From Alentia gelatinosa (lineage: Eukaryota > Annelida > Polychaeta > Phyllodocida > Polynoidae): 64,000 nt of DNA. Under the pieces are notes generated by a model, which made no database searches, was not told the origin of the DNA, and saw only the letters and a program-made list of their open reading frames with translations. Made by a program: the position numbers and the translations under genes. This document shows positions 1 through 64,000 of the stretch, piece by piece (positions within the stretch are counted from its first letter, which is position 1; every line of letters starts with the position of its first letter). The stretch covers positions 11,617,298 to 11,681,297 of the forward strand of contig OX465583.1 of assembly GCA_950022655.1 (NCBI GenBank). Direction: 5' to 3'.

Positions 1-1130
1 CCTTTCTCCTTATGTCTTAGTGAAGCGGGATTCCCACGATGGGATTTTTGTACCTCACAGGCAGTTTGTCTGAGACAAATCCTGCTGAGATTCTGTACCC
101 TGTAAAGTGGAATTCACATGATGGGATTTCTGTACCTCACAGGCTGTTTGTCTGAGACAAATCCTGCTGAAATTCTGTGCCTTGTAAAGTGGAATTCACA
201 TGATGGGATTTCTGTACCTCACAGGCTGTTTGTCTGAGACAAATCCTGCTGAGATTCTGTACCCTGTAAAGTGGGATACACACGATGGGATTTGTGTACC
301 TCACAGGCTGTTTGTCTGAGACAAATCCTGCTGAGATTCTGTACCCTGTAAAGTGGGATACACACGAAGGATTCATGTACCTAACAGGCTGTTTGTCTGA
401 GACAAATCGTGCTGAGATTCTGTACCCTGTATAGTGAGATACACACGATGGGATGCATGTACCTCACAGGCAGTTTGTCTGAGACAAATCCTGCTGAGAT
501 TCTGTACCCTGTAAATTGGGATACACACGATGGGATGCATGTACCTCACAGGTTGTTTGTCTGAGACAAATCCTGCTGAGATTCTGTACCCTGTAAAGTG
601 GGATACACACGATGGGATGCATGTACCTCACAGGCAGTTTGTCTGAGACAAATCCTGCTGAGATTCTGTACCCTGTATAGTGGGATACACACGATGGGAT
701 GCATGTACCTCACAGGCAGTTTGTCTGAGACAAATCCTGCTGAGATTCTGTACCCTGTAAAGTGGGATACACACGATGAGATGCATGTACCTCACAGGCA
801 GTTTGTCTGAGACAAATCCTGCTGAGATTCTGTACCCTGTAAAGTGGGATACACACGATGGGATGCATGTACCTCACAGGCAGTTTGTCTGAGACAAATC
901 GTGCTGAGATTCTGTACCCTGTAAAGTGGGATACACACGATGGGATTTGTGTACCTCACAGGCTGTTTGTCTGAGACAAATCCTGCTGAGATTCTGTACC
1001 CTGTAAAGTGGGATACACACGATGGGATTTGTGTACCTCACAGGCTGTTTGTCTGATACAAATCCTGCTGAGATTCTGTACCCTGTAAAGTGGGATACAC
1101 ACGATGGGATGCATGTACCTCACAGACTGT
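1..1130. repeat. 82-bp tandem satellite array, about 13.5 copies
   Basis: Successive units beginning GTGGGATACACACG start at 598, 680 and 762, giving an exact 82-bp period. Each unit carries a GTACCTCACAGGC word, then TTTGTCTGAGACAAATCC (itself partly palindromic), then GAGATTCTGTACCCTGTA. Early units vary (GTGGAATTCACATG) and later ones are more uniform. The unit head is related to the dispersed AAGTGGGATTCACACGG repeat at 22.4-23.5 kb and 25.5-26.2 kb. Short open frames here are by-products of the period and are not genes. The array continues off the left edge of the window. Confidence 0.95.
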
Positions 1131-1345
1131 AGGGTTCCATTTCCCTAGGACATTTATCCCCTGCAATGGTTGGCGACATTTACCCCTAAAAATAACAGAA
1201 TCTCATGAGATTAAAAACCATATGAGGTACATGAATCCCACAGTGTGAATTCCACTTTACAAGTAACAGAATCTTATGAGGTTTCAAACCCTGTGAGGTA
1301 TATAAATCCCACCGTATGAATCTGACTTTACCCAGGCACCGGCAG
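1131..1345 (-). repeat. inverted end of the AAGTGGGATTCAC repeat family
   Basis: Read on the minus strand this contains two diverged units with AAATCTCATGAGATTCTGTT-like words and a segment (TGGCGACATTTACCCC on plus) that matches 26.16-26.2 kb in reverse. It therefore closes the 82-bp array with an inverted copy of the family end, which suggests that the array lies inside a TIR-type element. Confidence 0.6.
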
Positions 1346-2089
1346 TTGGGCTCCTGAATGGATCTGTTCCACAATTAGTAATTATAAAGATTATTAGCGA
1401 AGATTTCAATATCACCCAGCTCTCAGTATATCGAAAAAGTGTACCTAGTATCTCAGTTACCAGCCAGCAACCCTCTATTAGAGGACTCATAGGGAGGCTT
1501 GTCTCCCGAACACCAGACCTGAACACGGAGTCCCACTGTATACCACTTCTGATACTAATGAATAAATGGTCACAAATATCTAATCAGAATTAGCCACAGT
1601 GATTCTTTTGTTACAATATTGTTTCACATGATATTTTATTATGATGTGGAAGTTGGTCCTCTTCTCCGAAGAGACAATATTTCATATTCGCTGTATGCTA
1701 CGACTGTTGTTATTGATCGCAGACTTATCTATGATTTGGGTTATATAACAAAGAAAGGCAGAGCCAAGAAAACTAATTTCTGGCCAATTGAGGCAAATGC
1801 CCCTTTAGTGGGCTTTGTGTAATACGACTTGATTGTATCAATACTCTGTAAAAAGACTTTTGAAATAACCCAATAAAGCAATTGTACCCAAAAGAAATTT
1901 AACAGCACACTAAAAATGTACATGAAATTCCTAACCTCTGACTAGAAAAGTTATCCTAAGGCTAAATTATATACGTGCTTTTAATGATCACAACAATATA
2001 TATATATTTGTTTTTCTTTCGGTTGCAAGCGTTTAATAAAGCGTATACTTACACGCTCTATGACCCCTAAAGGCTAGAGTGGTCACATA
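1346..2089. other. no gene or repeat recognised
   Basis: AT-rich sequence with only short random open frames. I see no splice-framed coding pattern, RNA gene or inverted repeat of note. Confidence 0.4.
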
Positions 2090-2400
2090 GACACTTCCAG
2101 CGTGCTGCATAATCTGTCCCTTCACCATCTGCATGCCATTCACTATGATATGGGGAAAGGAGCAGGGTGCCAGTGTCTCAGTTTCTTAGGAGCGTGCCTA
2201 GCTGACCATGACCAATCGCTCAAGACTGCAATACCCTAAGACCCACTGGTGCTTGATATGTTTGAATCCTAGACAACCAGTTGCAGAATTGGCAAGTGGG
2301 TTAGAGAAAACTCAAACCTTTTAACTGTTGTTCAATTATGATTGCACGTTCATTCATCAACAACGAACATACCATTTGCTCCTAGTTTCAATTTCCATCA
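2090..2400 (+). pseudogene. dispersed repeat copy with a partly conserved reading frame
   Basis: The segment matches 34225-34600 on the opposite strand. Shared words include TGACCATGACCAATC, TGGTGCTTGATATGTTTG and ATTGCACG(T/C)TCATTCATCAA. Where the two copies align, one frame reads ADHDQSL(K/E)T-IP then D-LVLDMF-S and a stop in both, although this copy has an in-frame TAA in the middle. This looks like a decayed 3' coding end of an old mobile element or a processed gene fragment. I do not recognise the protein. Confidence 0.45.
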
Positions 2401-3084
2401 AACATTGAAGATTGTACACGTTTTCTTATAAACATTTCTATGAATTACCAATAAAAGGATTACATTACCTTGTGGTCTGTCTCTTTGCTGCAGTGTGTTT
2501 TGATTTTTATAATTATTTATTGTTCATATATAAGATAAACATTAATATTACTCAAAGTTCTTTATCGTTCTCCCTGACTATCTACGTGTTTAGTTGCAAC
2601 TTCTACCTCTCATGAAAGTTTAAATTATTTCTGCACAACATAATAGAAGACTCTGTCTAGAATTGTTATCGCATCAAATACACCTGCAATTGAAAATGCA
2701 AAGAATAATGGATGGAAGACATATTTAGAAATACAATATTGTGCTTTTCTTAAACAGTCAATACGAGGAAACCTCTACAGCAACTCTATAGTACCTTGCT
2801 TCAAGCCAACCGAGTTCTGTAGTACTGGAGAAAAACCTGTGTCTCACACCGAGGGTTGTCTCTATGAATCAAGGTCTTTGATATGTTTTTGCCCAAATAG
2901 TCTCCTCTTAAATACAAGTCTATTCTGACTCGTGCTCGATCATGGTGATCCGTGCAGAGTGCAGAATCGACTGCGAGAAAGGGAATCCACTCCAACTGCC
3001 GTCTAACGACTAGCTGTAGAGGGATATCGACATGGTCGTACGTCTTTGAGATCAGTGAGCCGCGAACCAGTTATACAGACCCTA
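2401..3084. other. no gene recognised
   Basis: AT-rich sequence without a supportable gene. A few units of the 28-bp satellite word (TTACACTGGCCGCCAGAGC) occur at its right edge (3085-3140), ahead of the main array at 4.2 kb. Confidence 0.4.
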
Positions 3085-3136
3085 CACTGGCAGCCACAGC
3101 CACACTATGTTACACTGGCCGCCAGAGCTATACTAT

Positions 3137-3284
3137 GGGAGAACTATGTTATTATACTTGTACGGAATGATTACCTCTTTCAGATCGGTCAAAATACCCA
3201 CCGACGTCGGAGACGGAGGTGGGTATTTTGACCGATCTGAAAGTCGGTAATCATTCCGTACAAGTATAATCACATTGTTCTCCT
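3137..3284. mobile_element. long hairpin (hairpin superfamily, copy 1)
   Basis: Near-perfect inverted repeat. The left arm runs from GGGAGAACTATGTTATTATAC through CAGATCGGTCAAAATACC and the right arm is its complement ending GTATAATCACATTGTTCTCC. Arms are about 65 bp and the apex carries GACGTCGGAGACGGAG. To the right lies ATTATTATATACC, the block-end motif seen beside hairpins at 28.4 and 45.7 kb. It can be either a fold-back element or a palindromic MITE. No target duplication is visible. Confidence 0.7.
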
Positions 3285-3570
3285 ATTATTATATACCTTA
3301 AATTGCCCGTAGATAGTCTAATTTTACCGTAATTGGCCGTTAATCACACTCCCTCTCTGTCAAGTTTACTCCGAAAGGCGCCCTGTACAAGAAATTATCA
3401 ACCGGATGTTTATTCCTAACCCATGGTGCATGCGCAGTTGGTCACACACTCTCCTTGCACATTCTTTACATACCCAGCATATTTTTAATAACGTGAAGAG
3501 TATGGGAATATGTGCCTGGAGAGTGAATGGTAGGTTATAAATCATAACAACTGGCCTACTATCAGGGAAA

Positions 3571-3642
3571 TCATTGGTGGTGTAGTGGTTAGGGCACTCG
3601 CTTCCAACTCGGGAGGTCTTGGGTACGAGTCCCGCTTACACA
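3571..3642 (+). ncRNA. tRNA-like Pol III unit (degenerate tRNA or SINE head)
   Basis: A perfect A box (TGGTGTAGTGG) is followed about 35 bp later by a near B box (GGTACGAGTCC), aligning end to end with the tRNA-Gly layout. The anticodon loop would read TTCCAAC (CCA). The D stem pairs, the T stem pairs at four of five positions and the acceptor stem does not pair, so it is unlikely to be a working tRNA. A T5 run at about 3646 could terminate Pol III. Confidence 0.45.
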
Positions 3643-3645
3643 ATT

Positions 3646-4232
3646 GTTTTTATGCTTTTCTTTTTAAATAAAAAAGGAAAAAACGCCAGTGTAGAGACAT
3701 TCATTACAGAATATAAAAACGAACTTAAAGTCTATTCTGAATTATTTTAGTTTTATGTGTAAACAATGTGTCCTTCGCTGTTTGTTTACATTTTTATGAT
3801 TTGTTTACATTTTGCAGGCTTGCTCCCACTGCCAGTAGTGTAGTAAAGGCTCCGACTCTTAGTGTCCATAGTGTCAGTTATAGTGTTTTTTCATGATGAT
3901 TTCTTTTGTATTTCGGAGTAATTCCATAATTCATGTTTGGATTCTGTATTTAAATGTCCTAGATGCCGTAGTTCACTATAACTGACCACTAAATATTTCC
4001 GTAATCGAATCGATGTCATCCGTCCGCCATTTTTAGATTTGCAGTCGTTCATCTTCTGACAAACTCTCATCCAATCAGATTGCGTTATTTTACGTTGAAA
4101 GCACTCCGTATGGCCTATCCAAAGGCGAGTCGTACAAGAAATTATGGAGTACCTCGCTCATACGACACATATACTACACCCCAAGCAGCAGTGCGTATTC
4201 GTATTGAGTTCATGCATAGGTATATAATAATA
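3646..4232. other. no gene recognised
   Basis: AT-rich, with no convincing coding or RNA feature; it runs into the 28-bp satellite at its right end. Confidence 0.4.
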
Positions 4233-5542
4233 CGTTATACTGGCCACCAGAGCTACACTATGTTACACTAGCCGCCAGAGCTACATCACATTACACTGGC
4301 CACCAGAGCTACACTATGTTATACTGGTCACCAGAGCTACACTACGTTACACTGGCCACCAGAGCTACACTACGTTACACTGGCCACCAGAGCTACACTT
4401 CATTACACTGGCCGCCAGAGCTACACTACTTACACTGGCCACCAGAGCTAAACGAGGTTACACTGGCCACCAGAGCTACACTTCATTACACTGGCTGCCA
4501 GAGCTACATTACATTATACTGGCCGCCAGAGCTACACTACGCTACACTGGCTGCCAGAGCTACACAACGTTACACTGGCTGCCAGAGCTACACTATGTTA
4601 CACTGGCTGCCAGAGCTACACCACGTTATACTGGCCACCAGAGCTACACTATGTTACACTGGCCACCAGATCTACGCTACGTTACACTGGCCACCAGAGC
4701 TATATTACGTTACACTGGCCACCAGAACTCAACTACGTTACACTGGCCGCTAGAGCTACACTAAATTACACTGGCCACCAGAGCTACACAACGTTACACT
4801 GCCCACCAGAGCTACACTACGTTACACTGGCCTCCAGAGCTACACTACGCTGCATTGGCCACCAGAGCTACACTACGTTACACTGGCCGCCATAACTATG
4901 CTATGTTACACTGGCCACCAGAGCTACATTACATTACACTGGCCACCAGAGCTACACTATGTTATACTGGTCACCAGAGCTACACTACGTTACACTGGCC
5001 ACCAGAGCTACACTATGTTACACTGGCCACCAGAGCTATACTTCATTACACTGGCCGCCAGAGCTACACTACGTTACACTGGCCACCAGAGCTAAACGAG
5101 GTTACACTGGCCACCAGAGCTACACTTCATTACACTGGCTGCCAGAGCTACATAACGTTATACTGGCCGCCAGAGCTACACTACGTTACACTGGCTGCAA
5201 GAGCTACACAACGTTACACTGGCTGCCAGAGCTACACTATGTTACACTGGCTGCCAGAGCTACACCACGTTATACTGGCCACCAGAGCTACACTATGTTA
5301 CACTGGCCACCAGATCTACACTATGTTACACTGGCCACCAGATCTACGCTACGTTATCAGAGCTATATTACGTTACACTGGCCACCAGAACTCAACTACG
5401 TTACACTGGCCGCCAGAGCTACACTAAATTACACTGGCCACCAGAGCTACACTAAGCTACACTGGCCACCAGAGCTAAACGAGGTTACACTGGCCGCTAG
5501 AGCTACATAAAGTTCCACTGGCCACAAAAGCTACACTACGTA
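4233..5542. repeat. 28-bp tandem satellite, about 47 copies
   Basis: The unit is GTTACACTGGCCACCAGAGC plus TACACTAC. Because 28 is not a multiple of three, all three forward frames stay largely open and give overlapping 28-residue periodic translations (HWPPELHYVTLATRA-like). These are artefacts and not proteins. Units vary mainly at CCACC/CCGCC/CTGCC, and a block of variants recurs in the same order at about 4.45-4.72 kb and 5.10-5.36 kb. That indicates duplication of a multi-unit segment as well as single-unit slippage. Confidence 0.95.
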
Positions 5543-6526
5543 AACTCTAGCGGAGTCAAATCAGAGGCCACCTTGAACCACCATGCTTTTACACTGGTTC
5601 CCTGCCCCTATGAGCCGAAACGTGCATATTCGTGGGACACTGAATTGAATGTGAAATTGAAGGTGAAGGTCACTCAGTGCACTTCCGATTTCCTGTTGAA
5701 GAATCCTGATGATTGGTTCCTATGGTGTTAGAATCCTGCTGATTGGCTCCCATGAATGCGCAGGTTTTCGTGGTGCTATAAATGATGGGACAGGTTAACC
5801 ACAATTACCTTGAACTTACCCTGGTTCCCCGGTCATTTAGAGTGGACGGGGGAACCAGCGATATTTTTGCAGGGCCCTATCCTGCGAGCGAACCCGCGTT
5901 GAAACCAGCGTAACAGGAAAACCAGCTCATTACTACGTCCCACAAAGCACTAGAAAAATAGTGGTAGTTACCTGGCCCAATATGTAAGGAGGACATAGGT
6001 CATGCTTCCAGGCTACTATGCTCTAAGTGTTTCCAATCTCTCAGCAGATCTTTCCTGTGACATACACCGATGTTTGGAGAATGTGCTATTTCCTATTCCT
6101 GAAGCCATTTTCCTATGAATTTATTTCATTTTATGTGTATTTTGAGTAAATTTACTACAGTGGACTTTATTGTTAATTCTGTGAGCTATGATTATATCTC
6201 CGCAAGTATTTCGGCTCTCAGAATACACATGGAAATAATTGCTTGGCCCAAGTATGAGAATTCATGGACTAGGCTTGGATTGAACCACACCAACCTCTCA
6301 GTCGAAAGAGAGTGGAAGTAGAGTTGGTGGCAAATTTATACAGAACCTTGATCAGGCTGCAAATAATACTACATGTCAGAACTACCTCATCAGTGCTCTC
6401 AGGTCGACAGTGCGTGCACCAACTCCCTCGTCTAGATATTAACTTTTCATAGTGCTGTGGAGGTTGCTTCCCAGTGCAGTTTTACTACCATGTCCGTATT
6501 CCGCTGTAAGACTAAGAAACTGATAA
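5543..6526. other. intergenic stretch without a clear gene
   Basis: No gene is supported. The left part has a promoter-like arrangement (listed separately at 5711-5783). The remainder is AT-rich with one short open frame (6115-6321) whose translation looks like chance. Confidence 0.35.
5711..5783 (+). promoter_or_regulatory. candidate TATA/CCAAT promoter
   Basis: Two inverted CCAAT boxes (GATTGG at 5711 and 5741, in a duplicated GAATCCTG context) precede a TATAAAT box at 5777-5783 by 30-60 bp, which is a classical Pol II core spacing. Transcription would start near 5807 on the plus strand. No open frame follows directly, so this could equally be a retroelement-derived or chance arrangement. 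Confidence 0.3.
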
Positions 6527-6748
6527 GTGTTTAGTCTGTGTCCCCTTATGCCATCGAGAATTGTGCTTAAGCAGAAGAAACCAAATCGAGAAAAATACAA
6601 GAGTAGTCCTTTCTATGTTGGTGCTATATACTGGAACTTGTTAACGGAAGATACTCAAAAAATTGTTTCGAATAATAATTTTAAGATTCGGGTAAAAAGT
6701 GAATTATTACAACTTCAACAACAAGAAAACGTTGATCTCGCTGAGTAA
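6527..6748 (+). pseudogene. relic of a LINE ORF2 C-terminus
   Basis: The 73-residue frame contains KYKSSPFYVGAIYWNLL followed by TQKIVSNNNFKIRVKSELL. This matches the pattern seen at the very C-terminus of many non-LTR retrotransposon polyproteins: a basic stretch, a short conserved F-Y-x-G-A-x-x-W-N-x-L segment, then a K-F/K-x-K-x-K-L-type tail. No RT domain lies upstream, so this would be a 5'-truncated remnant. The assignment rests on motif resemblance only. Confidence 0.45.
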
Positions 6749-7179
6749 AACAGTTGTCATTAAATAACTATGACGCTTGTACAATAACGTTGGTATAAAG
6801 TTCTATGATTATTCTTTCTACTGTGTATAAGTGGAGTATGCCTGTTGATGTACTGTCTAGTTTCTATGTTGACCTCTCTGGGAAGAACGTCCTCGGACGA
6901 CAGACTGTGTCTTTGTTCAATGTTTACGTGAATAATTTTTTTTTTAAAGTGCTTCAAACGAGATGGGTATCGGGGACACAGGCAATGCTCGAATATGTTG
7001 CTGATTTTATCTAAGCCTGGATATGGTTATCTGTTTATCACTAATTAAGTATGAGTTACCGCACTCGCAAGCCTTTTGAGAACGAGTTGCCATGGAGGAC
7101 TTTTAACCTCGTCTCAATATAGTATCTTTAGATTATAGACAAATTCATAGACATATGTTTAGACATGCCAATCCACCAT

Positions 7180-8046
7180 GCATTGTATGGGGTTTTTATC
7201 GGTGACTAATCGCAGAAACGTGGTCAATTGCCCCGATATTAGGTGACCTTCCGACGCGATTTTGATTTTGTATCGGGAGGCGCATCGTAGACCATATCGG
7301 TGCCATATCGTGGTAGGTGGATGTCGGGCCTCGGACCCGGCACCCACCAACGCCGATACATGCCGACGTGCACCGATACAAAATGGTCATATCGTAGTAC
7401 ATGTATATCGGTTCGCGTCGGTTCGTGTCAGTGTGCGTCTTAACGTGTTGGGAGGGTGCATGAAAAAGGTACCATGGTCCTGATACACCCCGATATAGCT
7501 CACGATGCAACCATTTTTCCTTTATAATTCCAGAAATAATGCATATTTATGATTGATATTTTATCTGTAGATACAAAACAATATGATATGATATTTCATA
7601 ATAATATTTAATGAAAAAAAATCAGTTTCAATTTAAAGTAAAAAATGATCGATTTGAGACCATTATCTATTTTAAAATTTCACCATATTTACAGAGCGGC
7701 ATTATCATTATATATTACAAATATTCTGAAAATATCAAAATGTTTCGATGATTTTTTCATATGATTTCCCGTTCAAAGTTTCAGGCATACATACCGACGC
7801 GCACCGACGCGCACTGACGCGCTACGACAATCGATACATGATCGATTGTTGTAGACCCTCTACGATATGGGTTTTTTTATCGTAGCGCGTATAGGTGCGC
7901 GTCAGTAGCATTGTCTTAGAAACCTGACCAACTGCCCCGATATGCGCTTCGATTTTGCTATGATATAGATTTTGTATCGGGAGGTCAATATCGGCGCGCG
8001 TCGGTGCGCGTCGGGAACCCGGTGGACACCCCCCACCCCCCATCCC
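7180..8046. mobile_element. CGAT-rich inverted-repeat element(s)
   Basis: Two segments (7190-7500 and 7790-8040) are packed with CGAT, ATCGG and CGACGCG words in both orientations and share GATTTTGTATCGGGAGG. Between them lies 280 bp of very AT-rich sequence. One inner edge reads CACCCACCAACGCCGATAC, and the far right edge in reverse reads GGTGTCCACCGGGTTCCCGA, so the pair may be the ends of one TIR element. Exact limits are uncertain. Confidence 0.5.
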
Positions 8047-8049
8047 TTA

Positions 8050-8800
8050 GAGCCGGCCCCCACCTACCACGATTCTGCTCCCGATTGGCCTTACGATGGC
8101 CTTCCCGACACCATTCCGATTCTATCGCGAGTTAAGCTTAAATCGTGGTAGGTGGAACAGGTTTCTGCGATTCACTCTACGATACCCCACGATAGGCTGC
8201 GATAGAAAACGCCAATCGAAGAGGTCACGATAACTTCCAACATGTTGGAAATTTCGTAGGCTGTCCTAGCCTATTGGAAGTAATTCAACAGGAAAATATC
8301 TCTTGTGGATGGAATAATTGTGAAAAATTATGTAATTCTGGAAATAGGTAGGGCGCATGTAGATGTATAATCGCTGTAATTATGAAAATATTTGATGAAG
8401 TCTAAGTGTCTGAAAATAATAGTCTTTTATCGGAATTATTATTCTACCACAGTTATATTATTCAATTCGATTGTTTTAGTGTTTGAAAATAATGTCATAA
8501 TATATCGTAGGTATCTGTAGAAAATTATTCGGATTCATTCAATATTTCCAAAATTATAGTATATATCAATATTAAAATCATGCATGAGATCTACTCTGAA
8601 TCACCGATTGAATCGTGAGCCAATCGTGACCATGGTTTATGTTTTTGGTCCTCCCAAGGCATTTCTACACTCTACGATTTCAAACCATGTCCACGATTTG
8701 AAACTATCGGAGACCTCCCGATAGGTCGCGATTTGGGCATTTCAAATCGTAGCTATCGGGAAGTATGTCGTAGACCATCGTGGTAGGTGGGGGCCGGCTC
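8050..8800. mobile_element. MITE family d with TTA target duplication
   Basis: TIRs GAGCCGGCCCCCACCTACC at the left and the exact complement at the right extend through CACGAT. The element is flanked on both sides by TTA (8047-8049 and 8801-8803), as for PIF/Harbinger MITEs. Both ends are rich in CGATAG/ATCGTGG words and the middle (8280-8580) is AT-rich. There is no coding capacity. Confidence 0.85.
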
Positions 8801-8910
8801 TTAAAGTCCAATTTCCTGCAGGTGAGACATGTCAGGGCTGCGGGAAGCCGCTCGTCTCCCTGCTCAGCACACCCTTCACCTTCTTACACCTGACTCGAAC
8901 TCCAGGGCGT

Positions 8911-8926
8911 TGACGTCACAAGGTCA
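8911..8926 (+). promoter_or_regulatory. CRE plus nuclear-receptor-like half-site
   Basis: A perfect palindromic cAMP response element TGACGTCA is followed immediately by CAAGGTCA, an extended AGGTCA half-site. The surrounding 8820-9000 is GC-richer than its neighbours. No gene is visible nearby, so function is unproven. Confidence 0.25.
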
Positions 8927-9199
8927 AGAATAGCTCCCCCAGCCCCCCCTCACTCCTCCGGGTGGATAATCTATGTGGTAGACACTGAAGCCTGACAATA
9001 GCCACAAAGGTTGTGTGTATAGTGGGTCGATGGCGTGAGACTCTTTCTTTGTTTATATCACAAAGAGTGGTTCGTATTTTAAGTATAGCTAAGCATCTTA
9101 TATTTGAGGCAGGTGTCGAGCTGGGATTGTAAATGGAGTAGATATACGGCCCAAATCGATAGAGTTTATCGTGTAGATAAGGATGTTTATTTCCGGCTC

Positions 9200-10015
9200 A
9201 AACAGATATATCCACCTGATACAAAGTGTCCATATAAAACACATAGGGAGTTCGTATGGACATACCCGGCGCATACAGATATATCCACCTGATACAAAAT
9301 GTCTATAGAAAACACATAGGGAGTTCGTATGGACATACCCGGCGCATACAGATATATCCACCTAATACAAAGTGTCCATATAAAACACATAGGGAGTTCG
9401 TATGGATATACCCGGCGCATACAGATATATCCACCTAGTGCAAAGTGTCTATAGAAAACACATAGGGAGTTCGTATGGACATACCCGGCGCATACAGATA
9501 TATCCACCTAATGCAAAGTGTCTATAGAAAACACATAGGGAGTTCGTATTCACATACCCGGCACATACAGATATATCCACCTAATACAAAGTGTCCATAG
9601 AAAAAACATAGGGAGCATGTATCACCATACCCGGAGCATACAGATATATCCACCTAATACAAAGTGTCCATAGAAAACACATAGGGAACATGTATCACCA
9701 TATCCGGAGCATACAGATATATCCACCCAACATAAAGTGTCCATAGAAAACACATAGGGAGTTTGTATGGACATACCCGGCGCATACTGACATATCCACC
9801 TAATACAAAGTGTCTATAGAAAACACATAGGGAGTTTGTATGGACATACCCGGCGCATACAGATATATCCACCTAATACAAAGTGTCTATAGAAAACACA
9901 TAGGGAGTTTGTATGGACATACCCGGCGCATACAGATTTTTCCACCTTATACAAAGTGTCCATAGGAAACACAAAGGGAGTTCGTATGGACATACCCGGC
10001 GCATACGGATGTGTA
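9200..10015. repeat. 73-bp tandem array, about 11 copies
   Basis: Units start CAGATATATCCACC at 9276 and 9349 (period 73) and carry ACAAAGTGTC, AGAAAACACATAGGGAG and GGACATACCCGGCGCATA. A second array of the same unit lies at 38.68-39.12 kb. Both are followed by CATACGGAT(G/A)TG and GTATGCTC, so they seem to be parts of the same composite element rather than free satellites. Short open frames here are artefacts. Confidence 0.92.
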
Positions 10016-10182
10016 GTATGCTCATTGTATTGAATGATTCAATAGGAATGTAAACTATGACAAGTGTTCTGTGTTGTCACTTTTCGTCCCCTTTCTTATT
10101 GCGTTTGTGGCGGTAGGGAGTGGATGCATGCCCCTTTTACTTACATCTATAACAAGTGATCTGTCTGCAAACTGTCAGCCAA

Positions 10183-10356
10183 AGGCCCGGCGTCCACTGA
10201 GCTCCTGATGCACTACGATAGGTCCTATGATGCAGATTTGATATCGCGTTGGAAAATCAGCTTTTTGTGCGTAGCCGATACACCCGAAGATGCAACCCGA
10301 TGCACGCATCGTAAGGTCTATCGTAGGGTATCGGGAGCTCAGTGGACGCCGGGCCT
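10183..10356. mobile_element. MITE family e, complete copy
   Basis: TIR AGGCCCGGCGTCCACTGAGC at the left and its complement GCTCAGTGGACGCCGGGCCT at the right. The interior holds ACTACGATAGG and ATCGTAGGG-type words in both directions. Length is about 174 bp. The flanks show no clear target duplication. Diverged copies lie at 20.78 and 29.22 kb. Confidence 0.8.
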
Positions 10357-10699
10357 GAGGCATAGAGGATTATGTGGATCACTTTTACCTAGGTAAATAC
10401 ATTGGAAAGGACAACATTAATGAAAAACCACTAATTTACCACTCTTTTCGTCTGTCACTAACATGTATAAAAGACAGAAATAATTAAAAACCACATTCTT
10501 CCCTTTAAATTTGTTCTTAATCAACCTGGCCCATTTCAAGCAAAATGTCTCAAGTGAAAATCAAAAACTGTTTTGCCTTCAAGAAATATTTTCTTACGCT
10601 TTTAGCTTGCCTAAAATCTGGCTTCTCTTTAAGTATCTCTAAGCAAATTCTTACTGATATGGCGGAATACACACACTATGAGATAAAAATCAATAAAAA

Positions 10700-10700
10700 G

Positions 10701-10737
<37 letters not shown>

Positions 10738-10755
10738 AATATATATATACATACA

Positions 10756-10806
<51 letters not shown>
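10700..10806. repeat. TA microsatellite (left flank of Ngaro insertion)
   Basis: Almost pure TA with a few C interruptions. The retrotransposon joins it directly, and TA repeats resume immediately beyond its other end (15661-15672), so the element appears to have inserted into one TA tract. Confidence 0.95.
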
Positions 10807-10811
<5 letters not shown>

Positions 10812-10968
10812 GTGTACGTTCCAGAAGATAATAAGAATAGAAGATTAAGTATATGAATATATCATCAATGAATATTATAATATAATATATATATATAACA
10901 AGACTTTCTGTTTGGCTGAGAATATGATTAGGGGTCTTTATTACAATAATTTGTCATATTGTCACTCG
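10805..10968 (-). repeat. Ngaro split direct repeat B2 (3' end)
   Basis: A 164-bp copy identical by eye to 11206-11369 (offset 401). It forms the 3' terminus of the element and abuts the TA tract. Confidence 0.9.
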
Positions 10969-10988
10969 GCAAATAATAATAAATAATA

Positions 10989-11208
10989 AAAAAAATCTGA
11001 AGCGTGGTGGGTCGGCGGTGGCGGATCCCTGTAGAGTGAGGTCGATCCCTGGTCCTGCCCGTCCTTTTATGGTCTGGTATCTGATGCCCTCTGGTGTCAG
11101 GTTCCTGAGTTGTTGGTCCCTGGTCCATGAACGCCGTGGTCCCCTGGTGAGACTTTACTGTACTACTATTTTATATGTCCATAAAGACTAGTCTTTATGA
11201 TCCACATA
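10989..11208 (-). repeat. Ngaro split direct repeat A2
   Basis: A 220-bp copy identical by eye to A1 at 15443-15662. It is separated from B2 by about 20 bp of AAT repeats and directly joined to B1. In this type of element the A2-B1 region is thought to let a circular intermediate be rebuilt with complete ends. Confidence 0.9.
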
Positions 11209-11369
11209 AACCGTGTACGTTCCAGAAGATAATAAGAATAGAAGATTAAGTATATGAATATATCATCAATGAATATTATAATATAATATATATATATAAC
11301 AAGACTTTCTGTTTGGCTGAGAATATGATTAGGGGTCTTTATTACAATAATTTGTCATATTGTCACTCG
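11206..11369 (-). repeat. Ngaro split direct repeat B1
   Basis: The internal B copy, directly downstream of the recombinase stop codon (about 22 bp), overlapping A2 by the shared ATA. Confidence 0.9.
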
Positions 11370-11391
11370 CCAACCCCCTGCCAAACAGAAA

Positions 11392-12312
11392 TCAAGGGGA
11401 AAAAAGAGTATCAACAATCTGTTTATCCAACTGTATCTTGTTTTCTAATGTTCTTTGTAAGTAAGAAAGAACACTCCAACTTGACCAATCTCCAATTTCT
11501 TTTATATCACTAAGAGATACACCTGCCTGGTGCAGAGCAGATGCACCACCCCTGCGTAGTGAATGTGAAGTAGCCTTGTCAAGGCCGTTCAAAGTCAAAA
11601 GTTGAGAGAACTTTTTGGAAAACCAACTATAAGTACATTGTTGTAATTTCCCATTTTTAACAAAAGATATTAAATGATTTTCTGGTTTAAATGAAGCCAT
11701 ACGTAGTAATTCTGATATAAATTGAAATACACAAAAAGGAGAATCCTTTATCTTTGAGAATAGAATTGTCAATATTCGATCATTAAATTGAATTGTTTTC
11801 GACCTCGTAATTTTTAAATAAACATGTGTCTTCGTGAAGGTAATATCTTTTACCAAAATTGCAAAACCTTCTTCGAGAATATTCGTCTTTCTCAGTAGTC
11901 CACGAAAACCTAGAAGACATGATAACCAAAAAGCCATATCTTCCATTATAAACAAATTCAATGAGAAATATATCATTAATAATTCAATCTTTTGAATTGG
12001 TCTTGCTTGTTTTACAGTATAACCAATGGTTCTTTTAATTCCCATTAAAGTCGTTTTAATCTGGAAATGATCAACTGGAACGTGATCGAAACCATTTATT
12101 TTATGAAAAACCCATAGGGCAGAAAGATAATTTATGATACTATTATACTTGAAAGACTTCGCCATGTATGAAATATACATGCAAACGACATAAATGGTCG
12201 CAGGCAATGGGAGAAATTTAAATTCTTGACAAAAACGAAGGTAGTGTGTCCATTGGCATTTTCGTGTAATAGACGTATTCGTAGACATCCAACTCTGTTG
12301 GTATTGGTGCAT
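11392..12312 (-). CDS. Ngaro tyrosine recombinase (integrase)
   Basis: 306 residues. In DIRS-order elements this enzyme integrates a circular DNA copy by site-specific recombination instead of a DDE integrase. The N-terminal 110 residues resemble the helical core-binding domain. Catalytic residues can be placed: Arg141 in GFRGLLRKTN, His251 and Arg254 in SHSLRRGG, Trp276/279 in GDWSSW replacing the second His, and the nucleophile Tyr284 in VLSYLQ. The motif DIKEIGDWSSWSVLSYL is typical of the family. It starts 7 bp after the RT stop in another frame, so it needs re-initiation, splicing or its own message. Length is normal and the frame is unbroken. Confidence 0.9.
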   Translation of the reverse strand: MHQYQQSWMSTNTSITRKCQWTHYLRFCQEFKFLPLPATIYVVCMYISYMAKSFKYNSIINYLSALWVFHKINGFDHVPVDHFQIKTTLMGIKRTIGYTVKQARPIQKIELLMIYFSLNLFIMEDMAFWLSCLLGFRGLLRKTNILEEGFAILVKDITFTKTHVYLKITRSKTIQFNDRILTILFSKIKDSPFCVFQFISELLRMASFKPENHLISFVKNGKLQQCTYSWFSKKFSQLLTLNGLDKATSHSLRRGGASALHQAGVSLSDIKEIGDWSSWSVLSYLQRTLENKIQLDKQIVDTLFSP

Positions 12313-12319
12313 CTCGCCT

Positions 12320-14215
12320 TCAAGACCTATAACAACAAAATTGGTTAAACATGAATGGTGGAATAATAGCTTTATTCCTTACATCATAACGACGTGACAA
12401 AAAATCGGGTAGGATATTATCCTCCGATTTAATATAACTAGCTGTTATTTCAAAGTTAAACAAAACGCTAAGCCAGAAAAGTTCACGCAGCCAATTCATA
12501 ACTTGCAAATTTCTACTCCTTCCAGTATTAATAGCAGTAATAACTTGAGTATTATCTGAAATTAATTGAACATGATAATTTCCCCATAAGTGACCCCATT
12601 TTTGGACAGCTGCCATTACAGGCCAAAGCTCCAAAATATTTATATTTTTATCTATCGATTCCAAAGGGCAATGAAACCAATGGTGGGATTGAGTATGATC
12701 ATCTGGGACTCTGGGTAAAACGTCAGTCCATACACCAATTAGAAAATCATTAGCAAAGGTTGCACCAAAACCTGAAAAAGACGAATCTGTTTGTACTTTT
12801 ATCAAACCATGATGTTTAGGAATTAACAAATGTTTACTACCATTAAATATTGTTAAAAAACCTTTCCACCATTGCAAGTCCAGTCTTAACCAATCTGGAA
12901 TCTTGCAATGCCTCAGTCTGTCTTTCATAAAAGTGACGAAGTTGATCACCCTCCGAGAAAAAGTTCTGCCACCTTTTACTACTGTGCTAGCATGAGCTAA
13001 ATAGCCTGCTAACACAGCCATTTCATGATAAGACGCTGTGTCTTTAAACAGGTATAAATCAATTAAATCCTTCAATTTAATTAACTTTTCCATAGGTAAA
13101 CGTACCTGCATATCTACACTAGATAACTCAATTCCTAAAAATGTGATTTCTTGTGTAGGACTTACCACCTTGGGCCATGCTATACCGAATCCCAATGACC
13201 TCAGGAAATTGATCAAAATCCTGAGTTTTTCCTGACACTCTGCAAAAGTATTACCGATTATCAAGAAATCGTCCAGGTAACCAAAAACTCTATCCACCCC
13301 TCGACGTTCCATTGATCTCACAATGAACTCGGTCAATTGGGTAAAAATATAAGGAGCACATTTGAGGCCGAATACTAATCGGTTTGATTCAAAATACAAA
13401 GTTTCACCACCATCAGATTCCCATTGAAAGCCCTGAAAACGTCGATGATCAGGATTAACTGGGATACTTCGATATGCTTCTTGAATATCGAGAACTGCAA
13501 AATAACAACCTTCAGAAATATTATTCATAACTGTATCTATATGAAGATATTTAAATTTAGAACAAACCTCGTCCATAAAATTATTAATACTATCGTCTAT
13601 CGGCCTTTTACAATCGGTAATAGGTCGAAGCTTACCAGACGATTTTTTCACTGCTCCCAACGAGTGAATACATTGGGGGGGATCTGAAACAATAGTAATT
13701 TTTTCTTCAATTAATTCTTGAGCAATAGTATCGTTCATTTGACTACGGTATTCACTAGAATAAATACTATTATAATTATAAGAAAAATAAGAACCTTCGA
13801 AAGTTGAATCTACAATCGAAAAACCATCTCTGACACCTAGAAATATATATTCTGCATTAATATCAAAAGTTTTTGAATAACATTCATCATAAAAATGGCA
13901 AATATTCAGTTGGTTTCTTCTTCCTGCAATGAAATGATTATTATCACATTTCTCGCCACAAGGGCGAACGAAGGGTCTAGACGTATCTACCTCCGGATCA
14001 TTGTCCTCCACTGAATTCGTATTCTCTAGTGAAAAATTAACATGTGCCGTTGTTTCATCCGAACCACTCGTGCGGGCAGAAAAACCAATACTATCAGACA
14101 AATTAACTAATTTTTCATTTGAAGAAAATTCTATCTGATCCTGTACGGCAACAGGAACAACCTCTGCGCCGGAAACAAGCGGCAGTCCACGCGATGAAAA
14201 ATCATCGCCCACCAT
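12320..14215 (-). CDS. Ngaro reverse transcriptase-RNase H
   Basis: 631 residues from the first ATG. Residues 1-170 are acidic linker. RT spans about 175-390, with the first catalytic Asp243 in FAVLDIQEAYRSIPV, LVFGLKCAPYIF, and the YLDD box at 313-316. RNase H spans about 470-610, with Asp477 (VQTDSS), Glu529 (NILELWPV), Asp554 (LISDNTQV) and Asp604 (LPDFLSRR). No protease, DDE integrase or methyltransferase follows. The frame is open upstream for 34 codons to the gag amber stop, so gag and pol share one frame and the true N-terminus may come from readthrough rather than from this ATG. The protein makes DNA from the element RNA, with cDNA completed as a circle. Confidence 0.93.
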   Translation of the reverse strand: MVGDDFSSRGLPLVSGAEVVPVAVQDQIEFSSNEKLVNLSDSIGFSARTSGSDETTAHVNFSLENTNSVEDNDPEVDTSRPFVRPCGEKCDNNHFIAGRRNQLNICHFYDECYSKTFDINAEYIFLGVRDGFSIVDSTFEGSYFSYNYNSIYSSEYRSQMNDTIAQELIEEKITIVSDPPQCIHSLGAVKKSSGKLRPITDCKRPIDDSINNFMDEVCSKFKYLHIDTVMNNISEGCYFAVLDIQEAYRSIPVNPDHRRFQGFQWESDGGETLYFESNRLVFGLKCAPYIFTQLTEFIVRSMERRGVDRVFGYLDDFLIIGNTFAECQEKLRILINFLRSLGFGIAWPKVVSPTQEITFLGIELSSVDMQVRLPMEKLIKLKDLIDLYLFKDTASYHEMAVLAGYLAHASTVVKGGRTFSRRVINFVTFMKDRLRHCKIPDWLRLDLQWWKGFLTIFNGSKHLLIPKHHGLIKVQTDSSFSGFGATFANDFLIGVWTDVLPRVPDDHTQSHHWFHCPLESIDKNINILELWPVMAAVQKWGHLWGNYHVQLISDNTQVITAINTGRSRNLQVMNWLRELFWLSVLFNFEITASYIKSEDNILPDFLSRRYDVRNKAIIPPFMFNQFCCYRS

Positions 14216-14317
14216 CGAATTAGAGTCGATACAGGCCGTGCTAATGTTATTTCCGTATACATCGAGATAATTATATTTCCCCTTATTTGCAAATCGTTCA
14301 GGGGAAAAAACCTTATC

Positions 14318-15403
14318 CTATTTAGGATCTATTTTCTCGTTAGACTTATCCTTTGAGCCCTTTTTGCACGACTGGACCGGATGACCCTGGCCACAATAAG
14401 AACAATCATGTCGATAAAGACAGTTAGGGAAAACACAACCCTTGGAGGTATTGAATTTCCAGCACACCCCCTCGCTCTTACCCTCTTGACGCCTATTGGT
14501 TGATTTCTTTTCAACCTTATCTTGGAATTCTTTTAACTTTTTCGAAAGATTAACGAAAGCAAAAGTTGTCTCATAATTAAGGAACTTTTCTGTTAAAAAG
14601 GAGTCACCATAACCGAAACCTTCCATGCCCAAACTGTCCGCTTTTTCACGCATTGCTAAATCATACTCCACGAGGGATTTGCCCGTGTGGGTAGGTTTGC
14701 GGTCAATTAGATACGAGATATGATCTGCTAAACCTTCTGTATTCAAACCTTGTGAAGACAAAGTTCTCAATAACCCCATGTTTGCACTGAGTATCTGGTC
14801 AAAAGTTGGATTATCGCAACTAGGAGGTAGAAAAGGAGTAAGTGAAAAGAACTTGGACTTACGTTTTACCTTCTCTGAACAGGCATGTGTGCCGGTGCAA
14901 TTTGATGCATTTCCCTGCACGTGCGGTGGAAGAAAAATTTTTGCATTAGGATAAACAGGTCTTAAACTAGGGTTGGTTTGTAACCCCCGAGGCAATGAGG
15001 CCTGACCGGCAATTTCATGGTTGAATGCGCTGGGCATTGCACTATCGCTACCACGTGGCACCCTTTCAGACTGGCCGGCACCTTCCTCGGAACTGTTTCT
15101 CAACTCAAAGTCTCGAAAACTGGAACATAATACCTGTATATCAGACCTAATAGAGGAGACCTCCTTCTTTAGTTTGTTATGTTCTAACAAAAGGTTACTC
15201 ACCCAAGGGGGCTTTTGCCACGGGGATCCGCCACCGCCCTCTGCCCTGTCTCCAACCGCTCCCAATTCCTCCTCTGTACTCTGTGTAGAAGTCCTCTGTA
15301 ACTCCTTAAATTTACAGGTGGGACAGCCTTCTCTATGTGACCGACCATCGTAGTCCAAGCCACAAGTGTCACACTTGCGCATGGTAACCAAAAGGTATAC
15401 CAA
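14318..15403 (-). CDS. Ngaro Gag-like protein with zinc knuckles
   Basis: 361 residues, but the second Met (15382) places the first zinc motif at the N-terminus and is a likely alternative start. Cys11-x2-Cys14 and Cys27-x2-Cys30 form a zinc-ribbon-like pair. A Pro/Gly linker is followed by a coiled-coil-like stretch (about 70-100) and a helical central region. Near the C-terminus a CCCH finger (C-x8-C-x4-C-x3-H from residue 314) adjoins a CCHC knuckle (CSYCGQGHPVQSC), which should bind element RNA. It ends with an amber UAG that lies in the same frame as the RT frame downstream. About 40-60 bp separate its start from repeat A1. Confidence 0.85.
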   Translation of the reverse strand: MVYLLVTMRKCDTCGLDYDGRSHREGCPTCKFKELQRTSTQSTEEELGAVGDRAEGGGGSPWQKPPWVSNLLLEHNKLKKEVSSIRSDIQVLCSSFRDFELRNSSEEGAGQSERVPRGSDSAMPSAFNHEIAGQASLPRGLQTNPSLRPVYPNAKIFLPPHVQGNASNCTGTHACSEKVKRKSKFFSLTPFLPPSCDNPTFDQILSANMGLLRTLSSQGLNTEGLADHISYLIDRKPTHTGKSLVEYDLAMREKADSLGMEGFGYGDSFLTEKFLNYETTFAFVNLSKKLKEFQDKVEKKSTNRRQEGKSEGVCWKFNTSKGCVFPNCLYRHDCSYCGQGHPVQSCKKGSKDKSNEKIDPK

Positions 15404-15442
15404 AAACGGACAAAAGTCAATGAAAAGTCGACCAAAGTCGAG

Positions 15443-15662
15443 AAAAAAATCTGAAGCGTGGTGGGTCGGCGGTGGCGGATCCCTGTAGAGTGAGGTCGAT
15501 CCCTGGTCCTGCCCGTCCTTTTATGGTCTGGTATCTGATGCCCTCTGGTGTCAGGTTCCTGAGTTGTTGGTCCCTGGTCCATGAACGCCGTGGTCCCCTG
15601 GTGAGACTTTACTGTACTACTATTTTATATGTCCATAAAGACTAGTCTTTATGATCCACATA
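15443..15662 (-). repeat. Ngaro split direct repeat A1 (5' end)
   Basis: 220-bp terminal copy, identical by eye to A2 (10989-11208). It should contain the promoter of the element because it is the only non-coding sequence upstream of gag. TA repeats follow directly outside it. Confidence 0.9.
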
Positions 15663-15679
15663 TATATATATGCGTGTGT

Positions 15680-16029
15680 GTATGTACAATGGCATCAAGC
15701 CAGAGGTAATGCTGCCGTGTGAGGTATAAAACCGATCGGTTGCAGCACCTCGTCGACAGTATCACGCATTTCTCCCCCACGCCTCGTTCTCTCACGCCGG
15801 GTACGTGCTCGTGTGTGGTGGGGATGTATACGGGAGAGGTTCTAGGAGGATATCCTTGGACCGGGCCTGAGTGGCTCATTGGATCACCACGTGGAGCTGA
15901 GAGGTCGTCATGGGGTCACGGGGTCAGACTCAGGGGCGCCGGGGAAGTCTTCCGTCAAGACATAAGCGCCAGCATGCTGAACATAGCAGCAACAGGCAGC
16001 CATCAATGAGCAGGGGAAAGGCAGGCTTG
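15680..16029 (+). other. GC-richer unique block with a TATA-like box
   Basis: A TATAAAA word at 15725-15731 is followed by 280 bp of GC-richer, apparently single-copy sequence holding an open frame of 96 codons (15719-16009) that I do not recognise. The frame begins upstream of the TATA-like word, so the two do not make a coherent gene. It may be an old exon or chance. Confidence 0.2.
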
Positions 16030-17515
16030 TGGGCCGTGAAATATAGCTAGAGATCTCTCAAGGCAGTGTTTCTGTTCTTTACAACTGTTGATATGATGGA
16101 TAAAGAGAACAAGTAAAGCGCACAATGAAATATAGCTAGAGATCACCATTCTGCCCTTTATGGTTGTTTATATGACAGATATAGAGAAGACGTAGAGTGC
16201 ACTATGAAATATAGCTAGAGACCTCGCAAGCCAGTGTTTCTGTTCTTTACGGCTGTTGATATGATGGATTAAGGGAACAAGTAAAGTGCACAATGAAATA
16301 TAGCTAGAGATCACCATTCTGCCCTTTATGGTTGTTTATATGACAGATATAGAGAAGATGTAGAGCGCACTATGAAATGTAGCTAGAGACCTCGCAAGCC
16401 AGTGTTTCTCTTCTTTACGGCTGTTGATATGATGGATAAAGGGAAGACGTAGAGCGCACTATGAAATATAGCTAGAGATCAGTATTTCTGCCTTTTATGG
16501 TTGTTTATATGATGGATAAAGGGAAGACGTAGAGCACACTATGAAATATAGCTAGAGATCAGTATTTCTGCCCTTTACGGTAGTTTATATGATGGATAAA
16601 GAGAAGATGTAAAGCTCATACGAAGGGAAACAACAGATAAAAAAGAAGAAAAGATTCGAACAGGGAACTCTACATTTGACAGTTGTTAATATGATGGATA
16701 AAGATAACACATAAAGCACACAATGAAATATAGCTAGAGATCTCCCAAGGCAGTATTTCTGTTCTTTACGGCTGTTGATATACTGGATTAAGGGAACAAG
16801 TAAAGTGCACAATGAAATATAGCTAGAGATCACCATTCTGCCCTTTATGGTTGTTTATATGACATATATAGAGAAGATGTAGAGCGCACTATGAAATGTA
16901 GCTAGAGACCTCGCAAGCCAGTGTTTCAGTTCTTTACGGCTGTTGATATGATGGATAAAGGGAAGACGTAGAGCGCACTATGAAATATAGCTAGAGATCA
17001 GTATTTCTGCCCTTTACGGTAGTTTATATGATGGATAAAGAGAAGATGTAAAGCGCATACAAAGGGAAACAACAGATAAAAAAAGAAGAAAAGATTCCAA
17101 CAGGGAACTCTACATTTGACAGTTGTTAATATGATGGATAAAGATAACACATAAAGCACACAATGAAATATAGCTAGAGATCTCCCAAGCCAGTTTTTCT
17201 GTTCTTTGAGGCTGTTGATATGAGAGATAAAGAGAACAAGTAAAGCACACTATGAAACATTGCTAGAGATGGGTATTTCCGTACTTTATCCTAACCCTAA
17301 TAAAAAATGCATAGGCTTAAAATTGGCTATCTGTATTTGAGTGAGCATGCAGTAAAGATGATAGATAAAGATGACACGTAAAGCGCACTATGAAATATAG
17401 CTAGAGATCTCAAAAGGCAGTACTTCTATTCTTTACAGATGTTGATATGAGAGATAAAGAGAAGATGTGAAGCGCATAGGAAGGAATCAACAAATAAGAA
17501 AAAAGTAAAACAAAA
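16030..17515. repeat. 80-90-bp tandem array, left part
   Basis: Each unit holds TGAAATATAGCTAGAGATC, TTCTGYYCTTTA and GATATGATGGATAAAG, with spacing alternating between about 80 and 89 bp (unit starts 16037, 16125, 16205, 16294). A remnant of a hairpin-superfamily block (TTTATCCTAACCCTAATA, ATAGGCTTAAAATTGG) is embedded at 17288-17345, as it is again at 18.8 kb. Confidence 0.9.
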
Positions 17516-17525
17516 TTCCGATGTA

Positions 17526-18646
17526 CACTGTATAAAAATTCCTGTGAATTTTATGGTATTTCCCAGGCAACTGGGGTGCCAGGGAAATACCGTAAATTGT
17601 ACGGGTGACCATAATATATTTTTGACTGTAAATTATAACTGTCCTAGACTGTATTTAAAGGTTTAAACCTATAATATATTTCAGACCATGAATCTTTACT
17701 GTAATAAACTGTATTTTGAAAACGGTTCAGACCTGTAAATACAGAGGAGCAAAGCTGTATGAAATATACTGTGTGCACAGCCCTTCGTTATACATATACC
17801 AGAAATCTTGCTATTGAGGTTCTTGAGAATTGTTATATGTAGAGGGCCACCTATAGAGTATGTATACAGAATTTCTGAAATTTTAAACCTCCAACTCCTC
17901 CTCCCAAACTTTTATGCAATTGATCAAAGAAAGAGCATATGCAGAATTTCCTAAATCCTTGACCCTCCACCCCCCCTTCAGTGCACATGGTATTTTATGA
18001 ATGGCCCCTAGGAGATTATGAATATAAAAATGAATATTTTGTATTGGCTACCATCATATATTCTTTATCGGCCTATTGGCTTATCAGTATCATTAATAAT
18101 TATTATCAATGATATTTCAACATTTAAGTTTTTCAACTCTAATGTTATTAGTTCAAACTATTTTACAGGAATACTCATCAGAATCTGACAGTACAAGGCT
18201 GCATTTGATAAAGTAAGATGAAGTCAATCCTACATACCTTTTAGAAATGTCCTATGAAAGTGGTGTCTAATCCCCTTTATGATATTGATGTCATGACAAC
18301 TTGAGAATAAATGTGCTTTAAATGGCAGGAACTTCACAGGAAGTGGGATGAATATCGATGAATATCTATTACACATTTTGATGAAGTTAACTCTTGCATT
18401 TTATTCTCCACTTTGATTTGTTGCTGATATTGGAGTTAATCTAAGTGTATCTAATATGTCCATATTTACAGCTTTATACTGTAAACTGACCATAGATTGG
18501 GTGGATTACAGTCCTGAATATTTTTACAGTTGAAAACCGTTTTTTGGTATCAAATATACGGTATAGAACTGTGAGTAAGATTACAGTGATATACCGTCCA
18601 TGTTTACGGTAGTATACTGTATATTTTACGGAAATATTTTACAGTG
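17526..18646. mobile_element. non-autonomous element with CACTGTA ends
   Basis: Ends CACTGTATAAAAATTCC and GGAAATATTTTACAGTG are inverted repeats, and the interior is full of ACTGTAAAT / TTTACAGT / CCGTAAA words in both orientations. It interrupts the 80-90-bp array between AAATTCC and GACAGTTG, words that are adjacent (about 20 bp apart) in uninterrupted units at 17.1 and 19.5 kb. No protein is encoded. The target duplication is obscured by a palindromic TGTACA at each junction. Confidence 0.75.
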
Positions 18647-18654
18647 TACATTAG

Positions 18655-19700
18655 ACAGTTGTAGATATGATGGATAAAGATAATATGTGAAGCGCACTAT
18701 AAGATACAGCTAGAGATCTCACAAGTTAGTATTTATGTCATTTACTGCTGTTGATATGATGGATTAAGAGAAGAATATAGCTTGAGATCAGTATTTCTAT
18801 CCTTTATCCTACCCCTAATAAAAAACGCCATAGGCTTAACTTTGGCTGACTGTATTTCGGTGAACAGGCAGTAAAGTGTTATTTATAGCACGAGGGTAGC
18901 AAATGGAGACTGGGGATAGGATAAATACTAAACTTTAGTCGAGTTAGCAGAGTTAGTGGGTATCACACTCCAGTCAGGTCTGCTTCTCATGATGCTCGGC
19001 TAACACCTCGCACAGTAATTTGCGACCTGCCCATCATGCAATACACACTAACACTACTCACTCACATTCAGTTTCTACTAATTATGGCTGTTGATATGAT
19101 AGATAAAGAGAAGACGTAACTTTAAAATAAAGCTAGTATTTCTGCCCTATGCGTCTTGCGATATGAGAGATAAAGAGAAGATGTAAAGAGCATACGAAGG
19201 GAGTCAACAGATGAGAAAAAAGTAAAACAAATTCCAATGGGGAGCTGTACACTTGACAATTGAAATATAGCTCAAGTTCTTGCAAGTAAATATTTCAGTC
19301 CTTTATGGTTGTTGATATGAGAGATAAAGAGAAGACGTAAAGCGCACTATGAAATATTGCTAGAGATCAGCATTTCTGTCCTTAACGGTTGTTGATATGA
19401 CAGATAAAGAGGAGATGTATGTAGCGCATACGAAGGAAATCAACAGATAAGAAAAATGTGAGGCAAAATTCCAACGGGGAACTGTACATTTGACAGTTGT
19501 TGCTATGATGGATAAAGATAACACTTAAAGCGCACTATGAAATATAGCTAGAGATCTCGCAAGCCTGTATTTCTGTTCTTTATGGTTTACGGTTTCTTGA
19601 TATGAGAGATGAAGAGAAGATGTTAAGCGCATGCGAAGGGAATCAACAGATAAAAAAAAAGTAAAATATTCCAACGAGAAACTGTACATTTTCACTGAAC
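18655..19700. repeat. 80-90-bp tandem array, right part
   Basis: Continuation of the same array after the CACTGTA element, more degraded, and interrupted by a hairpin-superfamily element at 18803-19078. Confidence 0.85.
18803..19078. mobile_element. hairpin-superfamily element (copy 2)
   Basis: The block begins TTTATCCTACCCCTAATA with CCATAGGCTTAAC and closes at ATAGGATAAA (18921). The hairpin 18925-19078 follows. Outer arms (TAAACTTTAGTC.. against ..GTTTCTACTA) are imperfect and the inner arms (GTTAGTGGGTAT/ATACACACTAAC) are better. In reverse the apex reads GCGAGGTGTTAGCCGAGC, matching the 31.5 and 63.8 kb hairpins although the arms differ. Confidence 0.7.
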
Positions 19701-19859
19701 AAAATAACAATTTTTCTTACCGAACAACAGATAAGAGGCCTATGAGGGATCTGCCTGTTGGGGCCGGCCTCTGACGGTATACCGCAGGCTCCCTGAACAC
19801 ATTATCGGCGAGTACCGCAGGGAGCAGGCCTTGGTTTGCCGGAATTCTCAGATCATCTC

Positions 19860-20075
19860 GGTTTAAAGAGGCGTGAGACGTGCTGACGACGACCGCTGTG
19901 GTTTGTCGGTCTGCCGATCACTATGTCGGCAAACCCGCCGCGCCGCCGCCACCGCGACGCCGCCGACGACGCCGACGATGACATCCCGACGGGTTTCTAT
20001 TGATTGACTCTTCCGGTCAACGCCGGAAGTGACGTGATTGTCAGGCTCTGAGTGAGCAGCTACGTCATCCGTGAA
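19860..20075. promoter_or_regulatory. CpG-dense block with ETS- and CRE-like sites
   Basis: A short island (CGCCGCCGCCACCGCGACG and similar) is followed by a palindromic pair of ETS-like sites (CTTCCGGTCAACGCCGGAAG at 20010-20029) joined to GTGACGTGA, and by TACGTCAT at 20061. The CCGGAAGTGACG composite is a known animal promoter motif. A minus-strand frame of 83 codons overlaps it but is not recognisable. The 56-bp array starts directly to the right, so the block may instead be the end of that repeat element. Confidence 0.3.
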
Positions 20076-20080
20076 GTCTA

Positions 20081-20775
20081 AAGTGGGAAACACACTGTAC
20101 AATTTTGTTTCCACCGATTTAATCCGTCAATTGTTAAGTGGGAAACACTGTACGATTTTGTTCCCACAGATTAATTCCGTTAATCGTAGAGTCGGAAACA
20201 CACTGTACGATTTCGTTCCCACCGTTGTATTCCGTTAATCGTTCAGTGGGAAACACACTGTATGATTTGGTTCCCACCGATTAATTCTGTTAATCGTTAA
20301 GTGGGAAACACACTGTACAATTTCATTCCCACTGTTTTACTCCGTCAATCTTGTTCCCACCGATTAATTACGTTAATCGTAAAGTGGGAAACACACTGCA
20401 TGATTTTATTCCCACCGGTTAACTCCATTAATCGTAAAGTGGGAAACACACTGTACGATCTCGTTCCCACCGATTAATTCCGTTAATCATAAAGTGGGAA
20501 ACACACTGCACGATTTTGTTCCCACCGATTTATTCTGTTAATCGTTAAGTGGGAAACACACTGTACGATTTTGTTCCCACTCCGTTAATCGTAAGCTAGT
20601 CTTCACGTGTTTCAGGGGATTTGCACAGGGAATAGATCATCACAGCGGGATTTATGGATCAGGAGTTGGTCATAAGTGGGAATTAATCCTATACAAATTC
20701 TGTTCACACTGGACAACTGACTTACGATTTACTTGGAGGCTAGAGGCCACCGTAAAGAAACAAAAGCTTAATCGG
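20081..20775. repeat. about 55-bp tandem array plus unique tail (family h)
   Basis: About nine units of AAGTGGGAAACACACTGTA, CGATTTTGTTCCCACCGATT and CCGTTAATCGT (20081-20590) are followed by a non-repeated tail (20590-20775). The tail aligns with 59280-59440 (shared CACAGC(A/G)GGATTTA, GGACAACTGA, GAGGCCACCG). At 59205 the same tail carries a single unit, so this array arose by amplifying the element's terminal unit. Confidence 0.88.
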
Positions 20776-20778
20776 CTG

Positions 20779-20941
20779 AAGGCGTCCACTGAGCTTCCGA
20801 TACACTGCGATAGGCCTTATGATGCAACTCCAGACACATCTCGATATCGCGTCGGAAAGTCTGCTATAATCCGTAGCCGATACACCCGAGGATGTACCCC
20901 GAAGCACGCATCGTAAGGTCTATCGCAGGGTTTCGGGAGCC
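20779..20941. mobile_element. MITE family e, diverged copy
   Basis: The left TIR is GGCGTCCACTGAGCTTCCGA, and the right end is degraded to TTTCGGGAGC. The interior matches 10183-10356 (GATAGGCCTTATGATGCA, CCGATACACCCGAGGATG). Confidence 0.7.
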
Positions 20942-21600
20942 AGGCCTTGCTCTCTGTGTGCCAAATCGGTCGGCGGGGCTCTGTCTGTCTGTGGCAGGGC
21001 CATTTCTCCTCACCCAGTGACAAATCATGGGCCAAAAACATCACCTGTTGTAACCGACAATGGGAAGGAACATGCTCCTTGATTTATCGGTCCCAATTTC
21101 GTAACGTTGGACGGCAATTTATCTCCACACGGGAGGCATTTTCAAATCTTAAGCCAGATGCCCATCTACCGATTTAGGGTTGAACGATTAGTTCCCAAAT
21201 CATATAGGAGTCGGTCACCTTGTCGCAGGCAAATTACGTAACCCCTCGCTCGACCCGCACACTGATAAAATCTGTATATGGTCCACTTATCACTGGGGGA
21301 GGGCAAAAACCAAAGAAACCGAGTGTTCACTAATCACTGGGTAGCCTTGCCTAGCTATCCTACATCTACGACTCCGTTAGGATGGCTTGGCTGAAACAAA
21401 TTACCCTCCGTTTGTCGCCGACAAACGTACATAAATGTTCCGAAATCGGTAGATGGGCATTGGGCTTTAGGCAAAGTTCTAGAATGGGGTACTCCACTGA
21501 CCGACTCAACTTTTAGACTCAGCCTCAGCTTACAATTGTCCTTTTGTTGCCTAAAAAGGAACATTCATGTTCGGAAATAGTACAGTGTGTTATGGCCTTT
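20942..21600. repeat. dispersed repeat homologous to 59441-59800
   Basis: Shares GGCAGGGCCATTTCT, GGGAAGGAACA(T/G)GCTC, GGCAAAGTTCT, GACCGACTCAA and GTGTTATGGCCTTTA with the 59.4-59.8 kb copy. Here it is split by a family b MITE (21152-21466) and ends where a family c MITE is inserted (21602). Confidence 0.75.
21152..21466. mobile_element. MITE family b with TTA target duplication
   Basis: TIR AGCCAGATGCCCATCTACCG at the left and complement ending GATGGGCATTGGGCT at the right, 315 bp, flanked by TTA on both sides. The paralogous empty site at about 59670 reads AAATCTAAGGCAAAG, confirming the limits. Internal GTCGCCGACAAACG and GTCGCAGG words. No coding capacity. Opposite orientation to the copy at 28020. 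Confidence 0.88.
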
Positions 21601-21601
21601 A

Positions 21602-22024
21602 GAGGGGGCGTCCACCAACCACGACAAGGCTACGACAATGGCTTTCCGACAAGGTCCACGACAGCTCTACGATTGGAAGCCTTGTCGTAGCCTTGTCATG
21701 GTTGGTGGACCACAGTTCCCGACAAGAGGCTATGACAAGGCCACGACAGGCTGCGACATAAAGCTTGTCGGGGACCTGTCGGGGGCCTTCCGACAAGGTT
21801 TTGACAAAATCGAACATGTTCGATTTTGGAGCCATGTCGTGGCGTGTCGTGGCGTGTCGGGAGGTTGTCGATAGAATATTTAGGTGGAGCTTGCACTTCC
21901 CGACAGGCTGCGACAAGGGCTCACGACAACTCCCCTCCTCACGACAATGCTGCGACAAGGCACCGATTGGAACTTTCTTGTCTGCTCTTGTCGTAGCCTT
22001 GTCGTGGTTGGTGGACGCACCCTC
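21602..22024. mobile_element. MITE family c with TTA target duplication
   Basis: TIR GAGGGGGCGTCCACCAACC continuing ACGACAAGG at the left, complement at the right, flanked by TTA (21599-21601, 22025-22027). The interior is saturated with CGACAAGG and CCTTGTCG words, many repeated every 10-20 bp. Inner copies of the TIR occur in inverted order (GTTGGTGGACC at about 21700). Overlapping short frames are artefacts of this composition. Confidence 0.88.
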
Positions 22025-22408
22025 TTATGCACCAACCGATTCGGAGTTGACAGATTAATTCCCAAATCGTACAGCTGTCTGTAAACTTGTCCCAGGCGAA
22101 TTACATAACCTATCACTCGACTGGCAGCCAATGTTCGGTCGTATCTGACTGGATTCATCAACATGTTGATAAGCTCTTGGTAAGCTATTTTGGAATATCG
22201 ACCGACAACTCATCTGTGACAAAAAAACATCTCAAGGGAGGGGGTCACTAATCGTTGGCTGACCCTTGCCTAGCTGTCCTACATCTACCGACTAGGGGCG
22301 ACTCTGTTAGGATGCCTCACCTGAGCCAAATTACCGTTCCTCTGGAGCCGACAAAGGTACATCGATGTTCCGAAACCGGTAGATGTGTATTGGGCTTATG
22401 GAAGTGGC
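22025..22408. mobile_element. MITE family b-like copy, left end disrupted
   Basis: Starts at ACCGATTCGGAGTTGACAG and ends ACCGGTAGATGTGTATTGGG, with the internal family b words ACTAATCG, GCCTAGCTGTCCTACATCTA and GTTAGGATGCCT. The left TIR abuts family c, which appears to have inserted into or next to it. Confidence 0.6.
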
Positions 22409-22414
22409 GCCGGA

Positions 22415-23456
22415 ACCCAGCGTGTAAAGTGGGATTCACACGAAGAGACTCATGTACATGAGATTGGCGTTCTCTACACGTTTTCCTCAGTCTCTGATAA
22501 ATGTCCAATAATCTCAGAGCAGAATGCTGAAATTGAGCTTTTCCAGTCTCTAGGGAAAATGGCGGATCTGATTCACACGGAAGGACTAACCCGATACATA
22601 GCCTCAGAGCAGCTGTGCCATTAAGATTAGGGGACCATTATGATAAGTGGGGGGTACGCCAGTCTCATCAGAATACCCGAGAAACTTTAAACAGGTTTAA
22701 AATCCTAATTGCTTGAGATAATGCACCTTGGCAGGGAAAATTTGCACCAACGATTTTCCCTTCTCCCCCTCAGTCTCAGTGAATTGAGACCTGAAGTGGG
22801 ATTCACGCGTAGAGACTCACGTACATGAGACTGGTTTTGTACCAACTAAGAATTGTCTGAGACAAGGGGATAGGTGTGAAGTACACCAGTCTCAGGTATG
22901 TGGGTCTCTACCTGTGAATCCCACTTTAATTGTAAACGTGTTTGATAATCAAAATCTCATGAGATCATGTACCTGGATAGGGCTATTTGCAGGAGGGAAA
23001 ATACCTTATCTCAGGGAAATTGAACCCTACAATTCAGTCAAGGGGATTGTGTTCCAGTACGCAGTTTCAGCAGGATTTGTCTCAGACAAATGGTACATGA
23101 ATCCCATCGTGTGAATCCCACTTGAAGTGGGATTCATACGGTGGGATTCATGTACCTCATAGGGTTCAAAATCTCATGAAATTCTGTTCCTTTTTAGGGA
23201 TAAATGTCTTTAACAATTACAGGAGGGAAAACATGTATCAGGGAAATGGAACCTTATAATTTAGACGAAGAAATTGTGTTATAGTACAGAATATCAGCAG
23301 GATTTGTCTCAGAAAAACACCCTGTGAAGTACATGAATCCCATCGTGTGAATCCCACTTTAGGAGAATATGTACTGACAAATAATCTCAAGAAAATTATC
23401 TCAGACAAACACCCTACTGGAGGTACATGAGTCTCTCCGTGTGAGTCCCACTTAAG
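22415..23456. repeat. inverted and head-to-head copies of the AAGTGGGATTCAC family
   Basis: At least four family heads occur. One pair (22795-22930) is convergent around GAGACTCACGTACATGAGAC, another (about 23085-23160) is head to head so that ATCCCACTT and AAGTGGGATT meet almost directly. Internal words TTGTCTCAGACAAA and TCTCATGAGATTCTGTTCC recur. Single copies here contrast with tandem copies at 1-1130 and 25.5-26.2 kb. Confidence 0.75.
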
Positions 23457-24579
23457 GAAGCGGTGGCGGCGTCGCTGGGACCCGGCCTGTACTGCTCTGT
23501 GGGCGGGAAACCAGCAGCTCCAGCGGCTGCAGTGAGCTTCATCCAGTCTCCGTTTGGTGGCGCGCAACTCGCTGCGGAGATTCGGCGCGGGCGACTGCGT
23601 ACGTACGTGCGTGCGTGTGTGGGTGCGTGTGTGTGTGCGGCCTCGTCGTGAGGTAGTAATGCCTGTAGGAGAGGAGAGGTGCAAACAGAGACACTCCGAG
23701 CGACTCACATGGGTCAGGATAGGGACGAGGAGGCAGCGCAGCCAGCCCGGAGCAGCTCATAACGAATGGGACTGCGTTACATACATACCTACATACACCC
23801 AGCTTCCTAGGATCACTACAACTGCAAGGTTCCTGGATAAGGCGCCACACTACGTCCCACTGGCGCCAGTCCCCTGTCTCCTTTATCACCCTCATTACGT
23901 GCTCCAAGAAGGGGACCTGGACTTGGACCACCAGTGTGGGCTTCGGTGGAGAACGGCTTTGGAAAATACCCATGGTGGAGTACCCTACCCTCATCAGAGT
24001 CAACTCACGGGGGTTATTGTAGACGGTTTACCTCTACCCTCTCTTTTAGCTCACTCATACTCAACTCTGGCAGTAACCTACACTCCCAGACATACCTGGG
24101 AGGAATATATAGTATGTGTTGAAGGTGGGTGTTAACCTATCGCATCTTGCTGTATAAACATCCTAGTCTTTAACCGTGAGTGCACACATCGATACTGTAT
24201 CCTCACTTGGACCTTGACCACTTGGACATATATACTGACAGTGTCAAGAGATTTCCAGCTTGGAGATACACAATGGGTCCATATTAGAGTCTGCAGTGGG
24301 GCTTTTTCACCAGGAAAACTAGCATATGTTCCCAAGCCGGGGATTGCTTGCCCTCTCGCCTGCAGGTGCACTTGCCGCCTATGACACAGATGCTGTGGCA
24401 GCGCGGCAGGTTTAGATTCACAGCAGCGGCGGCGGCAGCAGTAAAGGCAGCTGCTACCAAGCCGCGAGTCAAAGACTGGCAGCATCAAAGTGAAAGGTCA
24501 ACCCGTACCGTCCGGCCGCCTCGAGGCCTGTCGACTCCTGGAATGTCTCTCCTGCAATTGTAAACTGACAAGCGATCAG
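23457..24579 (+). other. candidate promoter-proximal first exon
   Basis: Composition changes sharply at 23457 to GC/CpG-rich, apparently single-copy sequence (GCGGTGGCGGCGTCGCTGGG, GGCGCGGGCG), including GTGCGTG microsatellite-like runs. It ends at CGATCAG followed by GTAAGAAG at 24580, a near-consensus 5' splice site. Plus-strand frames at 23554-24135 and 24348-24563 are open, but neither gives a recognisable protein and the second stops before the donor. A non-coding 5' exon of a gene lying to the right is the simplest reading. Supporting a real exon are the composition and donor; against it is that no downstream exon is seen. Confidence 0.35.
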
Positions 24580-24588
24580 GTAAGAAGA
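24580..24588 (+). other. strong 5' splice-site match
   Basis: CAG|GTAAGAAG fits the animal donor consensus at every core position. No matching coding exon is identified. Confidence 0.35.
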
Positions 24589-24635
24589 ACAAAAAGACTT
24601 GTAATATTTTTATCCTTTTGATGAAATACATGTTC

Positions 24636-25245
24636 CTATAACGTTTCCAGTTCTGTTTACTCCTACAACTGAGGGTGGATAGACCATGCCAAGAGGAGTG
24701 AGTGTGTGAGTGAGTTTGAGCTGCCTGGCTTCAGAATGAAGGATTAAAGGAGAAACCAATAAGTTTAGGTCAGCGTTGTCGTTCTGCACGAGTTTGATGC
24801 GGAGTGATATGAACGAGGCGACAGCTGAGTGAATATCACGTAGCATTCAAACGAGATGGAGAATGACGACTTAGACAAAAACGAGTTGTTTTCTGTATTT
24901 ATCTCACCCCTGTACAAACTAAAAGAATAGAGGACACACAGGATATAGACCATAGAGAACGGACTGCAATACTCGTTGGGGCATGGAGAACGAGTTCCCA
25001 ATATTAAGCCTATGGACATTTATTCCAGGGGTGAGATAAAGACTGCAATACTCGTTGGGGCATAGAGAACGAGTTCCAAATGTTAAGTCTATGGGGCAAA
25101 AATACCAGGGGTGAGATAAATCTTCCCATAACGTCTCCTATTCTGTTTACTCCTACAACGGAGGTCTGGGTAGACCACGCCAAGCAGAGATAGTGTGTGT
25201 GTGTGCGTTTGTGTTGCCTGGCTTCAGAGTGAGAGATTAATAGCG
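24636..25245. repeat. 115-bp direct repeats flanking a hairpin element
   Basis: 24636-24752 and 25131-25245 are diverged direct copies (ATAACGT(T/C)TCC, TCTGTTTACTCCTACAAC, GGTAGACCACGCCAAG, TTGCCTGGCTTCAGA). The hairpin element 24783-25122 lies between them. This may be a tandem duplication into which the element inserted, or duplication made with the insertion. Confidence 0.65.
24783..25122. mobile_element. hairpin-superfamily element (copy 3), reversed
   Basis: Hairpin 24783-24860: CGAGTTTGATGC..GTGATATGAACG pairs with TGAATATCACG..GCATTCAAACG and the apex reads AACGAGGCGACAGCTGAG. The block then runs from TTTATCTCACCCC (24898) to GGGGTGAGATAAA (about 25040), with its right part duplicated to 25122. 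ACGAGTTCCCAATATTAAGC, CCTATGG and CCAGGGGTGAG match 33.1 and 58.8 kb. Confidence 0.75.
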
Positions 25246-25266
25246 TTAAGGCCTGGATTATTGCTT

Positions 25267-25286
25267 GCTATCACAGGGGGGGGGGG
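25267..25286 (+). repeat. G homopolymer of about 20
   Basis: An uninterrupted G run after CACA. It is quadruplex-capable and prone to length error in assembly. Confidence 0.95.
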
Positions 25287-25489
25287 GGGGGTTGTGGATG
25301 TCTGGTGTGCAGTGAAGGTGGATGAGCCACTCCTCCAGTGAGTGTAGGATCCTCCCGCCTCATCACATTCTCATTAACCACCACAGGATTACCTAACATC
25401 ACGAATTACCGCGGGCACTAGTTAATTAATGCCCAACTAAGATGATATTCTATGGGCACACTTTTGGATACTATAGGGTAATTGGAATG

Positions 25490-26290
25490 GAGTGGGAACA
25501 TTGCATTGTGAAGTGGAATTCACAGGGTGGGATTCATGCAGCTCAGAGGGTTAATAATCTAATGAGATTCTGTTCCTTGTTAAGTGGGATTCACACGGTG
25601 GGATTCATGTACCTCACAGGGTTAACTATCTAATGAGATTCTGTTCCTTGTTAAGTGGAATTCACACGGTGGGATTCATGTACCTTGGAGGGTTAACAAT
25701 CTCATAAGATTCTGTTCCAATTAAAGTGGGAAACACACTGTACGATTTCGTTCCCACCGATTAACTCCCTAAATCGGAAGGACATTTTAACTTGTCTCAG
25801 GCGAGATTCTGTTCCTTGTTAAGTGGAATTCACACGGTGGAATTCATATACCTTAGAGGGTTAACAATCTAATGAGATTTTGTTCCTTGATAAGTGGGAT
25901 TCACACGGTGGGATTCATGTACCTCACAGGGTTCATCATCCCATTAGATTCTGTTTATTCTTAATTGAAATTCACATGATGGGATTCAAATACCTCACAG
26001 CATTCAAAATCTCATGAGATTGTTCCTTTTTAAGTGGAGTTCACACGTTGGGATTCATGTACCTTGCAGGGTTCAAAATCTCATGAGATTCTGTTCCTTA
26101 TAAAATGGAATTCACACGGTGGGATTCGTGTACCTCACAGGGTTCAAAATCTCATGAGATTCTGTTCCAATTTAGGGGTAAATGTCGCCAACAATTGCAG
26201 GTGAAAAAACATGTCTCAGGGAAATACGAGTTCCCAATGTTAAGCCTATGGGACAAAGATACCAGGGGTGGAATCTTGCAGGATTTATCT
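25490..26290. repeat. 71-bp tandem array of the AAGTGGGATTCAC family
   Basis: About nine units carry AAGTGGGATTCACACGGTGG, GATTCATGTACCTCACAGGG and TGAGATTCTGTTCCTTGTT. One unit is fused at 25722-25800 to a family h unit (GTGGGAAACACACTGTACGA). The right end (26210-26290) carries a fragment of a hairpin-superfamily block (GAGTTCCCAATGTTAAGCC, CCAGGGGTGG). Confidence 0.88.
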
Positions 26291-26339
26291 CAAACACCCT
26301 GTAAGGGACATGTTTCCCATCGTATGAATCTTTTTTTAG

Positions 26340-28016
26340 GAAGGTAGAGCTCTGGAAATGGTCAACACCTACATTTCTATTGAATGATGACAGGATATCA
26401 CTCATAGTCCTCATTCATCACCAATTTCTCTATTTCGGTGTGGTGTTTGAATTATCAGTACATTTTAATTGAGATGGGCCTGGCACCACCCTCCCCATCC
26501 GTGTTAGCGTGGTGCTGGACGATTAACCCTGGAGATGCGGGCCTAACAGTGGCTCTGCTGGCCCCTCGCCAAGGCCAGATTAGTTTATCGCAGGGCTACT
26601 CGTCGGTCGACAGCTTTGGCGGTGTCCGACCACCTCTATACAAGTATATACAACAACTACCTCACCCCTAGACCTAACGATCACAGGGGGTTCAACTACA
26701 AATAAACACACCGCTATGTGCACGACTGCAGCGACGCGATCTAGAGCACAAGATCCTGGAAGTTGAACGACACGAACGACAACTAAGCTGATAATATGTA
26801 CTACTTCAATGTCATAAATACATGCAGGACAGCAATGAAGAGTTGAAGGGACTGCAATTATATTAAGGGCTTAACTGGAGAAACCTTTTAGAGAATTAGA
26901 CCGTTTACCATCGGCCTACATGTAGGTAGCTACGAGAATGAAAAATTGAATTTTATACTTATAATTAGAATAGTATAGTAGCCCTAACCAGCAGTAGTAG
27001 CAAAAGATTGCCTGGAAAGAGAGGATCACAAAGATATTTGATTTTTAGAAATCGGTCGAGTATTTCAAGAATTATGGAGGAAAGTCTAGTCAAATTAAGA
27101 TTGAATTTGAGGGAATCAGGTATATAGAAAACAGTAGAAGGCATGGCACCACATAATGATTTGCACAGATGACACAGACCTATTACAATGTCTCTCTAGA
27201 TATTGGTGATAGGGACATGATATTTAGCATACAGGGGTATTTTCACATACTGAATCCAATGGAGATATTTCAATGGAGATATTTATTCTCATATTTATTC
27301 TCATGATGATGTCATAGTTAATTTGCATATTAATAGGGAAATCTGTAATAATGATGTATAGATTCTGCAAAAAACACTCAAATATAACTCCTCTCTAATC
27401 TAATCATACAAAGCAAAACATATCTTTGACTTCTAAATAGGAATTCTGACAGCTAATTTGCATAATTTTCTTGAACCTGAAGTCTTAAGATGGATCAGAG
27501 AATTGATAAACTCATTGTAGGATGCTCTGCTCTGTATAATTATAATCTTGTAGCTAAGAGTTTAAGCATGGCTTTACTGGTTGAGGATTACAAGCCGCAA
27601 TATTTGATGCTGTTAAAATATGTCAATTCCTCAATGTAAGCAGAGGCTATTTTCGGTGTACTACTTTTATAAGGACAACTTTGATGGACTAGATGTTCCG
27701 GGACAAGATAGAATGAGTCTAACTCATATAAAATACCTCAGCAGTTATAAGATTGAATATACTGAATAAATAACACTTTTTGCCAAGTAGGGACAGGGTT
27801 TAACTGTGATCAGCGCGTCTGTCTGTCATTATATGTGCATTATGTGGTCGACTGGATAAACTGTAAATACAGCTGCCCTTTTGTTTAGTGTTGGAATTTG
27901 GCTAATCCAGCTACGCCAAGTGGTAAGATGGTCCTAGCTAATTGCCACCGCATGGTTGGAGAGCCAAACCTGACATACTGTATAGCTCAGGGCCGGGCCT
28001 AGGTCAGAGTAGGCCG
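26340..28016. other. 1.7 kb without a recognised gene
   Basis: The left part (26470-26700) is GC-richer and apparently unique with a 77-codon frame I do not recognise; the rest is AT-rich. A small local duplication (CAATGGAGATATTT twice near 27260) is present. I see no RNA gene or TIR element. Confidence 0.35.
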
Positions 28017-28019
28017 TAA

Positions 28020-28330
28020 AGCCCAATGCCCATCTACCGATTTCGGAACATTTATGTACGTTTGTCGGCGACAAACGGAGGGTATCTTGTCTCAGCCGAG
28101 CCATCCTAACGGAGTCTGTAGATGTGGGACAGCTAGGCAAGGCTACCCAGTGATTAGTGAACACTTGGTTTCTTTGGTTTTTGCCCTCCCCCAGCGATTA
28201 GTGGACCATACACCGATTTTATCAGTGTGCGGATCGAGCGAGGGGTAATTTGCCTGTGACAAGGTGACCGACTCCTATACAATTTGGGAACTAATCGTTC
28301 AACCCTAAATCGGTAGATGGGCATCCGGCT
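28020..28330. mobile_element. MITE family b with TAA target duplication
   Basis: 311 bp between TAA (28017-28019) and TAA (28331-28333). TIRs are AGCCCAATGCCCATCTACCG at the left and the complement of AGCCGGATGCCCATCTACCG at the right. The interior has GTCGGCGACAAACGGAGG and ACCAAAGAAACC-type words in the opposite orientation to the 21152 copy. Confidence 0.9.
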
Positions 28331-28366
28331 TAAGAGTAAGGGAGGAAGGACACAAGAGTATTTGAT

Positions 28367-28652
28367 ATTATTATATACCTGTGTCCGAATGTCTATTAAA
28401 TACTGCCCGCTTCTAGGGGTGCAGTAATAATAATGTTCTTGCCCACTGTGACTGAGACTTTGTAGGTCATTGAAATACTATTTTAGATTGTTTTAAGGTA
28501 TATGATAATAAGCAAACATCCTCATTGTGGACAAAACGTTTCTCGTTCTTGGCAATTCGTCAATTTTATACGGCCTTCCGCCTACATCATAAAGCCGTAT
28601 GAAATTAACGACTGACCTTAAACGAGAAATGGTTTGCCCACAGCAAGGACGT
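28367..28652. mobile_element. hairpin-superfamily element (copy 4), TTATTATATACC type
   Basis: The block 28367-28508 is bounded by ATTATTATATACCTGTG and AAGGTATATGATAAT. It is followed directly by a hairpin 28511-28652 whose arms (CATTGTGGACAAAACG, TTTCTCGTT, ATTTTATACGGC) pair with CGAGAAATGG, GCCGTATGAAAT and so on. The apex is TTCCGCCTACATCATAAA. Same order, block then hairpin, as at 45.7 kb. Confidence 0.7.
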
Positions 28653-28904
28653 TTCCTCATACTACTAGGTGTCAAAAATTTAACAAATTTTATTGACAAC
28701 TGGAACTTCCTTTATGCACATGGTAGAAGGCATCCTGCTGCAGTTTCAGCAAGAAAGCTCTGTGCATTGATTTGCTCTTGAATCAACAGCCAATGAGGGA
28801 TGACCAGTCTCGTTCTGGTCTGTTGCACATGTCAGGAGATACACATGATACTAACGACTCAGAGTGTCATTGTTTCCTGCATGAAGTTGTCCCTCCGCAT
28901 TAAC

Positions 28905-29050
28905 TACCATATAAGGAATAGAGTAGTCCCAGTAGCCAATGACTGCATTCGGAGCAAACCACGACCTTCACCCTGACCTCCTTATATGATATTTATAGCG
29001 CCTTGGGACGGTTCTACAGTCTATAGTTGACCTAAAATCTAATGGGCCGC
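28905..29050 (+). repeat. repeat segment also present at 61630-61775 (minus)
   Basis: About 140 bp match the reverse of 61630-61775: CCATATAAGGAATA, GTAGCCAATGACTGCATTCG, ACCTTCACCCTGACCTCCTT, AGCGCCTTGGGACGG and AGTTGACCT. No TIRs are obvious. It may be a SINE-like or MITE fragment inserted in the surrounding repeat. Confidence 0.65.
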
Positions 29051-29219
29051 AACCACCCTCTAAGAGTGCATTGCCCTCATGTGGATAGTCCAAGAACCAG
29101 AACAAGCGATAATGAGGGTAATATGCTATTCACTACATGGCTGCCATATAGTGAACATCAAAACAAGAAGAAGCTGCTACAAAAATGGTGACTGTTCCAA
29201 TTCAGTAATTTTTTATACT

Positions 29220-29762
29220 ACAGCATCAACTGAGCTCCTGATACACTACGATAGGCCTTATGATGCATCTCCCAACCGAAAATCAATATCGTATTGGAAA
29301 GTCAACTTTAATCCGTAACCGATACATCCGAGGATGCACCCCCTATGCAAGTATCGTCTAACCCGGCGTTTACATTAGACGATTATAGGCGGCGATTCTT
29401 CATTTTAGCGGAGCCTGACGACTTTCAGCAGTAAAAGGCTAGAAGTCGTCTAGTCTAAACGCCAAGTGCGTGGCGACTGCAGATCGTCTGGTTACGTCTG
29501 GTTACGCAATACGGCACCACCTCACGACTATTAGACACGCTCTGACCTCGGCGACTATTTTAAGCCGGCTTGAATTAGTCGTCTACAGGGGCGGCGATTC
29601 TGTGAAAACACATAGTCGTCAGTTAGAACGCTCGGGTAAATTCTGACGTAGACGACCTTTGCGGTGGACATTGCCACCACCTGGCGACTATTGGCTGATG
29701 ATCTACAGTCGCCACGTATTTAGTCGTCCAATGTAAACGCCGGGATAGGGTATCGGGAGCTC
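29220..29762. mobile_element. MITE family e, interrupted by family f
   Basis: Left CAACTGAGCTCCTGATACAC and right TATCGGGAGCTCAGTGGACA match 10183-10356. The interior is split by the family f element at 29362-29744. Confidence 0.78.
29362..29744. mobile_element. MITE family f nested in family e
   Basis: TIR CCCGGCGTTTACATTAGACG at the left and complement ending CGTCCAATGTAAACGCCGGG at the right, 383 bp, with TAA at the left junction and ATA at the right. The interior is saturated with GGCGACT, AGTCGTC and TAGACGAC words in both orientations. The uninterrupted sequence at 10310-10330 marks the insertion point. Confidence 0.85.
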
Positions 29763-29914
29763 AGTGGACACTGAGACTAATAAATACAGACAATTTAGAA
29801 ATCAATGGCATTGATAGAGATGTAGAGACCAGAACTTGACAATAAGTTGACACCAAGATGCATTTTAGACTGCACAAAATACTATTTACGACACATCAGA
29901 CACCAACAACCTAT

Positions 29915-30325
29915 TTATTATCCACCGTATACAAAGCCCCCATTGAAAATGTATGGGGACTCAGTAAACCACTACCCATTGTATAAAACCTACCAGATAC
30001 CATAACTGTGGTATACGGATTCAAACCTGTGGTTTACGGCCTCAAAAGCATGGTATACGGGAAAAATAGTCCCTTTGTGTTATAGAGCAAAGAAATAGTT
30101 CCTATTGTTATACCCTTTAATATGGCAATTACAAGGTTTAATTTATTCGAAAAGATGCATAATAAATACAACAAACGATGGTTTTGTGGACAGGCAGCTC
30201 TGTAAACCACTCGAGGTTGACGTCGTAATACACTCGCTAGCACTCGTGTATTACTACGCGTCAACCTCTCGTGGTTTACGGCCGCCTGTCCACAAAAACA
30301 TCGATTATTGTCTATTTCAACTATA
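29915..30325. mobile_element. hairpin-superfamily element (copy 5)
   Basis: The block 29915-30175 holds GTATACAAAGCCCCC, GTGGTTTACGGCC and GGTATACGGG, then the hairpin 30176-30303 has near-perfect 60-bp arms (CGATGGTTTTGTGGACAGGC, GTAAACCAC, GAGGTTGACG, GTAATACAC). The apex is CGAGTGCTAGCGAG in reverse. The block word GGTTTACGGCC recurs in the arm. The inverted homologue is at 35861-36145. Confidence 0.8.
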
Positions 30326-30494
30326 ACCATTGTCACTAATAGAGAGTACCCATTAGGGTTAATTCTATGAGATAGTACATGGAAGATATGTAGGACCAGT
30401 TTAGTATCGCACCTATATACAAATGGGAAACTTGTAGCTGTAGACAGAACAATTGGCATTTGAAGTATTTCTTTCTTTTAACTAATTTATATTA

Positions 30495-30690
30495 GGGTAA
30501 TATTGTACAGCCGTTCTTCCACTCGGGCCCTATCCCCCTACTCCTCATTCTAATGGCGGGTGTTAGCCGAATGAGCAGTGGGTACCATTTTTGTGTAAGT
30601 TTTATGTATGACCCGACCAAGGTTTAAATTCCCAACCTCCCATGCTCGAGGCGAACACCCCTACCACTTAGCCACTGAGCTTGGTATTCA
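30495..30690 (-). mobile_element. tRNA-headed SINE, complete head
   Basis: On the minus strand a perfect A box (TGGCTAAGTGG) is followed by a decayed B box, then the body GGTACCCACTGCTCATTCGG, CCATTAGAATGAGGAGT and GGGCCCGAGTGGAAGAACGG. Body copies occur at 41.4, 59.9 and 61.1-61.6 kb, all on the minus strand. Confidence 0.75.
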
Positions 30691-30816
30691 TTTTTTCCAT
30701 GGGTGTTTGTTGGAGAGTTCAGTATTGCATTTGTTGCCTCACTCCCTAATGTTATAAGGTTCTTGGCAAAGAAGATCCTAGTGCCGACTCACGAACCGGT
30801 CCAGATAACATCCCTA

Positions 30817-31476
30817 GGGCCCGTTTCCATTGGCCGATTTCCCGTCACCGATCTACAGGAACCACAGACGGACTTTTTAGCACTGCTGACCCAAAATCGG
30901 TCAATGTAAACGACCCAGCTCATGAAATGACCAACAACTTTTTCTGCTTAAATTATGCAATGTGGCACCGCCCTACGCTGAGTGAAAACTTGGTCACTTA
31001 GTGAAATTTACTACCCTCACTGATTGTTCGATACCAACGCACAGTCGGTGACACCGCCAACAGACTTTCTGAGTAACTTAACCCTTTAAGGGCGAATGAT
31101 GCCTTGAGGCATCAACTGGCCAAGGGCGAATGATGCCTTGAGGCATCAACCAGCCCAGGGCGAATAATGTCTTGAGGCATCATTTCTCAAAAACATACAA
31201 ATGCGTTTTTAACAAGGAAATTATGGAGCAATATTGATCAAACTTTCACAGAATGTAGGTCTAACACTATAATATCTATTCTGAAAAAATAAAACATTTA
31301 GGATTATAATTCATGTCGCATGATTAAACGGGTTTTTACAAATGTGTGCCCATTCCCTAGTGAGACAAACTGCCATCCGTACCCGTCCTTACTTAGGGGG
31401 TAGCTCGGCTGCTGGCACCCTTTTCTTGAATGGTTAAAAGATCTCCGCCATTTTTGTCAGCCAATGGAAACGGGCC
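30817..31476. mobile_element. MITE family a, long copy with a nested element
   Basis: TIR GGGCCCGTTTCCATTGGCCG at the left; right end CAGCCAATGGAAACGGGCC then TTA. Inner words GTCACCGATCTACAG and ACTGCTGACCCAAAATCGG follow the family pattern. It is 660 bp only because a TTAA-flanked element is nested at 31082-31433. Confidence 0.82.
31082..31433. mobile_element. TTAA-flanked piggyBac-like MITE
   Basis: Flanked by TTAA at 31078-31081 and 31434-31437. The left end CCCTTTAAGGGCGAATGATG resembles piggyBac-type termini. The paralogous family a copy at 57.78 kb lacks the segment, confirming insertion. Three tandem palindromes (GATGCCTTGAGGCATC) lie at the left end. The right TIR is degenerate (CCATTCAAG in reverse). 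Confidence 0.75.
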
Positions 31477-31490
31477 TTATAATAATTAGT

Positions 31491-31856
31491 AGAAACCAAA
31501 CGAGAGTTAGCCTTGTCAATGTTTATGCCACGATGGGCAGGTTGTGTATTACTACACGAGGCGTTAGCCGAGTTTAGTGAGTAGCACACCTGACCAGAGT
31601 GGTATAAACATTGACAAGGCTAACTTGAGTTCAGTTTCGTATTTATCCTACCCCATCTCACCGATATACAGAGAATATTTGTAATTATTCATGCTAGTAG
31701 TTATCAATGCTGCCGGATCTACTTTCGTTATCTCGTCTCTGATTGGTCCGATTTTTTATTCACCTCGGTGCATAAATAACACTTTATCCAACGCTATGTC
31801 AAATACATTGAGTCAATGTTAAACCTATGGCGTTTTTTATTAGGGGTAGGATAAAA
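31491..31856. mobile_element. hairpin-superfamily element (copy 6), reversed
   Basis: Hairpin 31491-31640: outer arms GAAACCAAACGAGAGTTAGC..TTTATGCCAC pair with GTGGTATAAAC..TCAGTTTC. The inner stem and apex contain TATTACTACACGAGGCGTTAGC and so on, keeping CGAGGCGTTAGCCGAG. The block 31641-31856 runs from TTTATCCTACCCC to GGGGTAGGATAAA with AACCTATGGCGTTTTTTATT at its far end. Confidence 0.8.
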
Positions 31857-32870
31857 GTCCAGACGGCAGAGGCTGAGCCCACTCTCCACCTTATCGGCTT
31901 ACGTTCGCCAGATCGATAATTAACAGAAGCTGATCAGCAAAACACCGCCCAGAACCGGCGAGATCATAATTAGAATGGGTTCCAATGAAACCTTAAATCA
32001 TCTGTATCAATCATCATGATTTTTGAATCAGGTCTAATGCCAGTTTCCATATTAACAGGATAGGAACATAATTTCAATCATGAGGATTTCTCTCAAAGTC
32101 TCAAAGCTTTTTTTTAGGGTGTCCTGTTGGGTAACTAACACCATTTTCATAATATTCCATTTTTTCTTATGGGAGACTCTGTTAATGCAGTGTGTTTCTG
32201 GTTCCTTGTAGGAGTTCGAATACGAATAAAATCCTAGTTCATGGAATAAGAGTTGCACTTGGCCTATCTTGTACAGGCATACCATACGGATGAAATGTCC
32301 TATGTGTACCTTTTATGTTCTCCTATGTCTTTTAGTTAAGTCCCTCAGGATTTTACTGCCTGTAAGTGGCAAGATCAGAACAGGAATACATGTGAAGTAT
32401 AATGGCTTTCTCTGCGGATATTACAAGCAGCCTAGCGCCATTAACCTATAAACACAATTCACTTTTTCACCCGACTAAAGCGCAATTATGATGAATGGAC
32501 GACAATAATGTCCCTGTGGAATAACCGCTGAATATTACAGGCCGTTTTCGCCTGCAGGGTAGTAAACATCATGGTGGACGCAAGCCTGGAATGCGCTTTT
32601 TAATCTAAGAACGATAAGAGAATTGTTCTTATCATGGTCTTTGTTGCATTCTCGTTACCTAAAGCGATCTGTCTTTATAGAGGACGATCTTATAAGAAGA
32701 TCAGGAAAATGTTTCTTATTTTGGCTTTTTTTAATAGGTCACAAGTTTTGCCTTATTTTTAGATCCGTTGTGGTCGGGTCCAATCCTTTATAACAAAAAG
32801 TCTTCCGCTAACATAGGAAAACAGCAAACGATAAAATTGCACCTATGAAACCTATGAAAGTTTAGGGACT
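31857..32870. other. 1 kb without a recognised gene
   Basis: No long open frame, TIR or RNA gene seen. Short frames (for example 32052-32285 minus) are not recognisable. Confidence 0.35.
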
Positions 32871-33128
32871 GAGCTTGAATCAAAATGAGTGGGAATCGCA
32901 TAGTAATTCAAAAGGCGAAGCCCCGTGAATTACGTAGTGATCCAAACGAGATGAGATCAAGCTCTGACCCAAATCTTGATTGGGTTTCCGAATTTATCTC
33001 ACCCTTCACATTGACTAATGGGCTAACCTTTGTGACATAATCCCCCATATAGTATTTTTTCTAAATACACAAAGGGCGTTGGATACGAGTTCCCAATCTA
33101 TGGGGGAAAATACCAGGGGTGAGATAAA
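32871..33128. mobile_element. hairpin-superfamily element (copy 7), reversed
   Basis: Hairpin 32871-32964: GAGCTTGAATC..GTAATTCA pairs with TGAATTACG..GATCAAGCTC, and the apex is GGCGAAGCC. The block from TTTATCTCACCC (32993) to GGGGTGAGATAAA (about 33127) holds GGCGTTGGATACGAGTTCCC. Closely related to 58571-58819 with the same arms. Confidence 0.82.
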
Positions 33129-33954
33129 TGTATATACCCTCGGCATTAGGGGATAATCATTACAGGTTTATCACCTTGTATCAAAGTCCCATCCCTTTAC
33201 AACATTTGCTCAACATGACATAATACCTAACGAATACTAGCTTACTACAGAAATAACACATATACAGAAAAAAGAATTGTATAACCACAGTCAGCAGTAT
33301 GGCTGTCATTGGAAAACGATACTGATAATTAACGTTCACATCAAATTACTTACAGGATACACTAAAACACTGTAACCACACTAGAGTGCATTAGGCCCAG
33401 ATAATATGTTTATCGACTGCGTAATTACATTACGCTGCCGTGAACAGCTCCAGTGCTGAAAGTATCGCTCTTGGCTTCCACCACAATTGCGTCCAATGTG
33501 CACACTAATGACTGTCAAAAAGAACTACCAAAACCAAGGAGATTTATTTTCATGCAAAGGCCAGGACCCCTGAGTCAGCAATTCTGAAATTGTCACAGCC
33601 AGAGAGGCATGAGCTGGAAAGTTTCACATAATTAATATAGCTGTTAATTGATATGATTTACGAGAGTATTGTTTTTGTATTTGATGAATTGGTACTTGCA
33701 GACATCTTAAACAACCTGGTCGCTGTTAAGGCATTAATCATTTCCAATTGTTAATACCCATTATGTTCAAGGGGCGATTTGTAATAATATCGTTGGGATA
33801 TTATCAATATCCCAACGCTATTGGTATATTGTTCATATGAAGTATTGAGTCAGTGAGTATGCTGACAGCAACCAGGTTATCAAACACCAGACCTGTCCAA
33901 AGATAGATTCTTAGACATCGGAATGGAGAGCCCAATGAAGTAGCAGAAAGGGCC
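33129..33954. other. no gene recognised
   Basis: AT-rich sequence with a short perfect inverted word (GATATTGATAATATCCCAACG region near 33800) but no supportable gene. Confidence 0.35.
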
Positions 33955-34181
33955 AGGGGCCTGTTGAATAATCAAGGATCTGACATGAAGACCCTCTTCT
34001 GTATGCCATGGAGACCCAGGGACGATGTGGGCTAACTTTATTCAACACCCATGAACGACCTTATGGACGGCTAATACTGTCATAGCGAACATACTAAATT
34101 CAATATCATTAAATGATAACACTTGCACCAGGTATAGGAAAGGGTCGTTATGTACGATCCTAGACCATTAAACGGGCCCCT
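33955..34181. mobile_element. MITE family g, complete copy
   Basis: Left AGGGGCCTGTTGAATAATCA and right TAAACGGGCCCCT are inverted ends, with AGGATC/GATCCT just inside. The interior has CTTATGGACGGCTAATA. Target duplication unclear. A left half-copy lies at 35726. Confidence 0.7.
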
Positions 34182-34224
34182 GGTTATTGACATTACTCCC
34201 AGTTATACTTCCGATCAATATTGA

Positions 34225-34600
34225 TACTAGAAGCAAATGGTATGCTCATCATTGATGAATGAGCGTGCAATTATAGATAGATAACAATTAAAGGTTTTGG
34301 ATATATTCAGTCTATAGACCATTTTCTGTGACCCATTTTCACTCAGTCAACTTGGCCTTTCTTCAACTGCCTAAATCTAGGATCCAAACATATCAAGCAC
34401 CAGTAGGTCTGGAGGTATTTTGGTCTCAAGTGATTGGTCATGGTCAGCTGGCCACACCTCTATGACCTTGAGACTCTGGTATTCTGTTCCTTTCACAATA
34501 TCACCGTGAGACAGTGAAGGGATCATTTTTTTGCAGCAAGCTTTAAGTCGACGTGAGCACCACAACATATATAGCACGTGCAAGCATGCTCTAATAACTT
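34225..34600 (-). pseudogene. dispersed repeat copy with a conserved frame (paralogue of 2090-2400)
   Basis: The minus-strand frame (34377-34583) ends VWPADHDQSLETKIPPDLL then VLDMFGS and a stop. The 2.1 kb copy keeps the same frame with one internal stop. No domain is recognised. Confidence 0.45.
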
Positions 34601-34698
34601 TTGAAGGGAACCCAGGTCCGTTGCCTAAACTACTTCAACCCATTTTAGTGTAGGGTCTATCTGGAGATATAGATGAAGAGATCATAGCAAGATAATCA

Positions 34699-34969
34699 TT
34701 TATCCTACCCCTCATATAAATCTCCATGAACTTAACATGGGGGGCCTGTATGCCACGGTTATGTCATAAAATATTTATATGCCACTGGTGACATATGAAG
34801 TTAAAAACATGTGAGAGGGTAGGATAAAATCTAAATATCACTCAATTTCATATAATTGTTTACATGCCATTCATTGTCTTCTGCTACAGATATCACTCAG
34901 CTCCGCTTCGTTGTATCATTCCGCAAAGACAACTCATGCCATATAAACAATCCTATGAAATTTTGTGAT
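34699..34969. mobile_element. hairpin-superfamily element (copy 8)
   Basis: Block TTTATCCTACCCCTCATATA to GGGTAGGATAAAA (34699-34830) with AATATTTATATGCCACTGG. Hairpin 34838-34969: TCACTCAATTTCATATAATT and so on pairs with AAACAATCCTATGAAATTTT and so on. The apex in reverse is AACGAAGCGGAGCTGAG. Sister of the 39358 element. Confidence 0.8.
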
Positions 34970-35725
34970 GTTTCATGATAATATTTCTCTGTAATGTAGG
35001 GCCTTAGTATGAACACAGAAGTGGAGTTTTCACTGGCTCACTATTACATCAACAATCTATGTTCCCTTCCCATAAGAAATCTATCGATGGTGGCCCCACC
35101 AGAGGACGATAGTCAGTAGAAGAAGTCAGTTGTTGGACATGGCAGTTAGGGTTTTGTCTGTGGTCAGGAAAAGCACAAGGGTGTATAACTGGTAAAGCTG
35201 GTTTGCTTGCTCTGCACCATATAGGGAGTCTGTCACATCAGATATCAGTGTGCTTAGAATATCAGTGTGTCTAAATATAATTTATTTAAGTCTGTCCCAT
35301 CAGATTTGAAAATAAAAATATCGCATAGTCATTCTCATCATCTAATAGTTCCCTTTTCTAGTGGCAGATTACATTATTAATAACTAAGTGTTAATCATTT
35401 AAGACAGGATTGACATAGTGAATACTTTGCCTGCAAAAAGACTAGAAATAAAATTTCTATTTTTAGGAACCAAGTCAGTAGTAGGGCAGGGTTATGGTAA
35501 GGCTGGATACTAGACCCCTGCTCATTTTAACAGACCTCAATATTAATAGTGAAGGGTTAGATTCTTTGCAGTAGGCTGTAAGTCTATATGGAACCATTCT
35601 AACCTCTAGGTGATGTATATGAGCACGTTTTCCCGCGCTCATTAAATACCACAGGGCGCCACCTGCAGTGATATTATTTAACTACTATCCAGACACCTGC
35701 GCATGCTCCACAGGTGAATGTCACC
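34970..35725. other. no gene recognised
   Basis: AT-rich; nothing supportable beyond scattered short frames. Confidence 0.35.
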
Positions 35726-35848
35726 AGGGACCCGTTTAATAATCGAGGATCGTACAAGTAGATCCTTTTTTGTATGCCATAGAGGCCGAAGGATGATGTG
35801 GGTCAATTATATTCAACACTTATGGACGACCTTATGGACGGCTAATAA
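35726..35848. mobile_element. MITE family g, truncated left half
   Basis: CAGGGACCCGTTTAATAATC and GAGGATCGTA, then CTTATGGACGGCTAATA, after which the 35861 hairpin element begins. That element therefore interrupted or replaced the right half. Confidence 0.65.
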
Positions 35849-35860
35849 ATAGACAAAAAT

Positions 35861-36145
35861 CGATGGTTTTGTGGACAGGTGGCCGTAAACCATGAGAGGT
35901 TGAAGCGTAGTAATACACGAGCGCTAGCGAGTGTATTACGACGTCAACCTCGAGTGGTTTACAGAGCTGCCTGTCCACAAAACCAATGTTTGTTGCATTC
36001 ATAATGCATCCTTTCGAATAAATGAAACCCAGTAATTGCCATATTAAAGGGTGTAAAAATAAGGACTATTTCTTTGCTCTATAGCACAAAGGGACTATTT
36101 TTCCCGTATACCATGGTTTTGAGGCCGTATATCACAAATTTCAAT
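35861..36145. mobile_element. hairpin-superfamily element (copy 9), inverted homologue of 29915-30325
   Basis: Hairpin 35861-35988 with CGATGGTTTTGTGGACAGG arms and apex CACGAGCGCTAGCGAGTG. The block follows to 36145 and resumes at 36612-36712 (TATGGTATCTGACAGGTTTT, TTTGTATACGATGG), so it is interrupted by about 465 bp. Confidence 0.8.
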
Positions 36146-36149
36146 CCGT

Positions 36150-36611
36150 ATACCATAATAAGATAAAATGTATATACCTTAAAGAAACAAGGTATGTGAG
36201 TATGTACCAGTAAGGTAATACATTTTTATTTTATTATATACCTTCAAGTATAAGTATTTGATGAATTATAGAAGGAAATCTGCTGTCCAAGCTGGATTCA
36301 AAGTGTGCTGGTATATCTGTTGACATCTTAGTGAAAGTCAAGCACAGAATATGCTCTAAGCAAATCTTTTACTCTTTTTTCCCCTTCAACTCCTGTGATC
36401 CTTTGCACCCATAAATCAGCGGAGTGCTGCAAGTCACTGCCAGCATTTCATAAGTAGGTCAATGCAATTTTTTTCAGCCAATCAGAATTTGTATTCAAAG
36501 TAGGGTGGTACGTCATTTTATACCACATACTGTGCCGGTATATATTTAATACCAATACCCTAGCAGAGGTTGGTATTTGTGTAACATACTGGCACAGGTA
36601 TATAATAATTA
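36150..36611. mobile_element. insertion inside the 35861 element
   Basis: A small hairpin (AAAATGTATATACCTTA against TAAGGTAATACATTTT) is followed by a block whose ends are TTTTATTATATACCTTC and GGTATATAATAATTATGG. Both interrupted halves of the host element match the 29.9 kb copy without this segment. Confidence 0.6.
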
Positions 36612-36712
36612 TGGTATCTGACAGGTTTTATACAATGGGTCGTATTTTACTGAGTCCCTATACATTTTCAATGGTGGCTTTGTATACGATGGATAATAAT
36701 GTCTTATCAAAA

Positions 36713-37264
36713 AGACTTGAATATTATTAAAGGATAACCCTTGTGTATGGTACCACATTGTTCCCAGGTTGGCTGGATGAAATTCCTTTACAAGAATAAT
36801 GTTTAGAGAAGTGGAAAAAGAAGTGGATATTTTGATCAAATGGATCTGAGGTTTATTCTACAACACAGGCATTTTACATTAATTTGATTTGACTCTTCCA
36901 CTGTTGTAATGTCTGTGCTGTAATAAGCTCTTTGATTTACTGTTGGAAAAGGGCAGATCTAAGATCCCACCCATTATGAGTTTATTCCGCCATTAAATGG
37001 CTTTAGAAGCCACTCATGGATGAAACAGTAAAGGGGACAGAGCCATTGTTAGTTCAAGAAGCAGTCATTAGGTGGCCAGCTGTATGGCGGGCCCTTTGGG
37101 GGGACAGATCTATATTCTGGCTCTTTGTTCTTACGAAATTCTACTGCCTTACAATGTTTTACCATGGTTCCCTTGACTCTCTACACCCATCCCAGAGCAG
37201 GATAAGATAATGATTAAACCCAGGACATAATGTTTTTCAAATGGAACACAGTAAAACCCCTCTT
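36713..37264. other. no gene recognised
   Basis: No supportable gene. Short frames at 37016-37210 look like chance. Confidence 0.35.
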
Positions 37265-37459
37265 CCGGCGAGCTAATCGTTCAACTCTTAATCAGTAGAT
37301 AGGCATTGGGCTTTATAGCCTATTTGTACTGGGCGTCACCGATCTTCAGTAAGGAACCACTGACGTGCCTTTAGCACTGCTGACGCAAAATGGAAATGGG
37401 CTATTAGGAGAACTAAAAAAACTACACCGTTTTCTTCGGCCAATGGAAACGGGTCTTAT
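37265..37459. mobile_element. MITE family b end joined to a family a copy
   Basis: 37265-37310 is the end of family b (CTAATCGTTCAACTCTTAAT, AGGCATTGGGCTTTA). 37311-37459 is family a (GTCACCGATC, GGAAATGGGCTATTAGGAGA, CAATGGAAACGGGTCTTA). Both are partial. Confidence 0.65.
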
Positions 37460-38219
37460 TGGGGACTGATCCAGAGATGTGATTGGAATTCATTCTATCC
37501 TTATCATATATCAGATGCCCCGAGATATACTTTGCAACTTGATATAAACTATTAAAATAGATTTATAAGATATGTCCATATCTGGTCATGGGTCGGGGTA
37601 TTACGCAAATAGGTCGACTGTGTTTCTACGAATCGGTTAAAATCTATGAGCACGATATTTTTATTTTCGATCAGAGGTGATGGAAGACTTCGCTTCAAGG
37701 TACAGACCCACCCTTCACAGGAACCTGGTCCGACAAATAAATCTTACAGAATATATACAGCAAAGGTATGCCGATAACGTTTCTAAAGAGGGGTCGGGGA
37801 GGGCGTAGCCATTATTAGTCCTTCGTAAGTTTGACCTTTCCATATGAAAAAGGTTGACCTTTCTTTTGAAAACAAGGTGTGTGGAGGTGAGGAGGCCCCC
37901 TGCCCTCCCCTTCAGGAGGTGTGAATTGTGGGGAGGCTAAAATAGCCATTTTTACACCGTGCAATAATAGCGTTTTATTTAGCCTCACTCATCCAAATCA
38001 TCCCGATAGCACTAATGGAAATCCCTTGTACACTATCCAACAATCGTCACGAGAACATTTATTTCTATTTTTGGGATCCACAAAATAATTTCCATTAAGG
38101 ATAATTAATATACTCCCTACGTGTTATATAAATATTCCGTATTGAAAAAAAAAATCAAATCCGTTTCATAACATTCAATATTGATACGATATTGAAAGCC
38201 ACCGGGGGACTAAGAATAA
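37460..38219. other. no gene recognised
   Basis: Contains a duplicated GGTTGACCTTTC-like word near 37850 but no gene or TIR element that I can support. Confidence 0.35.
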
Positions 38220-38660
38220 ACCCGGAACCACCTGCCACTCTGCCATGACCTGCTCGCTCGCTGCCTGCTCGCGTAGCATCAGGAAAAATAGCGATTGGTA
38301 ACCAGCCAGGCATGTGTTAAGTTAATGGTTCTACTTGAGTACTGCCTCAGATGGGCGGTGTTTCAATTAACCTGACTAAACGTTGACTTTTAAGCCTCTG
38401 GCTGGCGTTCATCACGGGCCTCTCCCAGTTTGCAGTAAGGATACTAATCGAGCCTATTCGGCTTGCCTCATTACGCACACGCCCCGGGAGCTGCTCACAG
38501 CGGCTCACCACCTGCTCACTGACGCCTCTGCTTGGTGAGTGACTCCTCAGCAGTCAGTCATTATGAGGCTGGTGGATTCTTCTTTATTGTTTTACTCGTT
38601 GTCTAACTCGTTCGCTGCCAGTGACTGCTCCGTCCTCTCTGAGTGGTTCTGCTGAAATGA
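38220..38660. promoter_or_regulatory. CpG-enriched unique block, possible promoter
   Basis: GC-richer than its surroundings (CTGCTCGCTCGCTGCCTGCTCGC region and CACACGCCCCGGGAGCTGC), with an inverted CCAAT box (GATTGG, about 38295) and a GTGAGTGA donor-like word near 38535. No open frame is recognisable. It could be a promoter or first exon of a nearby gene, or only a compositional island. Confidence 0.25.
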
Positions 38661-38679
38661 GGAGGGATCTATATTATCC

Positions 38680-39125
38680 ACCTATTACAAAGTGGTTATA
38701 GAAAACACATAGCGAGGGTGTATGGACCTACCCGGAGCATACAGATATATCCCCCTAATACATAGTGTCCGTAGAAATCACATGGGGAGCGTGTATGGAC
38801 ATACCCGGAGCATACAGATATATCCACCTAATACAAAGTGTCCATAGAAAACACATAGGGAGTGTGTATGGACCTACCTGGAGCATACAGATATATCCAC
38901 CTAATACATAGTGTCCGTAGAAATCACATGGGGAGCGTGTATGGACATACCCAGAGCATACAGATACATCCACCTAATACAAAGTGTCCGTAGAAATCAC
39001 ATGGGGAGCGTGTATGGACATACCCGGAGCATACAGATATATCCACCTAATACAAAGTGTCCATAGAAAACACATAGGGATTGTGTATGGACATTCCCGG
39101 AGCATACGGATATGTTGTATGCTCC
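38680..39125. repeat. 73-bp tandem array, about 6 copies
   Basis: Same unit as 9200-10015 but with CCCGGAGCATACAGATAT in place of CCCGGCGCATAC. It leads directly into the hairpin element at 39130-39338, whose arms share GAGCATACGG. Confidence 0.9.
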
Positions 39126-39129
39126 GGGT

Positions 39130-39338
39130 GGCGCATATGGAAAAATTGTGTCTATGGAAAAATAGTGTACTGCTAAAACGAACTGATATAGACATGCCAC
39201 TTGTCCAGAAAAGGTGGATGATAAATACAATATAGACTGGTTTCAGATAAAAGCGTTTGTATGCTCCTTTGAGTGTGCTCAGATATTACTACGCATCAAT
39301 TCCTCGGAGCATACGGCCACTTGTATCTGAAACCAGTC
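39130..39338. mobile_element. hairpin-superfamily element (copy 10), end of the 73-bp array element
   Basis: Hairpin 39235-39338: GACTGGTTTCAGATA pairs with TATCTGAAACCAGTC and GTATGCTCC with GGAGCATAC. The apex region has GATATTACTACGC. The upstream GTATGCTCCGG/GAGCATACGG pair links it to the array. Confidence 0.75.
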
Positions 39339-39357
39339 AATATTATGTATATATCGC

Positions 39358-39619
39358 TATCCTACCCCTCATATAAATCTCCATAGACTTGACATGACAT
39401 GACTGTATGCTATAGTTATGCAATCAAATATTTATATGCCACAGGTGACTTATGGAGGTAAAACACATGACGGGGTAGGATAAAATCTGAACGTCACTAA
39501 ATTTCATATAATTGTTTACATGGCGTTCATTGCCTTTAGTTATATCCAGCTCCACTTCGTGATATCATTCCGCGAAGACAACTGACGCTATATAAACAAC
39601 CATATGAGATTATGTGACG
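39358..39619. mobile_element. hairpin-superfamily element (copy 11)
   Basis: Block TATCCTACCCCTCATATAAA to GGGGTAGGATAAAA, then hairpin 39492-39619 (CGTCACTAAATTTCATATAA against CATATGAGATTATGTGACG). Apex in reverse CACGAAGTGGAGCTGG. Sister of the 34699 copy. Confidence 0.82.
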
Positions 39620-39639
39620 TTACTTGATATTTTTTCAGC

Positions 39640-39892
39640 CTGGTATAAATGTCCATAGGCCTAAAGTTAGGAACTCGTCCTCAACAGGCTTGCAAGTACG
39701 GTAGCTGATACTCAATGGGTGGTGAACAGATACAAATTTCCAGGCTAAGATAAAATCAGAAACACATTCGTGATTGGTCTAAGTCCCAATTTGCCATCTC
39801 GTTTACAGTGCTTCGGAATAATCACTTGGCTATCACCTCGTTCATATTACTGCGCACTCCAAACTCGATGGCAAACGGGGACCCAGACCAAA
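39640..39892. mobile_element. hairpin-superfamily element (copy 12)
   Basis: The block holds GTCCATAGGCCTAAAGTTAG, GAACTCGTCC and ends GGCTAAGATAAAATC. Hairpin 39773-39892 has arms TTGGTCTAAGTCCCAATTTG, CCATCTCGTTTACAGTGC and complements. Apex in reverse AACGAGGTGATAGCCAAG, close to the 24.8 kb copy. Confidence 0.78.
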
Positions 39893-40784
39893 CACCCATC
39901 TATTTCCTTCTTAGACCCTTTATCATGTAACTAGTTAGAAACAATGATAATTCTTTTATACAACGTATTCATATAGTAGATATATATATCTGGGAACAGT
40001 TTGTAATTTCTCCAAAATTTAAATTTTGTCTTTTATCACAACATATAAAAAATCTTGATTACAAAAAATTATCCAATAATTGTAAACCAATAGGTAAAAG
40101 GCTAAACCCTCATAGTATCTAATTCTAAATTAGCTGAGGCGATTAGTTCATCAAGAATAACCAATTGTTAATCAAACCTACTGTTCCAATATCTTCATAC
40201 ATAATTGAAGGTTCGGAGCACTGAAATATCATATATAAAATGTCTTTGGAATCATCCAGTTGATATCCAATTTTAGCTTTGCCATTTCCAACGTCTCCAT
40301 TCTTTATTGATTATGATAACACCACCAACTTTATGATAAACCTTTATTATTTCTGTATGCGGGCAATAGGTGATAACCGAATGGCAGGGCGAAAAAAAAC
40401 CTCTGGAAAATTAACTCAACGCAATTGAAAGCACGCTCGAAACAACTGGCTGTTGTCAAAATGCCGGAATTTAATTAAATGATTTTTCTGCTGTTGTTGT
40501 GAACACGTCGGAAATAAGTCGAATAAATGGTTTTCTATCATCGGGCCACGAGCTTTGACTCTGACGGCAGCTTGCAGATCGGATGGAGTTTTATCAGATT
40601 GTTTTTAAAAGGACATTGTCTTCACTGAATTATTTCTGCTTCTGGTTTTTATGTGAACCCTCGCTTTTTCCCAGTGGTAGGCTTAAGATCTGTTGTGTTG
40701 ATATCTTTTTCTTGTAAACAGATCCAGATCGTTTTTGTTTCATTTTGTTTAGGTCTGGACCGTCTTTACCCCTTGAGTGTCATT
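39893..40784. other. apparently single-copy non-coding stretch
   Basis: No internal repeat, TIR or long frame. 40360-40620 holds complex, unrepeated sequence (for example CCGGAATTTAATTAAATG) that looks less eroded than the rest. It could be a conserved non-coding element, but nothing here proves it. Confidence 0.25.
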
Positions 40785-41198
40785 CAGGGCATATGTCTGG
40801 GGTGGAGAATCTTGTAAAACATTTTTATTTTGTGCTATTAACCCTTTGCTTACCGGACTTGGTCACAGGTACATTGAGAAAAGTGATTTTTTCCCCCACT
40901 GTATTTAAACAATGTTTGCTTGATGATAACTATAAAATTATCTATCAGTTATCACTATAAAGTCATTCTACATAATCTCTGAAAGAATCATAAAGATCCA
41001 TGTTGAATCAGATGAGATACATGACATTTCCAACAAGAAATAGACGATGATGCCTTGAGGCATCATTTGCACTAGCTACGGGAGTGCCTTGAGGCATCAT
41101 TGGTAATATTAATTTTCTTAATATGAAAAAAGTAGTGTCATTGAGGCATAGGTCTGGTATGTAGAATCTCATAGAACATTGTAATTCTGTGCTATTAA
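40785..41198. repeat. TTAA-associated repeat with GATGCCTTGAGGCATC palindromes
   Basis: A duplicated segment ending GTGCTATTAA occurs at 40788-40841 and 41148-41198. The first is followed by CCCTTTGCTTACCGG, a piggyBac-like end after TTAA. Palindromes at 41046-41100 match those in the nested element at 31082. Confidence 0.5.
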
Positions 41199-41367
41199 AG
41201 TCTCCATGCAACTTCTCTTTCAATTAGAAAAAAAAGTAAATTGCAGGCTTCCTCTACTCTATGAGTAGTAGTATTATATATGTTGGCTCCTCCGTTACCA
41301 GTGTACATAATGTTCTGCCATGGGTAACTACTCACAAACCTTTTCCCTTTTTTTAAAGCAATTTCTA

Positions 41368-41520
41368 TCATGGAAATATGGTGTGTACAATCACAAATTT
41401 TGGCGATCTAACCGTTCTTCCACTCAGTACCCTAACCCCCTAATCTCCATTATAATGGTTGATGTGAAGCGGAATGAGCAGTGGGTACCATTTCCTCGTG
41501 AGTCTTTGTTAAATAGCTCT
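41368..41520 (-). mobile_element. SINE body fragment, head missing
   Basis: Minus-strand match to the SINE at 30495: GGTACCCACTGCTCATTCCG, ATTATAATGGAGATTAGGGG and AGTGGAAGAACGG. The tRNA-like head is absent. Confidence 0.65.
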
Positions 41521-41553
41521 TGGCAAAGGAACCGAAATGCTACCACTCCACAA

Positions 41554-41760
41554 TACAATCAGTATAAGCGTGCCTTGTGCACCGAAGTGTCGAGTAATGT
41601 CAGAGGGAGCTGGGTTGATGATCTGAGCTCAGCCACTGTGAGGTTTCGGAAAAACAACAACCAACATGAGGCCCCAAGGGTTCAGCCTTATCAGGACTGA
41701 TACTCTACTTCCACTATAGAAGAGTGAACATGCAACCATTCCACTGTCCCGACCCCTACA
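41554..41760 (-). repeat. LTR U3-like segment, copy 1 of a 199-bp direct repeat
   Basis: 41554-41752 is identical by eye to 42081-42279. On the minus strand it starts TGTAGGGGTCGGGACAGT, has a degraded TATA position (TTCTATAGTGG) and GGGGCCTCATG, and aligns with the beginning of the LTR at 48805. Overlapping frames are chance. Confidence 0.7.
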
Positions 41761-42080
41761 CATGTATATGTATATTCTGCAAGCTACTCAGGACCAATCA
41801 CAGCCAATCACAATAGCCGCTCATCTGGTCTCTCTTGAACATTTCCCAATGAGTTAAAGACAAATGCGGGTAGGTATCGCAATGCCCCCTGTGTCTACTA
41901 AATTCAACACTGGTGCTGCTATCTCCTTTTATGAAAATATTGCCCATAGACACCAATAGATAAGCACTTACCTTCTTCAGATGGCCTTCCCATAGAAGTT
42001 AGCATGGTGACATAGTATTGTCTTAGCATTTCGAGGAGAGCTGGGGAGAACATCAACATGTCTTTCATGCAAAAATATTA

Positions 42081-42279
42081 TACAATCAGTATAAGCGTGC
42101 CTTGTGCACCGAAGTGTCGAGTAATGTCAGAGGGAGCTGGGTTGATGATCTGAGCTCAGCCACTGTGAGGTTTCGGAAAAACAACAACCAACATGAGGCC
42201 CCAAGGGTTCAGCCTTATCAGGACTGATACTCTACTTCCACTATAGAAGAGTGAACATGCAACCATTCCACTGTCCCGA
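42081..42279 (-). repeat. 199-bp direct repeat, copy 2
   Basis: Identical by eye to 41554-41752 and separated from it by 328 bp. It breaks off at TCCCGA, where a 10-bp minisatellite begins. Identity implies a recent duplication. Confidence 0.85.
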
Positions 42280-42282
42280 GAA

Positions 42283-42408
42283 AGCTGCTCTGAGCTGCTC
42301 TGAGCTGCTCTGAGCTGCTCTGAGCTGCTCTGAGCTGCTCGGAACTGCTCGGAACTGCTCGGAGCTGCTCGGAGCTGCTCGGAGCTGCTCGGAGCTGCTC
42401 GGAGCTGG
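42283..42408. repeat. 10-bp minisatellite (TGAGCTGCTC), about 12 copies
   Basis: The unit changes from TGAGCTGCTC to GGAACTGCTC to GGAGCTGCTC along the array. It yields an Ala/Ser/Glu/Gln-repeat frame on the minus strand that is an artefact. Confidence 0.95.
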
Positions 42409-42696
42409 GCATTGTTGTCGGAGTCGGCGCTAACGTGCTCGTGATGCCGCCAACCCATCATCCTTCCTGCCCTACCCGGCTGCCAGAGTGCATTAATCAC
42501 GTACGCAATTTCCCGCCTAACTTTGACTGCACCCACCCACCCCTTCCCCTCTCTCCTCTTTATGGACCTACACGCTTTTAGTCAGGCACACGCCTCTGTC
42601 AGTGAGCAACAGTGAACAACCCCACGTGCATATTCTCCTACAGGCCTCCGAGTTCAACCTACTCGCCCAGCCAAACCTGCACGGGCTCATTGTTAA

Positions 42697-42958
42697 AGGC
42701 ATATCCTATAAGTTATGGTGCCGTCACCCGGTGATTTTTTACAGCGACGAGTTAAACTCGTCGCTGTCAGTTGCAAGGTTAATTCAACATTCAAATCATA
42801 TATTTGATTCAAAATCACATATTCACGTATTTACCCCCCCCCCCCCCGTCCCTCCCTCCCTCCCTGCCTCCCTGTGTAGTTAGGAGTTGGTTCGTAGGTG
42901 TAGATTTTATCATTGGAGGGTGTGTATATGTGTGGGATGGTGAGTGTCAATGTTGTTG

Positions 42959-43029
<71 letters not shown>

Positions 43030-43574
43030 GACAATATTAGTCTGTATATCAAAAACTAACATGGTGACTCCCACTTTTTTAATTAGATATGTGTTCTACA
43101 ACACCTTGACATTATCATATCTAACTTTCGGAAAAATGACATGGGTTTTAATTTTTCAAGGTAAATTGTCCGATATTCACAGTGGTGCCATCTGGTGATT
43201 TTTTAGATACTTTACAAAGAAAATGAAATGAAAAATAATGTTTTATTCAATTCCCTTAAACACAAGCACGGCGACTTATGGATTTCAAAACTTAAATGTG
43301 TAGTACTAAAAAAAACCATCAAATTTTGTGAAGGTTTGAGGGAAATGACTTGGGTTTTACGATGTGAACAACAACTTATTAAAAAGCCTTTATATTATAC
43401 TACAATCTATTTATTCTATCATAATATTGATCTCCAAATAAAAAGAAAAATTAGCACGGTGACCCCTAGATTTTAACTTAGATATGTTTTCTGCAACACA
43501 TCCAGATCATCATACCAAAGTTTCAGAAAATTGACGTTGGTTTTAATTTTCAAGGCAAATTGTCCGATATGCCT
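42697..43574. mobile_element. TTAA-flanked non-autonomous element
   Basis: Inverted ends AGGCATATCC and GGATATGCCT-like (GATATGCCT) flanked by TTAA at 42693-42696 and 43575-43578, as in piggyBac-type elements. The interior has two diverged copies of a segment with CATGGTGACTCCCAC / CACGGTGACCCC, TTAGATATGT and CAAATTGTCCGATAT, and a TA microsatellite. No transposase frame. Confidence 0.7.
42961..43026. repeat. TA microsatellite, 33 repeats
   Basis: Uninterrupted TA. A C run precedes it at about 42834-42847. Confidence 0.97.
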
Positions 43575-43578
43575 TTAA

Positions 43579-45110
43579 CCGTCCTAGCCCAGCCTCTACG
43601 GAGCCGTTGTTAACAGCCCCCAGTGTTCTAACCCCGCAGTACGCACAGCACCGACCCAGACACGATCACAAAAACAACTGGTGGTAAACAGAAGAGGCCT
43701 ACTGAGGACATGAGGGGAACAAATGGCTCAAATTAATGAGCAACAAAGGGAGGCTGATACATTATGAACGGGGAGCAGTGTGTTAATTGTTTCCTGAAAT
43801 ATTGCGTAATGTGAAGTTAATGTGTCAGATGAAACAATGCAGACACCTGTGCTGGGATATCCTTCTTTTGGGATATTTGGTAGATTTTCGATCCATCCTG
43901 CAGTCTACAGTGATGGCAGTTTTCCTTGTTTCCAAGGAAATCCTTGTTTTCATTTACAGTTTATGAAATTATTTTGTATGTATTTAACGAAGAACGTATA
44001 CATTGAGCCTCATCCACGCCAATAAAACAGTGGTTTGAATCTCCCCACACACCCTTGATCCTATTTCATGGTCAACATTGATGTGTTTTCCATGTTTTCT
44101 TGGGTCTTTCTGAGGCAGTAAATTCTACATGAAAAATATTTCCTCTTTTTATCATGACCCCAACTGACATCCCTGAATCTATGAATAATTCCACACACCT
44201 CTCTTGATAGCAATTCGTAAAACTGCTCTCCTACTTCTATTCATATTTGTCTGATGTCGCTGACATAAATATCTTATTACTGCAATTGGATATTAATATA
44301 ATAGATATCTTATTACTGTAATGAGAATTTTTTTTTTTTTTTGCAATCAGTTTTTATTTTTCATTTGTTTACATCATTTGTTCCACTTTTTGGTCCTTAT
44401 ACAGTCTTAAATCTTTTCAACGTTTTCAAAGAAACACAGTAAACAATTCTTAACAACAATTCGTAATGATGTGGTCATACTAATGCTCTTTTTTTTCTCC
44501 CCCCCCCCCCCAGATTTTCTATTTACAGTGATCTATGTATATCTTTTCTCAGATCTAAGTTTTTTCTTTTCACCCTTAAATTAGATGCTACCCTTGTATT
44601 TTGACTTAATAACATTAATCGATTGTATCAGTGTTATCTTATCAGCATCAAGTAATACAGCTGTTGATTTACAGAGCATCGTTAGTTCATTTAAGTTGAT
44701 CATCTAGATCGTTTGGGCTGTTCTTTGAAAGACCTCGTCTTCTATTGATTGTTCATAGTAAATTTGTAAGGACAGCTTTGTGTCCTTGAGACCCAATCCT
44801 GTGTTGATATTTATCAATACTTATATGTGCTTGGTATTCAAATTATTTCTAATTGTAATGGGATAATAATATAATAAATATCTTATTACTGTAATGGGAT
44901 ATTAATATATTTAATGAAGTTGAGAAATATTTGCAAAAACAGACACAGTATTCTTTATTTAAAGGTGTTATTATTATTACACCAAGATGACAGTTGGTGT
45001 ACATCTTGGTATCAGTATTTGTGATAGTATACAACATACCTTTAGTTTAACTATGAAAGGTGTAACTAATTAAGTTATTGTCTATAATGTATAAATCTTG
45101 CTTTAGGTAT
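43579..45110. other. no gene recognised; low-complexity runs
   Basis: Contains T15 near 44328, a C run near 44500, two copies of a CTTATTACTG(T/C)AATG word group (44275-44325 and 44850-44905), and a small inverted pair ACCAAGATG/CATCTTGGT near 44980-45010. No supportable gene. Confidence 0.4.
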
Positions 45111-45116
45111 AGGGCA

Positions 45117-45372
45117 CAAAGTGATTGCTAGTTCCGCCATCATCCGCCAGGAAATTGTAAGATAATCTAGTTGGTTCAAAGTCCACAACAAACAGACAGG
45201 CAGATTGAGGTATAAATATTTTATTATGGGATTAAATTAACCTCGAGATTGGGGAAGGAAGATTCAGTATTATTTTGCAACGTTTCGTCCCATTCATGTA
45301 CTTCTTCAGGCAATTTATGTTGTGATTGCTATTTCCGCCATCACCCCCCAGGAAATTGTAAGATAGCACGAC
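45117..45372 (-). mobile_element. Penelope-like element end between direct repeats
   Basis: On the minus strand CCTGAAGAAGTACATG then GGGACGAAACGTTGC (45277-45310) resembles the conserved terminal motif of Penelope-like elements, which in some carries a hammerhead ribozyme (CTGANGA then GAAAC). It lies between two about 50-bp direct repeats (45117-45170, 45323-45368: GTGATTGCTA, TTCCGCCATCA, CAGGAAATTGTAAGATA). No RT is present. Confidence 0.4.
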
Positions 45373-45675
45373 TGTACTCGAAGGAGAGGGGGGGGGGGGT
45401 AACCACTGCTATCAGTTGTTACAATTCATAGATAATATTGAGAAGAGGCTAAATATCCTCTCTGGCAAGCCTAAAAATTATTTTTGATGAAATCTGTTGA
45501 TAGCAGGACATGCCATCTAACGTTTTAGATGGCGTCAGGGGACATGATGGCCGTCTCCATAGCACGATAGCTATGTGCCCTATAGTCCTGTACCAAAGAG
45601 AACTATCACCTGTAAGTTATTAAGGTGAAAGAGGAGCCTTGCCCTATTTTTTCACAGATGCCATGAGTTCCTCTG

Positions 45676-46009
45676 TATTACTATATACCGGTGCACGAAT
45701 GTCTCACTTTTACGCGATAAGAGAAAAGATTCCGTTCTGCCGCACCATGGCGTAAAATATTTTTACGCCACACTGTACCACGTGATCTTATTTCGGAGGT
45801 TGAAATACGTTGATAATGTGAGTACCAAAATGGCATTTAAATTGAATATCGGTATATAGTAATAAAAAGACATAGTGAGTGTGGCCGAATTCCATCTGTT
45901 CCTCGATATTTTGGTCAGAAATACTCACCTCAGTCTACGACTTCGGTGAGTATTTCTGACCAAAATATCTCTGAACAGATTCCATTCGGCCACACTAACC
46001 ATGTCTTTC
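45676..46009. mobile_element. hairpin-superfamily element (copy 13), TATTACTATATACC type
   Basis: The block is bounded by TATTACTATATACCGG and CGGTATATAGTAATA (45676-45865) and is immediately followed by hairpin 45866-46009 (AAAGACATAGTGAGTGTGGC and so on, with near-perfect complement). The apex in reverse reads CACCGAAGTCGTAGACTGAG. Block word ACGAATGTCTCACTTTTA recurs in reverse near 55.4 kb. Confidence 0.82.
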
Positions 46010-47744
46010 TATACTACACACACCGGGAGTTTTTTTTTTCCGTATACCCTGGAATCTGTTGCATCCCCACAAGGCAACGGATGATGTAATTGACATGAAC
46101 ATACTGTTTAAAATTTCTCTTTAGGAGATACCAGAAGGGTGGAAATCTGGAAAATCCAAGTAAGTCTAAATGAAAAGTCAGTCAGGAATATTTTTGCTTA
46201 GATGAATTCCTAGAATTTAAACATAAAAGTTTAAAAAGGGGAGAAAATGAACCCACCACAAATATAGGTTCAAAGGATCAAGTATGGAAAAGGAATGTCT
46301 TCTTGCTTAAAGAATCAAAACAAACAAACCTACCTCAAGCAATAACAAGCTACACCATGAAAATATACCTTCAACATCCCTTGTGAAGGTACTCACTGAT
46401 GGTATATTTCAGGTTTTTCGCTCGGTAGGCTGTGAATAGGCTTTTTCCATAGGCTGGTGTCGAACGTTATCTCCATGGTTACGCAGTGCCTACAGCCAAA
46501 CATACCCCTGGCAACATATACTCTAGCATTGGGGCTGTGAGTGTATGAAAGTAATGCGGTTATGATACCTGTGTACATTATTTCCAGAGAAATAATAATG
46601 ATTGCATCGTATTCTATGGTACTCCAGCTCAAATCTGATATGTCATACATGGATATTGCGTCCATAATACCTTAGATATGGCTTAGATCACACAGGTATA
46701 TCAAAACTGGATACACAATAAGGCATTGGCAGACCTAGCTACCATATATGCTTATCTTCTTCCAAATTAAAACCAAGACAGTTACCAACTATGACAGCCC
46801 GGGCTCATTAATACAATGCCCTAGATTGTTCTACTAGTCTAATCTGTGAAAAAACAACACTCCTGCAATCACACCCACCGTTCACACTTTAGGTGTGATC
46901 GCTGTGTGACCCTATGGGCAGAAGTACGGACTGGGCCTTGTTTGTCCGAGCAGCCGCGTTACTAGAGAGTGCACCGTTAGGCGGCGCTGAACGGCAACAC
47001 CTGCATTTAGTGAAGCTTTCATGACGGATTAAGTCATTGTGATCATACAGAGGTTTCTCTCCCATTACAAGAGACATGTCAGAGACCCATGTATCTGCAG
47101 GTGTAGAGATGTAGCTTTTTCTCCTCTTTTTGTCTATGCATAATTGTGATGCTGTTGTTGTTACTCCTCACTGGACAGATAGGTTGAAAATCATATTTTG
47201 AATGTATGAACTTGCTGTCAATAAACCTTTACACCAAAAAAAATGTATGCGTTAGGACTCACGATACATTAGCGTGTTGAGATATTCTCTGTTTTTCAGG
47301 GAGTAAAGAGTGGCGCCTCTATGATAGCGTGTCAGTGCGGCGGCCCAGTGTTCTGGTGGGGAGCTGAGACACATGGGTTAGATCCCGCCGGGAGCAACAA
47401 CAAACAGACCTGACCAGAAGGCAATATGGTAAATCTTATGGGCTCCAGCCACACGTACGCCACCATCACTAGCGTGTGCCTTCACACATCAAGTGGATTC
47501 TTTTTATATTCAGAACATTGTTTTTATTGCTGTCAGAGCCAATATACAGTCATTATCATATTATAAAGGTGTAGACCTTAAGAAGAAAGGAGTAAAAACT
47601 CAAACACCGATGTACTATGTACTACTATGAGTCAAGTTCTTAACTGAGCTTTAATGTAGAAGCTTAAACTGATGAAATGACATATGCATCCAGTTTATAT
47701 ACACACTGCAGGTGGCATCTGAGTTCAGGGTAAGCATGTAAACT
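46010..47744. other. no gene recognised
   Basis: A 90-codon minus frame (46393-46665) has no recognisable domain. A weak tRNA-like B box (GGTTAGATCCC) occurs near 47377 without a convincing fold. Otherwise nothing supportable. Confidence 0.3.
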
Positions 47745-48095
47745 CTGTGCTGTGATTGGCTGTGGGAGTCACAGCCAATCAGAACTGACCAGTCTCGTTC
47801 CGGTCTGGCGCACATGCCAAGGAGGGCCGCAACTCAGGTGTCAGTGTCGTGTCAGAGCGCCCTGCCCCCATGTGGCTAGACTTGGAACTGGAGTGAGTGA
47901 TAATGAGTGTAAATATGCCATTCACTACATGGCTGCCGTACGGTCAACATCAAGACAGGGAGGGAGCTACTACAAGATGGCAACTGTCTTAATGCAGTCG
48001 CTTTGTTACTAATAAATACGGGCAATTTGGATGACTTAATATCTTCACATAGAAACCAATACAATCGGTCACGATAGGGATGTATAGGCTGGAAC
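47745..48095 (+). repeat. dispersed repeat (uninterrupted paralogue of 28790-29860)
   Basis: GACCAGTCTCGTTCCGGTCT, GGGCCGCAACTC, CATTCACTACATGGCTGCCG and ACTAATAAATACGGGCAATT align with the 28.8-29.9 kb copy but without its inserted elements. A perfect 14-bp inverted pair around GATTGGCTGTGGGAGTCACA opens it. Confidence 0.7.
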
Positions 48096-48237
48096 TTTAC
48101 AATATGTTTGATTTACAATCACATTAGTTTGTCACAGTATTTATCATGAAGCAAATTATAGATATTCTCAATCAGTGGTTATCTGGCAACAATAAAAATA
48201 GGGCAATTATTAGGCCTGAAAAGCCTGTTTTTCATAC

Positions 48238-48805
48238 TGTAGCAGTCACTGGCTCCGGCCTCCTTAGGCTAACCCACCTTCGCAGAGAGATGGTATAGAT
48301 ACTCCCTCCAGCGATATGCCACCCTAGATGCGGAGTCACATAGGTTGGTTCGGAATGGTTTCAGAATGTAGATGACTCTAAGACCTAATCACATAAAACC
48401 AGACTCCTCAAGTTTGATAAACAATAAATGTTTATTAATGATACCTTCAGAGTGACCCAGTTCGGATCACCGCAAGTACACAGTACCTTGACACCGGAGT
48501 GCCAAGTAAAGCCGGGTAGACTTATCTAGATGCCGGAGCACATAGACTCACCTAACCACTGAGAGGGTTCGGAGAAACCAAGCAAATGAGGCCGCAAGGA
48601 TTCACTCTTCTCAGAGAGAACGCACAAGAATGCCTGCCGACCTACTGTGAACCCGGCTTATATAGAAGCCGAGCTACGTAATCCGGGCGAACCTGTAACA
48701 CCTGCGTGCACAGGCTCACCTGAATCACTACGCAGTAGGGACTGACACCCTGCGCCCTCTGGCGAAGACTGAGGACACAGAGTTTAGACTGACCCGACCC
48801 CTACA
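48238..48805 (-). mobile_element. solo LTR
   Basis: 568 bp with ends TGTAG..CTACA. On the minus strand the order is U3 with CTATATAAGCC at about 48660, then AATAAA near 48425, then the 3' end, which is the expected U3-R-U5 order. No coding region of a retrotransposon adjoins. Flanking bases (CATAC and ATCCT) do not form a target duplication. U3 is related to 41554-41760. Confidence 0.65.
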
Positions 48806-49260
48806 ATCCTATCCCCTACCCGTTTTAACAAAGTTTGGATGACTACACAGCTATCTTTCTCTTACTCAGAGGTCCAATCTTTTTTCTCTTTGAGTTCAAA
48901 AAGTAGAAATAAACTTAAAATAGCATATTTTCTGAATCGAGACAATCTCTTCAATATATATTCAGTAAAACAGGAATTTTTTAATAAACCCTTAAAATCA
49001 GTCAAACGTCAAATATAAGCATCCTACATTGCCGCTAAACTGGAAAGGGTCTTCGGGATAGCAATCCAGATAAAGTACTAGTCTGGCTGGTCGAGGTAAG
49101 ATGGATTCACAAAGTAGATACAGGAAGGCAGACGTCTGGCCACGCTACCCACAGTTAGGCGCCATGAGATAGATCATGCAAAATACCGCTCAGAACGTGG
49201 CGAATCAGCCCTCAAATATAACATGCACTGTGGCAAAGGCCGGCCAGTGGATGACCACGG

Positions 49261-49330
49261 CCTGTCTGATGTTCATGGACCGACATGATGTGGCGTTAAC
49301 AATAAGCACACACATTGTCCATGGTAAAAA
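49261..49330 (+). pseudogene. possible piggyBac transposase relic
   Basis: The frame 49176-49397 contains FMDRHDVALTISTHIVHG, resembling the W-x-D-K/R-x-x-V-x-x-x-S-T-x-H segment around a catalytic region of piggyBac transposases. Flanking residues do not align and no other motif is present, so this is tentative. Confidence 0.25.
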
Positions 49331-49460
49331 AACAAGTTTAGATTCTTGTTTGGCTCAAAACGAAGTTCCTCAAGGTATAAATGTACATGAGTTCTGATGT
49401 ACTCTTTGTTCATCCACCATATCATGTTTGAGACATTCTGTATCCAACTCAATCACTCTA

Positions 49461-49727
49461 GGGCTCGTTTCCATTGGCTGACGAAAATGGTGTGGATTTT
49501 TTTAGATCTCCTTAAAGCCCATTTTCATTGGCCATCACCGATCTACAGTCAGGGACAGACCATTAGCATTTTTTTAGTTATCCTAAAAGCCCTTTTCCAT
49601 TGGCCATCGCCAATATACAGTCAGGAACCACCGACAGACCTTCAGCATTGGTTAAGCAAAATGGAAATGGCCTTTTAGGAGAACTAAAAAATCTACACCA
49701 TTTTCGTTGGTCAAAGGAAACGGGCCT
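49461..49727. mobile_element. MITE family a with internal TIR duplications
   Basis: Left GGGCTCGTTTCCATTGGCTG; right GGTCAAAGGAAACGGGCC. Inside, the TIR-like word recurs twice in the same orientation (CCCATTTTCATTGGCCATCA, CCCTTTTCCATTGGCCATCG), each followed by a CAATATACAGTCAGG-like or CGATCTACAGTC word. The ends therefore look like stacked insertions or duplications of the end. Confidence 0.78.
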
Positions 49728-49739
49728 TATCACTGACAA

Positions 49740-50045
49740 TTTCGATTTCATTCTATGGGTGGGTGCAACGTACAGGATTACATCACTCATCTTGTCTATG
49801 TCGTTTAGTAATGAACAGGTTCCATTTTTTCTCTCTGTGCAAGCGACCACAGAGATCTCTATACCTATTGACCTCGGTGGGCTGGTCTTACCCCAGGTCA
49901 GGATGATGTATATACACCGCTCGCAGAATCCACATGGGTGCAGATCTATCACTCTGTATTGATTGAAGATGCCGATCCTTGAGACCTTGTCGTGGGCAGG
50001 CTCAATAAAGTCTCCTACTTTATCCGAGTTGGGAAGATTCGTCAA
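49740..50045 (-). CDS. candidate coding exon of unknown gene
   Basis: About 102 codons stay open with a protein-like composition: VGDFIEPAHDKVSRIGIF, FCERCIYIILTWGK, IGIEISVVACTERKNGTCSL, DVILYVAPTHRMKSK. The four to five cysteines suggest an extracellular or secreted domain, but I do not recognise it. Minus-strand upstream sequence offers an AG (GTGATAG) acceptor. The frame continues into the family a MITE, which would abut or truncate its 3' side. It could also be part of an unidentified mobile element. Confidence 0.3.
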
Positions 50046-51955
50046 ATCAAAGCAGATTCTATCACATAAAGACTAACACAGTTGAGTCATTCCAAGGCTT
50101 ATTATAGGAGGGGAAATGTATTTTGAAGAATATTTGTTATCCATGCAATAAATGTATGAATTTTGCTATGGTATGGAGGTTCTGTATGGTCTTTCTTCAT
50201 AGCCAATAGTTTTAAACCATTTTAAAATTAGTTTTTGGAATTAGCAAATTGTAAAGTAATTGGTAGATTATTCCAAATATTGATTCCTTTGTATTACTGG
50301 GACCTCTGATAAGGTCAATTAATAAACATCATTTCCAGGTAATTTCTAGTGCCCATGACGGTGATGTTTTTGTCTGGCCTCATGTTTCGATAGTTTCTGC
50401 ATTTTTATATTTTTTATATTTTCAAAAAATTCGCCATGAAGGCTCTCCAATTATTTGTTTGCGATACTTTACTTATATTCGTACATCTCCAATGGTCGAA
50501 CAGTAAGGTAATGCAAGGCAAAGTATGTGTTGGGGTGGAAATGAGTTGGGATGAGATGACAACACATATATACAACGACATGGCAACCCTCGAGCAACTC
50601 ATCTACATAGACCTTTAATGAGTTGGATCAATTAGGAAATTTTATGCTTGATAATCAATGGTGTGGTAAAATTGTTTGTGTTGTTTTGAAAGCGGCATTA
50701 CCATGTGCCATCTTTCCGCTCTTCATTCTAGATCATTCCGAGTTTCCCCTTTACTCCAGGTTTTCTTTCATTTCTCTATGTGATGACTTGGTAATTTTGA
50801 CTTCGTTTGTGATGGTGATCTCAGTGTATTGTCAGGAGCTGACGTATCAGTGGTAACGATCCTACGCCCAGGCTTTCTACGCGCCGCACGTATCAGAGAA
50901 ACTAATTATTTGTGGTGCAATTACATTACTAATTTATGTCAGTAGACCCTAGAAGATGATGTCTATACCTTCAGAAATAAATTTTGATACAATCCATAAT
51001 TCTCTCAGATGTAAGTGTTATATATCAAATTAAAGCTTATGAAATATAGAAAATGGGAATATATTTGCAATAGGGGTTGAACATCAAAATATCGAGTGAG
51101 TTGGTATAGGAACCAACCGTGTCATTTACTGTCCCACTACCTGATCCAGCGCATTAATACAGTGCACCGACCTCTCCATTCATAACCTCACACCACTGGG
51201 TCTGGAAAATATCTGAACCATTCTAAAATAATTTCTACATCCCACCATCATTTTGGTATATATACTAACATGCAAGTTGTTTCATTGCCGTAGCCCCCCT
51301 CCTAATCTCAAATAGTACAAATCACACGTTTTCTAGTAGCACTACAGTATCCAGCTACCTCGAGGTGTTTGGAATTAGTGTTGTGACACCTTGTTTACTA
51401 CCACAGGAAGCAGAGGCGGGCAATGAACGGAACGGAATGTGTTGGGCGCTGGTGCTTTCGAAAAGAAACCCTGAATAGCGCGTGGGCGTTGAATGTCCAC
51501 CACACTTAGGGCGGTACAGGGATGCCAAGGCGGTAAACTAAGGGCGATACAAACCCATACCAAAAGGTCACAGTCATATGCTGCCAATTTCCATTCAGAC
51601 GGTCCATCCATTGGCCCGGCCCTGTCCGAGCTGGTAGGGCAGATGATGTACTGGGACACCGTGGAAAGCACTCACACTGCGCCGCTCCGGTTTATTGTAC
51701 CGCAAACCGAGTTTCTGTAGGTTGCTCTAGCGGTGCAGTGTGGAAAGCACTGCGTATGATAGACACTCTCCCAGCAGATCTTTCGAGGCGCTTACGCTTA
51801 GTAATCTCTGCCTCAACCCAAAGCTGGTACTCCAGGTATCCGCTAAAGACAGGGGGAACCAGCCAACATTCTATATTCAAAATAAGGCAACTGCCAAACG
51901 TTATGAAAGTCAAACAACTCATGTATCATGAGTTGTGAAATATAAGAATTGTTAA
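50046..51955. other. 1.9 kb without a recognised gene
   Basis: Several overlapping short frames (50436-50618, 51375-51740) without family resemblance. 51770-51900 has weak similarity to 63440-63520 (CTCCCAGCAGA, ATCTCTGCC). Confidence 0.35.
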
Positions 51956-51959
51956 GTGA

Positions 51960-52200
51960 GCTTCACAGATAATCCAGCTCTTTCCTTTTCAGGTCTTAAG
52001 AACTTTATGATGTAAATCCACAGTTGCCCATTCGAAGGAGCATGTAGGTCTTGTTGACAAAACAAAAAACAGTAACACATGAGGTATTTTCCACTAAAGA
52101 AAGTAATACCAGAGACTATGACTATGTTGGAAATAACAAATAGCAGAAATGAGTATATACATATGTTATTTATCATATAAACATGTGCATCTCTATTTAC
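51960..52200 (-). repeat. dispersed repeat copy (paralogue of 63580-63745)
   Basis: On the minus strand TGTAAATAGAGATGCACATG, ATACTCATTTCTG, ATTACTTTCTTTAGTGGAAA and CTCATGTGTTAC match 63590-63745. Both translate partly to LVNRD(A/V)H(V/I)YI-, but frames break elsewhere. Confidence 0.65.
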
Positions 52201-52717
52201 AAGAAAAACACAAAATACTCCCAAAAGCGCTCAGAATTTAGGATATTTGAAAAACTGGTGGATGGGATAGATTTTGTCCCAAACAGGCAGGTCGGAGCAG
52301 AAATACAATTGGCCCCGGGAAGTGTTGCAGGATCTGTGCTCGGAGAGTGCACGATAGGCAGGCTATATGGCATGTCAATGGTGCCCAGGTGTTGCTGGGT
52401 TATATCCCCCGCTGGTGTACTGATACCAGAGACTGTTGACACAGACACTAAGGGTAGGAGTTCCTGTGTGATGAGGGAGTCTTCTTTTTGTCAGCTGCAT
52501 GGGGTGGGTCACACCCACAGGTCAGGGAGATTTGTATTTTCCTGCAGATATTCGTGGTGCATGTATACATGTATGTCCTGCACGTGGGAATATCGGTTGA
52601 CTCAATTCTCACTATACGATTCACACTTTGGAATACGCCCTGGAACCGTAACACGCCATCATCATTCGCGTGATGATATACAGAGACATGGTTAGTGTGG
52701 CTGAATGAAATCTGTTC

Positions 52718-52930
52718 CGAGTTGTTTTGGTCGGAAATATTCATTGAGTTCGAAGGACGAGGTGAATATTTCCAACGAAACTAACAAGTAGTCCTGTAGC
52801 AGGTTAGAGGAAGTGTGTTTCAGAGTACATACAATGTTTTATTATTGAATCTAGAGCTCCTTAATCTCCCGATTCCGAATCTGCTTCGTGCCAGTTTGTA
52901 CAGGCTCAGCATTTTGAGATATGAGCGTTT
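52718..52930. mobile_element. hairpin (copy 14) plus tail, inverted relative to 55070-55250
   Basis: Hairpin 52718-52789 (GGTCGGAAATATTCA pairs with TGAATATTTCCAACG; apex TTGAGTTCGAAGGACGAGG). The tail (CAGAGTACATACAATGTTTT, AGCTCC, ATCTGCTTCGTGCCAG, CAGCATTTTGAG) matches 55070-55170 in reverse. GACATGGTTAGTGTGGC before the hairpin matches the 45.9 kb arms. Confidence 0.7.
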
Positions 52931-53249
52931 TAAATAAAAAACATTAAAAAAATGGAAAATAATCAAATGAATATATTTATTTAAACTCAATTTCAGAGTA
53001 AATCACATTTTATGAATTATTCTCAAAAGGAATCTGATATTTGATTAACACAATTACATATGGAAAGATTGATGGTATATTTGACCTTGAAAAGTCAGGT
53101 GAAGGTCAAATCAAGGTCAATTTTGTCATTTAATGTAAAACTATGAAATTTATTAGATGAAATGCAATAGGTGTGCAAAACAGAATATTTCTACATCACT
53201 CCTTAAAATTTACGCTGGGTTCTAATGTACTATCTATGTATTGGCAACT

Positions 53250-53312
53250 GACTTCAGTCCTTCTCTTCATCTGATTCATCATCACTGTCTGAATAGAAAA
53301 TATGTTTTGTCC
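53250..53312 (-). pseudogene. possible terminal exon with acidic tail
   Basis: After an in-frame stop and an AG at about 53318, the minus strand reads NPWTKHIFYSDSDDESDEEKD and a stop. Acidic Ser/Asp/Glu tails like this are common protein C-termini. It lies downstream of the 53548-53904 frame on the same strand, so both may belong to one decayed gene. Confidence 0.3.
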
Positions 53313-53547
53313 ATGGGTTTCTACATTAGATATGACCTGCACCAAGTTGTTGTTGTTCCTTGCCAATTTCATTGCCTAGGAAACCATGTTAACATCAGCC
53401 TCCTCATGTGTAGTTCAGAGGTCATCTCTGTTGGTAATGAGTCCTCCATATACAATAAAACCTGCTTCTGAGGCACTTCACTAAAGGGGGTACCCTGTTT
53501 TGGGGGTCCTTTGCTCGGAACAGACAGTATCACATTAAAGAAAGGTT

Positions 53548-53904
53548 TTACTCTACTTCTATTGGGATGGGTTCTGGTCCTGTTACTAGCAATGTATTCT
53601 GTACTGCCGTACCCTCTGCTTCTCTCACAACATATTCAGTGATGATTTGGATTAACTGCACTGTATTACTTGTTACAAACGGGGTGTCCTTCTGTGAAGG
53701 AAGCAGAGTCTGCAGGAATATTTGATGTTGGTGTGCAACAATGACACTAGCTCTTTCTACCCTTGTAGGGTCCTTGATACTATATTCATGATACCGATCT
53801 AACACCAGGTACACATCATGTTGAAGGAGAATAACTGCAGCATGATGCCTCCAGGTATTCCCCAGTCTAGGTATCTTAGAGGCATCATTGATACATATAT
53901 ACAA
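53548..53904 (-). pseudogene. fragment of an uncharacterised protein with a DRY..SIKDPTR signature
   Basis: 118 codons. HDVYLVLDRYHEYSIKDPTR resembles a signature (hydrophobics, F/L-D-R/G-Y, S-x-K, T-R-x-x-R) that I associate with a large uncharacterised protein family recurring in invertebrate genomes, often as many copies; this is recollection and not a search. The remainder (TLLPSQKDTPFVTSNTVQLI, ending PEPIPIEVE) is plausible coding. No complete gene: the N-terminal part is absent, and the frame is probably a single exon or a relic. Confidence 0.4.
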
Positions 53905-54217
53905 ATTTCAATAATTGAAAAAATATTTGCTTGAATTAATAGAAATTTTGACAAAGTATGAGAGCCATATTGACCTTTGATTTGGTATAACAAAATATCA
54001 TCAGCTACCAAGGTAAATTACTCAAATTATATGATACATCATGTGACATTACTATTTCCCCCAAAAAGGTGCCTGCCATAGCAGGGCTATTTATGCAGGC
54101 TTTGCCTGCCATGTAATGCTGAGCAATGGAACTTGGTGCTGCAGGGAAAGTGTTATTCCTATATACCTATGAGCGAATAACCTATGATTACCTGATGCTG
54201 CTGGGGGTGAAATCACT

Positions 54218-54300
54218 TTTGTTTACTGCCCAGATTGACGTTTACTGCCAAGGTTGAAGTTTTCTGCCTGGTTGAATGTTTCCTGCCCAGGTTGACGTTC
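54218..54300. repeat. short tandem repeat, about 20 bp, 4 copies
   Basis: Imperfect units of GCCCAGGTTGACGTTTACT. It lies just before the 54353 hairpin. Confidence 0.75.
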
Positions 54301-54352
54301 AGAGACGTTCGGTTTTTATAGATATTAGCCAACAATTGAAAGTATAAAGGAA

Positions 54353-54531
54353 TAGGGAAACCACGTACCGGTGGGAATAAGTCAAAGTTACAAGGTAAGA
54401 CTTGGAAAAATTATTCCCCAAGCATAGCCTTGGACAGTAATTTTTCCAAGCATAGCCTTGGACAGTAATTTTTCCAAGCTTTGCCTCGTTACTTTGACTT
54501 ATTCCCACCGGAACATAGTTTCCTTATAATA
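54353..54531. mobile_element. long hairpin (copy 15) with an internal 34-bp duplication
   Basis: GGTGGGAATAAGTCAAAGTT and GACTTGGAAAAATTATT pair with AATTTTTCCAAGC and AACTTTGACTTATTCCCACC-like right arm. The loop side holds two tandem copies of AAGCATAGCCTTGGACAGTA plus ATTTTTCC. The right arm in reverse has GTAACGAGGCAAAGC. Block not identified. Confidence 0.7.
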
Positions 54532-54539
54532 TAAGGTTA

Positions 54540-55015
54540 TGAAATAATTAAAATAAGACCATAGTGAATGAATTTGTTCTTAGATATCATCATTACTCAG
54601 TTCTAATAAGCTTAGACTGACAAAACAAGCTAAATAAGCTTAGAATGACTAAACAATCATAGATTTGACAGAGTGTAATCACACAATCCACATTTAAGCA
54701 ATATTCATAATTGATTAATTTAAGATAATGAAATAATTAAATAAGACCATAGTGAATTAATTTATTGTTAGATATTATCATTACTCAGTTCTGTGCTTAA
54801 TAGGCTTAGAATGACTAACTAATGAAAGATTTGACAGTGTATTCACACAGTAAAATGTGCATGGGAACAATGATCATAATTGATTAATCTAAGTTTATTA
54901 AATAATTAGAATGGCACCATATTGAATTAACTTTTTCTTAGATATCATTATTAACCATTCTGTGCTTGATAAGCACAGAATGACTAAATAATCATAGATT
55001 TGACAGAGTGTACAA
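54540..55015. repeat. tandem repeat of about 170-190 bp, 2.6 copies
   Basis: Units open with AATAATTAAAATAAGACC/AATAATTAGAATGGCACC at about 54543, 54733 and 54900, and contain TCTTAGATATCATCATTA, AAGCTTAGAATGACTAA and GATTTGACAG. Confidence 0.8.
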
Positions 55016-55069
55016 TTATTTTTCTTATTTTTCTTAGAATTAAATTATTTTTTATTTTCAAATAGTAAT

Positions 55070-55440
55070 AACTCAAAATGCTGAACCCATACAATCTGGC
55101 ACGAAGCAGATTTGAAATCAGAAGATTCAGGAGCTTCAGAATCAATCATAAAACATTGTATGTACTCCAAAACACACCTGACCTTTCAGACTGGCCCTGA
55201 CTGCAGGACTAAAGGAACAGATGTAATTCAATCACAATCACTATGTCTCCTTATTGTTATATACCTGGAAATAATTAAAAATATCCTTTCAAAACTCACT
55301 AATTAGCAGAATGACAGTGGTCACGTGGTACAGAGGGACGTATGAATATTCTCTCGTCGCTCAGTGATGAACGGAATCTCTACTTCTGGTCAGTAAAAGT
55401 GAGACATTCGCCCATGGGTATAAATATTGATACAGGCTAC
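55070..55440. mobile_element. inverted partner of 52680-52930 plus hairpin-type block
   Basis: 55070-55250 matches the 52.8-52.9 kb tail in reverse. 55225-55440 matches the 45.7 kb block in reverse (TATTGTTATATACCTGG, CCACGTGGTACAGAGGGACG, AAAAGTGAGACATTCG). The two inverted copies bracket 53-55 kb. Confidence 0.65.
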
Positions 55441-55676
55441 ATTATCACCATTGGGGGTTGAAAAGGATAGAGGAGGTGATTTTGCCACGTGTGCATCTTA
55501 AAACAATTTAGCTTCTCTCTCTCTTTTTTTTTTTTATAGAATTTTCAATGGAGGAGCCATTCAATTTTCCCATGAGAATACTGCGGTGTAGTTATTAATA
55601 AGCGGTTGTGGAGCGGTATTCTGTTTTCGTCCCACAATGTCATAAGGTTAGCTGTATGGGTGTAGGTTAACAGTTA

Positions 55677-55872
55677 AGGCCAGTTTCCATTGGCCGACGA
55701 AAATAGTATAGATTTTTTGTGTTCTCCTAATGGCCTATTTCCATTGTCCATCACTAAAATACAGTCAGGAACCACTGACGGACCTTCAGCTATGATAACG
55801 CAAAGTCTAAATAGACTATTAGGAGAACACAGAAAATCTACACCGTTTTTGCCAGTCAATGGAAAAGGGCCT
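55677..55872. mobile_element. MITE family a with TTA target duplication
   Basis: 196 bp between TTA (55674-55676) and TTA (55873-55875). TIR AGGCCAGTTTCCATTGGCCG, right CAATGGAAAAGGGCCT. The cleanest complete copy of the family in this window. Confidence 0.9.
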
Positions 55873-55879
55873 TTAGCTA

Positions 55880-57525
55880 GACCAAGTGACTTACTGGAAT
55901 TTATGTGCTAGATGCCAAGTGGTCTATCTTTGAACAGGAGTATGCCAGGTGTTTTGAGTACGGAGCGTACAAAATATATATAAAGCAGAGGCTGCTGAGA
56001 AGTTATAGGCGGATTCTACACAGCCAAGACAGTCAATCAGGATGAAATAGCGCTGGGAGGTTCCCATCTATACGCCAAAATTGTCTTCTTTAATAAACAA
56101 ATATATCCGCTTAGGAATTGCGTCCCTGCAAGCGATCATGTTATCCAGATATTAGAAAGACCATACTCTTCAGATGCACCAAGGGATTCAATCGTATATA
56201 TATGTAGAGGCACGCTATTTCAGCTCTAGGGAAAGGGCTACTTATAGTTGCGTTCAAATAACCTTTTTAGTCTTCAGAGGGATCTAACGCATGTCCCTCT
56301 GGTGAACAATTAATCCTCATTCTTATCGCTCTACACCATAAAAAAAGGAAACTCCCTGAGGAAAGGCAATCTTCACCACTGAATATTTAACGAGAAGCTC
56401 CGTCTAACATGAGAGGGGGTTTGCAGGGTTAGTATAATATGCGATAAACTCATAAAAGGATTGAGCAGTTTAATACCTGTATACATGTAGTATACGGAGA
56501 GTGTATCTCACATGTTGACATTAACTTGAAACGCGTGATAAAATGAAGTTAGTCACTATTTAAATCGAAAATATCCTATGGTGTAGATATGTTATAAAGG
56601 ACGCGTACTTTTTTTATATCAAGATGTGTTTATATAACAATCCACAAAGTATGTATATATTCATATCTAGAGATATGATCTTCCATACAACATACGAACA
56701 TCCGTGCACAATTATATAGAAGTGATACATTGCCGATATATAAACAGAGAAGTTGAAAGGACACATGTGGCAGTTGGTTGATAATGTCAAAACAGTAAAC
56801 TATGATATGTCGTTTTATTTTATCATATATCCCTTTACATGATGTTTTTGTCGTACATCTAGTGGTAGTCCTTCCTTTAATTTGGATCCTGAATAAATGG
56901 CTGATTTTTTTAACTGTTCAATTTTTTTTTTTTTTTTGCAATCGCGAAATTAATTCTACGGGTGTTTGTACAAGTGTCCATATGATGTGGACGTATCTGA
57001 CTAAACAATGTTTTATTTGACCGTCTATATTCATGAAATATTCAAATCTGGTTATCAAAATCAATATATCACTCTTCGTCGGTCTACCATCTCTATGTAA
57101 AGCTAATTTTATTACCTCTATAACTTTTAATACCCAGATTAACTATCACCATTTCCAATCCAGCGAAATAAATCAAATGAGTAGCAATAATCCATCTTGG
57201 GAAGTTTTTAAGCAGTCAGATTACATTATTCATGGCTGGAATTAACAACGATTTGACATGCCAATACTTTTGATCACGGCATGGATGAAACTAATAAATG
57301 CTCGCTACACATGTCATTGATTCTAATCACATTTACCATCTTTTTATCATTCAGTTCATCATAGAGTCAAAATTGTAAACGAGGGATTTGTACCGTTTTA
57401 ATCGAAAGGTCTGAGGATCTTTCACATATCATATCAACATGTATGTATCGCCAGCCAAATGTAGCAGTTGAAACATATCAGTTAAGACTACTTTCCACTT
57501 TCGTGAGCATAGGAAAACATGCCCC
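55880..57525. other. 1.6 kb without a recognised gene
   Basis: AT-rich, with a T16 run near 56925. No TIR element, array or coding frame that I can support. Confidence 0.35.
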
Positions 57526-57529
57526 GATA

Positions 57530-57836
57530 AGGCCTGTTTCCATTGGCCGATTTCCCATTACCTGTCTACAGTCAGGAACCACCGACGGACTTTTGGCACT
57601 GCTGAGCCAAAATTGGTCAATGGAAACGACCCAGCTCATGTAACGACCCACAACTTTTTCTGCTTAGATTATGCAATGTCGCCCCACCCACCACTGAGTG
57701 AAAGCTTGGTCACTGAGTGAAAACTGCTACACTCACCAATTTTTCAATACGGACGCACAGTCTGTGGCACCACTAACAGACTTCCTGGGTGATAAAAAAA
57801 TCTCCGGCATTTTTGTCGGCCAATGGAAACGGGCCT
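57530..57836. mobile_element. MITE family a with ATA target duplication
   Basis: AGGCCTGTTTCCATTGGCCG to CAATGGAAACGGGCCT, flanked by ATA (57527-57529, 57837-57839). It is the uninterrupted counterpart of 30817-31476. Confidence 0.88.
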
Positions 57837-57987
57837 ATACGTGGCTTAGGGGTTGGAAGTTGGTGAAGTGACATAGACTCTGTGCTTGCTGTAAATCCTA
57901 ACCCTCCATTATCTATGTGGCAACTCCGTGAGATTGGGAAGTTGCAGAGGGCTAGTGTCTGTGCGTCTGAGGGGAGTGCCCAACTAA

Positions 57988-58343
57988 AGGGGGTCGTCCA
58001 CCAACAACGACAGGGCTATGACAATGGCTTCCTGACAAGGTCCATGATTGGCCTACGATTGGAGGCCTTGTCATCGTTGGTGGACCCCAGTTCCGGACAA
58101 GAGTCTATGACTAGGCTACGACTTTTCCCACGACTGGACCCTTGTGGTGGAGTGTCATGGCATGTCGGGGGAGTGTCTCAGACGTCTACGATAGGAATTT
58201 CTGGTGGAGCATGCACTTCCCGACAAGCCCTGACAACGCTGTCGTAAAGCCTCCGTTCTTACAACAAGGCTGCGACAAGCGCCGATTGGAACTTTCTCGT
58301 CTGCGCTTGTCGTTGTCTTTTCGTGGTTGGTGGACACCACCCT
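57988..58343. mobile_element. MITE family c, diverged copy
   Basis: AGGGGGTCGTCCACCAACAA to TTGGTGGACACCACCCT; flanks TAA and TTA. Interior CGACAAGG/TTGTCG words, less regular than at 21.6 and 62.8 kb. Confidence 0.8.
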
Positions 58344-58570
58344 TTACCATGACAAATCGCTTCAGACCGAGGTACCTCATTGCCCCAAAGGTGCTTGATA
58401 TTTTTGGACCCTATAGTTTATAAGCAGGATTAGGACTGGCTGTTTGGTTGGGTTACAGCAAGTGATCTATCGACTGCATAAAACACAATCCCTTTAATTG
58501 GAACCTATAGTGTATAGGCAGGTTAAGGATTTGCTGGGTGCCAAGTGGGTTACTATAGAGGAAACCCATC

Positions 58571-58819
58571 GAGTTTGAACTGCATAGTATTTCACAAGGC
58601 GAAGCAGCGTGAATTACATGGCGATTCAAACAAGATTGGATCAAGCTCTGACCCTAAACCTGAATAGGTTTCTGAATTTATCTCATCCTTCACAATGACT
58701 AATGGGCTAACATTTGCGACATAATCCCCCATTGGATATTTTTCCTAAATATCTCACAGGCGTTGGATACTAGTTCTCAATGTTAAGTCTATAGAGAATA
58801 AAACCCAGGGTGAGATAAA
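58571..58819. mobile_element. hairpin-superfamily element (copy 16), reversed
   Basis: Hairpin 58571-58648 (GAGTTTGAACTGCATAGTAT.. against ..GATCAAGCTC) with apex AAGGCGAAGCAGCG. The block from TTTATCTCATCC to GGGTGAGATAAA (58678-58819) has GGCGTTGGATACTAGTTCTC. Sister of 32871. Confidence 0.8.
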
Positions 58820-59204
58820 GCAAATGATATAGTTACTGCATAAAATCCAAACCCTTTAAATGGATACTATAGTGTATCTCATATATCAATGACAAACATA
58901 CCATTGTCTTTCCTAATCAACTCAACTGGTATTACTCCTCTGAAGTCAATTCTGATCGCACTGGTTGCATGAATAAACCCATACTTTTCAATTAGTAAAT
59001 AAACCCTCATACATCAATGATGAATGATCTTCTGATCGCAGAAGTTTGTTAACCATCATAATAGGGCTGGGGATGCATGAATTATGCAAATAATTAATAA
59101 CCTATTCAAGTTGTAAATGGAATTCAAATGAGAATTTTCTTTTATTAGGCACCAATAAATGTTACAATGTCATCTATTTTAGAACAGGTTTTTAAGACAT
59201 CCGT

Positions 59205-59440
59205 AAAATGGGAAACACACTAAACGATTTTATTCCCATCGATTAACTCCCTAAATCGGAAGGGCATTTTAACTTGTCTCAGGCGAATTTGCGCTTGGCA
59301 TCGACCATCACAGCAGGATTTACAGATGGGGGTGGTGGTCATTAGTCGGAGTTAATCGTAAACAAATTCTATTCATAGTGGACAACTGAGTTCCGATTTT
59401 CTCAGAGATTTGAGGCCACCGATAAAGGAACAAGTAATAA
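59205..59440. repeat. family h element, single terminal unit
   Basis: One ATGGGAAACACACTAAACGA unit plus TTAACTCCCTAAATCGGAAG and the tail shared with 20590-20775. It is the unamplified state of the array element. Confidence 0.75.
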
Positions 59441-59800
59441 ATCTTAGTATATGGGAGCTACATCGGTGAGCGGGCCTCAGTCTCTGGGTGGCAGGGCCAT
59501 TTCTGCTCCTTATGGGCCGAAATCAGTAGGCACCACGGGGGTATTTCTGTTGTCGGCGACAACGGGAAGGAACAGGCTCTTGATTTATGGGTCCCGATTT
59601 CGGAACATTAGACTGCAATTAATCGGTGACAAAGGTACATCACCACGGGGGGATTTTGAAATCTAAGGCAAAGTTCTGGAGGGGGGTGCCACACTGACCG
59701 ACTCAATTTCTAGGCCTCGCCTGAGCTTACAATTGTTCTTTTGTCGCCGAGAAAGGAACATTCATGTTCCGAAATCGTACAATGTGTTATGGCCTTTATA
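59441..59800. repeat. dispersed repeat (empty-site paralogue of 20942-21600)
   Basis: GGCAGGGCCATTTCTGC, GGGAAGGAACAGGCTC, AGGCAAAGTTCTGG, CTTACAATTGTTCTTTTGTC and GTGTTATGGCC align with the 21 kb copy but without the family b insertion. Confidence 0.75.
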
Positions 59801-59914
59801 CTGGATTACAAACGCAGGTCTATGACTGGCCATATCTCTATACATATAATATGTACAAAAATGAGAATGATGATACATTGTATATATATATTTTTTGTTT
59901 ATAATAATTTGTAT

Positions 59915-60047
59915 CAGGGAATATCGTGTGTACAATCACCGAATTCGGCTATTGAGTCGTTCTACCATTCGGGCCCTTGCCCCAACTCCTCATTCTAATG
60001 GCGGGAGTTAAAGCTGAATGGGCAGTGGGTACCATTTTTGTGTAATA
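59915..60047 (-). mobile_element. SINE body fragment
   Basis: Minus strand: GGTACCCACTGCCCATTC, CCATTAGAATGAGGAGTTGG, GGGCCCGAATGGTAGAACG and TGTACACACGATATTCCC. Head missing. Confidence 0.68.
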
Positions 60048-60219
60048 TATATGGACACGTCAGTCTACATATACAGATATTCTATCAGAAAAAGTTCTGT
60101 CGCACGAGTTTTGAGGTGATACAAAGAGATCAATTGAGTGTCCTTTAATATCAAAAACCTTCCATCGAATTTTACCTCTATAGACCGTGATTCGCTGAAC
60201 AAAAGCTAAATTTCGCTCT

Positions 60220-60435
60220 CTATATTTCTATGTTCCTTACACAGTCCCCTCGTGTTCTCACATTCATAACAATTTCGTTATAATCCGTGACAGATTTCAT
60301 CCCATTCACAAAGCATACAGTTACCGCGAGGCAGCCTTTCCCTGGGATCAGTTCACAGAATCCATCAAATTTTATTTTGCCGTTTGTTGAACGGCAGCAC
60401 CATCTGGCGATGGGGTTGGAATAACAATTACCCAT
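60220..60435 (-). CDS. candidate coding exon of unknown gene
   Basis: 71 open codons with a protein-like composition (CCRSTNGKIKFDGFCEL, GKGCLAVTVCFVNGMKSV, DYNEIVMNVRTRGDCVR). A GTGAGA donor-like word follows NEIVMN. Six cysteines suggest an extracellular domain. I do not recognise a family. No partner exon is identified, so chance remains possible. Confidence 0.25.
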   Translation of the reverse strand: MGNCYSNPIARWCCRSTNGKIKFDGFCELIPGKGCLAVTVCFVNGMKSVTDYNEIVMNVRTRGDCVRNIEI

Positions 60436-60662
60436 CGTACATCAGCGGGCATGTATAATTCAAATGGTATGGACAAATATTTTCATGTGAATCTGTGCTC
60501 TCTGAACGAAGAGCGTATAATTGGGAATCCCGGAGCTGGGGCTGAGGTATGTACGTCACTGGGGGTTGAGTCAACTTCCTGTGTCCTGCATCTCCGCTGC
60601 GGAAATCGGGAACCTCTCCGTTTTATCAGGACTATACCAATGTTATAGGCCAGGAAGGCATA

Positions 60663-60931
60663 TTATCCTACCCCTAATAAAAAACGCCATAGGCTTAACA
60701 TGGGATTAGTTTATGTCACGGGTGTGACATAAAGTGTTGTTTATGCCACTACTTTCTGATACTGAAAAAAGTATAGGAACAAGGTAGGATAAAATCTAGA
60801 CGCCACTCGTTTGAGTTTGAGTTTATTTAGGCTGCTCATTTTGTTGGCTCCGTAATGTCACTCGTCTTCGACTCGTGAGATTATGGAGCCAACAAAATGC
60901 GTGGCATAAATAAACTCAGACTCAAACTCGT
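60663..60931. mobile_element. hairpin-superfamily element (copy 17)
   Basis: Block TTATCCTACCCCTAATAAAA with CCATAGGCTTAACATGGG to GGTAGGATAAAA (60663-60794). Hairpin 60805-60931 (CGTTTGAGTTTGAGTTTATT, ATTTTGTTGGCTCC and complements). Apex in reverse CACGAGTCGAAGACGAGTG. Block word TTTATGCCAC recurs as GTGGCATAAA in the arm. Confidence 0.85.
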
Positions 60932-61065
60932 AACGTCTCTTCATATTAGGGATTCTGGTGGGATCCTCCTTCAAATAGTGTTTCCCTAATACCAATACTA
61001 CATCAAGCTGAACAAAACAGGAATGACCCCCCGTTGTTGTTTTCATTTACATTTTTTCCTTTTTT

Positions 61066-61379
61066 TTTTGAGGGAATATAGTGTGCACAACCATCGAGTT
61101 CAGCAATACAGCCATTCTGCCACACAGACCCTAAACGTAAGTAGCTCGTCACTGGACTTTTTTTTTATAAAACCTTTATCTATACTGGGATCATACTCAG
61201 CTATTACGGCTGGTTTCAATGTATGCCCAGGTCAGAGGTATATTCCGATACACGTTGTTACAGTATGTTTTTTTCCTGCAGCATGGTTTTGCGCAACGTA
61301 TACATGTACAACACTTAACAATAAATGTAGACAATACATGCAAGGATGGTCTTCAATGAAATCTAGCCCCCCTCCCCCT

Positions 61380-61466
<87 letters not shown>

Positions 61467-61610
61467 GCACTCCTCATTCTAATGTCAGGTATTGAGCCGA
61501 ATGAGCAGTGAGTATAATTCTGTGGAGGTTTCTGGTAGGACCCTACCGAGATTTGAACCCCGGACCTCCCTTGCTCGAGGCCAACACGCAACCACCGAGC
61601 TTGGGAGGAT
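61066..61610 (-). mobile_element. SINE interrupted by a CA-rich insertion
   Basis: The head (B box GGGGTTCAAATCTCGG in reverse, GGTGGTTGCGTG) and body part lie at 61460-61610, and the rest of the body at 61066-61140. About 315 bp including the CA microsatellite separate them. Other copies are continuous at this point. Confidence 0.7.
61379..61465. repeat. CA microsatellite, about 43 repeats
   Basis: Uninterrupted CA. Overlapping His/Thr and Cys/Val frames are artefacts. Confidence 0.97.
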
Positions 61611-61629
61611 GGTTGTGGCCCCTAAGATT

Positions 61630-61775
61630 CGAGGTCAACTCTCGACTGCAGAGCCGTCCCAAGGCGCTAGAAAATATTATGTAAGGAGGTCAGGGTGAAG
61701 GTCGGGGTTTGCTGCGAATGCAGTCATTGGCTACTCGGTCTACTGTATTCCTTATATGGAATTAAGGTAATGGGA
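61630..61775 (-). repeat. repeat segment also at 28905-29050
   Basis: Reverse match described at 28905, reading TAGCCAATGACTGCATTCGC and GCGCCTTGGGACGG on the minus strand. It directly follows the SINE head. Confidence 0.65.
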
Positions 61776-61823
61776 CAACTCCATGGTGTTGGTGACGCAC
61801 CAACACTCAAAATAACCGATCAA

Positions 61824-61925
61824 GCCATTTTCCACTGGCCCCGATTGATTAAGTACTCCTAAAAGTCGTTTGAGGGTAAATCAAAAAATCTCCACCGTTT
61901 CCATCGGTCAATGGAAACGGGCTTT
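61824..61925. mobile_element. MITE family a, short diverged copy
   Basis: AAGCCATTTTCCACTGGCCC to CAATGGAAACGGGCTT with ATCTCCACCGTTTCC. About 100 bp. Confidence 0.65.
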
Positions 61926-62045
61926 ATGCCTTGCTTCTGCTGCATTTGAAGGTCTATACAGACAGAACTGTCCCGGATGTTAGTGATGCTCCTATTGCCC
62001 TGCCTCAACATATTGGCTGGTCCCACCCGGTATAATAAAGACACA

Positions 62046-62166
62046 GCCTGAATGATGTTAGAGGGTTAATCGTGGCAAATCTACGTGATTTTTCCTTTCC
62101 TATTACACGATTTAATTTGACCAGTATGTAGAGTTGGATATATTTACTTCCTGGTTCGATTCGATA
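62046..62166 (+). repeat. duplicated segment, copy 1 (empty site for family c)
   Basis: GATGTTAGAGGGTTAATCG, CTACGTGATTTT, TTACACGATTTA, GACCAG, GTAGAG, GGATATATTTACTTCCTGGT. The second copy starts at 62784, is split by family c (62803-63237) and resumes at 63238-63345. Confidence 0.82.
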
Positions 62167-62783
62167 AGGCCTGTTTCCATAAAGCCCAATGCCCATCTAC
62201 CGATTTCGGAACATTCATGTACCTTTGTTGGTGACAAACGGACAGTAATTTGTCTGAGCCAAGGCATCCTAATGGAGTCGGCCGTAGTCGGTAGATGTAG
62301 GACAGCTAGGCAAGGGTGAGCCACCGATTAGTAGACAGATTTGCTTAGAACTAATATCCACCACCCCATCTCCTCAATGTCAGCAGATCGACCGAAGAGT
62401 TACGTAATTTGCCTGCGACAAGTTCACCGACTCCTATACGATTTGCAAACTAATCGCTCAACCCTGAATCGGTAGATGGGCATCAGCCTTTAGCCAACGA
62501 AAATGGTGAAGATTTTTTGAGTTACCCAGAATGTCTGGTCGTGGGTGCCATCTACTGTGCATCGTTATAAAAAGTCGGTGAGGATAGTAAATTTTACTCA
62601 GTGACCAAGCTTTCACTCAACGGTCAGTGGTGCTTCATTACATAATCTAAGCAGAAAAGTTGTGGGTCATTCCACGAGCTGGGTCGTTCCCATTGACTGA
62701 TTTTTCGTCAGCAGTGTGAAATGTCCATCGGTGGTTCCTGACTGTAGATCGGCGATGGAAGATCGGCTAATGGAAACGGGCCT
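62167..62783. mobile_element. MITE family a with nested family b
   Basis: Left AGGCCTGTTTCCAT is split from GCCAACGAAAATGGTG by the family b copy. Right end GATCGGCTAATGGAAACGGGCC. Inner words match 57530-57836 (AGTGACCAAGCTTTCACTCA in reverse orientation). Confidence 0.8.
62183..62489. mobile_element. MITE family b nested in family a
   Basis: AGCCCAATGCCCATCTACCG to ATCGGTAGATGGGCATCAGC; TAA at the left and TTA at the right junction. 307 bp. Confidence 0.85.
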
Positions 62784-62802
62784 ACATGATGTCAGAGGGT
62801 TA

Positions 62803-63237
62803 GGGGGTGCGTCCACCAACCACGACAGGGCTGCGACACGCGCCGACAAGAAAGTTCCAATCGCAGCCTTGTCGCAGCCTTGTCGTGAGAAGGGGGGCTG
62901 TCGTGACCCCTTGTCGCAGCCTGTCGGGAAGTGCACGCTCCACCTAAATATTCTATCGTAGACCTCTGCGACAACCTCCCGACACGCCACGACACGCCAC
63001 GACACGGCACCAAAATCGAACATGTTCGATTTTGTCGTAGCCTTGTCGGAAGGCCTCCGGCAGGCCCCCGACAAGGTTCATGTTGCAGCCTGTCGTGGCC
63101 TTGTCGTAGCCTCTTGTCGGGAACTGTGGTCCACCAACCACGACAAGGCTACGACAAGGCTTCCTATCGTAGAGCTGTCGTGGACCTTGTCGGAAAGCCG
63201 CTGTCGCAGCCTTGTCGGGGTTGGTGGACGCACCCCC
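62803..63237. mobile_element. MITE family c with TTA target duplication
   Basis: GGGGGTGCGTCCACCAACCA to TGGTTGGTGGACGCACCCCC-like right end (here GGGTTGGTGGACGCACCCCC), flanked by TTA at 62800-62802 and 63238-63240. Close to the 21602 copy in reverse. The empty site at 62057-62062 (AGAGGGTTAATCG) confirms the limits. Confidence 0.92.
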
Positions 63238-63345
63238 TTAATCGGGGCAACTCTACGTGATTTTCCCTTTTCTATTACACGATTTATTTTGACCAGGATG
63301 TAGAGCTGGATATATTTACTTCCTGGTTTGGTTCGATAGCATCCT
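63238..63345 (+). repeat. duplicated segment, copy 2 (right part)
   Basis: TTAATCGGGGCAACTCTACG to TTACTTCCTGGTTTGGTTCG matches 62057-62166. Confidence 0.8.
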
Positions 63346-63579
63346 CTTGTGTGCCGTGTACTTTGCTGTCAGCGGTATGGTGCTGACTACATGATAGGTC
63401 ACTGCTGTTCTGTGGCTGCAGCAGTACAGGGAATTCACCACTCTCCCAGCAGAGATCTTGCGCTCTACTTCCTGTGGCCGCTTATATCTCTGCCCCAACC
63501 TACCTGTTTGGGCTCAAATCTGGCCCATACGCCAGTTGTTGTTTTTTTTTAATCCTAAATTCATAGAGCTTTGGGGATT

Positions 63580-63745
63580 ATTTAGTGGTTTACTTGTAAA
63601 TAGAGATGTACATATTTATATCGTAATGATATACACTCATTTCTGTTATTTGTCATATGAAATTAGGCATAGTCCTAGGGATTACTTTCTTCAGTGGAAG
63701 GCACCTCATGTGTTCTTGGGTTGTGTTTTGTCAACATGACACAAG
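63580..63745 (+). repeat. dispersed repeat copy (paralogue of 51960-52200)
   Basis: TGTAAATAGAGATGTACATA, ATACACTCATTTCTGTTATT and TACTTTCTTCAGTGGAAGGC align with the reverse of 52.0-52.2 kb. Confidence 0.65.
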
Positions 63746-63760
63746 GAGAGGAGACTTAGT

Positions 63761-64000
63761 AGAAACTGAACGAGAGTTAGACTTGTCAGTGTTTATGCCA
63801 CGACGGGAAGGTCGTGTATTACTACGCGAAGCGTTAGCTGAGCGTAGTGAGGAACAGACCTGACCAGAGTGGCATAGACACTGACAAGTCTAACTCGAGT
63901 TCGGTTTCGTATTTATCCTAACCCGTCTCTACGCTTTTGGATTACTAAAATATAAATATTGATTAAATGACCAACCAGAACTTTTGAGTCCAACCGGAAC
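63761..64000. mobile_element. hairpin-superfamily element (copy 18), cut by window end
   Basis: Hairpin 63761-63909: outer arms AGAAACTGAACGAGAGTTAG..GTTTATGCCAC and complement. Inner TATTACTACGCGAAGCGTTA then GCTGAGCGTAGTGAGG. The block starts TTTATCCTAACCC at about 63912 and runs off the window. Closest to 31491 in both arms and core. Confidence 0.8.

Follow-up and report, generated by a model that had tools for sequence, protein, structure and literature searches.

To our knowledge, the manner in which Helitron-like transposases find the 3' end of their element is poorly understood. Hairpins of single-stranded DNA that are read by structure, through unpaired recognition bases, form the ends of IS200/IS605 elements and the attC sites of integrons, which are bacterial and short. 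Fold-back elements and snap-back MITEs have long inverted arms, which are the transposon ends.

In the accessible text of PMC3627910, the 5' repeat of Helitron2 is terminal, and the 3' copy is internal and directly precedes a hairpin. HINE/DINE-1 elements, as described in the available parts of PMC4067079 and PMC7492417, are non-coding, have subterminal inverted repeats of 11–15 nt with the 3' copy before a 3' palindrome, and do not modify their target; the palindrome is 5–10 bp in mite HINEs, or is termed short. In Helitron1/Helraiser, according to the consulted portion of PMC4778049, the 3' hairpin is a termination signal: when the stem is swapped and the loop kept, about 90% of the activity is retained, whereas changing the loop (with a pair at its base) resembles deletion of the hairpin.

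The window analysed here, 64 kb of DNA from the polynoid worm Alentia gelatinosa, contains non-autonomous elements that code for no protein and consist of a 12–15 nt inverted repeat, a body, an inverted copy of the repeat, 0–5 nt, a long hairpin and the end. A terminal 5' repeat and a 3' copy directly before the hairpin are shared with Helitron2 as it is presented in that text (PMC3627910); the absence of coding sequence and the subterminal inverted repeats with the 3' copy before a 3' hairpin are shared with the Helentron-associated HINE/DINE-1, as far as the parts of PMC4067079 and PMC7492417 cited above describe them. The preliminary description of the window recognized no named class, but the arrangement has a close named relative in Helitron2/Helentron/HINE elements, where a 3' hairpin likewise comes after an asymmetric (subterminal) inverted repeat.

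The likeness is incomplete. The hairpin near the 3' end is several-fold longer than published examples (130–150 nt in 13 of the 16 tabulated elements, with edges set by reading), and its apex is structured, unlike that of HINE. The 3' repeat lies about 150 nt from the end, against approximately 20–30 bp in the described Helitron2. Neither the 5' hairpin of the Helitron2 account, which takes in the 5' repeat, nor the additional inverted repeat adjoining the 5' repeat of HINE is consistently present. When 18 of the 5' ends were folded, 7–8 nt of the repeat in E1 and E11 paired to a copy 49–53 nt past it, and 4 nt paired in E5; a complement of the 5' repeat within 80 nt is above shuffles at P<0.05 for E11 and E13 alone (P 0.06 for E1). 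Helitron1/Helraiser differs by a 19-bp palindrome, no inverted repeats, TC...CTAG ends and an AT target. Our elements would share with it a 3' hairpin that signals termination, in which the loop matters while the stem is exchangeable.

The likeness to IS200/IS605 ends and attC sites would be in hairpins of single-stranded DNA that are read by structure, with unpaired recognition bases. Unlike fold-back elements and snap-back MITEs, the elements have their hairpin at one end, outside the inverted repeats. No description of long Helitron hairpins or conserved loops was found in the literature searched; unpublished Repbase consensus sequences may have such hairpins. A search on Replitron added nothing further.

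We consider it likely that these small transposons are non-autonomous and share the build of Helitron2/Helentron (HINE), and that the transposase moving them is a single-strand, HUH-type rolling-circle enzyme whose gene lies elsewhere; membership in the Helitrons is not proven. We infer the transposase, since a six-frame motif scan of the window found no HUH, Walker A or helicase motif (five tyrosine-motif matches are apparently incidental). The lack of a Rep–helicase signature in the window, the inconsistent 5' hairpin and a 3' hairpin far longer than those in the published texts available to us could also point to a single-strand transposon lineage distinct from Helitrons (Replitron-like, an unnamed HUH system or a hairpin-reading recombinase) whose end logic is convergent. 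This is the strongest of the alternatives, and we still find it rather improbable: an asymmetric repeat, a 3' hairpin and no target duplication make up the Helitron2/Helentron layout, as far as the sources describe it.

Hairpins and elements in the window

The long hairpins of the preliminary description are real: a palindrome scan found 16 with a score of at least 60 (ten from its list of 18, four other repeats and two AT runs) and none in 20 dinucleotide shuffles; at a score of at least 40 there are 24, against 0.4 per 64 kb in shuffles. The palindrome table, with a cut-off of 44, contains 11 of the 18; hairpins 30176 (30168–30311) and 39492 are absent from it, though seen in other analyses of the window. 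Imperfect hairpins are those at 18925, 24783, 32871, 52718 and 58571, with fold z-scores against shuffles of −3.2 (18925), −1.7 (24783, where 12 of 200 shuffles fold equally well), −3.8 (32871) and −2.6 (58571). The window yields no tRNA, and exact pattern scans of viral contigs and of genome contigs gave no match in either set. It also encodes a reverse transcriptase.

For 10 of the 18, the 13 nt adjoining the hairpin have an inverted copy, matching at 12/13 or better, within 1 kb on one side, against 2.6% of random positions. In all ten it lies on the side predicted by the apex strand and never on the opposite one; one side of 63761 is beyond reach at the window edge, and the match of 30176 is not the repeat assigned to E30. 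The two members of the 14 tabulated repeat pairs agree at 10–13 of 12–15 positions, with the hairpin 0–5 nt beyond the 3' copy. That it is on the expected side in 14/14 is not independent evidence, because the table was built mostly from hairpins outward (E15 from repeats). Two 5' fragments (17285 and 26237) have no hairpin.

Repeats of type TTTATCCTACCCC are found in E1 (31486–31855, minus strand; perfect 13/13 repeats, 147-nt hairpin), E5 (34699–34983, plus strand; with hairpin), E6 (39356–39627, plus; with hairpin) and E3 (18803–19081, plus; CCATAGGCTTAACTT near the 5' end, decayed hairpin). Those of type TTATTATATACC characterize E12 (3138–4230, minus; repeats at 4219–4230 and 3286–3297, hairpin at 3138–3285), E13 (28368–28661, plus) and E15 (36157–36608, minus); the hairpin is strong in E13 and shorter (74 nt) in E15, and both lack the apex motif. 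E9 (24752–25120, minus; 5' end duplicated at 25108–25120 and 25028–25040, hairpin with the z-score of −1.7 given above) and E10 (32846–33128, minus; hairpin with variant apex) are TTTATCTCACCCC elements. E30 (29915–30311, plus) has a TTATTATCCACC repeat, with a 3' copy at 10/12, and a hairpin; its relative E35 (35847–36699, minus) is interrupted by E15. E6 is the second of a head-to-tail trio, between E7 (39213–39352, plus; a 3' part with the weak repeat TTTATCATCCACC and a hairpin without the apex motif) and E8 (39629–39912, plus; diverged repeats, 11/15, and hairpin). Other elements are E11 (TTTATCTCACCC; 58561–58819, minus; hairpin shortened in the 3' arm, variant apex), E4 (ATTATCCTACCCC; 60662–60945, plus; 141-nt hairpin) and E2 (63756–63924, minus), the 3' part of a TTTATCCTAACCC element with a 147-nt hairpin, whose 5' part is beyond the window. 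E14 (45678–46016, plus) is a TTACTATATACC element with a near-perfect hairpin. E52 (52676–52783, minus) supplies the apex with the 3' arm, and E55 (55213–55425, minus) the 5' part, of one E14-like element: what was listed at 52718 belongs to a hairpin that a 2.4-kb transposon has split.

As a single set the 18 listed hairpins do not stand entirely: 15 have the apex motif (altered in four), and 28511 and 39235 share the layout only. The hairpin at 54353 is real, but we rejected it as a member, its apex being absent and its flanking repeat unconvincing (11/13, which 13% of random positions reach).

Apex and arms of the hairpins

The apices conserve a structure with a single orientation, C-TC-stem-T(N)NC-stem-TC-G, of which the motif initially reported is the complement. 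In E1, for instance, it is CTC-GGC-TAAC-GCC-TCG within a short outer stem (31548–31581, minus strand). By eye on the apex alignment, 11 of the 18 hairpins retain the TC/TC pair (52718 has A for the last G, and 30176 and 35861 have a 2-bp stem); it is altered in 39492, 39773, 32871 and 58571, and absent in 28511, 39235 and 54353. Some apices resemble a geminivirus-like nick site, TAATATTAC, in the outer stem; this candidate was rejected, as the resemblance is variable and lies in a stem.

A covariance model was built from seven apices, with a segment and structure chosen after viewing all apices, so that the other eight were held out in letters only. Five of these (60852, 35909, 30224, 58586 and 45920) take ranks 8–12, on the expected strand and ahead of any window DNA outside hairpins; the apex of E10 is at rank 18, and those of E12 and E52 were missed at E<=10. 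In the 15 apices, 80.0% of cells are paired (58.8 ± 2.8% in shuffles) and there are 27 double changes (9.7 in shuffles), values that none of 500 shuffles attained; two other covariation measures are weaker, being equalled in 73 and 20 of 500 shuffles. Compared to random palindromes, with a scored pattern that was widened after E12 and E14 had been seen, the apex reaches significance in 6 of the 11 hairpins that had no part in training and in 5 of the 7 that had. It does not do so in 28511, 32871, 39235, 54353 and 58571, all from the first group, nor in 39492 and 39773.

In 98 between-family pairs, with family labels that we assigned, identity is 47.5% in the apex (27.9% shuffled), and 38.6% and 39.3% in the arms (36.7% and 36.8% shuffled), which is near chance. 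The earlier claim of a conserved apex with changing arms is borne out. Unlike the arm sequences, the distance from repeat to apex is nearly constant, 75.5 ± 2.6 nt (n=13), while bodies range from 96 to 921 nt. These distances are independent of the hand-set hairpin edges. They omit E35 and E52, for which no basal repeat was assigned, as well as E7, E13 and E15, which lack the apex. Inheritance could account for part of the constant length, because all 13 values stem from some nine arm families, a few of which may be related.

It may be that the arms stay palindromic not by selection but by copying while single strands replicate, through fold-back synthesis or conversion of one arm by the other. 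Arms differ between families, and double Watson–Crick changes exceed shuffles in three of six hairpin pairs, two of which share E1: E1/E2 (P 0.0004), E1/E3 (P 0.018) and E14 compared with E52/E55 after rejoining (P 0.009, with 6 double changes against 2.6). E5/E6 gives P 0.22, and no joint change was found in E30/E35 or E10/E11. Since the hairpins of E3, E9, E10 and E11 have decayed unrepaired, and copying alone does not explain a nearly fixed arm length, we give this idea little weight; it and our main reading may both apply.

Insertion sites and a model of end recognition

Pre-insertion sites could be inferred for E12, E3 and E15, with end points read by eye. E12 lies in a 28-bp satellite and E3 in an 80/168-bp satellite, and in both the long hairpin is inside the inserted unit; if the 3' end of E12 is set 4 nt beyond the base of the hairpin, joining the flanks gives back a satellite unit. 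Compared to the paralogous site in E30, the unit inserted at E15 includes its short hairpin. At these three sites there is no target loss, only 2–5 nt of ambiguous junction homology, and, as for Helitron2/Helentron, no clear target site duplication. The junctions are TTTATGG (E3), ATAA/TTATGG (E15) and CGTA/GTAT (E12); compared to HINE, a T-T target is not clear, and at E12 this preference is not seen.

These sites rule against block and hairpin being independent neighbours. The preliminary description had placed the blocks merely beside the hairpins; they are parts of one element, which entered as one unit at two of the inferred sites. It is also hard to maintain that the blocks are ordinary cut-and-paste MITEs, mobilized by a DDE transposase, that land preferentially beside pre-existing palindromes. 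Their inverted repeats of 12–15 nt are clear, and some DDE elements favor palindromic targets; yet the hairpin is on one side only, 0–5 nt away, with its apex on the matching strand, and the reconstructed empty sites of E12 and E3 contain no hairpin either. DDE MITEs would be expected to end in a repeat on either side and to have a target duplication of fixed length; here the hairpin lies beyond one repeat yet within the inserted unit (E12, E3), and no fixed duplication was found. We regard this explanation as very unlikely. Least probable of all is that the hairpin acts as RNA (a small-RNA precursor or a terminator): hairpins of this size could yield small RNAs if transcribed, but no Rfam family matches the window at gathering score, and the hairpin position is fixed relative to the transposon repeat.

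We return to rolling-circle transposition. In DNA folds of E4 and E1, the two repeats pair and the hairpin is set beside them. On the displaced single strand, pairing of the two repeats and stacking of the hairpin beside them would bring both ends of the element together in a three-way junction. The stop signal for the transposase would be the apex, with its short stem, T(N)NC loop and TC/TC internal loop, some 75 nt away from the repeat; the enzyme would then cut just past the hairpin base and join the strand to its target, with no long duplication. For the arms, pairing and a constant length would suffice, and families could therefore replace them. Against this reading stand the missing enzyme motifs, the inconsistent 5' hairpin, the T-T preference not seen at E12, the held-out apices that were missed or ranked low, the hairpins of E7, E13 and E15 that lack the apex, and the unevenness of joint changes in the arms. 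Of the common descent and common mobilizing activity proposed earlier, an interpretation that is partly supported overall, we judge the mobilizing activity likely.

The data suggest that the enzyme, itself unseen, responds to the tip of the hairpin and to its length, not to the sequence of its arms. Tentatively, the hairpin may be a two-part ruler on single-stranded DNA, in which arms of free sequence keep a structured tip, with a capped stem and the TC/TC internal loop, about 75 nt, or some seven helical turns, from the terminal repeat, perhaps in a separate superfamily. Recognition of an end by a tip at fixed distance may be new, which we put forward with reserve: no description of it was found for any eukaryotic transposon in the literature searched.

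The short 3' hairpins so far described reveal little of what is read. In the window, stems seem to have been swapped by nature several times over within one genome, as in the Helraiser experiment, with tip and length constant and arms varying, and this gives a testable model of recognition. The window also provides a search signature for hidden rolling-circle elements, an apex covariance model and a repeat approximately 75 nt away. Last, such elements are a source of long palindromes, and may destabilize genomes.

Long hairpins and the elements that carry them

In a palindrome scan, 16 palindromes of the window score at least 60, against none in 20 shuffles; ten of the 16 are hairpins listed in the preliminary description. 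The latter claimed at least 18 long hairpins and listed 18: long palindromes are indeed far above chance, and 11 of the 18 are prominent in the scan (score of at least 44). The hairpins at 30176 and 39492 lie outside these 11 but are clear in other analyses; five of the 18 are older and imperfect, and that at 24783 is weak taken alone. The hairpin listed at 52718, one of these five, is only part of one, the rest being at 55213–55425. Once rejoined, the two parts match E14 (the element that starts at 45678) over its full length, so that a 2.4-kb transposon with inverted ends lies within the 52718 arm. This insertion (52784–55212) has inverted ends of about 130 bp (83%), the outermost sequence being TAGTCCTG.

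The elements have the same order in one orientation: a 5' repeat (TTTATCCTACCCC, TTTATCTCACCCC, TTATTATATACC or a diverged relative of these), then a body of 96–921 nt, an inverted copy of the repeat, 0–5 nt, and a hairpin, which is 130–150 nt long in 13 of 16 elements. With up to three changes, CCATAGGCTTAACAT begins 24–26 nt from the 5' end in eight of nine full-length elements from the first two groups and E8, but not in E10 at this tolerance. That blocks with inverted ends adjoin the hairpins is supported by an unbiased search for an inverted copy (at least 12 of 13 matching) of the 13 nt that lie beside each hairpin. Such a copy is present at 10 of the 18, versus 2.6% of 3,000 random positions, the match at 30176 being different from the assigned repeat and only one side of 63761 having been tested. 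All ten copies are on the side predicted by the apex strand, and none is on the other side. The assigned repeats at 28511 and 39492 (11/13) and at 39773 (10/13) are within the chance range.

Elements E7, E6 and E8 form a head-to-tail trio (39213–39912). Fragments of 5' ends without a hairpin, from TTTATCC and TTTATCTC elements, are apparently truncated copies (17285–17357, 26237–26251). The long body of E12 includes a tRNA-like stretch (3574–3640) with A-box and B-box-like motifs recognized by eye; the tRNA finder makes no call there. The 5' end is doubled in E9 (24962–25120) and seemingly, by eye, in E15 (36157–36608); PMC5148889 describes doubled 5' ends in composite Helitron2 elements.

A conserved apex on changing arms

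We compared 98 pairs of hairpins from different families, using our own family labels and the best of nine offsets for the arms. The identity between apices is 47.5% (27.9% when shuffled), whereas that between arms is 38.6% on the left and 39.3% on the right (36.7% and 36.8% when shuffled), as expected from the earlier claim that the arms change; there is some arm kinship in E8/E9 and E4/E5. The apex centre nevertheless lies 75.5 ± 2.6 nt away from the repeat (n = 13), with 12 values within 74.5–78.5 and E6 at 68. Pairing-preserving changes on both arms exceed expectation in E1/E2, E1/E3 and E14 versus the rejoined element (E52/E55), and show no excess in E5/E6, E30/E35 and E10/E11.

On its canonical strand, the apex reads C-TC-(2–4 bp stem)-T(N)NC-(stem)-TC-G and folds into a capped stem over a TC/TC internal loop, enclosed by an outer stem. 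Seven apices, all belonging to the TTTATC groups, served to build a covariance model (R1), which was then run over the whole window with filters off. Five of the eight held-out apices occupy ranks 8–12 (E = 0.00037, 0.008, 0.011, 0.19 and 0.84), and three of these five belong to elements with other repeats. The first match outside any hairpin is at rank 13 and E10 is at rank 18, while the apices of E12 and E52 are not reported in this search at E ≤ 10.

For 15 apices, the percentage paired and the double changes are above all 500 shuffles, and the other two pair counts are weaker (73/500 and 20/500 shuffles). The seven training apices alone give a modest excess (40/500 and 11/500) and none for pair types. 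Compared with random palindromes of the same composition, the conservation of the apex is significant for 11 of the 18 hairpins, six of these 11 being outside the training set, and not for the other seven.

Insertion sites and genomic setting

For three elements an insertion site can be inferred: E12 entered a 28-bp satellite and E3 an 80/168-bp satellite, while E15 lies within E35, as a comparison with the paralogue E30 indicates. In all three inferred empty sites the whole unit, including the hairpin, is absent and the target is intact. The end points were set by eye, and the exact ends are hidden because the junctions have 2–5 nt of homology. At the E15 site, E30 differs by a few bases exactly at the insertion point; E15 itself has a short hairpin of 74 nt, with a fold z of −2.8. 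In the TTTATCTC elements E9 and E11, the DNA that immediately precedes the 5' end recurs beyond the 3' end with 79–81% identity (24622–24747 and 25112–25240 for E9, 58446–58515 and 58808–58877 for E11), which may reflect a large duplication, an old tandem target or a read-through copy.

The surrounding DNA looks eukaryotic and rich in repeats, with 27 open frames of at least 100 aa in 64 kb and several satellites. An apparently recent tyrosine-recombinase retrotransposon (10805–15662) has minus-strand frames with reverse transcriptase and recombinase domains, and split direct repeats (10805–10972 = 11206–11373, 99.4%; 10989–11208 = 15443–15662, 100%), an arrangement shared with Ngaro/DIRS elements. 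A 200-bp direct repeat is present in two identical copies whose starts are 527 bp apart (41553–41752, 42080–42279). A separate palindromic repeat family, with a sequence like AAGGCC-GTTTCCATTGGC, is found at 37315–37459, 49459–49730 and 55675–55873, and E1 (31486) adjoins what looks like the end of such a repeat.

Relation to Helitron2 and a possible mechanism

The layout fits that of Helitron2 and of Helentrons and their non-autonomous associated elements (HINE), as presented in PMC3627910, PMC4067079, PMC7492417 and PMC5148889. However, the 5' hairpin, one of the features that define Helitron2, is not a consistent feature here when tested, and a motif scan of the window found no signatures of an HUH-type transposase. 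Since this hairpin is inconsistent and the enzyme is unseen, we suggest that the elements work like Helitron2/HINE and do not class them as members. What is new is a long hairpin with a structured tip and a fixed length; no description of these features was found in the literature searched, from which most subscription journals and Repbase were missing.

Folded as single-strand DNA, the two whole elements that we considered, E4 (60662; z −12.7) and E1 (z −8.1), have their two repeats paired and the hairpin directly adjoining, so that both ends meet. The elements would be mobilized in trans by a transposase of the HUH type that works by a rolling-circle mechanism. In Helraiser, according to PMC4778049, termination is signalled by the 3' hairpin; swapping the stem while keeping the loop leaves about 90% of the activity, whereas changing the loop is like deleting the hairpin. 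The conserved tip and changing arms seen here are the natural counterpart of the stem-swap result.
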